Source: Rhabdophis nuchalis | Taxonomy: Eukaryota; Chordata; Lepidosauria; Squamata; Natricidae | Direction of reading: 5' to 3' | NCBI GenBank assembly: GCA_039707465.1 | Contig: CM077644.1 | Location: forward strand, 196,575,962-196,639,961 | Length of the DNA stretch: 64,000 bases | Part shown: positions 1 to 64,000 of the stretch, one piece after another | How positions within the stretch are numbered: position 1 is the stretch's first letter | How the letters are laid out: every line of letters begins with the position of its first letter | Made by a program: the position numbers and the translations under genes | Notes under the pieces: generated by a model | Seen by the model: the letters and a program-made list of their open reading frames with translations, nothing else | What the model was told of the DNA's origin: nothing | Databases searched by the model: none

Positions 1-1593
1 GCCCCTTTGAAAACATTGTTTTATACTTGGATATTCAAAATTATCAGTGACTCTGAAATAATTATAGTAAATAATTATTTAGTTATGAATTATATACATA
101 GCCCCAATCTGTTGTAATTCTGAATGGTTTTTGGACTAATTTCCAATCCCCTTTAGCATTATGTTAGCTCTGCTTGTGTATGTGTGGATAAGATAATCCA
201 ATTTTGAGAATGTTTACACAGGTATCTGAGGATTTATCAGGATGCAAGATTATATCTGTAGTTCAGTAATTTGGTTTGTCTTAAACTACAAATAGTGAAT
301 GTTAGTTAGTTGATAGTGTTGCCAGGCAAAAGAAAAAGGGAACCGGAAACAAGTGCATGTCCCAGGTGCTGTTTCTCCAGAGGCTCACAACTTGGTTTCC
401 TCCCACCCAATACAGGTAAAACAACTAAGCATTCAATGGAGGGGAGAACCATGTTTGCTTAGAACTGGATCCAAATGTCCTTTGAAATTTTTTATCACAG
501 AAAGTGGGTGGGCTATTTCACTTTATTTCTCCAGATTAAGAAAACTTTTCTAATTGTATCTCAAGAGCAGGATTCTGACGGTATCACTATTATTTGTCAT
601 GGTATGTTCCCTTGGAAGTTAACAGAAGCATAGGAAATTAAGTAGGCTGCAGGCCACTGAAGTGATTATTGGGCAATTAAAGACAGAGCAATCTGTGTTT
701 ATACTCTGCAGACCTTATAACAAAGTTGAACAAGAATACCACGTCATCCATGATTTATTTTTTTAAGATGAAAGCATTTTTAAATCCTCTTTCACTAAAC
801 TGACAGTAAAAGGAATGCAGGAGAACTTCTTTTCCCCAGCAGTACTATCTGAACAACTATCTGATGGTGGGAGCACCAGATAATGATATCCAACTACTAG
901 CTAATTCAGAGTTAGGGGTGGAGGGAAAGCCTGGCATGAAGAGCTTTTGTAATAAGTGATTATTCTGACACTGTATTGCTGCATACTGTCAATGTATCAT
1001 CTGTAATTATTAGGGAAGGGAAACGGGTATGAAGGCATAGAATTGCCTTGATTGAATGGTAATTGTTTGAAATATGGGTATGAAGTGCTAATTAGATACT
1101 GAGTAATTGCTGAGATGCAAATGCTACAGGCTTTCATTCTGGTTGGATAATAAGTGAGTGGGGCTCCTGCTGGAATGTGTCTCAGCATATTCCTTCTTTT
1201 TTTCATGACAGAAGGGAAAAACTGTTATTACTAAAAGAAAATGTTTAGCGGGAGATGAATCTTCAGAGATGTGAACATTTGGAAGCTATTCCATCTTCCG
1301 AAGCTGTATTTGTTTCTCAGATACTGCTTGAATCCTCTAGTTTAATGGGGTACCATTCAACATTATATTGGTTCTTAGCAAAACTGTAGCTATCAATGAT
1401 CTCTGAGAGCTGACCAATTTGATATACTGTATATATTACCTGATAGAACAGGATGTGATTAATTTAAGTATGTTTTGCCTAAACCCAAATGAATAAATAA
1501 AGTAAAAGAAATATGATACAAGTCTGAGATTTTATTACAGCTTATTTATGCTTATGTATTTTAGACTAAAAAGATCATATGACTTGTTCTTAC
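1..1593. other. FER intron, no feature seen
   Basis: AT-rich single-copy-looking sequence downstream, in FER transcription terms, of the His-Arg exon. I looked for the next kinase exon (DLAARN, DFGMSR) on the minus strand and did not find it. The short open frames show no family motif. Confidence 0.7.
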
Positions 1594-1717
1594 CTGTGTA
1601 TACAGTTTTTGGATTCAAGATATGCCATCCCAGCAGCAACATCTAATGAGAATTTCACCAACTGTTTGGTTTTTAGCTCATCCTTTTTCTTTCTTAAAAA
1701 GGAAAGAAAATCACCTC
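1594..1717 (-). CDS. FER: FER tyrosine kinase exon: hinge to His-Arg of catalytic loop
   Basis: This 124-nt internal exon encodes the kinase hinge and alphaD-alphaE region of the FER non-receptor tyrosine kinase. It reads [15 protein letters not shown], then [18 protein letters not shown], and ends with SKNCIHR, the start of the HRD catalytic loop. The acceptor is TAG at 1718-1720 and the donor GTAAGA starts at 1593. It enters with 2 nt that complete the glycine split across the previous intron, so its phase fits the exon at 26726-26820 exactly. It ends 2 nt into the Arg codon, so the catalytic Asp (DLAARN) is in the next exon, beyond the left edge. About 25 kb of intron separates it from the exon upstream. 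The sequence is very close to vertebrate FER as I know it. FES is the nearest paralogue but fits less well. Confidence 0.95.
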
Positions 1718-2286
1718 CTAGAGAAAGAGACAGATAAGCAATGAGACATGACAGGGTGATATTCCCATTTATCTCTCATTAGTGACGCTTGACTGAACAG
1801 GAGGCAGCATACTCTCTGCTATGCTTTTCAATCAATCTGATAGTTGAGTAAAAAGAATAAAAATATCAAGATTATAGTTTAATTAATGCTAAATTTAAAA
1901 AAAACCTATTTTAGATATATTTCTGTTACAAGATGAACTCCACACATTGCATAGAAGGCTTAAGCAGAATCCTACACATATTTATTTGTGTATTTAAAAA
2001 TCTAGCCTGCATTTTCATCATTGAATTCAATTCCAAAATTAGTTCAATTCACTTAAAACTATTTACAGTAAGCTACAGTAAGCACAGGACATGTCTACTA
2101 TCTCTTAGCTGATATGTAAGCACTTACAGGAGAAAATGCTCTCCTGGATCATTATTCTGATTATTGGAAATGGTGTGTGCAATTTACACGATGCAGTGAT
2201 AACAGCTCCATTTTTAAGAACTGCACAAAACATTTGGGATGTTTGCATTAAAGTAATCAACAAAAAGTAAGATGTGAAGAGATATA

Positions 2287-2610
2287 CAGGTGAAACTCAA
2301 AAAATTAGTATATCATGCAAAAGTTCATTTATTTCAGTAATGCAACTTAAAAGATAAAACTAATATATGAGATAAGACTCATTACATGCAAAGCAAGATA
2401 GTTCTGTGTTGATTTGGGGAGCCATGTCATCTGCTGGTGTTGGTCTACTGTGCTTCATTAAGTCCAGGGTCAACACAGCCATCCACCAGGAGATATTGGA
2501 GCACTTCATGCTTCCTTCTATCTTATCTCATATATTAATTTCACCTTTTAAGTTGCATTATGAAATAAATGAACTTTTGCACGATATTCTAATTTTTCGA
2601 GTTTCATCTG
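2287..2610 (+). mobile_element. Internally deleted Tc1/mariner element with long inverted repeats
   Basis: The element begins CAGGTGAAACTC and ends GAGTTTCATCTG, with TA on both sides (2285-2286 and 2611-2612), the target site of Tc1/mariner. The inverted repeats run about 90 bp. The centre keeps a short transposase piece, read as LIWGAMSSAGVGLLCFIKS then HQEILEHFMLPS at about 2412-2520, which matches the central DDE region of Tc1 transposases. Most of the transposase gene is deleted, so the element is dead but recognisable. Confidence 0.85.
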
Positions 2611-3403
2611 TATGAAGATGCAATGTACAGAATGGGAAGTTAAAGTCTTATGGAAAAGCATACTCCGAGATGTAATAGGAAATGTACTGGGGTACAGGAA
2701 GAATATTTCTCATATCTACCTGGAAACATCATGTTATCTGGAGTTTTTTTCCTGCAAATTATTAACCACAGATCTATGATCCTTTCTATTTTATTAGGAT
2801 GCAAACCTCACACAGCTATTTTCATTTGGATTTATGACACTGTATTGTGGTTCAGTATAGAGCACATTCGCCCTTGGGGTGGGGGGTCTAACTTGTATGT
2901 CTAAAATAACTTCTTAAATGATAGTTTGGGGATTTATTTGCATTTTTATCCTACTGCATTCCCTGAAAGCTCATTAAGATCAAAAGGAAAAAAAACTGAT
3001 ATGAGAATTATCAAATATAATAGTCAGGGTTTTATTTTCAAAGAATCCATTTATTAATATATGCCTAGAATTCAAGGTCTTACACAGCTTAGCCCCAGGA
3101 TAGATCACAGCAGGGGTAAGTAAACTGTAGCTTATATATGATTTCCAGCATCTGTAGACCCTCTAAAATTTCCTTTCTATCTTATTTTACAACTAAGAAG
3201 CAAAATAGTCTTCAATGAGGCTTAAGGGGTCTTATTTTACTTAAACTGCCAAAAAGGGGAGAATTCTAATTTTAGGTGCGATATCTCTATGTTTTCTGCA
3301 ACATCCATAGGGTCCAAAATTATATTACAAATGCATTGCCAAAAGGGAAAAAAGGTGTCTCCCCTGCTTTAAAAAAAGCATCCTTTTTCTGTAGTACATT
3401 CAA
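2611..3403. other. FER intron, no feature seen
   Basis: AT-rich intronic sequence between the Tc1 remnant and the L2 element. No repeat structure or coding motif was recognised. Confidence 0.6.
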
Positions 3404-6145
3404 ATTGTGCCACAGACTACCGGTTGCGAGTCCCTCTGCGTGAAGTGGGGCCTAGGGAGGCAGTTGGGCTTGCTGGTTATATACCTGGCTCCTCGCTATG
3501 TAGCAGCAGCCCTGCCCGAGCTCCTGGAGGTGATCGCTACGGTGGCAGTGGAGACCCCCAGACTTATAGTCATGGGGGACTTTAATCTGCCATCGTTGGG
3601 CGAATCATCCGAGGTAGCTCGGGAGTTCATGGCTTCCATGACGGCCATGGACCTGACCCAACTAATTCAAGGCCCCACCCATGAGGGTGGACACACACCA
3701 GACCTCATTTTTGTCTCAGGCCAATGGAAGAGTGATCTGGGTATAGGGGACATAGTCATCACACCCTTGTCATGGTCAGACCACTCACTTCTCCGGCTCG
3801 ACTTTCCGACCGCTACTCCCCTCCGCGAGGAGGCGGTGCCAGAACCACCTATCTGGTTCCGCCCCAGGCGCCTGATGGACCCGGATGGGTTCCAGATGGC
3901 GCTTGGGCCACTTCCTGTACCCCTGACCCGCGCCCCGATGGAGGACCTCGTGGCCGCATGGAATATTGCGACCACGGGAGCCTTGGATCGGGTCGCGCCC
4001 TTGTGGCCTCTCTTGCGGCGCCGAGCCGCCCCGGCTCCTTGGTTTACCGAGGAGCTGAGGGCGATGAAACGCCGCAAGAGATGCCTAGAGGGAAGATGGA
4101 CGGCTACCCGCTCTGAATCTGACCGGACACAGGTAAGAGCCCATTTACGGACTTACATTGTGGCGCTGAGAGTGGCCAAACGCCATCATTGCGCTACTCT
4201 CATAGCATCTGCAGAAAACCGCCCTGCCGGCCTGTTTAGGGTGACCCGTTCCCTCCTTCAACAGAGGGTGCGGGAAGCCCCGCTACAGGGTAGAGCAGAG
4301 GAATTTGTGACTTTTCTGCAGGACAAAACCGCTCAGATACAGAATGAGTTAGCCCCCATTCATGGTCCAGTGGGGTGCCACGAGGCTGATCTTGTTTGGG
4401 AGGAATTTGACTCCGTTGCTTCCGAGGATATGGACAGGCTACGTGGGCGACTGCGAGCCACCACATGTTTATTGGACCCGTGTCCCTCCTGGCTTGTACT
4501 GGCATCCTGGGAGGTGACACGAGGCTGGCTCCAAGAGGTTGTCAACGCTTCTTTAAGTGAGAGTTCCTTGCCTGCTTCCCTAAAAGAGGCTATGGTGAGG
4601 CCCCTCCTTAAGAAGCCCTCTTTGGATCCAGCTCTTTTAACCAACTATCGTCCCGTCTCCAACCTTCCCTTTTTGGCGAAGGTTGTTGAGAGTGTGGTGG
4701 CACAACAGTTTCCCCGTCACCTGGAGGAAGTTGATTATCTAGACCCGCGCCAGTCCGGCTTTCGGCCCGGGCATAGCACCGAGACGGCATTGGTCGCGTT
4801 GGTAGATGATCTCTGGAGGGCCAGAGATGGGGGTTGTTCCTCCATCCTGGTCCTATTAGACCTCTCGGCGGCTTTCGATACCATCGACCATGGTATCCTA
4901 TTGCATCGGCTGGGGGGGTTGGGGGTGGGAGGCACCGTTTTACGGTGGTTCTCCTCCTACCTCTCTGGCCGATCGCAATTTGTGTTGGCAGGAGAGCAGA
5001 GGTCGACCCCGAGACCCCTCACATGTGGGGTGCCTCAGGGGTCGGTCCTCTCGCCTCTCCTGTTTAATGCATACATGAAGCCGCTGGGTGAGATCATCCG
5101 TGGTTTTGGGGTAGAGTACCATCTATACGCTGATGATACTCAGCTGTATATATCTACCCCAAACCACCCCAACGATGCCGTAGCGGTGATGTGCCAGTGC
5201 CTGGAAGCCGTGCGGATCTGGATGGGAAGCAACGGACTCAGGCTCAACCCGACCAAGACCGAGTGGCTGTGGTTTCCGGCTGCCCGATTCAACCAGCTCT
5301 CTCCAACGCTGGCCATAGGGGGCGAGCATCTTGCCCCTGTGGATGGGGCGCGCAATTTGGGTGTCCTCCTGGATACCCGGCTGTCTATGGAAGAGCAAGT
5401 GACAGCCGTGGCCAGGAGGGCGTTTTACCAGGTTCGCCTGGTCCGCCAATTGCGCCCCCTACTGGATCGGGACGCCCTTCGCACAGTCACTCATGCCCTC
5501 GTGACATCCCGACTGGACTATTGTAACTCTCTCTACATGGGGCTCCCCTTGAGGTGCACCCGGAGGGTTCAGTTAGTTCAGAATGCAGCCGCGCGAGCAA
5601 TCATGGGAACCACCAGGTTTACCCACATTACACCGCTCTTGCGCGAGCTGCACTGGCTGCCTGTCGTCTTCCGGGTGCGCTTCAAGGTGTTAATTATCAT
5701 CTTTAAAGCGCTCCATGGCTCGGGATCGGATCCTGCCTCACACATCCTCACGGCCGATTCGCTCCCACAGAGAGGGACTTCTCCGGGTGCCGTCCACTAG
5801 ACTTTGTCAGCGGGCGACGCCCAGGGGAAGGGCTCTCTCTGTGGCGGGCCCGGCCCTCTGGAACGACCTTCCCCCCGATATTAGAACGACCACGGACCTC
5901 CGCTCCTTCCGCTTGAAATTGAAGACTCATCTTTTCCGCCTGGCCGGCCTAGGGTAGTCTCTCTCTCTATGGGCTTTTAAATGTATATTAATATTTAGTG
6001 GGGATTTTTAGTTAATGGGATTTTAGCACAGGAATTAATTTAATCTGTTTTAATTTGCTATGTATTTTGTATATTTATTGTTTTTATTCTCCCTGTGCAC
6101 CGCCCCGAGTTCCTGTGGGGAGAGGGAGCGGTCAATAAATTTAAC

Positions 6146-6176
<31 letters not shown>
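3404..6176 (+). mobile_element. L2-clade LINE, 5'-truncated, with (ATT)n tail
   Basis: This is a non-LTR retrotransposon copy of about 2.8 kb. It starts inside the endonuclease domain and ends in a 3' UTR with the hairpin-like GC-rich segment common to L2 tails (CCGCCCCGAGT ... GGGAGCGG), followed by ATT repeats at about 6143-6175. The protein motifs ([44 protein letters not shown]) are those of the L2 group rather than CR1 proper. Confidence 0.9.
3407..5957 (+). pseudogene. L2 ORF2 (endonuclease-reverse transcriptase), truncated and frameshifted
   Basis: The main frame is open for 797 codons (3407-5800). The partial endonuclease shows GDFN near residue 57 and SDHSLL near residue 120. The reverse transcriptase shows [62 protein letters not shown] and YADD near residue 573. 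At about 5726 a 17-nt deletion relative to the sister copies (CTCGGG joined to ATCGG) shifts the frame. The C-terminal [17 protein letters not shown] segment then continues in another frame to 5957. The N-terminal endonuclease residues are missing. No function is expected. Confidence 0.9.
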
Positions 6177-7869
6177 AATAAATATACATATATTAGTAGT
6201 AATAAAAAAATCCAGCATAGGCATTCTTTTATTCTAAGCTAATTAATTCTCCTGAATCTAAACCAGGTGTTTGGTTTTTTTTTTTTACAAAGACTTGTTT
6301 TTAACACAAACTATTTCAAACTGCAGAGATGTGCTTATTTATTACATAAAATCATTAACAACTTCATATAAAACTGGCATGAGTGTGAGAGGGATTAGCT
6401 TAATTACCAAATCCTGAAATTTTTACCAAGTGTTCCAAAGAACCAGGCTTCCATACACAGAAAGACTCAAGAGGTGATGACTTAATTACACGCTGTTTAG
6501 TTAAAGCTTTCAAGAAAACAAACTGCACTATTAAATCCTTTGGTTGTGTTCTCACCTATATTGCCTACCACAGATTATATGGTTCTAATTTATAACTTCA
6601 GTAAAAATATTATCACATTTATGATCAGATTGAAACACTGGAGAGTTGTAAATAAAATTCAGCCCATCATTAGTCATTTTAATAATAATAACAATAACAA
6701 TAACAATAATAATAATAATAAACATCCAAAGTACTTTTACATAGCCTCAAATGTGTAATTATGTTCTTCTTTAGAAAATGGATGTGAAAATAAGTGTTAC
6801 AGTTGTAGATTGCTTTTGCATAAAATATTTCATGCTCCAATAGCCATAAATATGATTATAGTCAAGCCCCTAAAAATAAATTATACATGGGATTAGATGA
6901 ATTTATTTATACACAGATTTAGCAATCTCACTAATACACTCATATTACTCAAGGTGATTTATAGTAGTTTAAACACCAAACTAAATCAGCAAAAATAAAA
7001 CCTTATGAAATTATGCATAAGTGATCCTATGCCCATTACCTTTTAACCATATGGCATTTGTTCTTTGATGTTAATAAACTGGGGCATTCTTCTCAAGCTT
7101 TTGCATCAATCTTGTTGAAAACTCTTCCAAATCACCTGAAGACCAAGTTTTATTAAAATGTGTAACCAATTTGGCAGAACACTTTGAAAGTTCTTTTTCC
7201 TGTTAAATAATGCTACGTCTTCCTCATGTTCTGAGTGATGTGATCATTTTAGAAATAATGGGGTTTCTATGATATTCCCTTTCCTCTATAGCTCGCATTG
7301 CCACCATCGATTGGGGAGATTCTTGGTAAAATGAGAAATGTGGATAGATATAATCAGAAAAATATATTCTCCTATTCAGTCAAAAGAAAAGTTTCACTAG
7401 ATAAACAAACAAATATGATAGTGTCTTGGGAAGCCATAATTTCCAAATACATCAACAAGACAAATGCACTTGTAAGAAAGAATGGCTTGATTGAATTCCA
7501 AAACCAGCTCTCACTCTCTCCAAAATTTCACTTAAGGACACAAAAATCCAAGACACATGTCTTAAAGAATGGAGAATATCTTATTTAGCAATGGTACTTG
7601 TAAAAAAAATTATGACATTGGTTAGAAATTGAACAACAGCCAGATGGGTGATAAAGATACCTTTTTCTTTTAAGAAAAGCAAATGCAATTTTCAGCTACC
7701 AGAAGAATAATTTCTAAATCTTATAAAGTAACCATGTTCTATTTTGCTGTATTTGGTTCTGAGCACTACATTTGAAAGACTTTGTAGGAAACTGGCATAG
7801 GTTTGGAAATGAGCAACAAGGAAAATCTGGAGACTAGAAACTATAATACTTTCAAATTTCTCAAGCTAT
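6177..7869. other. FER intron, simple repeats only
   Basis: AT-rich sequence with a short AAT/AAC microsatellite at 6681-6720. No exon or mobile element was recognised. Confidence 0.6.
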
Positions 7870-8545
7870 GCCATACAGGATTTGATTGGATTGGATTGGA
7901 TTGGATTTATATACTGTGCCACTCTCCCGGAAGGGACTCGGGGCGGTGTACAGGAAATTAAAACATGAAAAAGACAATACAAAGAATAAATACATCATAA
8001 AATGAATAAAATCCTATTAAATTAGATAATACCTGTGCTAAAATCAATTTAAAACCCCTTATTCACTTAATTTAATTTAAAATCAGTCAATGATATAGTC
8101 TCGGAAGTTAGGCCAGGCCAGCTAGGTTAAAGGAAAATGGTAAAGTATTATTTAAAATATTTTAAGCAATTTAGATGGCTGCCCATCTCACAATGACTGA
8201 CATACAAAGATTAAAATAAACTATTTACAAACAACAATCCATGATGCTTGAGATAAATAACATGTTTCATTCATAAAGTTACATTAACAGCAGAACTTGC
8301 CCAACGACCTGGGAAAACAGCCAGGTGTTCAGAGCCTTATAACTGGCTAACAAGTTTGAAACCACCTTGATCTGGGAGTTGGGGTGGGGTGGGGGGGATC
8401 CTATTCCACAAGCAGGCACTGTCACAAAGGCATGACTCCTGGATCCAACAAAATGACATTATTTATAGAAAAAACTTTGAAACATGTCTTCTCTGTTAGA
8501 TCTGGTGGGATGAGCGGAAACAATGGGAGAGAAGCAAACCTGCAA
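7870..8545 (-). mobile_element. L2 3' fragment, antisense
   Basis: A short GATTG repeat at 7878-7906 precedes the reverse complement of an L2 3' end (TATATACTGTGCCACTCTCCCGGAAGG ... GACTCGGGGCGGTG). It continues into decayed ORF2 C-terminal sequence (TCCACAAGCAGGCACTGTCAC). No reading frame survives. Confidence 0.7.
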
Positions 8546-8639
8546 GTCGCCTCACCTTATACCCCCCATCTTGTTGCTTTCTGAAAGATACTAAATATGT
8601 AACTTTGTCAGGAGGTCTGGGAATCCCAAATGGAGATCA

Positions 8640-8793
8640 AGTGGTTGAGCTGTTGCTGCTGCCATAGGTTTGGGTAATTTTTTCTGGTTTCTATGTTGTG
8701 GATTTTTAATGTTATAAGCTACCCAGAGTCACCTGTGAGTTTGGTAGCCATATAAATTTAACATACATACATACATGCATACATACATGTAGG
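8640..8793 (+). mobile_element. LINE 3' end with (CATA)n tail inside antisense L2 sequence
   Basis: The segment ends GTTATAAGCTACCCAGAGTCACC ... CATATAAATTTAA, followed by CATA repeats at about 8761-8787. This resembles the 3' end of an old sense-oriented LINE. L2-like antisense sequence (TAGGGCTTTATAGGTGG) resumes at about 8790 and runs to about 8935, so this piece probably inserted into it. Confidence 0.45.
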
Positions 8794-8935
8794 GCTTTAT
8801 AGGTGGTAAACAACACCTTTCATTGTGCCTCATAGAGCAGCAATATTATGTGAATGTAGCAAAAAATGCCAAAACCTGTCCATGGAATTGCATTCTGGGA
8901 AAGCTTCTAATTGTTCTTTAAGGTCAGCCCCACAG

Positions 8936-10011
8936 AGTGCCTTACAGGTCTTCTTTTCAAAGCTTATACTAGTTTTTTTATTTTGAATATTTTTAGAGGT
9001 ATAGTTCAATTATACACAATTAAATATAATATCTGTAGATTTCCCTGAATTTATAATATTTTGATGTTTGTACTTTAAAATGATCGTCATCTGTACTGTC
9101 CCTGTCTCGTTGACCTTGCTCTATGGATTTGTGTATTGATTGTTGAGTAGGTAGTTCAGTTTCCTGAATGGCTGATTTGATTCCAAGCAGTTAAGCAAGT
9201 CAGAGCAAATTAGATTGCAACACAGAGCCTGGCTATAAATAATGGATTTTGTGGTACATTCTGGATGTAAGCAGGTAAGTTTACTAGATGTTATATTTTT
9301 ATTTGTTCAACGAAGTGCTAGCATATTTGAGCAAATAGAAAATAAAATAAGAACATACAAATCATATATTCAATTGTGTAATATTTTAAAGGAAACCATT
9401 ATTTGTTTAGTTCCTAATAATTAGTGGCTAGTCAATAGTAACTTTCACAACAATCACTTTTAAATAATATCAATTTTTAAGACAGAACTACAAAGAATAA
9501 AAATAGAACTCAAAATCTACAGAACAAAAAAGCAGAGAACATTTCTATATGGTACCAAATAACTGAAAAAAACAAATGTAATGATTTGAAGTTAAGTGCT
9601 TTGATTAAAACAGTGCCAAGTCCAAAGAAAGAACATAGGATTGAGGATGAGAATTAAATATAATCACAGAAATCATAATAATTACCATAGTTTTACTGCA
9701 GAAGAAATGCTTGTCTTGCAAACACTTATAGATATTTTTAGTGTTAACTGAATATTTATAGAACGTTAATTTGTATATCAAGCTATCAAATAACAAAAGT
9801 ACTAAAATAAGATTTCCCACAAACTTATAATACCATTAAAACCTCCATTGCTCATGTTATTTTTAAGATACGTTTTTAAAAACAGTATCAAAATATTGAA
9901 TAAATGAGCTTTGGAAGACCATACTAACTAAAAGATTCCATTATATGAGTCTTTAGTGTAAAATATTTATTTCATAATGACTAAAGATTTGAAATCATTT
10001 CATTTCATTTA
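8936..10011. other. FER intron, no feature seen
   Basis: AT-rich intronic sequence. No supported feature. Confidence 0.6.
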
Positions 10012-10261
10012 TTTCATTTATATACCGCCCTTCTCCCTCTCAGGACTCAGGGCGGTGAACAGCCACAATAAAAAGAGGAAATACAAAAGTTAAAATAACA
10101 AATTAGTAAGTATTAAATAATTTGGCCTATTATTATAAAACCCAATACTAAAACACAATTAAAAGACTATGACAGGCCGGCTGCACGAAATAGATGTGTC
10201 TTCAGGGCCCAACGGAAGAGACGTAGGTCTGCGATCGTGCGTAAAAAAGTAAGGTCCTACA
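10012..10261 (-). mobile_element. Old L2, antisense, part 1 of 3 (3' end)
   Basis: ATTTC repeats are followed by TATATACCGCCCTTCTCCC and GGACTCAGGGCGGTGAAC, the reverse complement of an L2 3' end. The sequence then runs through the UTR to the ORF2 C-terminus. It is interrupted at about 10261 by a CR1 and continues at 11003 and again at 14221. Confidence 0.75.
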
Positions 10262-11000
10262 TATAGGCAAGAAAAACCAAATGCACAAGTACAGTATAGG
10301 TGGTACCTTGCTCAATAGTAGCAACTGTGAGAGGGATCTCGGAATCCTAGTGGACAACCATTTAAATATGAGCCAGCAGTGTGCAGCAGCTGCCAAAAAA
10401 GCCAACACAGTTCTAGGCTGCATCAACAGAGGGATAGAATCTAGATCACGTGAAGTGTTAATGCCACTGTATAGTGCCTTGGTAAGGCCACACTTGGAAT
10501 ACTGCATACAGTTTTGGTCGCCACGATGTAGAAAAGACGTGGAGACTCTGGAAAGAGTGCAAAGAAGAGCAACCAAGATGATTAGAGGACTGGAGACTAA
10601 GACATATGAAGAACGGCTGCAGGAGCTGGGTATGTCTAGTTTGATGAAGAGAAGGACCAGGGGAGACATGATAGCAGTGTTCCGATATCTCAGAGGGTGC
10701 CACAAAGAAGAGGGAGTCAAACTTTTCTCCAAGGCACCTGGGGGCAGGACAAGGAGCAATGGGTGGAAACTAACCAAGGAGAGAAGCAACTTAGAACTAA
10801 GGAGAAATTTCCTAACAGTAAGAACAATTAACCTCTGGAACAGCTTGCCTCCAGCAGTTGTGAATGCCCCAACCCTGGAAGTCTTTAAAAAGATGTTAGA
10901 CAGCCATTTGTCTGAAATGGTATAAGGTTCCCGCCCATGCAGGGGGTTGGACTAGAAGACCTACAAGGTCCCTTCCAACTCTGCTATTGTATTGTATTGT
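10262..11000 (+). mobile_element. CR1 LINE 3' fragment with ATTGT-repeat end
   Basis: This sense CR1 fragment covers the C-terminal end of ORF2 and the short 3' UTR (GGTTGGACTAGAAGACCTAC, CCTTCCAACTC), ending in short ATTGT repeats at about 10985-11000, the usual form of a CR1 3' end. It lies between two parts of an antisense L2, so it inserted into that older element. Confidence 0.88.
10281..10925 (+). pseudogene. CR1 reverse transcriptase C-terminal fragment
   Basis: The open frame of 214 codons contains DLGILVDNHLNMSQQC, LVRPHLEYCIQFWSP, QRRATKMIRGLE, MKRRTRGDMIAVFRYL and RRNFLTVRTINLWNSLPP, ending at the normal CR1 stop. These are the thumb/C-terminal motifs of CR1 ORF2. The palm with YADD and the endonuclease are absent through 5' truncation. 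The frame has no internal stop, so the copy is moderately young. Confidence 0.9.
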
Positions 11001-11002
11001 AA

Positions 11003-11160
11003 TTCAGGGGGGAGGTCATTCCAGAGGGCAGGAGCTGCCACAGAGAAGGCTCTCCCCCTGGGGATCGCCAGCCGACATTGTCTGGCCGACGGCACCCTGA
11101 GGAGGCCTACTCTGTGGGAGCGGACTGGTCGGTGGGAGGTATTTGGCAGCAGGAGGCGGT
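11003..11160 (-). mobile_element. Old L2, antisense, part 2 of 3
   Basis: Reverse complement of L2 ORF2 C-terminal sequence (GGTCATTCCAGAGGGC, CTCTGTGGGAGCGGA, GGCGGTCTTGCAG). It lies between the CR1 insertion and a younger L2. The end at GGCGGTCTTGCAG continues across the younger L2 at 14221. Confidence 0.75.
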
Positions 11161-11162
11161 CT

Positions 11163-14100
11163 TGCAGATAATAATAATAATAATAATAATAATAATTTTA
11201 ATTTCTATCCCGCTCTCTCTCCCCAAGGGGACTCGAGGCGGGGCACAGGCAATTAAAAATACAAATAGACCACAAACAAATACAAAATACAAAGTTAAAA
11301 ATAGATTAAATAAATCCTGCGCTAAAACCCATAACTAAACTAAAAATTACCCCTAAAAAACCCTGACCTAAAAAGAGACTACCCAAGGCCGGCCAGACGA
11401 AAAAAGTGCGTCTTTAATTTTAAGCGGAAGGAGCGGAGGTCCGTGGTTGTCCTGATATCGGGGGGAAGGTCATTCCAGAGGGCTGGGCCCGCCACAGAGA
11501 AGGCCCTTCCCCTGGGCGCCGCCCGCTGACAAAGTCTAGTGGACGGCACCCGGAGAAGTCCCTCTCTGTGGGAGCGAATCGGCCGTGAGGATGTATGGGG
11601 CAGGATCCGATCCCGCAGGTAGCTAGGTCCCGAGCCATGGAGCGCTTTGAAGATGGTAACTAACACCTTGAAGCGCACCCGGAAGACGACAGGTAGCCAG
11701 TGCAGCTCGCACAACAGCGGTGTTACATGGGCAAACCTAGAGGTGCCCATAATTGCTCGCGCTGCTGCATTCTGGACCAACTGAAGCCTCCGGGTACACC
11801 TCAAGGGGAGCCCCATGTAGAGAGAGTTGCAATAATCCAGTCGGGATGTCACGAGAGCATGAGTGACTGTGCGAAGGGCGTCCCGATCCAATAGGGGGCG
11901 CAACTGGCGTACCAGGCGAACCTGGTAAAACGCCCTCCTGGCCACGGCTGTCACTTGATCTTCCATGGACAGCCGGGTATCCAGGAGGACACCCAAGTTG
12001 CGCGCCCCATCCACAGGGGCAAGATGTTCGCCCCCTATGGCCAGCGTTGGAGAGAGCTGGTTGAATCGGGCAGCCGGAAACCACAGCCACTCGGTCTTGG
12101 TCGGGTTGAGCCTAAGTCCGTTACTTCCCATCCAGATCCGCACGGCTTCCAGGCACTGGCACATCACCGCTACGGCATCGTTGGGGTGGTTTGGGGTAGA
12201 TATGTACAGCTGGGTGTCATCAGCGTACAGGTGGTACTCTACCCCAAAACCATGGATGATCTCGCCCAGTGGCTTCATGTATGCGTTAAACAGGAGAGGC
12301 GAGAGGACCGACCCCTGAGGCACCCCGCATGTGAGGGGTCTCGGGGTCGACCTCTGCTCTCCTGCCCGCACAAATTGCGATCGGCCAGAGAGGTAGGAGG
12401 AGAACCACCGTAAAACGGTGCCTCCCACCCCCAACCCCCCCAGCCGATGCAATAGGATACCATGGTCGATGGTATCGAAAGCCGCCGAGAGGTCTAATAG
12501 GACCAGGATGGAGGAACATCCCCCATCTCTGGCCCTCCAGAGATCATCTACCAACGCGACCAATACCGTCTCGGTGCTATGCCCGGGCCGAAAGCCGGAC
12601 TGGCGCGGATCTAGATAGTCAACTTCCTCCAGGTGACGGGGAAACTGTTGTGCCACCACACTCTCAACAACCTTCGCCAAGAAGGGAAGGTTGGAGACTG
12701 GACGGTAGTTGTTCAAAAGAGCTGGGTCCAAAGAGGGCTTCTTGAGGAGGGGCCTCACCATGGCCTCTTTTAGGGAGGCAGGCAAGGAACCCTCACTCAA
12801 GGATGCGTTGACAACCTCTTGGAGCCAGCCTCGTGTCACCTCCCAGGATGCCAGTACAAGCCAGGAGGGGCACGGATCCAATAAACATGTGGTGGCTCGC
12901 AGTCGCCCACGTAGCCTGTCCATATCCTCGGAAGTAACGGAGTCAAACTCCTCCCAAACAAGATCTCCCCCGTGGCATCCCACTGGGCCATGAATGGGGG
13001 TTAGCTCACTCTGTATCTGGGCGGTTTTCTCCTGCAGAAAAATCACAAATTCCTCTGCTCTACCCTGTAGCGGGGCTTCCCGCTCCCTCTGTTGAAGGAG
13101 GGAGCGGGTCACCCTAAACAGGGCGGCAGGGCGGTTTTCTGCGGATGCTATGAGAGTGGCACAATGATGACGTTTGGCCACCCTCAGCGCCACAATGTAA
13201 GTCCGTAAATGGGCTCTTACCTGTGTCCGGTCAGATTCAGAGCGGCTAGCCCTCCATCTTCTCTCTAGGCATCTCTTGCGGCGTTTCATCACCCGCAGCT
13301 CCTCAGTGAACCAAGGAGCCAGGGTGGTTCGCCGCCGCAAGAGAGGCCGCAAGGGCGCGACCCGATCTAAGGCTCCCACGGCCGCACTATTCCATGCGGC
13401 CGTGAGGTCCTCCATCGGGGCGCGGGTCAGGGATACAGGAAATGGCCCAAGCGCTGTCTGGAACCCATCCGGGTCCATCAAGCGCCTGGGGCGGTACCAG
13501 ATTGGTGACTCTGGTTCCGCCTCCCCGCGGAGGGGAGCAGCGGTCGGAAAGTCGAGCCGGAGAAGTGAGTGGTCTGACCATGACAAGGGTGTGATGACTA
13601 TATCCCCTGTACCCAGATCACTTTTCCATTGGCCCGAGACGAAGATGAGGTCCGGCGTATGTCCACCCTCGTGGGTGGGGCCCTGAATTACTTGGGTCAG
13701 GTCCATGGCCGTCATGGAAGCCATGAACTCCCGAGCTACCACGGATGATTCGCCCAACGATGGCAGGTTAAAGTCCCCCATGACTATAAGTCTGGGGGTC
13801 TCCACTGCCACCGTAGCGATCACCTCCAGGAGCTCGGGCAGGGCTGCTGCTACATAGCGGGGAGCCAGGTATACAACCAGCAAGCCCAACTGCCTCCCTA
13901 GGCCCCACTTCACGCAGAGGGACTCACAGCCGGAAGTCTGAGGCACAATGGTCTCTCTCGGCTCAAGGCCTTCCTTAATAATGACCGCTACCCCACCACC
14001 CCTGCCTAGGGCCCGCGGCTGATGAAATGCGCGGTAGCCTGGTGGGCACATTTCAACGAGGGGATGTCCTCCCTCGTGGCCCAACCAGGTCTCCGCAATT

Positions 14101-14220
14101 CCTACCAGGTCCGGCTCCCCCTCTGACACAAGGTCACTAATGAGGGGGGCTTTGTTGACAACGGACCTGGCGTTGCAAAACATCAGCCGCAGACCCTGGC
14201 TCTGTATTCCCTGGCCACCT
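11163..14220 (-). mobile_element. Young L2-clade LINE, nearly full ORF2, antisense
   Basis: This 3.06-kb element runs on the minus strand from about 14220 (5') to an ATT repeat at 11167-11195 (3'). Its 3' UTR has the usual GC-rich stem (CCCGCTCTCTCTCCCCAAGG) and TATAAATT-type end. It splits an older L2 whose flanks read GGCGGTCTTGCAG on one side and CTGCGGGGGTTG on the other. The copy at 29276 matches it by eye without visible difference over about 300 bp. Confidence 0.92.
11379..14183 (-). CDS. L2 ORF2: endonuclease-reverse transcriptase, uninterrupted 934 codons
   Basis: The frame encodes an APE-type endonuclease and a reverse transcriptase that would nick the target and copy L2 RNA. The endonuclease shows [36 protein letters not shown] near residue 133 and [13 protein letters not shown]. 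The reverse transcriptase shows [66 protein letters not shown] and YADD near residue 651. The C-terminal part has [29 protein letters not shown] and a terminal [15 protein letters not shown]. There is no internal stop. The frame is also open upstream of the first Met (GLRLM) to the 5' truncation at about 14220, so a short N-terminal stretch is lost. Whether it is active is unknown. Confidence 0.88.
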
Positions 14221-14780
14221 AGCCTGCGGGGGTTGTGGCAGGTCCCTTGCCATGAAGCACTTTAAAGGTGGTCACCAGTATCTTGAAGCGCACCCAGAAA
14301 ACCACAGGCAGCCAGTGCAGCTCACGCAGGAGAGATGTCACATGAGAGCGTCTAGGTGCTCCCAAAATCCCCCGCGCAGTCGCATTCTGAACAAGCTGGA
14401 GCCTCCGGGTGCATCTCAAGGGAAGCCCCATGTAGAGAGCGTTACAGTAGTCCAGGCGGGAGGTGACGAGACCTTGAGTGACAGTGCGTAAGGCATCACG
14501 ATCCAGAAAGGGACGCAACTGGTGTATCAGGCGAACCTGATAAAAGACCCCCCTGGCCACGGCCATCATGTGCTCTTCTAAAGACAGCCGAGAGTCCAGG
14601 AAGACACCCAAGTTGTGAGCCCTCTCTGTGGGGGCCAATGTCTCGCCCCCAATAGCCAGAGATGGCATCAACTGGCTGTACCGTGATACCGGAAGCCACA
14701 GCCACTCAGTCTTGGATGGGTTGAGTCGAAGCCTGTTCCTCCCCATCCAGACTCGCACAGCCTCCAAATCAAAGGGCTGT
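14221..14780 (-). mobile_element. Old L2, antisense, part 3 of 3 (partial RT)
   Basis: This segment encodes, on the minus strand, [52 protein letters not shown] and [16 protein letters not shown] over 182 codons (14219-14767). It is the RT thumb region of an L2 clearly diverged from the inserted one. It is the 5' remainder of the element whose other parts lie at 10012-10261 and 11003-11160, and it is itself 5'-truncated near 14780. Confidence 0.8.
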
Positions 14781-17262
14781 GTTGCACTGATTTCTTGGGA
14801 AGTTCCTTTAAAGTTTTTTTCATAGACTCACCCGTTTCATTTTTTCAATCTTAAAGAATTAGGAAAGGCACACAATATAAAGAATGGGTGAGCAACCATT
14901 TAGTAAGCCACTCCTATATCATCTTACCCAGCTTAAACCAACAGGAACATGAACAGTGCCTGCTACTATGATGGCTTTTTTCATTTAAAAAAATGAATCA
15001 AAGCACAACTCATAAAACAATAACCTATTTGCTTGGAACCTATAGAACATGCTAAACAATTCTACCTGAAGTAGCCAATTTCATCCCAGAATAGAAATGT
15101 TTTGTCTTCAGCTTGAAAAATTTAAAACAATTATTTCGGTGTTGAACCATTTCTCTTTAATCATGTTCTGTTTTATCACATTTCACTTCAGACTATCTTT
15201 TGTTTATGGCATAAATAACCTAGAAAAATAGGATTTATAGGATATTGAGCCACAATTTATTTCTTATAGCTTGCTGAAAAGGCAGCCTAAAGAGAACTGT
15301 GTTTGAAGATCTTCATCAGTGCCCCTTCTGTAATTTTTAATTGATGCATTTGCTTTTTAAAAGATGTTTTATGAAGATTTATGTTGCAACATGTAAAATA
15401 TTATATGCTCTGTTCCATCACAAAGGAAGCATTTAGGTAAGGAAAAGGGTAATTTACATCATGAAAGTGCCGAGTACAAGATGTGATACCAACTGCTATT
15501 AGACCTTGATTATGTTCATCACTGTGACATGAATTAACATCTAATTGCCTATCCTTTAATATAAAAGGATTATTCTACTGATAAACTCAGACATTTATAT
15601 CAACTGTAGCAAAAATTTTCGCAATCCATCTTCATAAGGAATAGGGCACATTAATACTTCAAAGCTAAGCTAAGAGGATTTCACTAGAGCACTTTCATTC
15701 CATATCACTAGCTGTGAATATTTTTTTTACTGCCCTCTGGGAAAATAAGTTTTAATACTATCATGTTACATTTATTGAGAATATATGTTATGAAAACACC
15801 ACCATCTACAGTATAACAGCAAGCAGTATGAATCTGAAATAGACTATATGGAACACAAACTATATTGTTTTTGAAATGAAAGTAACTTGATAGAAGAAAC
15901 AAACAACCTATATCAGAATCTGAATTTAATGACCTAGGCTCAGCCTGTATTTCAGCAATTCCATTCAGGGAGCAAGACTTTCTATCCCATTTCAGATCCA
16001 TGAACATATCTTACTGGGGGTTGAAGCTTGAAGTCTGAAATGGTTTTTGTATGTTATTTGCATAAGTGCACACATACAGAGGGGAAAAGGGGATGAACTA
16101 AAATCAGAGATACTGTATGTTATATAAGCGGAAATGTTTTTCTCCTAGCACAAGGGACTTTTGAATGAAATAGCCTATGTTTTACCACTATGAACATACA
16201 TATAGTGGACAAAGCAAAAATCAAATCATCTCTGTCTGAAGCTGCTAGAATTTCAAAATGTGTTGCAACTGAACTTCCCTTCCCCCGCATCTCTATCAAA
16301 TTTTGCAATATACATTTTTAATATTTTGTATGGGTGTGCAAATCATAACGTTGGACTAACATCTTCTAACTGGCCTATGTTCTACTTAGAGATAAAGGGC
16401 CAAAGATACCAGGTGGATTCTCACCTTTTCTGGCTGAGTTTTATACTTTGGCTGGCTTATCTTTCCTCTATTTTAAACCTCTGGATTGCCATCTGGAAAG
16501 GGTAGAAGTCCCTCAACCCCTTCATCTTGGATCATATTCAATGCTTCAACTCACTGTGGGAATCAAAGATGTCCTAAAACACTTTGGGTGCTTCAGTTCC
16601 CTCTATTAAATAATATTATATATTGGTATAATAATGTCCTCAGCCAAGATAATTTATCAACTGGAGCAAGACTGTCTAGCTCCATCTTACCATCAGCTAA
16701 GCTCTTCTTCCTTTCCTTGTTTCTCTCTCCTGTAGATTAATGTTTCTAGGAAAACCTAAACTATCAACTTACTAGAACAAAACATTTGGGTGTCTTGGTT
16801 TCTTTTATGACAGATGCACAGAGAGGTATGATGTCCTATATCACAAAGCATAAATAAATATAATTTATTTATTTTAATGGGAAGATATTTGAACAATCAT
16901 CAAATTCCTACACGTTTCAGCATAAGTGTTTGCCCATGAGATTAAAACACCCTTATATGCTCTTAGAAATGAAACACAATGCAGTTTTATTTGGAAATCA
17001 TATCTTCAATGCTACATATACTTATCCTAATTTTACCATGCACCAAGAAAGCACTTAACACAATGAAATTGCATTTTCTAGACCAAACTATTAATTTGAT
17101 TGGACAAAATGTACTTGCTTCTTCAAAATGATTTTTAACTAAAGAAATAATGTTAAATGCAGTTTCTATCTTAAATGTGACAATGTAATATTTTTTTCTC
17201 TAAAAAACAAAAATTCTGTGAGCTAGAATGCTGGACAGCAGGATGAGTAAAGAGATCAATAA
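14781..17262. other. FER intron, no feature seen
   Basis: AT-rich sequence without recognisable repeat ends. The longest minus-strand frame (15708-16007) has no family motif and unremarkable composition. Confidence 0.6.
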
Positions 17263-17490
17263 GGAATCCTGGTGACACAGTGGTTAAAGTGCAGTATTGC
17301 AGGGAAACTCTGTCATCAGGCTGGAGTTCAAACCATTGGTTGACTCAGCCCTCCATCCTTCCAAGGTTGGTAAAATGAGGACCCAGATTGTTAGAGTTAG
17401 GGTTTGCTTACATTACAAACCACCCAAAGAGTGCTGTAAAGTGCTTTGGAGTGGTACCAGTATATGTTTAAATGCTATTGCTAATAAAAA
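17263..17490 (+). mobile_element. tRNA-derived SINE (squamate type)
   Basis: The element starts GGAATCCTGGTGACACAGTG, where GGTGACACAGTGG is an A-box-like sequence. It contains CTGGAGTTCAAACC (B-box-like), GGTAAAATGAGGACCC and TTGGAGTGGTACCAG, and ends TGCTATTGCTA. The same design occurs at 59813-60052. This body and its CTATTGCTA end are typical of SINEs common in snakes and lizards. Confidence 0.8.
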
Positions 17491-20400
17491 GTACAAGGAA
17501 TTAATATACTAGACTTAAAATGCAGAGATATTAGAGTCACCTATTTAATTTAGTATTAAACAGAAACACATAGCTCTAAATTGACTTGTTTTGCCAGGTA
17601 AGACTCATAGAAGCAGTAAAAGAAAAAATTGAAGAGATTTCTTTGGCTCGTATAAATCCTCTTTATTTTCTCTATTGATCACTTTTCTACTGAATTACAT
17701 GTAAAATTTAAGCTTGTACAGTATTTTCCATTCTGTTCAGCTGCCGATTGTTATCCAATTTCATCAATTCCCTGACTGTTGTAGCTAATGGGTTCCTACT
17801 GTGGATACAGGTCAAGTTCATCAATTAAATATTATCAATTAAAATTGGTGACCAGAAAATTAGAAACTCTACAGGCAAGTCTTCAGCAATGCAGTATGTA
17901 TAAACTAATCTATTCCACATGATTCTCTGTACAAAAGTAGAATTTTTGCTTTAAATGTGGAGTCTTTTGTCAAATAGTAATTGCGTAAGAAATAAGGAAA
18001 AAAATGAGAGAAACATAGGATTGTATATTGGGTCTGAAAAAAGCATTTGAAAGAGGTATTTTGCAATGAGCTATCATTAAAACAGCTACACTGTTTGCAA
18101 GGTTTTTGTAGCTAATTTTTTTAAAAATTCCCAGTTGTGTGCCTAGCCCTACCAAATATTACTTCACAAAATAATGAAAAAAGAAATCCTGTGAATATTT
18201 TTGAACTTTTAAAGATCAGAAATAGTAATATAGTGACAGTGTTGCAAGGAGCCACATTCATGGGATTACCATTTCTGACCTTTCCTAATGGCCTTCTACA
18301 AAGTCAATGGGAAAGTCAGCAAGGAAGACTGCAAGTTGTTTTCATCCACAATACCCCACTGCCTGTGTACACTCTGCTGGTCCTCCCATGTCCTTCTTTG
18401 ACTCGTACACAGTCTGTGCTGGGCCTCCAAGCTCTCTCTGGCCATCCATGATTCATACACAATCTGCTCTCAACCTGCCAAGTTTCCCTCAACCGTCTTT
18501 ATGGGTTAAATGTGCCTTTTTAACCCATTGACAAATGGTGCAGTGATGCATAGGATCTAGCCGTTAACAGATAACTCTGTACTTGAAATAAATGAACTGT
18601 TAAAAATACTCAAGAGTGTTCTTCTCACATATGGCTGACCAGTTCTCCTTCTCTTCCTGCTGTTCCTTTTCCGATAGAGGACAAAGAAAAAATCTTTCAG
18701 CAAGATCACGTTTGTTTTTCAACAAAAATATCAATGACTGATGTTTTCTAGTCTCAGTGCTTGAATAGTTTAGTGATTGAAAGGAAAAGAGAAAATATCT
18801 GTTATTATGCATGTGCTTCTTGTCACTATGTTCGTTCTGTTGCATGTGATTTAAGTGTATACATTATTTCTCTTAGAACTAGGCAGATTTCAGGCTAATT
18901 GGATCTTTTTTTCTTCTTTTAATAACTGCAGTCTGAGATCTACTAACTAGAGTCAGGTGTCAAAACATATGAATTACTATAATGTATTATTTATTTTTTA
19001 CAAGCACTTAAAATCTATCTTTTAGGATAGAAATTGTCCCAAAGCAGGTTATAATCAATATAAACAACTTAAAATAAAAACACAATAAATATTATTCAAA
19101 AGCAAAGACATTTCTAGGGTGCTTCCCACAAGGTAATAGTAATAACAATGACTTTGTTGAGGGAAGGATCCAAATGGTCAAGCTTTCATGGTGGTTACTG
19201 CCTGCCTTTATTGCCCCTCCCTTCTCTTCAGGGATATTTCTCACAGACAATTTGGTAATAATGGTCTTGAGAAAGTAGGAAAAACAGTTGGCTTCTGTGA
19301 TGCTTAACATTTTAAAAATCCACAATGTATTTGAACATATCCTGAACCTAAGTATTTGTTTTCAGTATCTCAATTGCATTGGGTTTCAACCTATTTTTTT
19401 TAATACACACTTTCTTCTTTAGCATCCTAATTTCAGCAAACAAGATCATTTTGTTGCCAATTTGTCAAGATTACTTCAGATCACACTCTATTCTATGCCT
19501 TTATAATCAAAGGGGCAGCTTAATGTTTCATCAAATAATTTTTAAGTAAATTACTGAATACTATGACAACTTGTTTGGAGGAAAAGAAATGTCAATGCAG
19601 GCAACAACCATCACTGTTTTTCTGTCACAGTAATAACACTTATATTTTATTGCCTCTATAAAGAATATCAGAACAGGCTTGTATGCACCAAAAGCTTCAG
19701 GCAATGGAACACCTTTTTTGACTTCATTTTGCAAAGCAGATTCATGAGAGGAATTAGGAATTGAATCCTCCTGGAATGTGGTATTTACTCTTAATGCATT
19801 CCTGAAAAACTGAACTTTATATCTGAAGGAAAGAAACATGTGGCATTTCCATTTAAGTCAGATATTAAATATGCTCATGTACGTAGCATTGCGGAGCTGA
19901 CCTGAGCTACTCTTTTGAAAAATATGATCTTAATAATTAAGATAGCAAACCAAGCAGACAGATATTAAATAAAACTACTGCTTCCCAGTAGAGGGCCTAA
20001 ATTCAGTTGTCCATGTGTTTGAGAAGGAGAGATATTAGTCCATTAGCTTCAGGATCTGGAGGGACTGGATTGGCACTAATCATTTCCCGCCACAGGTAGC
20101 TGAGTGAAAATGCCCAAAGAATAAGGGCTGCTGGGATTTTTCTTCTCCCTATATCAACTATATATACATCCTGCTGATTTTTCTTTTACATGTACAAAGC
20201 ATAGAACAAGAAAGAACACCAATAAAAAATGCAATTTCACAATGTTATTACAGGACCCTGGAAGAGAGTAGCTTTTGGTCTCCTCCCCTCGCTTCCCAGT
20301 TCATGTAGGGAAAACCTCAAAGCCATTCCCATTAACATAATAACATTTTCTGAAGCAGCAGGTTTGGCAACAATCTGTTTCAGGCAGAAGGCAGGAAAGA

Positions 20401-21177
20401 TAGGAGGAAAATCCTTCTCAGCTTGACAGTACTGAGAGCCAAAAGATATTAAGAAAGGGCTAAAATGTGAGTTGTTGTAAGCTACTATTATTCCACATAA
20501 AGATATCTTTCACTAATTGCATATCATACTTAAAAATGTTGTACATTATTGTTTCTAAAAGGATTTTTTCCCTGCACTCATCTTACGTGCACAGGTAGGT
20601 AGACAAAAGATCACTGCATCGGGTCTTTATTTAATGGGAAACTTCTCTTCTACTGGGGCAAACTTTACCAGGAATCAAAGCTGGGTTGAGGCTAAAAATG
20701 GAAATGATTGTTCTCAGGTTATGATTAAATTCATCAAATGCATTCTTGAACTCAATATATTTGGTACTACAGTACTGACTACAGGGGGCTCCAGTTTCAA
20801 ACAGCAACAAAATAATAAAGGTGTGTGTCTGCAAGAGGGCTGAGATGTGTTTTTGTTTTGGATGTAAAATGATGCTACCTGATGTTCACTAGACAGACAG
20901 GGATTGTCCTGACAGGGTATACACATTCCTGTCTCAGGCAGGTTCTAATTAAAGCATGGCTGGAGATCATGCAGGCAAGGATGTTACTCAAAACTCTGTC
21001 ACTTTCTGCTACTTGAAAAGAAAATGTTTCTGCCTTTAAAATTAGGTAGAAATGGCAGATTCAGCAAATGGAAAATGGGATTTAATCACCTCTCCTTTAC
21101 CTCAGATTTAAAATAGAACAGGATTTTCTGGTTACAAATTGGCAAAGACATAACATTTATTACAAGTTTCATCTATT
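17491..21177. other. FER intron, no feature seen
   Basis: Long AT-rich stretch inside the 25-kb intron between the kinase hinge exons. No exon motif, RNA gene or clear transposon end was found. Old unrecognised repeats may be present. Confidence 0.55.
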
Positions 21178-21185
21178 CTCTGGAG

Positions 21186-21348
21186 CAGAGGTCCCCAAAG
21201 CCCGGTCCATGGACTGGCACCAGGCTGCGGCATGCCAGAAATGGGGCCACACAAACAATTGAAGCCTCATCCATGGGATGCAAGCACCATGCAAAACCAC
21301 GCCCCCGCAGAAAAAATCCTTGGTGTCCAAAAGATTAGGGGGGCACTG
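21186..21348. mobile_element. hAT-like miniature element with 8-bp target duplication
   Basis: The termini are CAGAGGTCCCC and GGGGGGCACTG, an imperfect inverted pair of the hAT type. They are flanked by a perfect direct repeat CTCTGGAG at 21178-21185 and 21349-21356. The 163-bp body has no coding capacity. Confidence 0.85.
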
Positions 21349-22299
21349 CTCTGGAGGATGGTTATCAAATTATTATTTAAAAGTTTAACTATTGTGTTAT
21401 GTTAGTTTATACTTTATTGTCTTTGATAATTGTATATACTTTATACAGTAAATTTTCTACTTGTATGTTACTTGGAACTGTTTACAGCAAAATGCCTCTA
21501 AATTAGGAGAAAACCAACATCATCTGAAATTTGTGAACAATTCTGAAAGAACTTTCAACAGATGTAGGGTGGGAGGAATTCAGTATGTGTAGTATCTGAG
21601 ATCACTTTAAATTGTCAGTGACCTATGAAATGGCTTGGGGGGAAAGATACAAAAACGTATTACTAAACAACCTGTGTCCTTTTGGGTAATCATTTCAGAG
21701 ATATTTTCTTGCCAGATTCTTCAATGCCTTCAACAATGACAGACCTTCGAATGTGCTTCCTTCAGTAGAAAAGTTGGGATATCTGCCTTGAAAATACCCC
21801 GTACAAAACTGTGTAGCACAGACAAACATCAGCACAGGAAACATTTTATCACATTTTGTATTATGTCATAAATTGCTTTATGATAATACTTATGTTACAC
21901 AATGTTTTATAATAGGCCTTGACTTATGATCTTAATGGAGTCTGCCTATTATGTTAGTAAGTCATGGTGGTAGTTAAGTGAGGTTGCCCACATGGTTGCC
22001 TTGTTTAACAACAAAAATCCTTTCTCCTGGGTCCACCTTGCATCTACCTCGTAACTGGTTTGGTCTCCACAGGCCTTAGATGTGCTTGCTGCCCCGTTGG
22101 GTCCCACACCTCCTCTCTCCTATCATGTCTCGATCCACTTACTTTTTCCAAAGATTGCCTTTGGAAAGGAGAAGCAGCTTATCTGCCACATGACCTTCCT
22201 ATACAGAGGCCATATGATGCCATCTGGGAAGCAGATGCCATTTTAGAAGTGGCTGCAATTCTCAAAGTAGTACATCTTGATCCTGCTCAACTTGCACCT

Positions 22300-22390
22300 C
22301 CTATTTTCATGACCCGTCCTGGGTCCTTTGTGGAGAAGGGCGGGATATAAATGTGATTAAAATAAAAATAAATAAATAAAATAAATGATT
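22300..22390 (+). mobile_element. L2 3' end fragment, sense
   Basis: The sequence GACCCGTCCTGGGTCC, AGAAGGGCGGGATATAAATG and the following AAATAAAATAAA run are the 3' terminal segment of an L2 element. Nothing of its coding region is recognisable upstream. Confidence 0.6.
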
Positions 22391-22893
22391 CAGGAAGCAT
22401 TTTTTCCCAAGGGGAAAGAAAGGGGAGTTGGCTCAGGAAACCATATGTAGGTGAAGCTGAGCTAACCCGCATCGCTTTCCCAGTGAATGTAACTACTTCC
22501 TGTTTTTTTCCTTGTTAGCATGCAATAATAATAATAATAATTGTGCAGTGTTACAGAAAAACTATAAGAATGTCAGACAATGGGGAAGGTGATGTTTCAT
22601 TTTAGGACCAAATCATTTAGTGTTGGAAATTCCTGTCTCAATTATGATTGTAAGAAAAGATTATCTTGCACTGTCTTTTGTTTTTTAAAAGGTTGACATT
22701 TTCATTTCTGAGGCTCTCTTTACTCCACTGAATCACTATTTATGATTTTCACTTCTTGACCCATTCTCTCTTTTCAATTTCACTTAGTGACTGCTTTGCT
22801 TAATGACTGAATTGCTAGTTCCAGTTGTGGTTCCTAAACAAGAACTATCTGTAATTTATGTGCCCAGATCACTGCATCAGTGTTTAGCTAGAA

Positions 22894-23119
22894 CAGTGGT
22901 AGTCAACCTGGTGCCTACCGCCCATTAGTGGGCATTCCAGCTTTCATGGTGGGCAGTAGGGGTTTTGCCTGATACTGAAGCACTTTTCCTTTTTTAATTT
23001 AATTGACTTCCCTACTTTATAAATCACCATTACTGTGGAACAGGTGGGTGGTTAGAAACTTTTACTACTAACAGAGATACAATAGTGGGCGGTAGGAATA
23101 AAAAGGTTGACTATCCCTG
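22894..23119. mobile_element. hAT-like miniature element with 8-bp target duplication
   Basis: The termini CAGTGGTAGTCAACCT and AGGTTGACTATCCCTG form an inverted repeat. They are flanked by a perfect AGCTAGAA duplication at 22886-22893 and 23120-23127. The 226-bp body is non-coding. Confidence 0.9.
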
Positions 23120-23620
23120 AGCTAGAATATTGAATGAAGGCTTACCAAATTCAGGAGATTGGAAACAAAACAAAAACCTCTACCTATAAAGATTTCACCA
23201 TTTCCTCTAAGAGTACTAAATTGGATAATCACCTACACCGGAAAGTCTCCTGTTTTCATAGATATATTATACAAAATCCAATTTAATAAATTTGTGTAAT
23301 GTGCAAACTGAAGACCTGGTTTATAATATTAATGTATATTCAGTGTGATAGTTATGACAGCTTATGCTCTCCTGTTCTCATTTGGATTAGAACATTAAGC
23401 ATGAAATGAAATATCACCGCAACCAAGCAAAGAATGTAGAATAGCACTTTAAAGTACCAACTAACACAATATCAGCAATATTCTGAAGGATGAAACCAAC
23501 AGGAATAAAGATAGAAATATTAAAAATCATTAAAAATGCACTGGCATGATATTCATACCAATCTGCTGATACCAAAAAAGCTAATGATTTACAAGGGATT
23601 AAATCTATATTTTATTGTGT

Positions 23621-23698
23621 GTAAACAATACAATACAATAGCAGAGTTGGAAGGAACCTTGAAGGTCATCTAGTCCAACTCCCTGCCTAGGCAGGAGG
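23621..23698 (-). mobile_element. CR1, antisense, 3' end (part 1 of 2)
   Basis: ACAATACAATA repeats followed by GCAGAGTTGGAAGGAACC, AAGGTCATCTAGTCCAAC and CCTGCCTAGGCAGG are the reverse complement of a CR1 3' end. The element is interrupted at about 23699 by a sense L2 and continues at about 24146. Confidence 0.85.
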
Positions 23699-24145
23699 GA
23701 TATCTGCAGGATCGCATCCTGCCCCATACATCCCTGTGGCCGATCCGCTCCCACAGAGAGGGACTTCTCCGGGTGCCGTCCACTAGGCTATGCCAGCGGG
23801 CGATGCCCAGGGGAAGGGCCTTCTCTGTGGCGGGCCCGACCCTCTGGAACGACCTTCCCCCCCAAAATTAGAACAACCACGGACCTCCGCTCCTTCCGTC
23901 AAAAATTAAAAACACATCTCTTCTGCTTAGTCGGCTTGGGATAGCTTAACTGTTTTTTAGGGTTTTTTAGGGGTCTGTCTTAGTTTTAACATGGAATTTT
24001 AGCGCAGGGTTTTAATTTAATTCTTTTTAATACTGTATTGTTTGTGGCTTTTATATGTATTTTTAATTTCCCTGTGCCCCGCCTCGAGTCCCCTTGGGGA
24101 GAGAGAGCGGGTTATAAATTAAATTATTGATTATTGATTGATTGA
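23699..24145 (+). mobile_element. L2 3' fragment inserted in CR1
   Basis: This is sense L2 sequence from the ORF2 C-terminus (GATCGCATCCTGCCCC, GAGAGGGACTTCTCCGGG, TCTGTGGCGGGCCCGACC) through the 3' UTR (GCCTCGAGTCCCCTTGGGG, GAGAGCGGGTTATAAATT) to an ATTGATT-type tail. It splits the antisense CR1, so it is the younger of the two. Confidence 0.85.
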
Positions 24146-24620
24146 GGAAGCCCTATACCATTTCAGACAAATGGCTATCCAACATCTTCTTAAAGACTTG
24201 CAGTGTTGGGGCATTCACAACTTCTGAAGGCAATCTGTTCCAATGATTAATTTTTCTAACTGTCAGGAAATTTCTCCTCAGTTCTAAGTTGCTTCTCTCC
24301 TTGATTAGCTTCCACCCATTGCTTCTTGTTCTGCCCTCAGGTGCTTTGGAGAATAGTTTGACTCCCTCTTCTTTGTGGCAGCCCCTGAGATATTGGAACA
24401 CTGCTATCATGTCTCCCCTAGTCCTTCTTTTCATTAAACTAGACATACCCAGTTCCTGCAACCGTTCTTCATATGTTTTAGTCTCTAGTCCCTTAATCAT
24501 CTTTGTTGCTCTTCTCTGCACTCTTTCTAGAATCTCCACATCTTTTCTACATCGTGGCGACCAAAACTGGATGCTGTATTCCAAGTATGGCCTTACCAAG
24601 GCCTTATAAAGTGGTATCAA
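24146..24620 (-). pseudogene. CR1 reverse transcriptase C-terminal fragment (part 2 of 2)
   Basis: The minus-strand frame (24153-24620, 155 codons) reads LVRPYLEYSIQFWSPRC, QRRATKMIKGLETK, MKRRTRGDMIAVFQYLRG and RRNFLTVRKINHWNRLP, the CR1 ORF2 end. It is 5'-truncated near 24620. It is a close relative of the CR1 at 10262-11000 but with changed residues, and contains no internal stop. Confidence 0.88.
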
Positions 24621-24674
24621 TATGCATTTAAAAGGAACAAATTAACAAGTATTCTATTGACTGAAATATGAAAC

Positions 24675-24702
24675 CACACCTCCCTCCCTCCCTCCCTTTT
24701 CT
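24675..24702. repeat. CCCT microsatellite
   Basis: Short run of CCCT units (ACCTCCCTCCCTCC...), a simple repeat. Confidence 0.8.
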
Positions 24703-25115
24703 TTTTTTCCCCACTGGCTTCTCTTCGATTTAAGTTTACATTGGTTTTTATTGTAATTAAAATTCCTAATTAAAAATACATTCAAATTTCCTAGATGCAG
24801 TGCCTGCTTGGCTTATACTGACAGTTACTACTCTTTTGTATGACATTTAATCTTGATTACATTTCGCTTCTGGTTGTGTTTCTATCTGATCAGCAACTGA
24901 TCTCTTGCTGCTTGTTCTTTTTTTTTAATGGCGCACTATCTTTAATAAAACTACCTTTTATTTGTAAAAAAATTAGTTGTGTAATGACTTGTTTTTCATT
25001 CTAGAAATTATAAGTGTGAGCTTCTGAATACTATCTATATGCATTGCTTCCCATGACCGGAAAAAGAATGGTTGGCTACCTATTGCTTAGGGGAAGGCTA
25101 ATTTTCAGAAATATA

Positions 25116-25625
25116 CTGTATTTTTTGGAGTATAAGATGCATCTTTTTCCTCCAAAAAAGAGGCTGAAAATCTGGGGGCATCTTATACACTGAATACAGC
25201 ATTTTCTTTGCCTCACAAAACCCTGCCCCCTTCACTAAAATGGCTGTGTATAGTCTTTAAGAGGCTTATAGAGTGCTTCTGGGGGCTGGGAAGGGCAGAA
25301 ATGAGCATAAAACAGGCCTAACACCCCCCTCCACAGTCCCCAGGAGCACTGTATAAGCTTACTAAAGGTTATGCATGCCCTTTTTTGGACAAAAACGGGC
25401 CCATTTTCATTAAAAATGGGCCACTTTTTGCTTGTTCTGGGGGGCCCCACCCCTGTAAGAGCACTCTACAAGCCCCCTAAAGGATATCCATGCCCTATTA
25501 TTGGGGGGGAAACTGGAACTGTTTTTGGTAGGTCTGCAGAGTGGAAAACCTTTTTTTAAAATTTGCCTCTTCAAAATCTTGGTGCGTCTTATACTCCAGT
25601 GAATCTTATACTCTGGAAAATACAG
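25116..25625. mobile_element. TA-flanked non-autonomous DNA transposon, copy 1
   Basis: The termini CTGTATTTTTTGGAGTATAAG and CTTATACTCTGGAAAATACAG are inverted repeats flanked by TA on both sides (25114-25115, 25626-25627). The body has AAGAGGCTGAAAATCTGGG near the start and GCCTCTTCAAAATCTTGGTG near the end. Copies 2 (39449-40685) and 3 (41807-42889) share this layout. TA flanks suggest Tc1/mariner mobilisation; I cannot name the family. Confidence 0.75.
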
Positions 25626-26711
25626 TAATTATGTTTCTAACTGAAAATAAGACCTCCCCAGATAATATACCCAATCGGGCAAAATATAATCATTTTTATA
25701 TAATTTATTATTATACCATGGGCTTAGTACACATTTTTGAGATAGAGAATTTTATTATATATCTGCCAGGTTACGTGAACATTTCAGGCAGGAATAGTAG
25801 ATTAAGGTTTTGATACTTACTATATCAAAATGTACTTACTGTGGACTATTTTAGATATAGCCCACAATGGAAAAACTATATTTGAGTAAAACCTACGAGC
25901 AGCCATTAATGCATATAAAATACAAAATCATTTCAACACCCACTTTAAAGAACTAAATGAAATATTAATCTTGTGGCTTCCAATTCCTTTCTCTTCTCTA
26001 TATTAATTATTATTTTTCTCCCCAGTCTTATCAAAAATATGTTGTGCATAAATAAATATATATAAGTGCAGTTTAGCAAAAATATAACCATTTATTCTCT
26101 AAAGCCAAATTTTAAGGAATGGGGTTTGTTTATAAAAGGGACATTAGGACTATATTTTATGTTCTATCACAACATGCACAATGGTTGCAAAACGTATCAA
26201 TGTTTGCAACAAATTAACATTACAAATACAAATATTCATGCATGGAGATCACCATGTGGAAAACATGTGAAAACAATCCTGCAATATAGCTTCTCTTAAC
26301 TTTCAATCTTGTTTCTTTTACACGAATATGACATATTAATCAATATTTATTTATACTTTTAATAGATCTCATACAACAGAGGTATTTTTTTCTTTTTTTC
26401 TTATACTTTATATTCAATATTTTCAAGTAACATGGATCAGCCAAGATTTGCATATTTCCACCTTCTAGAAAAATTTACAATGAGATATATTTAAAAGCTA
26501 TGGTTTTGATACTACTTCCATCTCCTGGCAAAAGGAAAATATTAGGAGGATTTTGAATCTCCTCAAGCCACTTTTATCTAATCTGATAAATCACACGTTT
26601 AAATTCCAAGTGATGTAATTTAAAAAGTATAACATGCATGTCCAAGACAACAAAATACAAGAGTGAGAGAAAGAGAGAAATGGCATATAAATATATTTAC
26701 AAATAATGTTA

Positions 26712-26843
<132 letters not shown>

Positions 26844-27235
26844 TCACATCAATGTGGTATATCAATCTCTAATTGCTCTTTAATTTATCGTAAGAAAAAA
26901 ATTCATTCACTCACATTTGTTCTTCCAGGAAATTTAATTACAAATTATGAAAGATTCTCCCGAATTTTTGAAAGTATCATTTTAGATATACGTTGCTTAT
27001 GAAAACAATAAAGATATAAATATATTCACTTTGTGTATAGAAAAAAATCTAGGATAATGTTCTTATTGTCTGCCCTTTCCCTAACCCAGACAGGCTTAAT
27101 TCATGTGACTTCTACATTATTATGAATGTAATAGCATAAACACTTTCAAATTGAAATACATTTTGAAGTAGGAAATATTTTCAGCCACAGAATGACTTTT
27201 AAAATTATATATTTTGGTATTTTTTTTACTTCTTA

Positions 27236-27367
<132 letters not shown>

Positions 27368-28071
27368 TTAGAAGTTATCAGTGAAGAAAACAGGGAACAA
27401 AATCATGTTCTAAATGCATAAAATATCAGAATACCTTAACCCAATGCAGTCATTCTAATTTTCTTATATAAGCTCATGTGACTTAGAGTAGTAGATATTG
27501 TTTTTAACTCATGACTAGTGCAGTGCAGTGCATCTTAAAAATGAATTCAAAATCCACACTTTCATACACATGCAGTACAAGACTTCTATTACATCTTAGT
27601 TTGAAGAAATAAGCTGAAGTGACAGTATTTTCGAAATATTTAAATTAATAGCTGCAAATTAAAAAAAACCCTCTAATGTTCATTCTTGTCTTCTTATTTA
27701 TATGTTCATATACTACATTTTGCCCTCCATGATCTGTGCTGAAATCTGTTATGAGTCCCCACAGTCCTATCATGAATAGAAGAGGCTATTTATAGCTTAG
27801 GGCTGAATTGTGGGGTCCTGGTACTCTTTCAACTAAGTTCAGAGAGCACCAAGGACCTCACAGTCCTGTCTTGCTTGTTCTTTCCTGATTCTCGTGGTTA
27901 TAGCTGATATTCTGGAAAGATCTCAAACTAAAGAGGCACACTGGATATAAATTAAAACAGGTGTTCTATCATACACTGAGAAGGCTTAATAACTATGTCT
28001 TGTAAGATGAAGGTGTTTTCTAATAAAATTTAATATTTAGGAATTTCCCCATTACTTTGATAGTTACTTAC

Positions 28072-28128
28072 TTTGCCAAGTAGTTCTCCCAGAATGACGT
28101 CTTCATGATTGAGAATCCATTTTTTATC
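28072..28128 (-). CDS. FER: FER tyrosine kinase exon: SH2-kinase junction
   Basis: This 57-nt (19-codon) exon starts with DKKWILNHEDV and ends ILGELLGK, which is the start of the kinase domain up to the first Gly-x-Gly of the nucleotide loop. The acceptor is ACAG, the donor GTAAGT starts at 28071, and both ends are phase 0. It connects in frame to the SH2 exon at 43976-44098 and to the glycine-loop exon at 27237-27352. Its small size and sequence match vertebrate FER. Confidence 0.95.
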
Positions 28129-28347
28129 CTGTAAAAATAGACATTAATATTTAGTTTTTTAAAAAGTATTTCTGATTCATATCATTGGCTTTCTTCCAGA
28201 AGTATGATTTAATGAAACTAGACAACCACATACAGTTTCAAGATAAAGATGGTCATATAAAATCAGCTAAAAAAATCATGGCAAATTCCTAATCAAAGCT
28301 TTGGCTCAATATAATATCCATACAATATATCTATATTATCTTTAATA

Positions 28348-28866
28348 CAGTGGTACCTCGGTTCACGAACTTAATTCGTGAACTGACTCTGTTCGCGATC
28401 CGAATTGGTCGTGAAGCGAGGCACAATTTCCCATAGGGTTCAATGTAAATCTGGTTAATCCGTTCCGACCTTGTTTTTTGGTCGTGATTCTTGAACTGAC
28501 TCTGTTCGTGAACAGAATTGGTCGTGAACAGAGGCACAGTTTCCCATAGGGTTCAATGTAAATCCGGTTAATCCGTTCTGACCTTGTTTTTAAAATGTCC
28601 ACGGCTCCGGTTCGTGAAGCGAGGCGGGGTTCGTGAATCCGAGCATTTTTACGAACTTTTCTGTTCGTGATGCGAGGGCGGAGTTCGTGAAGCGAGGCGG
28701 AGTTCGTGAAGCGAGGCGGAGTTCGTGAAGCGGAGCATATTTTTACGAACTTTTCCGTTCGTGAACTGAAACGGTGTTCGTGAACCGGGGCACATTTTTT
28801 GGGAAATTTTTGGTCGTAATCCGAATTGGTCGTGAACAGAGGCGTTCGTGAACCGAGGTATCACTG
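28348..28866. mobile_element. Mariner-like miniature element, internally expanded
   Basis: The termini CAGTGGTACCTCGGTTCACG and CGTGAACCGAGGTATCACTG are inverted repeats flanked by TA (28346-28347, 28867-28868). A shorter relative lies at 54847-55202. Internally a segment of about 120 bp ending CCCATAGGGTTCAATGTAAA is duplicated (about 28380-28475 and 28500-28595), and GTTCGTGAAGCGAGGCGGA is repeated at 28614-28740. It has no transposase. Confidence 0.85.
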
Positions 28867-29275
28867 TATATGAATTCATCTCTCATTTTTAAAGATTACT
28901 GAAAACATCATTTAAATGTATTATATTACATGTGAAAACCCCAAATATTTATAATACTGATGAACTGACTGCAATAACTTTATGATCTTGATATAAAAGT
29001 TTCAAAGAGCCCTTTCAACAAATTTTACTTAAAGAGCATTTTAAAGATTTTATATACATTGTAATCCAAATAAAAATTGTCACTGCTAGAAAGAGTTAAG
29101 CAAAAACATATTTACCTTAAAAAATTTGAGGTTACTGTTATATTAACATTGTTTCTATATTTTTAGCTATGTATCTTTACTGAAATATATCGTATGAGAT
29201 CAGACCATGAAAACATAAAATACAAACTAAGTGTATCTGTATAAATTCAAATAAATAAATATCTTAGTTTGAATT

Positions 29276-30792
29276 ACCCAAGTAATTCAGGGCCCCACCC
29301 ACGAGGGTGGACATACGCCGGACCTCATCTTCGTCTCGGGCCAATGGAAAAGTGATCTGGGTACAGGGGATATAGTCATCACACCCTTGTCATGGTCAGA
29401 CCACTCACTTCTCCGGCTCGACTTTCCGACCGCTGCTCCCCTCCGCGGGGAGGCGGAACCAGAGTCACCAATCTGGTACCGCCCCAGGCGCTTGATGGAC
29501 CCGGATGGGTTCCAGACAGCGCTTGGGCCATTTCCTGTATCCCTGACCCGCGCCCCGATGGAGGACCTCACGGCCGCATGGAATAGTCCTCCTACCTCTC
29601 TGGCCGATCGCAATTTGTGCGGGCAGGAGAGCAGAGGTCGACCCCGAGACCCCTCACATGCGGGGTGCCTCAGGGGTCGGTCCTCTCGCCTCTCCTGTTT
29701 AACGCATACATGAAGCCGCTGGGCGAGACCATCCGTGGTTTTGGGGTAGAGTACCACCTGTACGCTGATGACACCCAGCTGTACATATCTACCCCAAACC
29801 ACCCCAACGATGCCGTAGCGGTGATGTGCCAGTGCCTGGAAGCCGTGCGGATCTGGATGGGAAGTAACGGACTTAGGCTCAACCCGACCAAGACCGAGTG
29901 GCTGTGGTTTCCGGCTGCCCGATTCAACCAGCTCTTTCCAACGCTGGCCATAGGGGGCGAACATCTTGCCCCTGTGGATGGGGCGCGCAACTTGGGTGTC
30001 CTCCTGGATACCCGGCTGTCCATGGAAGATCAAGTGACAGCCGTGGCCAGGAGGGCGTTTTACCAGGTTCGCCTGGTACGCCAGTTGCGCCCCCTATTGG
30101 ATCGGGACGCCCTTCGCACAGTCACTCATGCTCTCGTGACATCCCGACTGGATTATTGCAACTCTCTCTACATGGGGCTCCCCTTGAGGTGTACCCGGAG
30201 GCTTCAGTTGGTCCAGAATGCAGCCACGCGAGCAATTATGGGCACCTCTAGGTTTGCCCATGTAACACCGCTGTTGCGCGAGCTGCACTGGCTACCTGTC
30301 GTCTTCCGGGTGCGCTTCAAGGTGTTAATTACCATCTTCAAAGCGCTCCATGGCTCGGGACCTAGCTACCTGCGGGATCGGATCCTGCCCCATACATCCT
30401 CACGGCCGATTCGCTCCCACAGAGAGGGACTTCTCCGGGTGCCGTCCACTAGACTTTGTCAGCGGGCGGCGCCCAGGGGAAGGGCCTTCTCTGTGGCGGG
30501 CCCAGCCCTCTGGAATGACCTTCCCCCCGATATCAGGACAACCACGGACCTCCGCTCCTTCCGCTTAAAATTAAAGACGCACTTTTTTCGTCTGGCCGGC
30601 CTTGGGTAGTCTCTTTTTAGGTTAGGGTTTTTTAGGGGTAATTTTTAGTTTAGTTTATGGGTTTTAGCGCAGGATCTATTTAATCTATTTTTAACTCTGT
30701 ATTTTGTATTTGTTTGTGGTTTATTTGTATTTTTAATTGCCTGTGCCCCGCCTCGAGTCCCCTTGGGGAGAGAGAGCGGGATATAAATTAAA

Positions 30793-30823
<31 letters not shown>
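29276..30823 (+). mobile_element. L2 LINE, 5'-truncated with internal deletion
   Basis: The copy starts ACCCAAGTAATTCAGGGCCC within the endonuclease and ends in ATT repeats at about 30795-30823. At 29583-29585 the endonuclease segment (GCATGGAATAG) is joined directly to RT sequence (TCCTCCTACCTCTCTGG). About 1.4 kb present in the copy at 11163-14220 is missing. The remaining sequence is nearly identical to that copy, so both are recent. Confidence 0.9.
29617..30609 (+). pseudogene. L2 ORF2 C-terminal half (RT palm to end)
   Basis: The open frame of 330 codons holds [59 protein letters not shown] and [20 protein letters not shown] through to the natural end ([11 protein letters not shown]). 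A residual endonuclease piece ([18 protein letters not shown]) lies upstream in another frame because of the internal deletion, so no functional protein is possible. Confidence 0.9.
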
Positions 30824-30825
<2 letters not shown>

Positions 30826-30992
30826 GAAGAAACCTGCAGTGGAAAAACCAATATCATCAACTCTTGTATGAGATCTTGAAGAGATCTCTTGTATGAGATG
30901 TTGAAGAGATATTATTGAAAAAATCCAAAGTATTCAATTTTAAATTGTATACCAAGTAAATGACAGAATTAACTTGGGATGCATTCTTAATC

Positions 30993-31672
30993 TATATAAA
31001 TAAAAATAAAAATAAATAAAAATGTAAAATAGTTTGTGCAAAGCCGCTAATCTCAGAAACTACTGGACCGATTGACACCAAATTTTCACACAATGTTCCC
31101 AAGGACTTCCGAATCAATCATATGTACATTTTGTATGCCTGGCACATGTGTGTCATGTGCACGGTACACAAACGTAAAATGTACCCACTTGTGAGGTTTT
31201 CACCTCTCTGTAACTCCTCCCACCTGGCTGCTGCATCAGTGAACGGCCTTGAGGCGGCGCGGTGGCAAGGGAAATGCGGGAATCTGCGCATGCGCCTCCC
31301 TGGGCCAGGCCAACAGCAGCAGCCACGGCCGGTGTCTCCTGGGGGCGGGGTGGGGGGGAAGCCTCCACCTCCACGCCGATGCTGTCACCATGCCCATCTC
31401 TCCTGGTGCCTCCAACCCCCCCCCCAAAGCCAACCTGGCTGCCCTCCCTCCCCCCAGGCCAACGGCAGCAGCCACCCTGCAGCCCCACGGGATGCCATAT
31501 CCGGTCTCTCCCGGGGGCGGGGGAGAAGCCTATACCTCCTCGCCGATGCCGCCACCATGCCCGCCGCTCTTGGCACCGCGGCCGCCGCGGCCGCCCCACC
31601 CCCCCACCCCCCCACCGATTCACCCTGCGAAGCCACAAGGTGGCTGCCGCCGCCGGCACCAAAGGAGGGAGG
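30993..31672 (+). other. Helitron-like segment carrying a GC-rich, CpG-rich block
   Basis: The left part (TCTATATAAATAAAAAT, then ATCTCAGAAACTACTGGACC, GATTGACACCAAATTTTCAC) resembles the 5' region of Helitrons as I remember them. No clear CTRR end was found on the right. From about 31230 to 31670 the DNA becomes very GC- and CpG-rich, unlike the AT-rich intron around it. It includes TGCGCATGCGCC (31285-31296), a match to the NRF1 site, and two related copies of a segment with GGGGGCGGGG and CACCATGCCC about 170 bp apart. The overlapping open frames here are products of base composition and look like no known protein. Confidence 0.4.
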
Positions 31673-32778
31673 ATATATAATTTACATTTACTACATTCTA
31701 AGTTAATAGAAGAGCACAAACAATAGGTCATTATTAATCAAACAATTTTTGCTTTCATTTGGACAGCAACAGGTTTTTGTTATGTGGAAATATGTCGCTA
31801 ATTCAGGACACCAGCTGTTAGAAAGGCAAAAACTCACTTGGGGAAGGGATGAAAAGTTTAAATTAGTAGTAAACGAACAAAAATATGACATCATCCTATA
31901 AAACTCCCTTTCATTCAAGTACAACTGAATGAAGGACAAAAAGAAAAAAGCAAGGAAAACAAAGATGACAATATTTTTCCAGTAAAATGGGAGGAAATAA
32001 ACTACTGGAAAACTCTAAGTGAAAGAAATGGACAAGAGACTGACGGGATTAACATATTACATTAAGGCAAACTATAGTTTTGAAGGTTTTGTTCACTTTA
32101 ATATGTAAATGTGGGCATGATAGATTGTGAACCATGTTTATGGCTTGGTGTTACGTGTGAAACTATTAGCAATTTAATACTTAAATAAACAAAAGAAACC
32201 CCAAGGAATAAAATCAAATTTGTGCCTTTTGTGAACTAAATGGAATAGATAGAATAATGATAAATTTCCTCTGTGAAAAAATATATATGAAACCTGTAGT
32301 CTTTATTATATAGATTTCCCAAGTAAAATACAAAGCCATGAATGTGGGAGTGAAGGATTCAAAATCCTTCCTCACAACAGCCTTCTGCTGCTTATCTCAT
32401 GTGAATCGTCTGCCGAGAAATGAAGCTAGCTTAAAAAAAATATCTTTTTTAAATGTCTCTTTTTCCACTTTGGGCAAGAGGGATGATTTCACGCTCTACT
32501 CTGACTAATGGATTGACTTTCGCTTCATGCTCATTCCATGTAGAATTCTATGGATAAATTAGCACTTGAAAAAGACATACTTTCCTTTACAACACCTATG
32601 TATATACTTTTAAATTCATGGATGCAAATGCTTTTGCTTCATATATAATTCTTACTCTCTGGAAATTCATCTTGAAATGAACTTATTTTTCAATATATTC
32701 CATTTAACATTTCCACATTAAACTATCCATTTTTCAGCTGCACTGAATAGTATAATCAATGGAAACTTAGCAACAATG

Positions 32779-34232
32779 TTGAAGTTGATTATCTAGACCC
32801 GCGCCAGTCCGGCTTCTGACCTGGTCACAGCACTGAGACGGCATTGGTCGCGTTGGTTGATGATCTCTGGAGGGCACGGGATAGAGGTTGCTCCTCTATC
32901 CTAGTCCTATTAGACCTCTCAGCGGCTTTTGATACCATCGACCATGGTATCTTATTGCACCGATTGGGGGGGGGTTGGGGCTGAGAGGTACCGTTCTGTG
33001 GTGGTTCTCGTCCTACCTCTCTGGTCGGTCGCAATGGGTGTTGGCAGGAGGGCAGAGGTTGTCCCCGAGGCCCCTCATATGTGGGGTTCCTCAGGGGTCG
33101 GTCCTGTCGCCACTTCTGTTCAACACCTACATGAAGCCGCTGGGCGAGATCATCCGTGGTTTTGGGGTGGAATACCATCTGTATGCTGACGACACCCAGC
33201 TGTACATATCCACCCCAAACCACCCCGACGATGCCGTCGAGGTGCTGTCCTGGTGTTTGGAGGCTGTATGGGTCTGGATGGGTAGTAACAAACTGAAACT
33301 CAACCCGTCCAAGACCGAGTGGCTGTGGTTTCCGGCACCCTGGTTCAGCCAGATAAGTCCAACACTGGCCATTGGGGGCGAACAACTGGCCCCCGTGGAG
33401 AGGGCGCGCAACTTGGGTGTCCTCCTGGATTCCCGGCTGTCCATGGAGGACCATGTGGCGGCCGTGGCCAGGGGGGCGTTTTATCAGGTACGCCTGATGC
33501 GCCAGTTGCGCCCCTTATTGGACCGGGGGGCCCTTTGCACAGTCACTCAAGCGCTTGTGACATCCCGGCTGGATTACTGTAACGCTCTCTACATGGGGCT
33601 TCCCTTGAGGTGAACTCGAAAGCTACAGTTAGTACAGAATGCGGCCGCGCGGGTGATTATGGGTGCCCCAAGGCAAGCCCACATAACACCTCTCCTGCGC
33701 GAGTTGCACTGGCTGCCTGTGGCCTTTCGAGTGCGCTTCAAGGTGTTGACGACCATCTTTAAATCGCTCCATGGCTCGGGGCCTAGCTATATACGAGACC
33801 GCCTCCTGCCCCATACATCCCTTCGTCCGCTCCGCTCCCACAGAGAGGGTCTTCTCCGGGTGCCGTCGGCTGGGCAATGCCAGTTGGCGACACCCAGGGG
33901 AAGGGCTTTCTCTGTGGCGGGCCCGGCCCTCTGGAACGACCTATCCCCCGACCTACGCAATATCTTGGACCTCCGCCTCTTCCACCAATGTCTTAAGACG
34001 TATCTATTCCAACAAGCCGGCCTAGCATAGCCCCCCATTTCTGACTTTTTATGTATAAATTGCAATTTAGCAGGGTTTTAAATGGGTTTTAGCACGGGTT
34101 TAATAATTTAATAATTTAATATGTTTTTAATGATGTATATTGTTTTCATTGTGGTTTTAATAATGCCTGTGCGCCGCCCTGGGTCCTAACAAGGAGAAGG
34201 GCGGGGTATAAATTCGAAAAATAATAAAAGAA
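32779..34232 (+). mobile_element. Older L2 LINE copy, 5'-truncated, broken ORF2
   Basis: The RT begins GTTGATTATCTAGACCCGCG and runs to the L2 tail CGCCCTGGGTCCTAACAAGG, GGGCGGGGTATAAATTCG. The ORF2 is broken by a TGA at 32818-32820, a frameshift in a G run at about 32965, and a TGA at 33611-33613. Open pieces (32975-33613, 33653-34030) still show [37 protein letters not shown] and KTYLFQQAGLA. It belongs to a different subfamily from the copies at 11163 and 29276. Confidence 0.88.
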
Positions 34233-36120
34233 ATAATATATATTTGTATAAGAGCATCTCTGGCAGTGTAAAACAGAAATGAGCTTCAAGTGAAACCTTA
34301 TTTACTTCCTCTATTATTTTTCAGTCTGTATTAAAGCAGCAGAGGACATAATATTATAACTTGCAAACCAATTGTTAAATTCAGATTAAGGGGTTCAAAG
34401 CCTTGAAATTACTTGCAAAAAAGGGAAAGCAATATAAAATATTTTATACCTAATTGGCCTTTTTAATTTCTCCTAACATTTTTATTGCACTTTTATTTTA
34501 TAGAGATCACTTTGTTCTTTCTTATTTACTCATTCAACGGCCATTCACTAAACCGTTAAGCCAGAATCCTATTTAAATATTTAGGAGTTACAGATATTTG
34601 GTTACATGAGGGATTTGTGACAAGACCAAATACAACATATCATAGGCCTGTGTGTGTGGTAGCTCAGCTTTGCCTCAGAGATGTGCTTTGTGACAAATAG
34701 ATGTTGTGGCAGTCCTCCTGGAGGTAAAAAGGCAATGTGACTTGTCTGAGCGAGACGTTTCTACTAACTCTGACACTTCAATCAGCAGTTCCAACAGGAG
34801 GTAACCAAAGCAAATAAAGCACTGCAATGCGGCCATTTTACTTGATTCTTAGAAAGATGGAAACTGTTACTTCAAGAAGCAGTTTCAAGGGAATGTTTAC
34901 TTCAATGTTTATCAAAGAGACTGCAAAACACAAGCATATGTATCTGCTACATAGTACAGCAGATCTCATGCAGTTTGTTCCTGCCTGCTATCAAATCAAA
35001 AACACACTGGAAAACCTAGTTCTTCTATAAATCCATTTAACGCGAAAAAAGATTGCCAAGCAATTCTGAATTTGGAAAATGTTTGAGTGTCACCAGATAT
35101 TAAGAGCTCTTCCTACTGATTTATTTTTTTAAAAAAACTGATTTATGACACTGCCTCACTCAGGCCATATATACTTCATGAAAACAAAATATGGTTTTGC
35201 CCATCTCCAATAAGACTGTTCCATATCACAGTGTGTAAAAAAGAGTCCAATATCGCCCTGGCAAAAATCCTCTATATTTATGAGGAATTTTAAGATTCAG
35301 TTGCTGCTTTGTCCACTTGAACTATTTTTGGACGATCCATATAGAAACAAAGGCTTACATTTTCCACAGGGAAACCCCAGTAGATGGGAATCTGAAATAC
35401 AGTCCTGTTCTTGTCAATTATGATGAATGTTCAGCACTCTTTTCTGTTTAGCCTATTTCAGAGGCAATTTTCTCACTAAAAGAATCACTTTTCTTTCCAA
35501 GTCTCAGAAAAAATAATGTATTGTTTTTAGGACCCTAAGTCCAAGAACTTATCTTGAAACAGAATTAAAATTGGGGGAGGGGGGGGTGTAGAAACTTGAC
35601 AGCACGTGTGGTCTTTGGTTCAAAGGGCTTTCCCATTAATTACAATCACTCAGACACTCAATCCAGAAATTGTCTGGAGTCCAAAACAGGATGCAGAATT
35701 TAGCTATTCTTAAAGATGATCAAATGAAATGAATGTAAATCTCAATTGATATAAATTCAATCTCTAATATGTATTAAACAGGTGGTGGAGTGGGGATCTG
35801 AAGGACTATTATCCTTAAAAGAAAAGAGACAATCAAAGGACATTTTAAGTTTGAAGGTACTATAAGTTCTATCACCAGGTCTCTTATGCCTGATATCATA
35901 TTAAAATATGCTCCAATTGAATGCAACAAATTTTCTAAATATTTTTCTAAATATTCCTTAAGGTAACAAAATAGCAAATAGTACAAGGATTTAAGATTCT
36001 AAACCAGCATTTTAAATATGTTTTGAATAAACAGAAAGCCAATGGACCTGACATAAATGGAATATATCATAATCAAAATACATATTAAATTCATATATAG
36101 TGGTATATATATTTGTGTGT
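34233..36120. other. FER intron, no feature seen
   Basis: AT-rich sequence between an L2 and the hAT-like element. No coding or repeat signature beyond short A and G runs. Confidence 0.6.
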
Positions 36121-36391
36121 CAGTGGTGGGTTTCTGCAGGCTCGCACCTACTCGCGAGAGCCGGTTGGTGAAATTTAGAGAACCGGTGAGAGGGGGTTCC
36201 ACCGGCGTACCTGGCCCGCCCCTGGCCCGCCGCTGCCAGTGACCCAACGGGAAGGAAAGGAAAGGAAAGGAAAGGAAAGGAAGGAAGGAAGGAAGGAAGG
36301 AAGGAAGGAAGGAAGGAAGGAAGGCCGCCCTAGGTCCTAACAAGGAGAAGGGCGGGGTATAAATTTAATAAAATAAAAATAAATAAAATAA

Positions 36392-36455
<64 letters not shown>

Positions 36456-36597
36456 ATTTATCATCACAATTGAGTCCAAAATTTTGGTTGCTAAGCAAGA
36501 GCGTTGTTAAATGAGTTTCACCACATTTTAAAAGGTGGCCACTCCCACCCTGTCACATGACTTTAGTAGGTTCTAAAAAATTTGAAACCCACCACTG
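36121..36597. mobile_element. hAT-like miniature element containing L2 tail and GGAA/GAAA repeats
   Basis: The termini CAGTGGTGGGTTTC and GAAACCCACCACTG are a perfect 14-bp inverted repeat. Flanks are TTGTGTGT and ATGTGTGT, a probable but not perfect 8-bp duplication. Inside are a GGAAG repeat (36253-36322), an L2 tail (CCTAACAAGGAGAAGGGCGG, about 36324-36392), a GAAA repeat (36393-36455), and GAGTCCAAAATTTTGGTTGC. Confidence 0.8.
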
Positions 36598-36823
36598 ATG
36601 TGTGTGTGTGTGTTAGTTTTATGAGCTGATCAATAAATAAATCAGGGAGACTGTCTAGATGGTGTTTCCCTTAATCGGGGCCCTTACAGGAAGTTGTGGA
36701 AACAATTATCTATACTAAATACTCCTGGATTAGCTGATGAAACAGGGTAGAACCGATTAGGCTGGAGTGCTAGGCTTCTGCCTTGGATTCATTACAGCCC
36801 CGGTTTGAATCCAAGTGGGGTGT

Positions 36824-36870
36824 GGCCAACTGATGAGAGCTAATAAGCTCGAAATAGATCTATCTTGGTG
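36824..36870 (+). ncRNA. Hammerhead ribozyme, copy 1 (intact core)
   Basis: Stem I 5' strand GGCCAA is at 36824-36829 and core CUGAUGA at 36830-36836. Stem II GAGCU/AGCUC with loop AAUA is at 36837-36850 and core GAA at 36851-36853. Stem III AUAGAUCUAU (36854-36863) is a palindrome that can close only a tiny loop. H17 is C36864, and the stem I 3' strand UUGGUG follows. All invariant residues of the type I hammerhead are present. Cleavage is predicted after 36864. The short stem III suggests action as a dimer, as in Penelope-like elements. Confidence 0.88.
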
Positions 36871-37172
36871 TCTCAAATTTAAATTTATTGATCAGCTCAT
36901 AAAAAAAAACTAACACATATCTAAAAAATATTACACAACGTAACTAAAAAATGGCTCTCTGTCTAGATGGTCTCTGGTGATGAGCCGACAGGCAGAGAGG
37001 GAAACAGCATGTCTCCTCCCTTAATTGGGCCCTTACAGGAAGTTGTGGAAACAATTATCTATACTAAATACTCCTGGATTAGCTGATGAAACAGGGTAGA
37101 ACCGATTAGGCTGGAGTGCTAGGCTTCTGCCTTGGATTCATTACAGCCCCGGTTCAAATCCCAATGGGGTGT

Positions 37173-37219
37173 GGCCAACTGATGAGAGCTAATAAGCTCG
37201 AAATAGATCTATCTTGGTC
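37173..37219 (+). ncRNA. Hammerhead ribozyme, copy 2 (intact core)
   Basis: This repeats copy 1 exactly 349 bp downstream. Stem I is GGCCAA/UUGGUC, core CUGAUGA 37179-37185, stem II GAGCU-AAUA-AGCUC, GAA 37200-37202 and stem III AUAGAUCUAU. H17 is C37213. The outer stem I pair is G-C here. With copy 1 it would release a 349-nt unit from a transcript spanning both. Confidence 0.88.
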
Positions 37220-37275
37220 TCTCAAATTTAAATTTATTGATCAGCTCATAAAAAAATAAATAAAATAAAATAAAA

Positions 37276-37277
37276 AA

Positions 37278-37308
<31 letters not shown>
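37276..37308. repeat. TA microsatellite
   Basis: Run of about 15 TA units between array 1 and the following Penelope-like end segment. Confidence 0.9.
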
Positions 37309-37311
<3 letters not shown>

Positions 37312-37436
37312 GATTTTGGTTTATTCGGGTCTTTTCCCGTGTAAAATTAAAGGTGTTTTTGCAACGTTTCGATGGGATCACCCCCATCATCATCAGGCTT
37401 TGGCTTCTGCCTTTTGCAAATGATCATTTGCAAAAA
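37309..37436 (+). mobile_element. Penelope-like terminal segment with hairpin
   Basis: The segment contains TTCGGGTCTTTTCCCGTGTA, then GCAACGTTTC at 37361-37370, a 6-bp hairpin GATGGG-ATCACC-CCCATC (37371-37388) and ATCATCAGGC. The same design with a different stem sequence occurs at 62180-62216. AACGTTTCG followed by a short hairpin and TCATCAGG is, as I recall it, common at ends of Penelope-like elements. I did not verify this against a library. Confidence 0.55.
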
Positions 37437-37594
37437 TATATATATATATATTAGTAATATAGCAGTAGTATAGAAGTAATCTAATTGGTTCTCTGTCTGG
37501 ATGATCTCTAGGTTGAGTCGAAGGGCAGAGAGGGATGACGTTAAGTCTCCTCCCCTTAAAGGGACCTTGAACAGGAGCTGTGAAAATATTCTCT

Positions 37595-37597
<3 letters not shown>

Positions 37598-37644
<47 letters not shown>
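37598..37644. repeat. TG microsatellite
   Basis: Run of more than 20 TG units. Confidence 0.95.
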
Positions 37645-37659
37645 TTGGTTTTGGTTTAT

Positions 37660-39448
37660 ATATATATATGAGAAACGGAGGGAGGGAGAGAGATACAATA
37701 CAAACCTCCTTTTTTTGATACTCATGTCATATTAGAACACACAAATGCACACACACACAGAAAAGCATATATATAGGCTGTATATATGTTGCTATTATCT
37801 TCAAATATACTTGGGCAGTGATTGCTACAATAGAATTTTCTAATGATAATTTATTGAATTGGTAACACGTTATTATTTTATATGTAAGCATAAACGGAAA
37901 TCTTTGTTTACCTCTTTTTCCTTCAAAAAATTACTCACACATTGTTGTGTAATGTTTTTGGCACTTCTAATTTAAATTCTATTAAGATTTTGCCATTATG
38001 ATTCCTAGCTTGAAATACAGTGAACATGATATGTAATTGGGCCATAACTATTAATAGTTACTTCAATGACACAGTAAAAGAAAAATTATTCAATAAGCTA
38101 ACTGAACATCATTTTGTTTGTTCCATAGCATCAATTAGGATGCCTCAATTTAAATTCCAATTACTAAATGGGTACACGTAGGATAATTTTGAATGAAAGG
38201 AGAATTAAAATATTCAAGGACTCCTGCCAAGGACTCACCTCACATGAATTTTAAACAAGCAATCAAGCAGTGATCAAGCTGTACTTAACATAGACAAAGC
38301 ATTTGTGTTGCATGTATCACATGAAAAAAAAATCTAACAAAATATTTTGAAATTCCTCTTTAACTATTTGTTAAATGAATTGATTTGTCTGATTTTATGA
38401 TTTGTCTGATTTTTGAAGATTTTTAAAAGAAATCCAATTAAAATATACAAATGAATATTTCTATAGGTATGAATTATAAAAAAAAAGTATTCAGTATTCT
38501 TTAAAATAAGTCTACAGATTATATCCCAAATCAGATCTATAGTATTTTCCTACTATCATGATTAATATATGTTCACATTTTGCTTGAATAGTTCCTGCCA
38601 GTCAAAGTTCATCATTAGGGTCGTCTTTTCCTAAAAATATTTTCCCCATTTTCCTGACAATATTTACAGAAGTTTTACTTGTTTAGGAAAACAGTGATTT
38701 TTTTAAAAGGATATTTTTATGCAGAATATAATGTTTCATTCAACCAATAAATCAAAGCTTTATATTAATTCTTAGGTTAATTAATGCACTGAACATTGAA
38801 AAGAAAAACCTTCAAAAAAATAGCTGCAAATTGTAGATTTAGAAAGGTTAACTTCTCCATTACCAAGAGAGCTGTCAGGGCACTCGGTAAAACCCAAACA
38901 TTTCTTATCTAAAAGGTTTATTACAAGAATAGCATTAAAAGGTTTAAGATAAATCTGACATTATTATTACAACTATGGTAAGTTCATAGAGTATAGTTTT
39001 AGTCCATAAAGTAAATTACTACTCTCAGTGATTTTTGCCCGCCCCAAACAGCCTCTTTCATAACTTATCCCTGAAACACACAGAGACACAAACATATGCA
39101 GCATACTTCATTCAGAAAGCATTATTTCAAGTAGCTACTAGAAATCCTCACCTGCTTCACTATCACAAACCAAAGCTAAAGAAAAAAACCTCAAAATGAG
39201 GACTAATATTACAGATAGTTCTTGGTTAGCAACTTGCTACCCAGAGCCCTTCCCAAATCTTCATGCCACCAAACTGGCTTCTCATAATTAATCCCAGATG
39301 CCCACCCACTTTTTGATTATCCCAGTGTTGCACCCAATTGTCTGACCTCAATGCAGAAGAAAACATGAAGCAGTAATTTCAGCCTGGTTGACATTTTAAC
39401 TTTCTAATATGTCTGAGCTTGCCTAATTCTTTGAAAGAATAATGCTTG
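37660..39448. other. FER intron, no feature seen
   Basis: AT-rich sequence with a short ACAC run at 37750. No exon motif. Confidence 0.6.
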
Positions 39449-40685
39449 CCATATTTTTTGGAGTATAAAACGCATCTTTTTCCCTCAAAAAGAGGCTGAA
39501 AATCTGGGTGCATCTTATACAACAAACACAGCATTTGCCTCCTGAAGCCCCGCCCCTTCACCAAAATGACCATGCAGAGCCTTATGGAGGCTTTGCAGAG
39601 AGCTCCTCGGTGCTGGGGAGGGCAGAAATGAGCAAAAAATGGGCCAGTTTTGCCCCCACCCCACCCCAGCCCCCAGCAGCACTCTATAAGGCTATGCATG
39701 TAATTTTTTTTTACCCAAAAACTTTTGCTTGTCTTTGTCCCCTCCCCCCCCAGAAGCACTCTGCAAGCCCCCAAGGCTATTCATGCCTTTTTATTTGAAA
39801 AAAGGGCAATTTCTGTGAAAAACGGGCCATTTTGGGGAGGTTTGCAGAGTGCAAAAACTTTTCTTTTCTTTTTAGAAAGCCGTTTAGTTAGAGTGGTTGA
39901 TGAGAATTACATTGATCAAGTGATATATATTATATATTTATATTTATTCAATTTATACCCCGCCCTTCTCCAAACGGACCCAGGGCGGCGCACAGGAAAA
40001 TTAAAATACATACAAAACATCATATAAAATTTAAAAAACTAATTCAATAGAACCTGTGCTAAAACCAGATTAAAATCCCCAAATTTAAAAACTATCTAAA
40101 AGTCAGTATAGGGGGCTACGCTAGGCCGGCTAGATGGAACAAATGTGTCTTCTATGCAAGTAGAAACAAAGTTTTAGGTGCTACAGCAATTTCCTCCTCC
40201 AGCACATGGGTAAATACACCTGGAAACATCTACCTACCAACCTACCTACTCTCTCTCCCTCCCTCCCTATCTACTATTTCTCTATTTCTCTCTCTCTATC
40301 CCTCTACCTACCTACCTACCTACCTACCGACCGACCGACACACTTTCTCTCTCTCTTTCTACCTATCTACCAACTGTATTTCTCTCTCTCTTTCTCTCTT
40401 TCTCTCTCTATATATAACCCTTTATCTACCTACCTACCTACCTAAGTACTCTCTCTCTATCCTTAACTACGTACTGTATTTATCTCTATATATATTTCTC
40501 TCCCTATCTCTCTACCTGCCTACCTATCTACACTCTCTCCCTCCCTCCCTCCCTCCCTACTGTATTTCTCTCTCTTTATCTCCCTCTCTATCCCTCTATC
40601 TACCTATCTACTTTTTTAAAAAATGCCTCTTCAAAATCTGGGTGTGTTTTATATTCCAGTGAGTCTTATACTCTGAAAAATACGG
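39449..40685. mobile_element. Non-autonomous DNA transposon, copy 2, with nested L2 and pyrimidine tract
   Basis: The termini CCATATTTTTTGGAGTATAA and TTATACTCTGAAAAATACGG match copies 1 and 3 of the family, with body landmarks AAGAGGCTGAAAATCTGGGT and GCCTCTTCAAAATCTGGGTG. An antisense L2 3' end (ATTTATACCCCGCCCTTCTCC) occupies about 39930-40165. The right part (about 40218-40615) is a long CTACC/CTCTCT microsatellite that is absent from copy 1. Confidence 0.75.
39930..40165 (-). mobile_element. L2 3' fragment nested in DNA transposon copy 2
   Basis: Reverse complement of an L2 tail and UTR (CCCGCCCTTCTCCAAACGG, CAGGGCGGCGCACAGG) running to the start of the ORF2 C-terminus (GGCCGGCTAGATGG). 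Host transposon sequence resumes at CAAGTAGAAACAAAG. Confidence 0.75.
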
Positions 40686-40951
40686 TGTTTTTTTTACATG
40701 ATATCAGAAATAAAATATGCAAGTAAGATCAAATATTCATCAACTCCTTCCAAAGGTGGCTGTTGATTTTGCTGCCAAAGCTGATACTTTGGCAGCCCTG
40801 CTCTCTGGATTTGAATAAGAACACTTAGGAATGACCTAAAATGGTATTTGGGTTACTGTGGACGCACCCAGTGCAAGGTATCTTGAAGATTACAGTTCTT
40901 AGTGGGAGCAGTGGAAAATCTTTTTCCTTTTGCTAGACCATTCTCTTAGGC

Positions 40952-41600
40952 ATGTGTTGTGGCCCAGTCAGCTCCAGATGAGCTGCTGATGGACTCCTCT
41001 AGTAAGGAGTCCTATGAATCTGCTCTGGAGGAGGAGGGAGACCTTGAGGCAGCAGAGAGCCTGGTTGGCCACCAGGAGGTTCCTGGGTCTTGGAGTAGTG
41101 GGGAGGATCAGGGCCAGTTTGTCCCTAATGCTAGATTGAGAAGGGCTGAAAAAAGGAGGCTTCAATTGCGTCAGAAGTGAACTCAGAGGATTGGAATTAG
41201 TCTCAGCTGCCTAATGACTGGCCCCTCCCAAGAGGGTTTAAAAGGAAGTCTTTGCTGAAGAAGTTCTTGCAGAGAACAACGTTGGATTTCTAGGTTCGTG
41301 TTTAGTCGTGTATCTGGTAAGAGTCATTCAGGCAAGCAGCCAAGAAAGTTAATGACAAGCAGCCAGTATTAGTCAGAGAAAGGGGGGTCAGAACAGTCAT
41401 GTATTTGTTATGAGAAATTAAGACTCGCAGTCAAGGTGATAGTGGCAAACAGCCAAGGGAGATAGTGGCAAGCAGCCAATCTTGTATCCGTCGGTGGGGG
41501 CAGAACAGGCTTGCCTGGATGGTCAACAAGCATTTTAAAGCTTATGTTTTGCTTTGCTTCCTATCTCAAAAGTTGACCAGTCTTTTTTTGAAAACATGGC
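40952..41600 (+). other. Unassigned repeat-like segment with short acidic ORF
   Basis: A 73-codon frame (40959-41180) reads MAQSAPDELLMDSSSKESYE, is rich in Glu and Ser, and ends RLRRAEKRRLQLRQK. It is followed by a TATA-like TTTAAAAGG at about 41238 and by repeated GGCAAGCAGCCAA-type units (41335-41480). The segment begins TGTTGTGGCCC. The layout recalls a solo LTR of a Metaviridae-type retroelement, but no matching TG...CA end was found. I do not recognise the peptide. Confidence 0.3.
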
Positions 41601-41806
41601 ATGCCTTGGAGTAGTGGAGTAGTTAGATTACATGTACATCTATTTTGGACTATTACTATTACTAATAATTTTCAAAATTATTTTTTATTCTGGACTGAAA
41701 CATCTGCCTCTATTCTGATGAATATCCTCCCAGTCTCAGAGGAGGTTTACCTCTCTCCCTTGCCAAATTATACTAGAGCAACAATGTATCATGTTACAGA
41801 CAACTA

Positions 41807-42889
41807 CCGTATTTTTCAGAGTATAAGACGCACCTTTTTTCCTCTAAAAAGAGGCTGAAAATCTGGGTGCATCTTATACATCAAATACAGCATTTTTTGC
41901 CTCCTGGAACCCTACCCCCTTCACCAAACTGGTTGTGCCTAGCCCTATAGAGGCTTCCAGAGAGCTCCTGGGGCTGGGGAAGGCAGCCCCCAGCAGCACT
42001 CTATAAGACTCCATAGGGCTATGCATGTAATTTATTTGACACAAAAATGGCCCATTTTCACGATAAACGGGCCATTTTTTTTGCTCATTTTTGACCCCCC
42101 CCACCCTCCAGGAGCACTCTGCAAGCCCCCCCACAAGGCTATTCATGTTTTTTATTTGAAAAAAAATGGCCCCATTTGCGTGGAGAAATGGGCCGTTTGG
42201 GGGAAGTTTGCAGAGTGTAAAAACACTCTCTAAGCTCTTTAACTGTTTCTGTGCCAGCAGAAACAAAGTCTTAAGGTTTGTCAGCAATTTCCTTCTCCAG
42301 GACATGGATACATTTTATTTATTTATTTATTTATTATTTAAATTTCTATACCGCCCTTCTCCCTTCCGGGACTCAGGGCGGTGTACAGGCAGCAATAAAA
42401 TCAATGATAAAAAAACATGAAATATATATTTAAAAATGTATTAAATAATACGCCTGTAAACATCAATCTACCTACCTACTCTCTCTCTGTCTCTCTCTCT
42501 CCCTACTGTATTTCTCTCTCTCTCTCTATTTCTCTCTCTCTATCCTTCTACCTACCTACACACACACACTCTCCCTACCTACCTACTGTATTTCTCTCTC
42601 TCTTTCTATTTTTCTCTCTATCCTTCTACCTACCTATCTACCTACACACATTCTCTCTCTCCCCCTACCTACCTACTGTATTTCTCTATCTCTCTCTATT
42701 TCTCTATTTATTTATCTACCTACCTACCTACCTACTACTCTCTCTCTCTCCCTACCTACCTACTGTATTTCTCTTCCTTTCTCTCCCTCTCTATCTCTCT
42801 ATCTACCTACCTACCTTTTTTGTAATTTGCCTCTTCAAAACCTTGGTGCATCTTATACTTCGGTGCGTCTTATACTCCGAAAAATATGG
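41807..42889. mobile_element. Non-autonomous DNA transposon, copy 3, with nested L2 and pyrimidine tract
   Basis: The termini CCGTATTTTTCAGAGTATAAG and CTTATACTCCGAAAAATATGG are flanked by TA (41805-41806, 42890-42891). The body landmarks are as in copies 1 and 2. An antisense L2 tail sits at about 42308-42440, and a CTACC/CTCTCT microsatellite fills about 42465-42815. Confidence 0.8.
42308..42440 (-). mobile_element. L2 3' tail nested in DNA transposon copy 3
   Basis: ATTT repeats followed by TTCTATACCGCCCTTCTCCC and GGACTCAGGGCGGTGTACAGG, the reverse complement of an L2 3' end. It is at a different position from the L2 fragment in copy 2, so the insertions are independent. Confidence 0.8.
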
Positions 42890-43762
42890 TAAGTATGGCT
42901 GGTAGAAAAAAAGACCCTTTGGTAATATGCAAACTCAAGATAAGAACTTTTTTAAACAGTTTGACCAAGTAATAATGTTTGCAAAAACATCCAAATGTGA
43001 GTAATTGGAGTTAAATTAGATTCACAAAAGGAATTTCATTTGAGAATGGTAGAGAGTGATAGTGCAGGAGACTGATACAGATGTTTAAACTTAGAACTGC
43101 CTGAGGGGATTATGCATGCCTTTCCACAGTTCAAGCTTGCACTCTTTTACAACAAGAGAAAATTGAATGGACAAGTGAAGAAGTTTGGTAAATTCAATTA
43201 TTCCCAGTATTCAATAATTTCATTTGGACTTTCTGGAAAAGCTAGATTGATTCTGAAGAATGGGTCTACTATATTTAAATAGACAACAATCGATAAAATA
43301 TGGCATTAAGGTACAATCATGGATATTTGATCCAGACAAATTAGAGTTAACATCTGGGATGATGGGGGATAGAAAAGAAGCCGTGGTAAACTTCTTATGA
43401 ATTGAATATTGAGTTTGTTATCAACGGTTGTTACTTTGTTCTTGTCATTTCTGTTTTTTTGTTGTTCTGTCTGTTTGTTAATTATTTGGCCATTAGTACA
43501 GTAGATAGATGACAGGGTAATAATTTTAAACAGAATTAGATGTTTGAAAAATTTTGGGCTATGTTTATTAAGGTGTGGGAAACAAATATTATTGTAATTT
43601 ATTTATCAGTATTCAACTAGAAGGGATAATATATGTAGTGTTTGTGGGTTTCCCCCCCTAAATTCAGTTTTTCAATGTTTTGTTTCTTTTGCTTTTTGGT
43701 TTATTTATTCCTGTGAATCTTCTTCTTTTTTGCAATTTTGTATTTTAACATTTTTGAATAGC

Positions 43763-43791
43763 ATAATAATAATAATAATAATAATAAAATA

Positions 43792-43855
<64 letters not shown>

Positions 43856-43856
43856 T
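43763..43856. repeat. AAT microsatellite
   Basis: About 95 bp of ATA/AAT units with one interruption. The long poly-Tyr frame on the other strand is a product of this repeat and not a gene. Confidence 0.97.
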
Positions 43857-43975
43857 TGCCAAAAAATCAAATATTCATAAAAAGGAGAAATACAAATATC
43901 ATATAGTTTACTCTCAGCAAATAAACAAACCAAAAATAAAATTCATTTTCCACCATTGGTTTTAAATACACCTAC

Positions 43976-44098
43976 CTTAACAACAGGATTCAGAAGAATA
44001 ACGCCTGATTTCTTTGTAATCACATGTTTTGTTGTATAATGATATTCTATAAGCTGAGGAATCGTTGAAAATCCTGTTCCTTCAAATCTGTATTGATT
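43976..44098 (-). CDS. FER: FER exon: C-terminal half of SH2 domain
   Basis: This 123-nt (41-codon) exon encodes [20 protein letters not shown], then [20 protein letters not shown] and a final Lys. This is the second half of the FER SH2 domain, with the IPQLIEYHY helix that is diagnostic of the family. The acceptor is ATAG after a pyrimidine-poor tract and the donor GTAGGT starts at 43975. Both junctions are phase 0. The SH2 domain binds phosphotyrosine partners and stabilises the active kinase in the FES/FER family. Confidence 0.95.
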
Positions 44099-44841
44099 CT
44101 ATAGGATAAAATTGAGGAAGAAATACAAGAATTAAGCAATGGGAGCTCTTTCCATTAATAAAGGCATGCCTGACTTTATTGCTGTTTTATGCAATGGATT
44201 GTCTTTTAAGAGCTTCTACCAGAGAATGCTGAAAAAATTTACTAAAGTATACTTATTTGAATAACATATAATGTATGCCTTAGTTTGCTAAACCATAGTT
44301 CAGCAGCTAGAAACATTTGGAAATATAAGTTAATAATTGCTTCTTTTACTATCTTCATCCCTCTCTCCATGAAGGTTCAAATGATAGTTTATTTAACTTA
44401 TTTTGTTCATTTTTGTTATATCCAACATTGGAATTGTAGCCAATATACATATTTACTAAATAAGATTGCATACTTAATTTAAAACAAAACGTTTATTTAT
44501 AGCTTTTTCAAGCAAGATCATCAAATGAGGATATGAGGTACATAACCAAACTGAACCTCTGTGGAAATAATTAAAAGCACTGCAATGCTATAAAAATGAG
44601 CAGGAAATTTCTGCTTAATTGAACAGAACTATAGTTTTTTTCAGTAAATTGAGATAAATATTATATCTTATGGACAGAAAAACCACAAACTGTCTTCAAG
44701 TACAAGAAGCAATATTCAGTGTATGCCTTGAAATACTTCCAGATTTAACAAATAAAACATTTCACAACATTTATAACTTCTGTTCTAAGCCATGAAATAA
44801 AAATTAGAATGGAGTAGCAACTACTGTTGGACCTATTTTCT

Positions 44842-46114
44842 TTTTTTTTTTTATTGAAAAAGTTTTATTGGTTTTACATTTTTTAACAGGATAGGGTAAT
44901 GGTTACAAAGAAATTTTGAGAGCATTCACGTCAGAGTCGTCGGACCTTCCGAGACCTCAAAATACACATTAAAAAAGTTAACATAGAAAACATTTTCCAT
45001 ACCACTACAAGATGAAAGCAAGTACATTTACCTAAATTCTCCCTTTCATGCAAAAAGTCCGGATAGAAGTATTATGCAAAATTGTTCAAGAAAAATCAAG
45101 GCAAAGTTATTTTTTTGATCTAAGTCTTTTGGCTATTGTATCTTCTTTCTCTCCTCCCTGGCCCCCCGCGGGCGGGGCCGTGGCCCCCTCCGTCCCCCCT
45201 GGATCTTCCCCCAGGGCAGAGGAATGTTTTTTAAGAAAGGCTTCCGCCTCAGCAACTGTTTTAATCCTCACTCTTCCTCCTTCCCAGAACACCAGCATCC
45301 CTTCGGGTGTCACCCACTTGAACCAAATCCCGTGATCAAACAAGGTTTTAGACAAGAAGGAAAATTTCCTTCTTGAATCTCTAATTTTTCTAGGGATCTG
45401 CTTCAAGATAGTGACCGTTTCTCGTTGATAAGTTAAAGGTTTCTCTCTCTGCGCTTTCAGGATTTCCTCTCTGGTTGACCTTCTAACAAATTTCACATGT
45501 ATCTCTCTAGGCACTTCATTCATCCTGGCATATGCAGAATTAATTCTATAGGCTAGGTCAATGTCCCCCCTGATCTCATCCTTAGGTTTTTGTAAATAGT
45601 CTGCTAAAATTGTACTCATAAGATCAGGCAGGCATTCACCAGATTCCTCAAGAACATTCTGAAATCTCAAAAAATATGTCATTCTTTCCATATCTATCCT
45701 AGACACATGCCCATTAGAAACATTTTTAATCTCTCCCTTAGCCCCCTCCAACCCTCCTTCCAATTCTTCATTCTTCTGTGTATTCTCCAACACTTGCTTC
45801 CGGGTATCCAATAGCTCCTTTTTGAAAGTACTATTTTCAACCCTCTGGGCCTTTATTTCTGATATCAAAGTTTGCATAGAGGTTTCAAGAGAAGCCATCC
45901 TTTGTTCCAAATTTACAAGTGCTGCTTCTTGTGCCATGGTTAAAAGTTAGAGTCAGTGCCACCAAGATGGCGTTTTCCGGGTGGGGCTGGTGGGGCAGAT
46001 CAGGAGCTCAGTTCAGTTCAGGGCTGTGAAGTTGCAAACAATTCAGAAACCAAAAGAGACACAATTTCCCAAATCAGCAAATAGTAATAACGAAGGTATT
46101 CCAAAGAAGAAATC
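44842..46114 (-). mobile_element. ORF1-only L1 insertion (half-L1), complete with poly(A) and target duplication
   Basis: On the minus strand the insertion has a 5' UTR of about 177 nt, a single ORF1, a 3' UTR of about 260 nt with two AATAAA signals, and a poly(A) tail (the T run at 44841-44852). It is flanked by the perfect 11-bp direct repeat ACCTATTTTCT (44831-44841 and 46115-46125), the mark of L1-type target-primed insertion. There is no ORF2 between ORF1 and the tail. A CAAGATGGCG motif lies near the 5' end at about 45962. Confidence 0.88.
45107..45937 (-). CDS. L1-type ORF1 protein (RNA-binding chaperone), intact
   Basis: The 276-residue protein has the three parts of L1 ORF1p. A coiled coil (about residues 5-72) includes LEQRMASLETSMQTLISEI and heptads through LEGAKGEIKNV. 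An RRM-like domain (about 80-165) includes TYFLRFQNVLEESGE and REIHVKFVRRSTREEILKAQ. A C-terminal domain (about 165-240) includes KIRDSRRKFSFLSKTLFDHG. A Gly/Pro-rich and then basic tail (KRLRSKK) ends it. In L1 this protein forms trimers that coat the RNA. The frame has no damage, so the insertion is young. It could instead be a retrocopy of a host gene derived from ORF1, which I consider less likely. Confidence 0.85.
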   Translation of the reverse strand: MAQEAALVNLEQRMASLETSMQTLISEIKAQRVENSTFKKELLDTRKQVLENTQKNEELEGGLEGAKGEIKNVSNGHVSRIDMERMTYFLRFQNVLEESGECLPDLMSTILADYLQKPKDEIRGDIDLAYRINSAYARMNEVPREIHVKFVRRSTREEILKAQREKPLTYQRETVTILKQIPRKIRDSRRKFSFLSKTLFDHGIWFKWVTPEGMLVFWEGGRVRIKTVAEAEAFLKKHSSALGEDPGGTEGATAPPAGGQGGEKEDTIAKRLRSKK

Positions 46115-47271
46115 ACCTATTTTCTAATAGTTGTTTTTAAAACAAAACAATAGAAATATCTCCTATTGAAAGTAGTTGAAATATACAGTATCTCTTTTAT
46201 CTCTAAACTATTTTAACAGGATATAAATAGATATTGATCATCTAAAGCAAAATGAGAATATACAGTAATCAGAAAAATAGTAAGGTTTTAACAATCTAAT
46301 ATTCCTTTGAAACACATCATGATAAACTAAAGAAACAAAGAAAATAAAAGATTTTCTTCCCACTGAAATCAAAACTTGATTGCTTCATAACTCTTGTTCT
46401 AGAATATTAAGTGATAAAAAATAATGTGGAGCTGAAACAAATATAAACACAAACACAGAGACACACATGATTTGCTTTTCTGAAAAAGTTCTGGTCAGCT
46501 ACAATTGTTTTTAAAATTGCTTTTAATAATGAAGTCTTTTGAGATAATGTTTGATCACATGTTTAAAAAAAAACTTCATTAACACCTAAAATATAAGCTG
46601 ATTATATAATACATTAATCATTACACCATAAAACTTCAGACTGCTAAATAAATCTTGTGTGTATCCAGGAGGTTTTCAAGATACAGAAGATTAAGAATCT
46701 TTATTTAGTTCTATCAGTATCTGCTTCTTGCAGAGCGATAATCCAATCCCATCATTTCATATGATCTCTATCCCTGCTTTGCTCAGGGAACGTTATTTCA
46801 CACTTCATATTTTAATATTCCTGTTTAGGCTTTTGTGCGGTAAATGCTTGAGGTGTTTTACCTCTGTGGATTCTTTTGAATTTAAATGCTTGAGTGATTT
46901 AGTTCTACTAAGAAGTTTGTGTGAAAAAAAATGAATTAATCATTCCTCAAATTAGAAATATTTATTTCACAATTCAATGAAACAGTTGTGAATTATTTAT
47001 TGCACGTATACTACAGCTTTATGAAAAGATGGCTGGCTTTATTAGAACATGCATTTTCTACCCTAATCAGGATTAGGGTAGAAAAATGGAGCATAGGTAT
47101 CCTCCTACCACAGTTTCATGATTTAGGAGAATGTTTGAATAATTAACTTTCCCCATCCTTCCTTTTACTAGTAGTATACCTCTGAAGAACAGGAACAGGT
47201 TGTGTAAAACTCTGCAGTCTGAAAACTGAGTATGCCAGTGTTCCTGAGAACATTCTATATTTATTATTTCA

Positions 47272-47910
47272 TTCATTCCATTTATACAATGTGTACTCAA
47301 CTAGAGATTCATTGCAGTTTACAACATCAGCAGTAAAACATTCATAATTTATAATCAACAATTTAAAAATCCAGAGTACAAATATAAACTGATACAAATC
47401 TAAACATCAAATATAAAAAAGGAAATTCAGCCAATCGGAGTAATACATACATCTACCACTACTACTACTAAAGATGGTGACAATATAGAAATTCACCAAA
47501 TGCTGTCCAGAAGAGCTCCATTCTGAGGAACTTTGTAATAGTAGAGGCAAGCCTTAATTCTAAGGGGAGGCTATTCCACAGGAGGCTGCAATACAAAAGT
47601 AGTATCTCCCGGCCTCAGTTGCTCTCACTTCTTTGGACCTGGGGTACGATCAATTGTTTCTTCTGACATAAGCATACTGCTTTGGGCAATTCAAATAAGA
47701 AATGGTGCTACTGGAAATACCAGGCACAAGCCATACAGGCTTTACAGGGGAAACAATCAGCACTTTGAACAGCATTCAAAAAACTATTGGCAATCAATAT
47801 AGGGACTAAGGCACATGCACACTTGGAGGTAAAAGCCAACCATTATTGACAAGTTGCATTTTGCACCAATTCCAGTTTCTGAATGCTCAAGGGCAGCCTC
47901 CTGTATAATC
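47272..47910 (-). mobile_element. Ancient L2/CR1-like 3' fragment, antisense
   Basis: The segment starts CATTTATACAATGTGTACTC and contains GGCTATTCCACAGGAGGCTG and TTTGAACAGCATTCAAAAAA with GGCAATCAATATAGG, which read as a decayed antisense LINE ORF2 end. It has no open frame. Confidence 0.5.
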
Positions 47911-47911
47911 C

Positions 47912-48545
47912 TCCTCTTCCTAGCGTATTCCCACAGGTGCAGGGTCCACTTTCCGGATTATTGAATGCCACTTTGCACAATCAGCTGCATCTCCAGGGTG
48001 CAGGCCCATGGCCTGCATATCTTTGTTGATGGTGTCTTGCCATCTCTCTTTTAGACACTCGTGGGGTTGCCGGCCTTTAACTTCTAATTGGTAAGCAGTC
48101 TTGGTAACGGTGGAAGGTGCTGCTCACTGGACATGTCCATACCAGTGGAGCCGACATTCTCTCGTTTCTGTAATTGGTGCCACACCATGATGCAAATGAT
48201 GTAATTTGTGATGTGATCAAGAAGGGAGATATCCAACGGAGTATTCACATTTCCAGGGCAAGGAGATAGCTTTGAGTCCCTGCCGCTGCCCAGCATTCAG
48301 TGACATACAGTGCAATAGGGAGGATGGTTGTCTTGTAAATCTTAGATTTAAGATGAGTTGGCATTCATACGTCACATAGCACAACAGTGAGTTCTTGCCA
48401 TGCATTCAGGCTGCATTCATCCTTGCTCACACCATTGATATCACCATTGTTTTGGAGATGGGATCCCAGATACTGAAAAATATCCACCTTCCTTAGATTT
48501 TCTCCACTGATTTGAAGCGTTCCAGGGGTTGTAACAGTCTTAGTT
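47912..48545 (-). pseudogene. Decayed non-LTR reverse transcriptase C-terminus (RTE-like)
   Basis: The minus strand reads QYLGSHLQNNGDINGVSKDE, then MPTHLKSKIYKTTILPIALY and VTECWAAA. After a frame change it reads RLHWYGHVQ, CLKERWQDTINKDMQAMGLH and CAKWHSIIRKVDPAPVG. The YLGS...IYKT...LYxxECW and RLxWxGHV motifs are those of the region after the RT palm in RTE-like LINEs. Several stops and shifts make it a dead fragment. The exact clade is uncertain. Confidence 0.6.
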
Positions 48546-49021
48546 TTCTTGATATAGAATGCACTGCAATAGCCTTATTGCACAGTGATCCTTTGGCAAT
48601 TATAATTTTCAGACATTGCTACATAAGATTCTGGACACAAAATTCAAGAATAACTGGAAGAACCAATTGAAAAAATAAAAAACTACACCCCTCCATAAAA
48701 TTGGATCAGTGCCTTTTTGGCTAAAAATGGCAACTGGCAATCACACAATTCAAAAGATCTCTAATTAGAAATTAACAACAGAGCAAAGAACATTCCTATG
48801 TGACACTTCAAAGGTTGAAAGATTACTATTGAAAACTACCGAATTCTGAATCAAATGCACAGAACAGTAATTGTGGCTGTTAAGAGGTAGATAATGATTT
48901 CTTAGCTTTAAAAAGCAGGTAAGTAACATAATGCCCAAGCTGTGCATAATTATTTAGCTATCTAACTATAATTTAAACCTAATTATGTAGCTATTGAAAT
49001 CAAGTGTACTTCAATCACTTA

Positions 49022-49273
<252 letters not shown>

Positions 49274-49302
49274 TTAATATTATGCCACGTTTGAGAATCA
49301 AG

Positions 49303-49470
49303 TTACTGTAGTTGTTAAAGGCACTGGGCTAAAAATGGAAGACCCTAAGTTGAGGTCTAATTCTGCCTTAGGCATGAAATCAACTGGGTAACCTGGGGTC
49401 GGTCACCTTTTGCAGACTGTGAAAGTTGACCTAGCCAACCCAGAAAAAAACTAGTAGGCCAATAAACCAC
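49303..49470 (+). mobile_element. tRNA-derived SINE, second family
   Basis: A-box-like TTACTGTAGTTGTTAAAGGC and B-box-like GAGGTCTAATTCTGCC are followed by TTAGGCATGAAATCAACTGG and GGTCGGTCACC. This is a diverged tRNA-headed SINE of a different family from those at 17263 and 59813. It lies about 55 bp upstream, in transcription terms, of the SH2 exon at 49043-49246. Confidence 0.65.
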
Positions 49471-50556
49471 ATTGTTTACATTCACTGGCTATATGTTAAA
49501 GATAATATAGATAGCATGCTGATCTAGTAATAAGGAATCAATAATGAGAAAGTCATCCATTTATCAAACCATCCCAACATCAATGCTGTAGTTTATTCTG
49601 TCTGCCATTGTCTTGTCTTTTGTAGTAGGCCAAAGGTGTGTAAGCTGTCATTCTGCTTTTGCTCCGGGCAGCTCAGAAAGCTGCCAATGCTTTGTTGCAA
49701 ACCCAGTGCTGTTGTGCACTGTTGTTATTTGCATATTTAATAAATATATGTTATATCTTCAAAGAAATTTGATTTTTTAGGTGATCCATGTTTTGGTTAT
49801 AATATGAACTAAAATTAACATAACCATCTGAGAACAAGCTGTTCCCATTCATATTTTCCTATAATATAACCACACCAAGGTAAGTCAAATATTTAACAAG
49901 AAGTAAGAGCATATGAAAAATAAAGCCTGACATTGGAAAATGATAATGTAACCTATGTCAGCACATTTTTAACTGAAAACCCTGATGAAATCACAGGTTT
50001 AATTAATTTAGAAGTATTAAGAGTCAAATAAGGCAGTGGTACAAACATGACAAGTAGACCAACGACTTAGAGAAGCCCCAAATGGACCAATAAATATGTA
50101 CAACATTTATTTTCTGATATCTCATCATCCTTTTTGTTTTCAATCCTGTTGGCCTACCCTTTGCATTCTGATAATAGCCATTAGGTTGATAGTGTGACCC
50201 TAGAAAATGCTTAAGGACTTGGTCCCAGGGACAGACATTTTTTCTATTATGCTTATACTTGAAATTTGATGACTTGCTTCATCACAATAAAATCAATTTT
50301 TATATATATTTATAATTCAAACTTTGCTTATTAAATGATTGTGCACCTGTACTTCGAGAGTTCAAACGTTTGAATTCTTTAGTGGTGGGTTTCATCTACT
50401 GCAGACTGTTAGGAAATACCATTCTCAATATAGGAGGTATTATAAACATTAATCAAATAAATCATCCTGTAGCAAATAACAGAAAATTATGCAGAAAATA
50501 GTGAAAGCAATTTTTTTCTTAATAAAGACAAAAGAATACATTACCTGCCCACTTAC

Positions 50557-50649
50557 CGACGAAGAGCCTAACATAGACTTTGGTGATCTTATCATACCAG
50601 CAATGGAATGTCGGATAGTATCAAATCTGGAAACTTTATCTTTTTTATC
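50557..50649 (-). CDS. FER: FER exon: linker before SH2, first exon shared by long and short isoforms
   Basis: This 93-nt (31-codon) exon encodes DKKDKVSRFDTIRHSIAG, then MIRSPKSMLGSSS, the linker between the coiled-coil region and SH2 of FER. It aligns with vertebrate FER, where the segment begins ERKERLSKFESIRHSIAG. The acceptor is TTCTTAG at 50650-50656. The donor GTAAGT starts at 50556, and a second consensus-like donor, GTAATG, lies 12 nt further on (50544), which would add Val-Ser-Gly-Gln in frame. The first donor keeps the family length. Entry is phase 0, which fits both a full-length upstream exon outside the window and the alternative first exon at 60856-60993. Confidence 0.94.
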
Positions 50650-51206
50650 CTAAGAAACAAAGAGAAGAATAAATAGTCCAACAGAAAATGATTTCCTGGT
50701 CTCAGTTTTTGTCTAAAAACATTAACATTTTTGAATAGTTTTGACAAGAATGGACAATGACTATTAAACAAAATGTTTTTCATATATTACCAAAATAGTC
50801 TCATTCTATAACACTGTTTTTTTTTCTTTTTAAAAATGTAAATGTATTTTATTAAGTGAAACTACGTATATTTTAATTCCATTTTTCTATTTTGTAAGTT
50901 CCTGGGAAGTTTTCCTTTGCACTTTTCCACCACAACAAAACTATGTAATGCTTTAAATGGCACAAATGGGTTACAGATTTCTCTAAGAGAATGTGGTCTA
51001 CTTGTAGCATTCTGATTCTGGTAGATTGAAATCAAGAGCACAAAACAAACTGAACAGTACTGTATAACGTATTCAGAAGAAAAAAGCCATATAAAAGGGA
51101 AAGAGTAATGGAATTACAGTATATGTAAATGAAATGCAGGTCTGTACTGAAATTTAGAAATTTGAGCATGAGTTCCTAAAGAAAGCCTTTACATTTTATT
51201 TATTTT

Positions 51207-52440
51207 AATAATAATAATAATAATATTTAATTTTGTATACCGCGTCCTCTCCCCAAGGGGACTCGGAGCGGTGCACAGGGAAATTAAAACATATAAAAAT
51301 ATATACAAACAATAAATACAATAAATAAAAGCAGATTAAATTGATCGTCCCTGCGCTAAAAACCCCATTAAAACTAAATTCCCTAAACACCCCAGAGGTA
51401 GAGACTAACCAAGGCCGGCCAGACAGAAAAAGTGTGTTTTCAGTTTTCGACGGAAGGAGCGGAGGTCCGTAGTTGTTCTAATGTCGGGGGGGAGGTCGTT
51501 CCAGAGGGCTGGGCCCACCACAGAGAAGGCCCTTCCCCTGGGCGTCGCCCGCTGACACAGTCTAGTGGACGGCACCCGGAGAAGTCCCTCTCTGTGGGAG
51601 CGGATCGGCCGTGAGGATGTATGGGGCAGGATCCGATCCCGCAGATAGCTAGGTCCCGAGCCATGGAGCGTTTTAAAGATGACAACCAGCACCTTGAAGC
51701 GCACCCGAAAGACGACAGGCAGCCAGTGCAGCTCGCGCAAGAGCGGTGTTATATGGGCGTACCTTGCGGTCCCCATTATTGCTCGCGCGGCTGCATTCTG
51801 GACCAGCTGAAGTCTTCGGGTGCACCTCAAGGGGAGCCCCATGTAGAGAGAGTTACAATAGTCCAGTCGGGATGTCACGAGAGCATGAGTGACTGTGCAA
51901 AGGGCATCCCGATCCAATAGGGGGCGCAACTGGCGAACCAGGCGAACCTGGTAAAACGCCCTCCTAGCCACGGCTGTCACTTGATCTTCCATGGACAGCC
52001 GGGCATCCAGGAGGACACCCAAGTTGCGCGCCCCATCCACAGGGGCAAGATGTTCGCCCCCTATGGCCAGCGATGGAGTGAGCTGGTTGAATCGGGCGGC
52101 CGGAAACCACAGCCACTCGGTCTTGGTCGGGTTGAGCCTGAGTCCGTTACTTCCCATCCAGATCCGCACGGCTTCCAGGCACTGGCACATCACCGCTACG
52201 GCATCGTTGGGGTGGTTTGGGGTAGATATATACAGCTGAGTGTCATCAGCGTAGAGATGGTACTCTACCCCAAAACCACGGATGATCTCACCCAGCGGCT
52301 TCATGTATGTGTTGAACAGGAGAGGCGAGAGGACCGACCCCTGAGGCACCCCACATGTGAGGGGTCTCGAGGTCGACCTCTGCTCTCCTGCCAACACAAA
52401 TTGCGATCGGCCAGAGAGGTAGGAGGAGAACCACCGTAAA
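51207..52440 (-). mobile_element. L2 LINE, 5'-truncated, with 14-bp target duplication
   Basis: This antisense L2 has AAT repeats at its 3' end (51207-51224) and is flanked by ATTTTATTTATTTT at 51193-51206 and 52441-52454. It inserted into the AT-rich tail of the older L2 fragment that follows. The subfamily is close to that at 3404 and 11163. Confidence 0.85.
51405..52440 (-). pseudogene. L2 ORF2 C-terminal portion, open
   Basis: The 5' end is cut inside RT motif 3 ([18 protein letters not shown]). About 345 codons then remain open, with [60 protein letters not shown] and [20 protein letters not shown] to the end. No stop is present, but the endonuclease and half of the RT are missing. Confidence 0.88.
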
Positions 52441-52748
52441 ATTTTATTTATTTTCAAATTTATATACCGCCCTATTCTCCGTGGTAGGACTCAGGGTGGT
52501 GAATAGAAAAAGTAAAAACCACAACACATACATATAATCTAAAATAGAAATTAAATAGTAAAATCTGTGCTAAAATAGTTAAGACCACTAAAATGTTAAC
52601 TTTAAAATTAAACCCTTAATCTATGCCAGGCCAGTCAGATGAAAAAAGTGTGTTTTAAGCATCCGACGGAAGAGGCTTAGGTCAGTAAAGGTGCGAAGAT
52701 CAGGGGGCAGGTCGTTCCAGAGGGCCGGACCCGCCACAGAGAAGGCCA
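52441..52748 (-). mobile_element. L2 3' fragment, antisense (older host copy)
   Basis: It reads TATATACCGCCCTATTCTCC and GACTCAGGGTGGTGAATAG, then the UTR, then ORF2 end sequence (CATCCGACGGAAGAGGC, GTCGTTCCAGAGGGCCGG), stopping abruptly at about 52748. The young L2 at 51207 sits in its tail. Confidence 0.8.
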
Positions 52749-54305
52749 TATAAAAATGCAAGAAGGTGGAACATTACAAATATGTTATTGGAAGTGCTAT
52801 ATATTGCTAATTTTCTAGATTCTACTCACTGTCTGTATTGAATTTTGATTAACTTCTTTCATACCTTACTTTTAGAAGTGCTTTCTTACACTTCATTATA
52901 TGAATGTTCCTGCTTAAATAGTGGCAATGGTATATCATTCACACAAAAGATTGCAAAATCAACCCAAAACAATGGAATAGATTGTTATTCTTGACACCAT
53001 CTTTTAATAATGACCTGATGGCTACATTACCTTAGGTATAGTGTCTAATTTTGCTTCTAGGTCTTCCAGGCATTGGGCTGATCAGAATATTTCATGCACC
53101 TTAGTAATGTCAAGACAAAGTGCATTTTTCCATATAAATAAATAATAGGAATAATTAGCAGCTAAATGACTCACTCTCACATAACTAAAGGGGGAAAGAT
53201 TATTTTGTCCAAACTACTTCAAATAATGCATTAGTATTGCATTCACCAAGATTCTCTTACTTAACTGCTTTCTGTAGAACAGATGACTGAAATAATATCC
53301 TTAACCCTTATATTTAGCCTGGCTTCCTTTAGTATATATATTTACTGCCTTTTAAGATATTAATATTTACCTAGTTAAGTATTTTTAAAAACTAGAAAGC
53401 AGAAATGTTGACAAGTGAGAATTTGCTAATTTTAAGATGGACAGCAAAAACAGCTGTCAAAACTACTAGCAAATGCATGAAACAGATTGCAGATTGCTTT
53501 GATGTGTGAGTAAACATATCAGTTAGAACAAGTTAGATATAGGACAATACGTCTCAATTTTCTGACCTAAAAATTGTCCAGAATTAGGGAGACTATTTAT
53601 ATTCTTATAACAATGACCATCTGCTTTTGAATATTCTCACATTAGCAATTTGATATTTGTAAATGTATACTTTATGCAATATATATTAAAACGGAGTCAT
53701 AGAAATAATTCACTTTTTTTAATGGAATAATAAAGACAAAGGTAAATACAGTAAGTAGTTGGCCTAGAATAGTAAATACAGCTTTACATAAAGCCTTATA
53801 ATAAAAGCCTTACATGCTTTAGAAAAGACAGTAAAATGTAAATCAAACAGGGCAGATAGAATCTGACATCTTTCAAAAGCACATCCTTTAGGGGTTTATA
53901 AAATTCTGCTCAAGGCATAAATGTAAGAAAATTGTCAGAGAAAAAATACAAAAACAAGTATCTTGGTAATTGCCAACAGTAATTGGTAATGGCAATTGGT
54001 AATTGCAATTATTATGATTCCTTGATTAAAAAATGGGTTGCTTTACCTTTGTAAAAATTATTTACGCCCATGTCTATAGACTCTTTTTGCAATGGGTTCT
54101 TATTAAAAGAGTCAGGAATACTTAAAACTGATTTAGACAAGCAGTATATAAAAAGAAGGAATGAAAAATATAGTGTGCTGTCCAAACCAATAAATTTATT
54201 TAGCAACCAAATGTTTAATTAAATACAAGATTGTTACTTGTAAACCAGGAATCGCAGCTTAATGAGTTTCAGAAGTGATCAGTCTAGCACACAAATTGGT
54301 AGAGG
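52749..54305. other. FER intron, no feature seen
   Basis: AT-rich sequence upstream of the SH2-linker exon. No exon motif or repeat ends seen. Confidence 0.6.
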
Positions 54306-54552
54306 AGGGTCCCCAACCCCCAGGGCGTGACCCAATATTAGGCTGCCGCATATTTGCAACCAAGTCACACAAGCAGTGGGCTGGTGCATAAGCACAGCTT
54401 GACTCACACAATAAGAGGGCTGGTGTGCATGTGTGCAACTCGATTTGTGTAAGTGGCAGGCTTGAACGCACACACATGAAATGGGCTCAGTTCAAGGGGT
54501 CCATTTCCCCTCTCCCCAGCTGGGCCACCAAGCTACAAATATTGGGGACCAC
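54306..54552. mobile_element. hAT-like miniature element (imperfect target duplication)
   Basis: AGGGTCCCCAACCCCCAGGG near one end and TATTGGGGACCACTG at the other form a degraded hAT-type inverted pair. Flanks TGGTAGAG and AGTTAGAG agree at 6 of 8 positions. Confidence 0.6.
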
Positions 54553-54846
54553 TGAGTTAGAGGGTATGCAGCTGTCCTTGAAGAAGGTATTCAGTATCTG
54601 TTAAGTAAGCCCTGAAAGGCAGGTGAAGTCAGAAAGAAATGCCAGATTAATATCTTGATTCACTTTGGTGTAAAGGTAAACCGTCTATGTCAGTCCTTCA
54701 AAATTCTGTCGATACACCCTGAAGTAATAGAATTCCAATAATCCTTGTCACATCTATTTCCTATTCTGTCTTCTTTGAAGGACTGACAAGAATTTTTATT
54801 CCAGCAGTACAGAAGTTGGGCGTGGGAAAAACAGTCAAAGGAAATA

Positions 54847-55202
54847 CAGTGGTACCTCGGTTCACGAACTTAATTGGTGAAATGACTCTGGTCGCGAACC
54901 GAATTGGTTGTGAACCGAGGCACAGTTTTCCATATGCTAAAAGCATAACAAAAATAAAATAAAAAGTCACTGAAAGTACTCACAGTGTGCCTGCTGGGGC
55001 TTTTTTCTGTATTTTCTTCTCTCTACGATCTTCCTACAGGAAGTCACAACCATGTGACAGCCAGGAATACATTAAAAATGGCCACGGTTCCTGTTCGTGA
55101 ACCGAAGCAGAGTTCGTGAACCGAAGCACATTTTGAGGAAAATTTCTGTTCATAAACCGAATTGGTCGTGAACAGAGGCGTTCGTGAACCGAGGTACCAC
55201 TG
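54847..55202. mobile_element. Mariner-like miniature element, short form
   Basis: The termini CAGTGGTACCTCGGTTCACG and CGTGAACCGAGGTACCACTG are flanked by TA (54845-54846, 55203-55204). This is the same family as 28348-28866 but without the internal duplications. Confidence 0.9.
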
Positions 55203-55838
55203 TAGTTGAATTCAATTATTCAACTATTGAATAATTCTGCTTATGTACATACTTCAATATTATGTGCTATTCCATTCTTAAATAACTTGTGAATAAAAAT
55301 TTCTAGATCACTGAAGATTTAAAATGAAGACAATTTGTATAAAGAAATCAAACTAGGTTAGCAGATATGAATCACAGCATTCTTCTTGACTTTTAACATT
55401 GCATTTGCTCATGTATAGAAGAGAGGAAGAAGTTAGGAAACATAATAATTTATTTCCTAGCACCAATTCAGCTTCCTTCTCAGATTAAATGTTGAAAGGA
55501 GAACAATTTCCAGAGAACAATTTCTGTGTGCATTGTGGGGAGGGGGAGAAAACTACTAACTGCCTGGTATAAACCAGAAATTTATTGAATAGTTCTTTGA
55601 ATATATAGGCAGTTGATTAAGTGAAGGAGGAAAACAGATTTAAAGTAGAGTTTTTATGTGCAGTAGAAGGAGTTGTTGAATTAAAGAATAAACCAAATGT
55701 TATCTAAATTAATTCTTTAATTTGGGATATTCTGCATCAACGTCAGTAGCTTATTTGGATTATGAAGTTCTCTTCTTCTTGTGAAGAGAAAAGAGGAGAC
55801 TTGTTAAAGAGATCATTGGCTGTCAATGTAAAATTGCC

Positions 55839-55913
55839 AAAAAAAAAAAAGGGACCTAAACGTCAAAGGAAGCACAAAACTTCATTTGACGTTTAGGTCC
55901 TTTTTTTTTTTTT
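55839..55913. repeat. Inverted repeat with about 28-bp arms
   Basis: An A-run followed by GGGACCTAAACGTCAAA is mirrored by TTTGACGTTTAGGTCC and a T-run. The loop is about 17 nt (GGAAGCACAAAACTTCA). The arms carry CGTCA/TGACG, which are CRE half-sites. Confidence 0.85.
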
Positions 55914-56058
55914 CCCCAAGTAAAAAAAATTAAATACTAGATATTTTTTTCTCAAGTAATCTCAGAATTCCTAAAATAGAGAGATTAATTTCCATCTCTC
56001 AAACCACTCTTGTGCCATCTCTAAAAAGTAATTGTCTTTTACTCTAAACTACCTATTT

Positions 56059-56434
56059 CAGTGATGGCTAACCTTTTTTGGCCCATGTGCCAAAAGTGGG
56101 GGGAGCGCAGGGGGGGGTCATGCGTGGGCGTGCCACACCCATAATGCTATGTGCGTGACCCCCTGCTTTTGGCACGCTTTTTTCACCCTCCCCAGGCTCC
56201 AGAGGCTTTCCAGGAGCCTGGGGAGGGTGAAAACAGCCTCCCCTCCCCACCTCCAGAGGCTTCAGGAGCTTCCCTGAAGCCTCAAGAGGGTGAAAAACGG
56301 CCTCAAAAGAAGGCCTAAATCAGCTGGCCAGTGCACACATGCGCGCTAGTGCTGACAGGGCAACGTCTTGCGTGCCCTAAGAAATGGTTCCGCGTGCCAC
56401 CTCTGGCACCCGTGCCATAGGTTCGCCATCACTG
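56059..56434. mobile_element. hAT-like miniature element with 8-bp target duplication
   Basis: The termini CAGTGATGGCTAACC and GGTTCGCCATCACTG form an inverted repeat flanked by a perfect ACCTATTT duplication (56051-56058, 56435-56442). The body is GC-rich (CAGGCTCCAGAGGCTTTCC), internally palindromic and non-coding. Confidence 0.92.
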
Positions 56435-56442
56435 ACCTATTT

Positions 56443-58970
56443 CATATCAATAGTATGAGAAAGCAGAATAGTTTTTCAGGAACTTTCCAGATGGCACTCA
56501 TTCTTAGACTCAATTGAGTCACGAAAAATATTCAGAATGCTGAGAAGATAATGTTCCTAAAGCCAACTGTTAGCTATTAAAAACAGCAGCTTTGAAAGAA
56601 TATGTTTGCCAAATATGCAAAAATTCTAATACCCCAAAATTCTAATACCCAAAAGGCCTTGATATTGATTTAAAATAATGCAGCATAATGCAAGAAAAAG
56701 TTTTCAGCTTACAATGTAAAATTGGACAATCAAATAGCTGTATTTGTGGACAGAGAAAATAGTAAATAAGTTGTTCAAATTGATAGTTGAACTTGGCATG
56801 TTCAACCCTAACACTCCAAGTTCAACCCAAACAAAATACTATTAACTAAAGGAAATCAATTCATTTCATGTAAACATCCTGCCTGCCTTTAAGGTTTTTT
56901 TTTTTCTTTTTCAACACAGATACTTTTGTGAACTTATTGTTTTGCAGTCTTATTTTTTTTTAAATGTTTAAAACTTGGTCAAAGAACAGATCAAATAAAA
57001 ATTAAGTATATGATTATTATATTACAAATTAACTTTAAATTTTGATAAAATGCTGCACAAAATCTAGCATTTTGTTTAATGTGTTTTAAAATATTTTTTC
57101 CCTGGGTAAAATTAGATAGTTAATAAGTTACAGAACACTTAGACATTTTGAAGTACTGCTACACAGCATAAATCCTATTCATATAAAATAATTAAACTAT
57201 TCTAAGATAAGCAAAACAAAAGTATATAAAATGAAATTATGATAAAGCCTAAAAGGATTCAAATTTAGGCAATTCCTTTTTCATAAATGTGCATGTATCA
57301 GAAGCTGAATTTAATCCACCACTTTATTTTACAGTCTTTATCTTCTTACTGTAAAATATATTTAAATCATAGATTTTACCAATATTTTCCCAGAAATCAA
57401 AATGACTATGCAGAGCAAATGGGGAGCCAGTTTATTTACTGAAGGAAATTGAGTCCTTCTTTCCAGTATCACCTTTGCACAGACATTATGGAAGAAACTG
57501 ATAGCTTAATCTCAAAAAACTGTATCTCTACAAAGGCAGTAACTCATTACAATTCTGGACATGCCACATAAACTGCATCATTTAAGTTTAAATTGAGTAG
57601 TAGAGCTTTTGAACTAGAGGTACTTTTGAAATGTTGTATATTGTCAGTGCTCTAACAAAATAGCTCCATGAAATACCTGTACACTCACAAAATGACTCCT
57701 ATAGAGGCACAAAACCTCAATCTGGAATAAAATGGATAAGATTGCACAATATCACCTCTTCTACAATTTTAGCTAATCTTTGGCTCCCACTCTCTCCCTG
57801 ACTGGGCTGATCTGATCTTATTTTCTAAGAATGTCCAAGGATTGTATGAGATCCAGACAATCTTGTAAATATCAATCCACACTTTTCTTTGACAAGTGTT
57901 ATATCATTATTTATCAACAAAAGTTGAGAAAGAGAAGGGAGGAATACAATATAAAATAACTCGGACTATCTGTGGCCCAATAAAATTTGCAGCCCTTTTA
58001 ATAATTTTTGCAGACAATTACTTCAATGCCAAAAAATAGATTAGAAATATAAATAAAAAAATAGCATTAATCATGATGCAAATTAAAAGACACAATTTGT
58101 TTGATCTAACAAAGTTTTAAGACTACAATTTAAGGACAATGGGAAAAGATACATGGAACTATTATTATAGCACACTGAAATCTTTGGCTCACAAAGCTAA
58201 AAAAAAATCTACATAAGGCTCCTAAAAACTGCTAGTTATTTATTGCAAACTAGCTCACTTAACATGATAGCATGGAATTTAACATTGTTGCCTTCCCTGT
58301 TTGTAAACCCAATTAACTTAATAGTTCAATCTTGATAAATTGTAAAAACAAGGATTTATAGTTAATTAGTTTACATTTCTATTTAAATGGCACTGCCTAT
58401 TTGCCAAAGCATTTCCCAGTTCAGTTTTTCAGTTTAATCTGATATATGACAGAGCACAAATAAGCTTTAAACTGAAATTGATTGAATGTATCATATATGC
58501 AAAGATACCATACTCATTTCTTCACTAGGTTTAGAAAGAAGATAAGTGCAAAGAGAATTTTAACCCACACAGTTTTGTTGTGCCCTGTGTTACCTGAAGA
58601 ACCAATAAAACAATTATATGATGTTACATAATATACCCCTGGTATAATGCAGTCATATATTGTCCAAACTGGCCAGGTACATTTGGAGAATACCAACAGT
58701 GTAAACATACTGTACGTTTTCACATGACCAACCTTATTTAGATTGCCTTTTAATCATGAATACAATGAGTTCTACAGCATAAATGTTTTTTGCCTTACTG
58801 TATTTATCTTTACAGAACAGATGTACAGTTATCCCCCTAGTTTTCTTTCAATATAATAGCCATGCAACAGAATTTTTCCTTTATTTCCCAAATAATTCTT
58901 TCAGAATATTTCCCTGAAAAGTCTTTGGAACAGATATGGGGGAAGTTCTAAGGGCTCCAATTTGGCCAGG
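56443..58970. other. FER intron, no feature seen
   Basis: AT-rich sequence between the putative FerT-like first exon and the shared exons. No additional exon was recognised. Confidence 0.6.
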
Positions 58971-59044
58971 AATATTTATTTGACCAGTGGATACCATTAC
59001 TAGATATGTATTTATTTGACCAGTGGATACCATTACTAGATACA
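58971..59044. repeat. Tandem duplication, about 36-bp unit
   Basis: TATTTATTTGACCAGTGGAT followed by ACCATTACTAGATA occurs twice in a row. A diverged relative of this segment with its flanks (GACCAGTGAATACACCACTA, AAGTATCACTATAAACAAGC) lies at 60160-60250. Confidence 0.85.
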
Positions 59045-59812
59045 TTACAAGTATCACTATAAACAAGGAAAACCTGTCATTTTTACCTATTTATTTACAC
59101 ACACATTTACACACAGCATGCATAAGAATGGCATGTTCAGGCTGCTTTTATACTAACTGTAATTTATTATATAGAGATAATACTTTAAAAATTAAATATA
59201 AATGCTACAAAATCTATTAAATTTTAAAAAGAAAAACCATATAGAGACTTCTACTTCTGATTTACCTTGCATTATATCCTCTACTGAAAAATTAATAAAA
59301 GATTCAAAAATATCTTACCTCAATAAAAAAAAGTGCCGGCTGAATTTACCCTGTTCAGCTTTTAGTACAATAGAGGAGAAAATGCATTTTTAAGCAATTA
59401 AACTGTGTTAAATACTAAATCTTATCCTTTCATAAATTGAAACAGAAAGAAATAGGCAACGTTTAAAAGATTAAAACAAAACAGATATTTTTGGTAGGTA
59501 GGCAACAGAATTTATGATGCATACTTAATCAGCATGTATATGACAAATATTTTTAAAGTTTTATATGCAATGTTTTGCCGTAATTGCTGAGATTTCAGAG
59601 TACTCAGTATAGAATCTTAGCTGCAGGCCATGTTGAATGATAAATGTAAGAATGCAAGCTAATAATGCTTGTGATATTATATCAGTAGATATTTTATGAA
59701 ATATTTAAACATTGGGTATTATATATTTTAATCTATAAATTATAATTCATTTCAGTCCATGAATCATACATTTTCTAATCAACCAGAGTTTTCTAAATAA
59801 CAATATTTTTAA

Positions 59813-60052
59813 GAGCCATTGTGGCACAGTGGTCAGAATGCAGTACTGCAGGATACTTCTGCAAACTGCCAGCTGCCAGCAATTTAGCAGTTTGATTCTC
59901 ACCAGCTCAAGGTTGACTCAACCTTTCATTCTTCCAAGGTCGGTAAAATGAGGATCCAGACTGTTAGGGCTGATATATTGACTCTGTAAACTGCTTAGAG
60001 AGGGCTTAAAGCACTGTTGAAGCAGTATATAAGTCTAAGTGCTATTGCTATT
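59813..60052 (+). mobile_element. tRNA-derived SINE (squamate type)
   Basis: It starts GAGCCATTGTGGCACAGTGG and contains GCAGTACTGCAGGATACTTC, GTTTGATTCTCACC (B-box-like), GGTAAAATGAGGATCC and CTGTAAACTGCTTAGAGAGG. It ends AAGTGCTATTGCTATT. It is the best-preserved SINE in the window. Confidence 0.85.
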
Positions 60053-60855
60053 TCAGCTTCAGCTGTTAGTCCATAAAATGGAATGGTGAATTTTTTCCTA
60101 TGTCTATTATTAGTCTGTTTTCATTCATCTGAAAATTAGTCTTAAAAATCTATTCTTCGGAGGGTTCCAATTTTGCCAGCGTGACCAGTGAATACACCAC
60201 TAGATTTAACACAAGTATCACTATAAACAAGCAAAAAATGTCATTTTTAACTTATTTATGTATATGTACACATTAGTGGCCATATCTACTACTCATGTTC
60301 ACATTAGAATTATGTGCATTACCTGAATCTTATGTAATTATTTCTGACATCCTAATTTCCTTATAGCAGACACCCTCAGAACTAGTGCTGACTCTTAAAA
60401 GTTTATGAATTTAATCAGTATAAATGAAAACTAAATGTTATGATTGAATGTCTTGTGTGGATCTAGCTTTTTGGCTTATTTAACTAACAATGAATATTCA
60501 CTGCTTTCACTGGCCTTTATTCTCTCCCTGAAAGGGAGAAAAATATCAGAACATACTTAACAAAAATATTCTGAAATTATTTTATGCCAATTTGTTAGAG
60601 TAACAATAGCAAATGAACTATGCAAATCATAAAAATAACCATAAGAATCCAAAAAACAGTTTATAAATCAATGGAAAAATTTCTTTTTACCACTCCATGT
60701 TATTGTGAAATATATTGGACAAGGTCATAAACAATGGATGGAAAGCAAACTGCTTTGCCTGTTAAAGTAACAATATCACACCTCAGCCTCTTACACACAC
60801 ACCAAAAAAAGAGGGGGGGATTAAAAGAAGTATTGTCTTCTAAAGAATATATTAC

Positions 60856-60993
60856 CTTAACTTTTGTGGATGTTGTATGTGAGGAAAGTGGCAGAGATTT
60901 AGTAGTAACCGAAGAAACCATAGGTTCGTTTTCACAAGTAGTACAGAGTCCAGGATCTGGTTTATCATGTAATGCTGAGCATTTGTGAGCCAT
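60856..60993 (-). CDS. FER: Candidate alternative first coding exon of FER (FerT-like short isoform)
   Basis: This is a 138-nt open frame of exactly 46 codons, starting MAHKCSALHDKPDPG and ending SSHTTSTKVK, followed by a donor GTAATA starting at 60855. The ATG has A at -3 and G at +4. The phase-0 donor joins directly to the phase-0 exon at 50557-50649. The peptide is Cys-, Ser- and Thr-rich and does not align with the F-BAR/coiled-coil part of full-length FER that should precede DKKDKVSR. In mammals a testis-specific FER product (FerT) starts from an intronic promoter with a unique N-terminus of about 43 residues fused at this position, so size, place and phase all agree. Homology of the peptide to mammalian FerT was not tested. 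A cryptic acceptor (GGCTCAG) just upstream means use as an internal cassette exon cannot be excluded. Confidence 0.72.
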
Positions 60994-61639
60994 AATGAAT
61001 AGCAGTACTGAGCCAAAAATATATGACTTGTCAGTATGCTAAACAGATTGGTCCCAAAATGAACAATATCTAGTTGCAGGATAACAATCTAATGTACCCA
61101 AAAAATATTGTTCAGTTTTTGAATAAGCTGGCATACTATCTTTAACCCAGAATGTCTTTGATCTCATAGGAAGGCAAACTGGATTACTCTATGCTACATA
61201 ACAAAAAGTTGCAAAGTGTCACATTTATTTCTTCTACTTATAAGCTGTTAGGAGGCCTCTTACTATAAAAGTTATCAACTATTTACTTCCATTCTTATTC
61301 ATAAGTACACTCTTTGACAGTACTCAAGGTACCACTGAAATGATTCCATTTTGTTAAGCAAGCAACTATTAGGCAGCTGTTTCAGCCTCCACTCTTTAGC
61401 TCCAATTGTTGAACTGACAGAACACCCCAAGCTGACAGTTTCCCTGTGTCACTTTGAATATAAGAATTCTGCAGGTGAGAATGCTTAGAACACTTGCATG
61501 CATTCTGCTGTGATGAATAATGCTGCAGTGCCACAGTATATCCTGAAGAAACTAATGGAGAAACTTTAACAGAGATATGCAGGATTATTTGCCTAGGCAA
61601 AAGGACTGAAGCACATAGCTTTGGCAGATGCTTCCCTAA

Positions 61640-61715
61640 GTCCCTGGAGTATAAAAACGAAGAGGTTGCAAGATTTTGTTACTATAACAAATCTCAATAA
61701 AAGTTGATTTCCTGG
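61640..61715 (+). promoter_or_regulatory. Possible LTR-type promoter and poly(A) pair
   Basis: GAGTATAAAAACGAAGAGG (TATA box at 61650) is followed 46 nt later by CAATAAAAGTTGATTTCCTGG (AATAAA at 61696). This spacing and wording resemble the core of a retroviral or Gypsy LTR. No flanking TG...CA ends or protein genes were found. Confidence 0.3.
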
Positions 61716-61800
61716 TCTGGTCTACCTAGCAGGGCTGAAAGTGTTCTAGATCGATCGATTGATCGATAGATAGATAGATTTTGAGCTGATAAACAAGGGA

Positions 61801-61847
61801 GACTAGGATAGATCTATTTTGAACTATTTAGCTCTCATCAGCTAGCC
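61801..61847 (-). ncRNA. Hammerhead ribozyme, inverted copy, core mutated
   Basis: On the minus strand it reads GGCUAG, CUGAUGA, stem II GAGCU/AGUUC with a G-U wobble, then AAAA where GAAA is required, AUAGAUCUAU, C and CUAGUC. Replacement of G12, the general base, should abolish cleavage. It faces the intact copy at 61859-61905. Confidence 0.8.
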
Positions 61848-61858
61848 ATACCCTTACT

Positions 61859-61905
61859 GGCTAGCTGATGAGAGCTAAATAGCTCGAAATAGATCTATCC
61901 TAGTC
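61859..61905 (+). ncRNA. Hammerhead ribozyme, copy 3 (intact core)
   Basis: Stem I GGCUAG (61859-61864) pairs with CUAGUC (61900-61905). Core CUGAUGA is 61865-61871, stem II GAGCU-AAAU-AGCUC is 61872-61885, GAA is 61886-61888 and stem III AUAGAUCUAU is 61889-61898. H17 is C61899. Stem I has CUAG/CUAG where array 1 has CCAA/UUGG, so pairing is kept by double changes. Confidence 0.88.
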
Positions 61906-62127
61906 CCCCTTGTTTATTTATTTATCAGCTCAAAAACCTAACACACATGAAAACAAAAGACAACGAAAAAATAGCTTTCTGTCTGCATGGTCTCTGGTGA
62001 TGAGCCAAAGGACAGAAAAAGAAAGCAGTATGCTTCCTCCCTTAATTGGGGCTTACCAGGGTGTTGTAACACAAGCATATATATGATCAGCTCAAAAAAC
62101 CTAGCATATATACATATACATATATAC

Positions 62128-62258
62128 GGCATTGCTGGCTTCGGGGATTTTCCCGTGTATATAGCATGGAGATGTTATTGCAACGTTTCGACAAGATCTC
62201 ACTTGTCATCATCAGGCAGGCTTATATACACGGGAAAATCCCCGAAGCCAGCAATGCC
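62128..62258. repeat. Perfect 36-bp inverted repeat enclosing a hairpin motif
   Basis: The arms at 62128-62163 and 62223-62258 (GGCATTGCTGGCTTCGGGGA...) are perfectly complementary. The loop has CAACGTTTCG, a 6-bp stem GACAAG/CTTGTC with a 6-nt loop (62190-62207), and ATCATCAGGC. The segment at 37361-37398 has the same context with stem GATGGG/CCCATC. Confidence 0.9.
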
Positions 62259-62561
62259 AGCATACCTACACCCGTGAAAATCTACGAAAACAAATACATA
62301 TATACATATATACATATATACATATACATATATTGATCAGCTCATATATATATATATTGATCAGCTCAAAAACATAACACACATATAAAAAAAAATTACA
62401 CAACAGAATTCATGGCTTTCTGTCTAGATGGTCTCTGGTGATGAGCCGAAAGGCAGAAAAGGAAAAGCAGTGTGCTTCCTCCCTTAATTGGGGTCCTAAC
62501 ACGGTGTTGTGGAAACAATTATATATAACTATCCTCCTGTCTCAGCTGACAAGAACAGAAC

Positions 62562-62638
62562 CTAGCTGGCTTAATGGCAAGGCTCTCGCCTGGCATGTAA
62601 TACAGCCCCAGTTCGAATCCCAGTAAGGGTATGGCTAG
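62562..62638 (+). other. tRNA-Gly-like sequence upstream of hammerhead copy 4
   Basis: CTAGCTGGCTTAATGGCAAG has an A-box (TGGCTTAATGG). CTCTCGCCTGGCATG resembles the anticodon arm of tRNA-Gly(GCC), and GTTCGAATCC (62611-62620) is a B-box. Ends CTAGCT and GGCTAG can pair as an acceptor stem. The anticodon stem is poor, so it is a derived head and not a tRNA gene. Confidence 0.65.
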
Positions 62639-62679
62639 CTGATGAGAGCTAAAAAGCTCGAAATAGATCTATCCTAGTC
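62633..62679 (+). ncRNA. Hammerhead ribozyme, copy 4 (intact core)
   Basis: Stem I GGCUAG/CUAGUC, core CUGAUGA 62639-62645, stem II GAGCU-AAAA-AGCUC 62646-62659, GAA 62660-62662, stem III AUAGAUCUAU 62663-62672 and H17 C62673. The stem I 5' strand is also the 3' end of the tRNA-like sequence just upstream. Confidence 0.88.
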
Positions 62680-63088
62680 TCCCTGACTTATTTATTGATC
62701 AGCTCAAAAACTTAACACACATATAAAAAAAATTACACAACGGAATTCATGGCTTTCTGTCTAGATGGTCTCTGGTGATGAGCTGAAAGGCAGAAAAGGA
62801 AAAGCAGTGTGCTTCCAAATTATTAAGTAGTAGAAAAAGCTAATCTGTGCTTACTTTATCCTTGATACATTGGGCTTAAAAGTAAGGAAAATAGCCAGTG
62901 AGAATGAGCGGCCATTGATAACAACATACTGAATTTGGATGTAGCATTGCTATGAGTTAATTCCTCAGTCAGTCAAGATGTTTCATCTAGTATTTCTCAG
63001 TACAATTGGCACAGTTGTTTAATGCTACATATTAATTTGTCTAGCTGATCTCTATAACTATACATTAATGAACCACCAAGTCCTAGTG

Positions 63089-63217
63089 CTGTCAAACGTC
63101 AGCCCACACACCGGATGCATCATGTTCTGGCAACCCCCACGCCCGGTTTTGCAAAGGAGGAAAAAGTAACAATATGTCATATGACAACACCATGATGACA
63201 CATGTTTGACACCCCTC
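63089..63217. mobile_element. hAT-like miniature element with 8-bp target duplication
   Basis: TCCTAGTG occurs at 63081-63088 and 63218-63225. The inner ends CTGTCAAACGTC and GTTTGACACCCCTC are inverted, although the left end lacks the first few bases expected. Confidence 0.7.
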
Positions 63218-63951
63218 TCCTAGTGGGAGCAATTCCAGAGTTCTGAAAGAATTTAAATGTGAAATTACTAATTGGAAATAGGAAAAATATGAAACGTGTT
63301 CCTTATTGCCAGAGGACAGGAAGAAAGCCAATCTTACACCAGAGCTGGGGAAATAGGTGAAATTATAGCCTGGTTTGGTTAATATTTGTTCAAGGCAAGG
63401 GGATATAAATGATAATCAAGAAAAATAAGGAAGTTTGATAAAGTCACTAAAGACAAATTTATCAATACAATATCTCTCCAAATGCCAGTCCTAGGAGAAT
63501 AATATGTTTCCATCTCCCACTTGTGAAATATTAGAAGCATCTGGCTAGCCATTGTGAGAAAGAGTGCAGGGTCTACTCTTGTGTTCTTAAGACTCAAAGT
63601 CCTATTTCATATCTGGTGATATGAATGTAGACACAATGTGATGCCAATGTAGACACAAAGAGTATGAAGGCCCAGTAATTCTTCTCCAAAATTGAAATTA
63701 CACATTGATCCACTGAAGTTGTAACTTCAGTTGATTTGTTTGTCTGAATAGTTATGCAATAAGAAGAGTTACAATTGCACCAAATAAATCATAAAAAGCT
63801 AATATCTGAAGCAGGATAAGTAGACTCTTACTTTATGATGATTTATATTATCGAAAAAAGGCTTAAATTGAGTTTTGAAATTAATATATTTCTTGAATTA
63901 GTAAGTTTTGTTGTTTTAACAAATGAAACATACTATTTGCAAATAAATGCA

Positions 63952-64000
63952 GGTAGTCCTCACTTAATTATGGTAACTAGGGTAATTGGGACTGGAAACA
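63952..64000. mobile_element. Start of a common squamate DNA element, cut by window edge
   Basis: GTAGTCCTCACTTAATTATG and AATTGGGACTGGAAAC resemble the beginning of a widespread snake repeat (GTAGTCCTCGACTTACGACC type). The rest lies outside the window. Related decayed pieces may lie at 21910-22020 and 22770-22860. Confidence 0.4.

What the first reader, a model, noticed from the sequence alone, without database searches (positions are those of the whole stretch)
36824..62679. Four intact hammerhead ribozymes with covarying stem I inside FER introns
At 36824, 37173, 61859 and 62633 the + strand carries CUGAUGA, a perfect 5-bp stem II (GAGCU/AGCUC), GAAA, a palindromic mini stem III (AUAGAUCUAU) and C17. 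Stem I pairs in every copy but with different bases: CCAA/UUGG in the first array and CUAG/CUAG in the second. Loop II varies (AAUA, AAAU, AAAA) while paired and core positions do not. Such conservation points to selection for ribozyme function. Hammerheads with tiny stem III are known from Penelope-like elements and retrozymes. They lie antisense to FER, so FER pre-mRNA does not contain them in active sense.
Basis: partly seen in the sequence, partly recalled or inferred. Interest (0 to 1): 0.9.

Follow-up and report, generated by a model that had tools for sequence, protein, structure and literature searches.

The report
Reptile retrozymes copied by Penelope elements
A likely lizard or snake genome carries a young family of small repeats, each with a hammerhead motif predicted to cut its own RNA, whose sampled copies mostly end at two fixed internal points, much as the genome's Penelope-type retrotransposon does, which therefore likely copies them.

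Summary
The four hammerheads are real, at the stated coordinates, and not chance (0 in 200 shuffles). They belong to an interspersed family with many near-identical copies in this 1.9-Gb, apparently squamate, genome: 349-bp units (A type), 41% GC, no ORF, one type I hammerhead each. Stem I covaries among copies (CCAA/UUGG, CCAG/CUGG, CUAG/CUAG). Core plus stems II and III differ at 1 of 35 sites between the two window subfamilies, against 55 of 268 outside stem I. Stem III is a 10-nt palindrome, predicted unstable alone but strong in a double-hammerhead dimer.
New result: in 39 loci, 51 of 68 young chains end 3' at one of two internal sites (5.5 expected), usually followed by simple repeats. 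Thirteen loci hold head-to-head pairs, one tail-to-tail. The genome's abundant Penelope-like element (RT and GIY-YIG motifs, own hammerhead) shows a similar two-site, simple-tail, head-to-head pattern, as in-vitro work on an Anolis Penelope-like enzyme would predict. Likely mechanism: a retrozyme-like element, dimer-cleaved, mobilised in trans by that element. Cleavage, circles and mobilisation are untested. Against it: the monomer is not unusually self-paired, only 4 of 13 inverted pairs have both outer ends at the sites, and the tRNA-like promoter is incomplete in the young type.

The parts
36818..36874 (+). hammerhead A1 with outer stem I; predicted cleavage after C36864
   Evidence: Rfam HH9 25.9 bits, below cut-off
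37167..37223 (+). hammerhead A2; predicted cleavage after C37213
   Evidence: Rfam HH9 26.4 bits, below cut-off
61853..61909 (+). hammerhead B1 (outer stem I cut off by the inversion junction); predicted cleavage after C61899
   Evidence: Rfam Hammerhead_1 33.4 bits against cut-off 34
62627..62683 (+). hammerhead B2; predicted cleavage after C62673
   Evidence: Rfam HH9 31.9 bits, below cut-off
61797..61853 (-). fifth, inverted, broken hammerhead (core GAAA changed), in FER sense: arm of a head-to-head insertion
36667..36864 (+). 5'-truncated unit of array A
36865..37213 (+). complete 349-bp unit, cleavage site to cleavage site
37214..37277 (+). terminal partial unit ending near 3' site 1, with A-rich tail
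36607..36652 (-). inverted arm at the 5' side of array A
61900..62083 (+). partial unit of array B, ending near 3' site 2
62351..62673 (+). nearly full unit of array B
62674..62816 (+). terminal partial unit of array B
62567..62577 (+). box A-like TGGCTTAATGG (tRNA-like head, array B)
62610..62620 (+). box B-like AGTTCGAATCC, 32 nt after box A
36802..36812 (+). box B-like GGTTTGAATCC (CpG-decayed form of GGTTCGAATCC)
37151..37161 (+). box B-like GGTTCAAATCC (the other CpG-decayed form)
62128..62288 (.). Penelope-like fragment inserted in array B: head-to-head, 36-nt perfect inverted arms round a decayed hammerhead, two different 3' ends with simple tails
37311..37440 (-). second, diverged Penelope-like fragment with decayed hammerhead, next to array A's 3' end

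Best explanation
These hammerheads belong to a young family of retrozyme-like repeats in a likely squamate genome, units of about 340-350 bp with one type I hammerhead each, predicted to cut their multimeric RNA as paired (dimeric) ribozymes, and likely reverse-transcribed in trans by the genome's Penelope-like element. Shown from sequence: the motif, stem I covariation, the 349-bp unit, many near-identical copies, the two discrete 3' ends with simple-repeat tails, and the head-to-head insertions. Inferred: an array is transcribed, perhaps by RNA polymerase III from the tRNA-like head; hammerheads pair through the palindromic stem III and cut; monomers are probably circularised by a host ligase. 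The Penelope-like RT would then start at either of two internal sites (after ...AAACTAACA, unit about 51, or after ...AATTATCTAT, unit 198), stutter there to make the simple tail, and run through the joined cleavage junction to a random stop. Because that kind of enzyme cuts and extends both target strands, two cDNAs can meet 5' to 5', giving inverted pairs.
For: Motif: 4 in the window, 0 in 200 shuffles. Covariation in 79 hammerheads (window plus 38 loci; stems I and II free in the search): stem I pair 1 A-U 58, G-C 19, unpaired 2; pair 3 C-G 65, U-A 13, unpaired 1; each stem II pair kept in 76-79 of 79. Constraint: 1 of 35 substitutions in core plus stems II and III, against 55 of 268 in the other regions outside stem I and loop 1, Fisher p = 0.009. 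Dimer: stem III as a lone hairpin +3.2 kcal/mol, as a 10-bp duplex -9.8; the double hammerhead -34.2 (A2) and -39.6 (B2) against -25.2 and -31.0 for two monomers, within 0.1 of the cofold minimum. Family: 40 of 40 scored matches at 99% or more. 3' ends: 33 at site 1, 18 at site 2, 17 elsewhere, of 68 (expected 4.5 and 1.0; the end windows were set). In chains not selected by the query, 17 of 30. Tails. Head-to-head 13 pairs, tail-to-tail 1; every one of the 13 has at least one outer end at a site, 4 have both (about 1 expected if the second were random, p = 0.016). 5' flanks are AT-rich: 0.73 over 16 nt in 42 ends, against 0.61 for the window. Penelope-like element: of 11 end sequences, 6 at or near its first site, 4 at its second, 1 elsewhere, and 9 of the 10 run into simple repeats (my reading); neighbouring pairs 5'-5' 7, 3'-3' 1, same strand 3. 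Its GIY-YIG region: 150 of 3,045 candidates scored, all 92-100% identical to the 38-aa query. RT and GIY-YIG motifs in one open frame in L054. In L058, 1 of 12 such loci, GIY-YIG, hammerhead and end site follow on one strand. By my count its first site lies 47 nt after the assumed cleavage, against about 48-51 nt in the retrozyme. Literature: an Anolis Penelope-like enzyme starts RT at two internal sites, cuts and extends both strands and prefers AT-rich targets (PMC11167929); Penelope-like elements were named as a strong candidate to mobilise metazoan retrozymes (PMC7229834).
Against: No RNA, cleavage or circle data. The single-hammerhead fold is not the minimum-energy fold of a lone copy (A1 -7.5 against -11.1, A2 -9.0 against -12.6, B2 -11.7 against -15.5), nor of longer stretches. 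The monomer circle is not unusually self-paired: 56% paired against 57% in shuffles, z -1.5, whereas published metazoan retrozyme RNAs are said to exceed 70% (PMC4918200). Only 4 of 13 head-to-head pairs have both outer ends at the sites, so twin priming is not excluded for the other 9. 5' ends do not cluster at the cleavage site (1 of 68 within unit 1-5), and 15 of 30 non-query chains cross it, so those templates were circles or uncut RNA; the lap-against-lap test could not tell which. Site 2 of the retrozyme (unit 198) has no counterpart at the same distance in the Penelope-like element. Sequence shared by the two beyond the hammerhead core was not looked for systematically. No target-site duplication was recognised by eye. 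No intact full-length Penelope-like ORF was shown (longest open frame 552 aa), and GIY-YIG scores are below the Pfam cut-off. Canonical box A: 0 of 58 CCAA-type, 0 of 7 CCAG-type, 4 of 10 CTAG-type copies. All 39 loci come from one A-type query, so age and end statistics are for that selection; 0 units and 0 Penelope-like pieces in 10 sampled 4-kb stretches.
Confidence: 0.67

Rival explanations
1. An ordinary tRNA-derived SINE moved by a LINE, with a hammerhead as passenger; the inversions are twin priming.
For: GTTCGANTCC box B in 43 of 58 CCAA-type and 2 of 10 CTAG-type copies (relaxed form 49 of 58 and 8 of 10), and box A TGGCTTAATGG 33-34 nt before its GTT in 4 of 10 CTAG-type copies; simple-repeat 3' tails; scattered 5' ends; only 4 of 13 inverted pairs have both outer ends at the sites; an open LINE frame of 960 aa in the window.
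Against: Two discrete internal 3' ends instead of one. Four pairs with both outer ends at sites, where about one is expected from an arbitrary second priming point (p = 0.016). The Penelope-like element of the same genome shows the same kind of ends. No LINE 3' end in the window matches the unit: BLAST of the unit found only the two arrays and their neighbourhood.
Confidence: 0.2
2. A satellite formed by DNA-level tandem duplication, such as the SINE-derived satellites of squamates.
For: Head-to-tail units; SINE-derived satellites are known in squamates (PMC10702118, outline, Background and passages).
Against: The longest unbroken young run in the 39 loci is 662 nt, under two units; copies are interspersed on many contigs with RT-like ends and tails.
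Confidence: 0.04
3. The hammerheads were kept in FER introns to regulate FER, like the conserved HH9 and HH10 intronic ribozymes of amniotes.
For: Best sub-threshold Rfam match of three of the four is HH9; intronic position.
Against: Intact copies are antisense to FER; the family is found on many contigs with near-identical copies; scores are far below the HH9 cut-off of 52 bits.
Confidence: 0.03
4. The motif is a dead relic with no ribozyme activity in vivo; the pattern of copies reflects a few source loci only.
For: Weak stem III and non-hammerhead minimum-energy folds of lone copies; no cleavage-site cluster of 5' ends in inserted copies; the Anolis Penelope-like enzyme does not need hammerhead cleavage in vitro (PMC11167929).
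Against: Compensatory stem I changes and a near-invariant core across subfamilies; the dimer fold is favoured.
Confidence: 0.12

Closest known systems
Metazoan non-LTR retrozymes (newt satellite 2 / axolotl retrozymes; Cervera and de la Pena 2020, PMC7229834, parts 1-3 of 6 and passages read)
   Same: Type I hammerhead with very short palindromic helix III, expected to work as a dimer; tandem units of about 330-350 bp; low GC; no ORF; coexist with Penelope-like elements carrying minimal hammerheads.
   Different: Host is apparently an amniote (vertebrate cases named in what I read: amphibians, coelacanth); RNA not unusually self-paired; tRNA-like head, whereas a review says retrozymes seem to lack promoters (PMC7761336, passages); insertion ends and head-to-head structure not described in what I read.
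Sm-alpha repeats of Schistosoma mansoni (tRNA plus hammerhead; PMC4918200 and PMC6155905, passages)
   Same: Short non-autonomous retroelement with a tRNA sequence and a type I hammerhead.
   Different: The schistosome repeat is said to hold a full tRNA; here the tRNA-like head is degenerate in the young type. No sequence comparison was made.
Penelope-like elements, Penelope/Poseidon clade, such as PAc of Anolis carolinensis (PMC11167929, parts 1-2 of 4 and passages)
   Same: Hammerhead near the RT start region, two internal RT start sites, both-strand cutting and extension, AT-rich target, partial tandem structure.
   Different: The element here has no RT or endonuclease ORF and a fuller hammerhead (stem III pairs and an extended stem I), and its second end site lies further downstream.
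HH9 / HH10 intronic hammerheads of amniotes (Rfam RF02275; PMC6155905, PMC3088659, passages)
   Same: Best sub-threshold Rfam match of three of the four; loop II AAAAA and similar stem I in array B.
   Different: Single conserved intronic copies, not a mobile family; scores 25.9-31.9 against a cut-off of 52.

Membership tests
Type I hammerhead ribozyme | Conserved core CUGANGA...GAAA...UH with three helices, open at helix I | tested here: met
Type I hammerhead ribozyme | Rfam gathering score | tested here: not met
   none at gathering; Hammerhead_1 33.4 of 34 for the best
Type I hammerhead ribozyme | Self-cleavage | not testable with these tools
   needs bench work
Metazoan non-LTR retrozyme | Short tandem units (about 150-450 bp), each with a type I hammerhead | tested here: met
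   349-bp unit, up to about two units in a row
Metazoan non-LTR retrozyme | Low GC (<45-50%) and no ORF | tested here: met
   41.5% GC; longest open stretch 50 codons on the doubled consensus; no frame of 110 aa or more in the arrays
Metazoan non-LTR retrozyme | Highly self-paired monomer RNA (a described property, >70% paired) | tested here: not met
   56% paired, null 57%, z -1.5; 53%, null 57%, z -1.0 for the window unit
Metazoan non-LTR retrozyme | Expression as linear and circular RNA | not testable with these tools
   no RNA data
Metazoan non-LTR retrozyme | Loop 1-loop 2 tertiary contact | not testable with these tools
   a bulge in stem I and loop II are present, contact unknown
Penelope-like element | RT plus GIY-YIG ORF | tested here: not met
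   no ORF in the unit; such frames exist elsewhere in the genome
Penelope-like element | Insertion ends at two internal RT start sites, insertions on both strands | tested here: inconclusive
   two end sites clear (51 of 68); both outer ends of inverted pairs at sites in 4 of 13; anatomy only, no enzyme test
tRNA-derived SINE | Box A and box B at tRNA spacing | tested here: inconclusive
   both boxes in 4 of 10 CTAG-type copies; box B only in the CCAA type; ARAGORN finds no tRNA
tRNA-derived SINE | LINE-derived 3' region | not tested
   no LINE 3' end was compared outside the window

The most novel reading that the evidence does not exclude
Living amniotes carry active retrozymes: tRNA-headed, dimer-cleaving hammerhead RNAs that hijack Penelope-like reverse transcriptase, which copies them, probably as circles, from two internal start points on both target strands at once, leaving head-to-head inserts. 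Such elements could be the living kin of the mobile source of the ultraconserved HH9/HH10 intronic ribozymes.
Probability: 0.33. Interest if true: 0.8.

Novelty: new variant of a known kind. Interest (0 to 1): 0.62.

Why it matters
What moves animal retrozymes is an open question; Penelope-like elements were proposed as a strong candidate on coexistence and shared hammerheads (PMC7229834). Here the insertion scars themselves carry a Penelope-like signature, and the predicted RT start points are exact enough to test with the existing Anolis enzyme assay. It would also put a young retrozyme-like family in an apparent amniote, where the passages I read name Penelope-like hammerheads (Anolis) and single conserved intronic hammerheads. 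The listings shown by my paper searches (at most 20 titles each) held no report of squamate retrozymes, in an open-access library that lacks most subscription journals. A tRNA-like head on such an element would bear on the statement that retrozymes seem to lack promoters.

Tried and rejected
Circle versus linear multimer template: lap-to-lap identity inside dimeric inserts is usually within the range seen between loci, with one shared rare variant in one locus; no decision. Highly paired monomer RNA: not found. A specific parent tRNA: several recalled tRNAs score alike for array B (best Thr 36, Gln 32, Gly 31; shuffle 95% 25, maximum 32), so none is named. Lack of sense TTTT in the window units (0 in 1,333 nt; shuffles expect about 4.6) fits pol III read-through but is weak, and one TTTT stands in the upstream part of the CTAG-type consensus, which reaches past some inversion junctions. 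Loose chaining of units (24 of 40 stretches with head-to-head and 14 with tail-to-tail pairs) mixed old and nested copies; the strict version is the one used. Retrozyme-Penelope chimeric junctions: 14 neighbour pairs, 7 of them 3'-3'; nested insertion into each other's tails explains these, and one apparent 1-nt junction was an artefact of my own query cut, so no chimera is claimed. Pfam GIY-YIG search of the genome scored 150 of 1,267 candidates and gave one match, which looks like host SLX1 (recalled). Viral-contig scan: 0. The 40-aa Penelope N-terminus found no protein homologue. PDB search of a Penelope-like frame: no informative match. Rfam miRNA-like and mraW hits in the window are inverted repeats below cut-off.


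Full report
OBSERVATION. A descriptor of core, stem II of at least 4 bp, GAAA, stem III and a 4-bp stem I finds these four on both strands of the window and none in 200 first-order Markov shuffles. Rfam gives nothing at gathering thresholds but names all four below threshold: Hammerhead_1 for 61859 (33.4 bits, cut-off 34), HH9 for the others (31.9, 26.4 and 25.9 bits, cut-off 52). A fifth, broken copy is inverted at 61853-61797, and two decayed Penelope-type motifs lie on the minus strand.

WHAT IT SITS IN. Cleavage site to cleavage site, array A contains one full 349-bp unit plus partial units on each side; array B contains a nearly full unit, partial units and an inserted Penelope-like fragment. 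The A consensus is 41.5% GC with no open stretch above 50 codons. FER segments (recalled human FER, residues 413-683) run on the minus strand, so array A is in a FER intron and array B most likely in another. Nothing ties the element to FER.

HOST. A LINE ORF from the window has its best named hits in Varanus, Podarcis, Anolis and Crotalus. I infer a squamate; the organism itself is not named to me.

FAMILY. The window's genome was searchable at intervals (G000, 1.918 Gb). An 82-nt query over the A-type hammerhead gave 232 first-look candidates; the 40 scored are all at 99% or more. Two of these are the window's own array A (held as L001); I fetched the other 38 with 1.5 kb each side, which makes 39 loci. 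Among the 85 unit segments at 93% identity or more to the window unit, median non-CpG divergence from their consensus is 1.3%; this is a selected set, but it shows many young copies. Ten evenly chosen 4-kb stretches held neither unit nor Penelope-like piece. Copy number is unknown, because the pattern search did not complete.

RIBOZYME. In 79 hammerheads (window and 38 further loci; core and stem III letters were part of the search pattern, stems I and II were free) stem II pairs in 76-79 of 79 at each position, and stem I comes mainly in three paired forms: CCAA/UUGG, CCAG/CUGG, CUAG/CUAG. Copies are related, so these are counts of copies, not of independent events. Between the A consensus and the window's B unit, core plus stems II and III differ at 1 of 35 positions (in loop II), and the remaining regions, apart from stem I and loop 1, at 55 of 268, gaps not counted (Fisher p = 0.009). 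The stem III hairpin alone is unfavourable (+3.2 kcal/mol), while the 10-nt palindrome pairs with itself at -9.8; a lone copy has a lower-energy fold that is not the hammerhead. The double hammerhead is 8.6-9.0 kcal/mol below two monomers in the two copies tested, A2 and B2. This is the design reported for newt and axolotl hammerheads, which act better as dimers (PMC7229834).

INSERTION ANATOMY. The 3' ends of young copies are not scattered. Of 68 chains (88% identity or more), 33 end at unit 38-60 and 18 at 196-200, against 4.5 and 1.0 expected; 17 end elsewhere (windows set). The first site reads ...CATAAAAAACTAACA and usually runs into (CA)n, (TA)n or (TG)n; the second reads ...ACAATTATCTAT and often runs into (CTAT)n. 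Chains not used to find the loci show the same: 17 of 30. Thirteen loci hold two chains joined 5' to 5', one holds two joined 3' to 3'. All 13 pairs have at least one outer end at a site; 4 have both, against about 1 expected if the second were random (p = 0.016). That is modest support for priming on both strands and leaves twin priming open for the other nine. 5' ends are spread over the unit, with no cluster at the cleavage site (1 of 68 within unit 1-5), and 15 of 30 non-query chains cross the cleavage junction. So those templates were joined at that junction, as circles or as uncut multimers; I could not decide which. 5' flanks are AT-rich (0.73 in 42 ends, window 0.61).

PARTNER. Penelope-like fragments occur in 20 of 40 stretches (39 loci and array B) at 80% identity or more (one search lists 21 of 39 loci, two of which, L014 and L015, match only over 19-20 nt of simple repeat). 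Of 11 end sequences, 6 lie at or near ...CCAGCA and 4 about 30 nt further at ...GAAAACA; 9 of these 10 run into simple repeats (my reading). Neighbouring Penelope-like pieces are 5'-5' in 7 cases, 3'-3' in 1 and on the same strand in 3. The hammerhead is followed by an open frame that starts in stem II, as in the Anolis element PAc. The genome holds many close copies of its GIY-YIG region (3,045 candidates; 150 scored, all 92-100% identical to the 38-aa query; frames up to 552 aa). RT (Pfam RVT_1, 40.8 bits) and GIY-YIG motifs share one frame in L054 (GIY-YIG 15.3 bits, below the cut-off of 22.6). Of the 12 loci held, L058 shows the order GIY-YIG, hammerhead, end site, (TA)n on one strand, and L059 the end site with (CA)n. 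Frangieh et al. 2024 (PMC11167929, parts 1-2 of 4 read) report that PAc starts RT at two internal sites, cuts and extends both strands, prefers AT-rich DNA, and that genomic ends fall on those start sites. By my count the first site here is 47 nt after the assumed cleavage in the Penelope-like element and about 48-51 nt in the retrozyme; the second sites do not correspond.

PROMOTER. Upstream of the hammerhead is a tRNA-like head. Array B has TGGCTTAATGG and AGTTCGAATCC 32 nt apart. The A consensus has a perfect box B (GGTTCGAATCC), but its box A is degenerate. A pol III origin is plausible for the older type and unproven for the young one.

VERDICT. It works like a metazoan retrozyme and most likely moves by Penelope-like machinery. 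I do not file it as a proven retrozyme: circles are untested and the described high self-pairing was not found. Cervera and de la Pena named Penelope-like elements as a strong candidate mobiliser; the insertion structure here is evidence of that kind and can be tested with an existing enzyme assay. The listings of searches in an open-access library showed no report of squamate retrozymes; that library lacks most subscription papers, including four I asked for.

Noticed in passing
window 3395-5800 (+) and 11379-14261 (-): Long open LINE reverse-transcriptase frames (801 and 960 aa); the 960-aa one has RVT_1 and an endonuclease domain, best named hits in squamates.
   Followed up: partly
window 55834-55919, 56171-56242, 41928-42029, 25271-25351: Strong inverted repeats that score below cut-off for microRNA or mraW families; probably foldback elements rather than those RNAs.
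   Followed up: no
window 61789-61917: 60-nt arms, 95% complementary: the head-to-head junction of array B makes a long hairpin carrying two hammerheads on opposite strands.
   Followed up: partly
window 37483-37586: An older, diverged piece of the same unit (about 75%) ending in a long (TG)n.
   Followed up: no
L058: A Penelope-like frame is preceded, in the same reading frame, by what by eye looks like a retrozyme fragment; nested or adjacent insertion likely.
   Followed up: no
L001, L029, L032, L036 and others: Retrozyme and Penelope-like 3' ends often face each other across one simple-repeat tract (7 of 14 neighbouring pairs), as if each uses the other's tail as target.
   Followed up: partly
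window 36607-36652: By eye, the inverted arm of array A starts about 3 nt from the predicted cleavage position, which might mark a cleaved RNA 5' end; a single case, with no such cluster in the other loci.
   Followed up: partly
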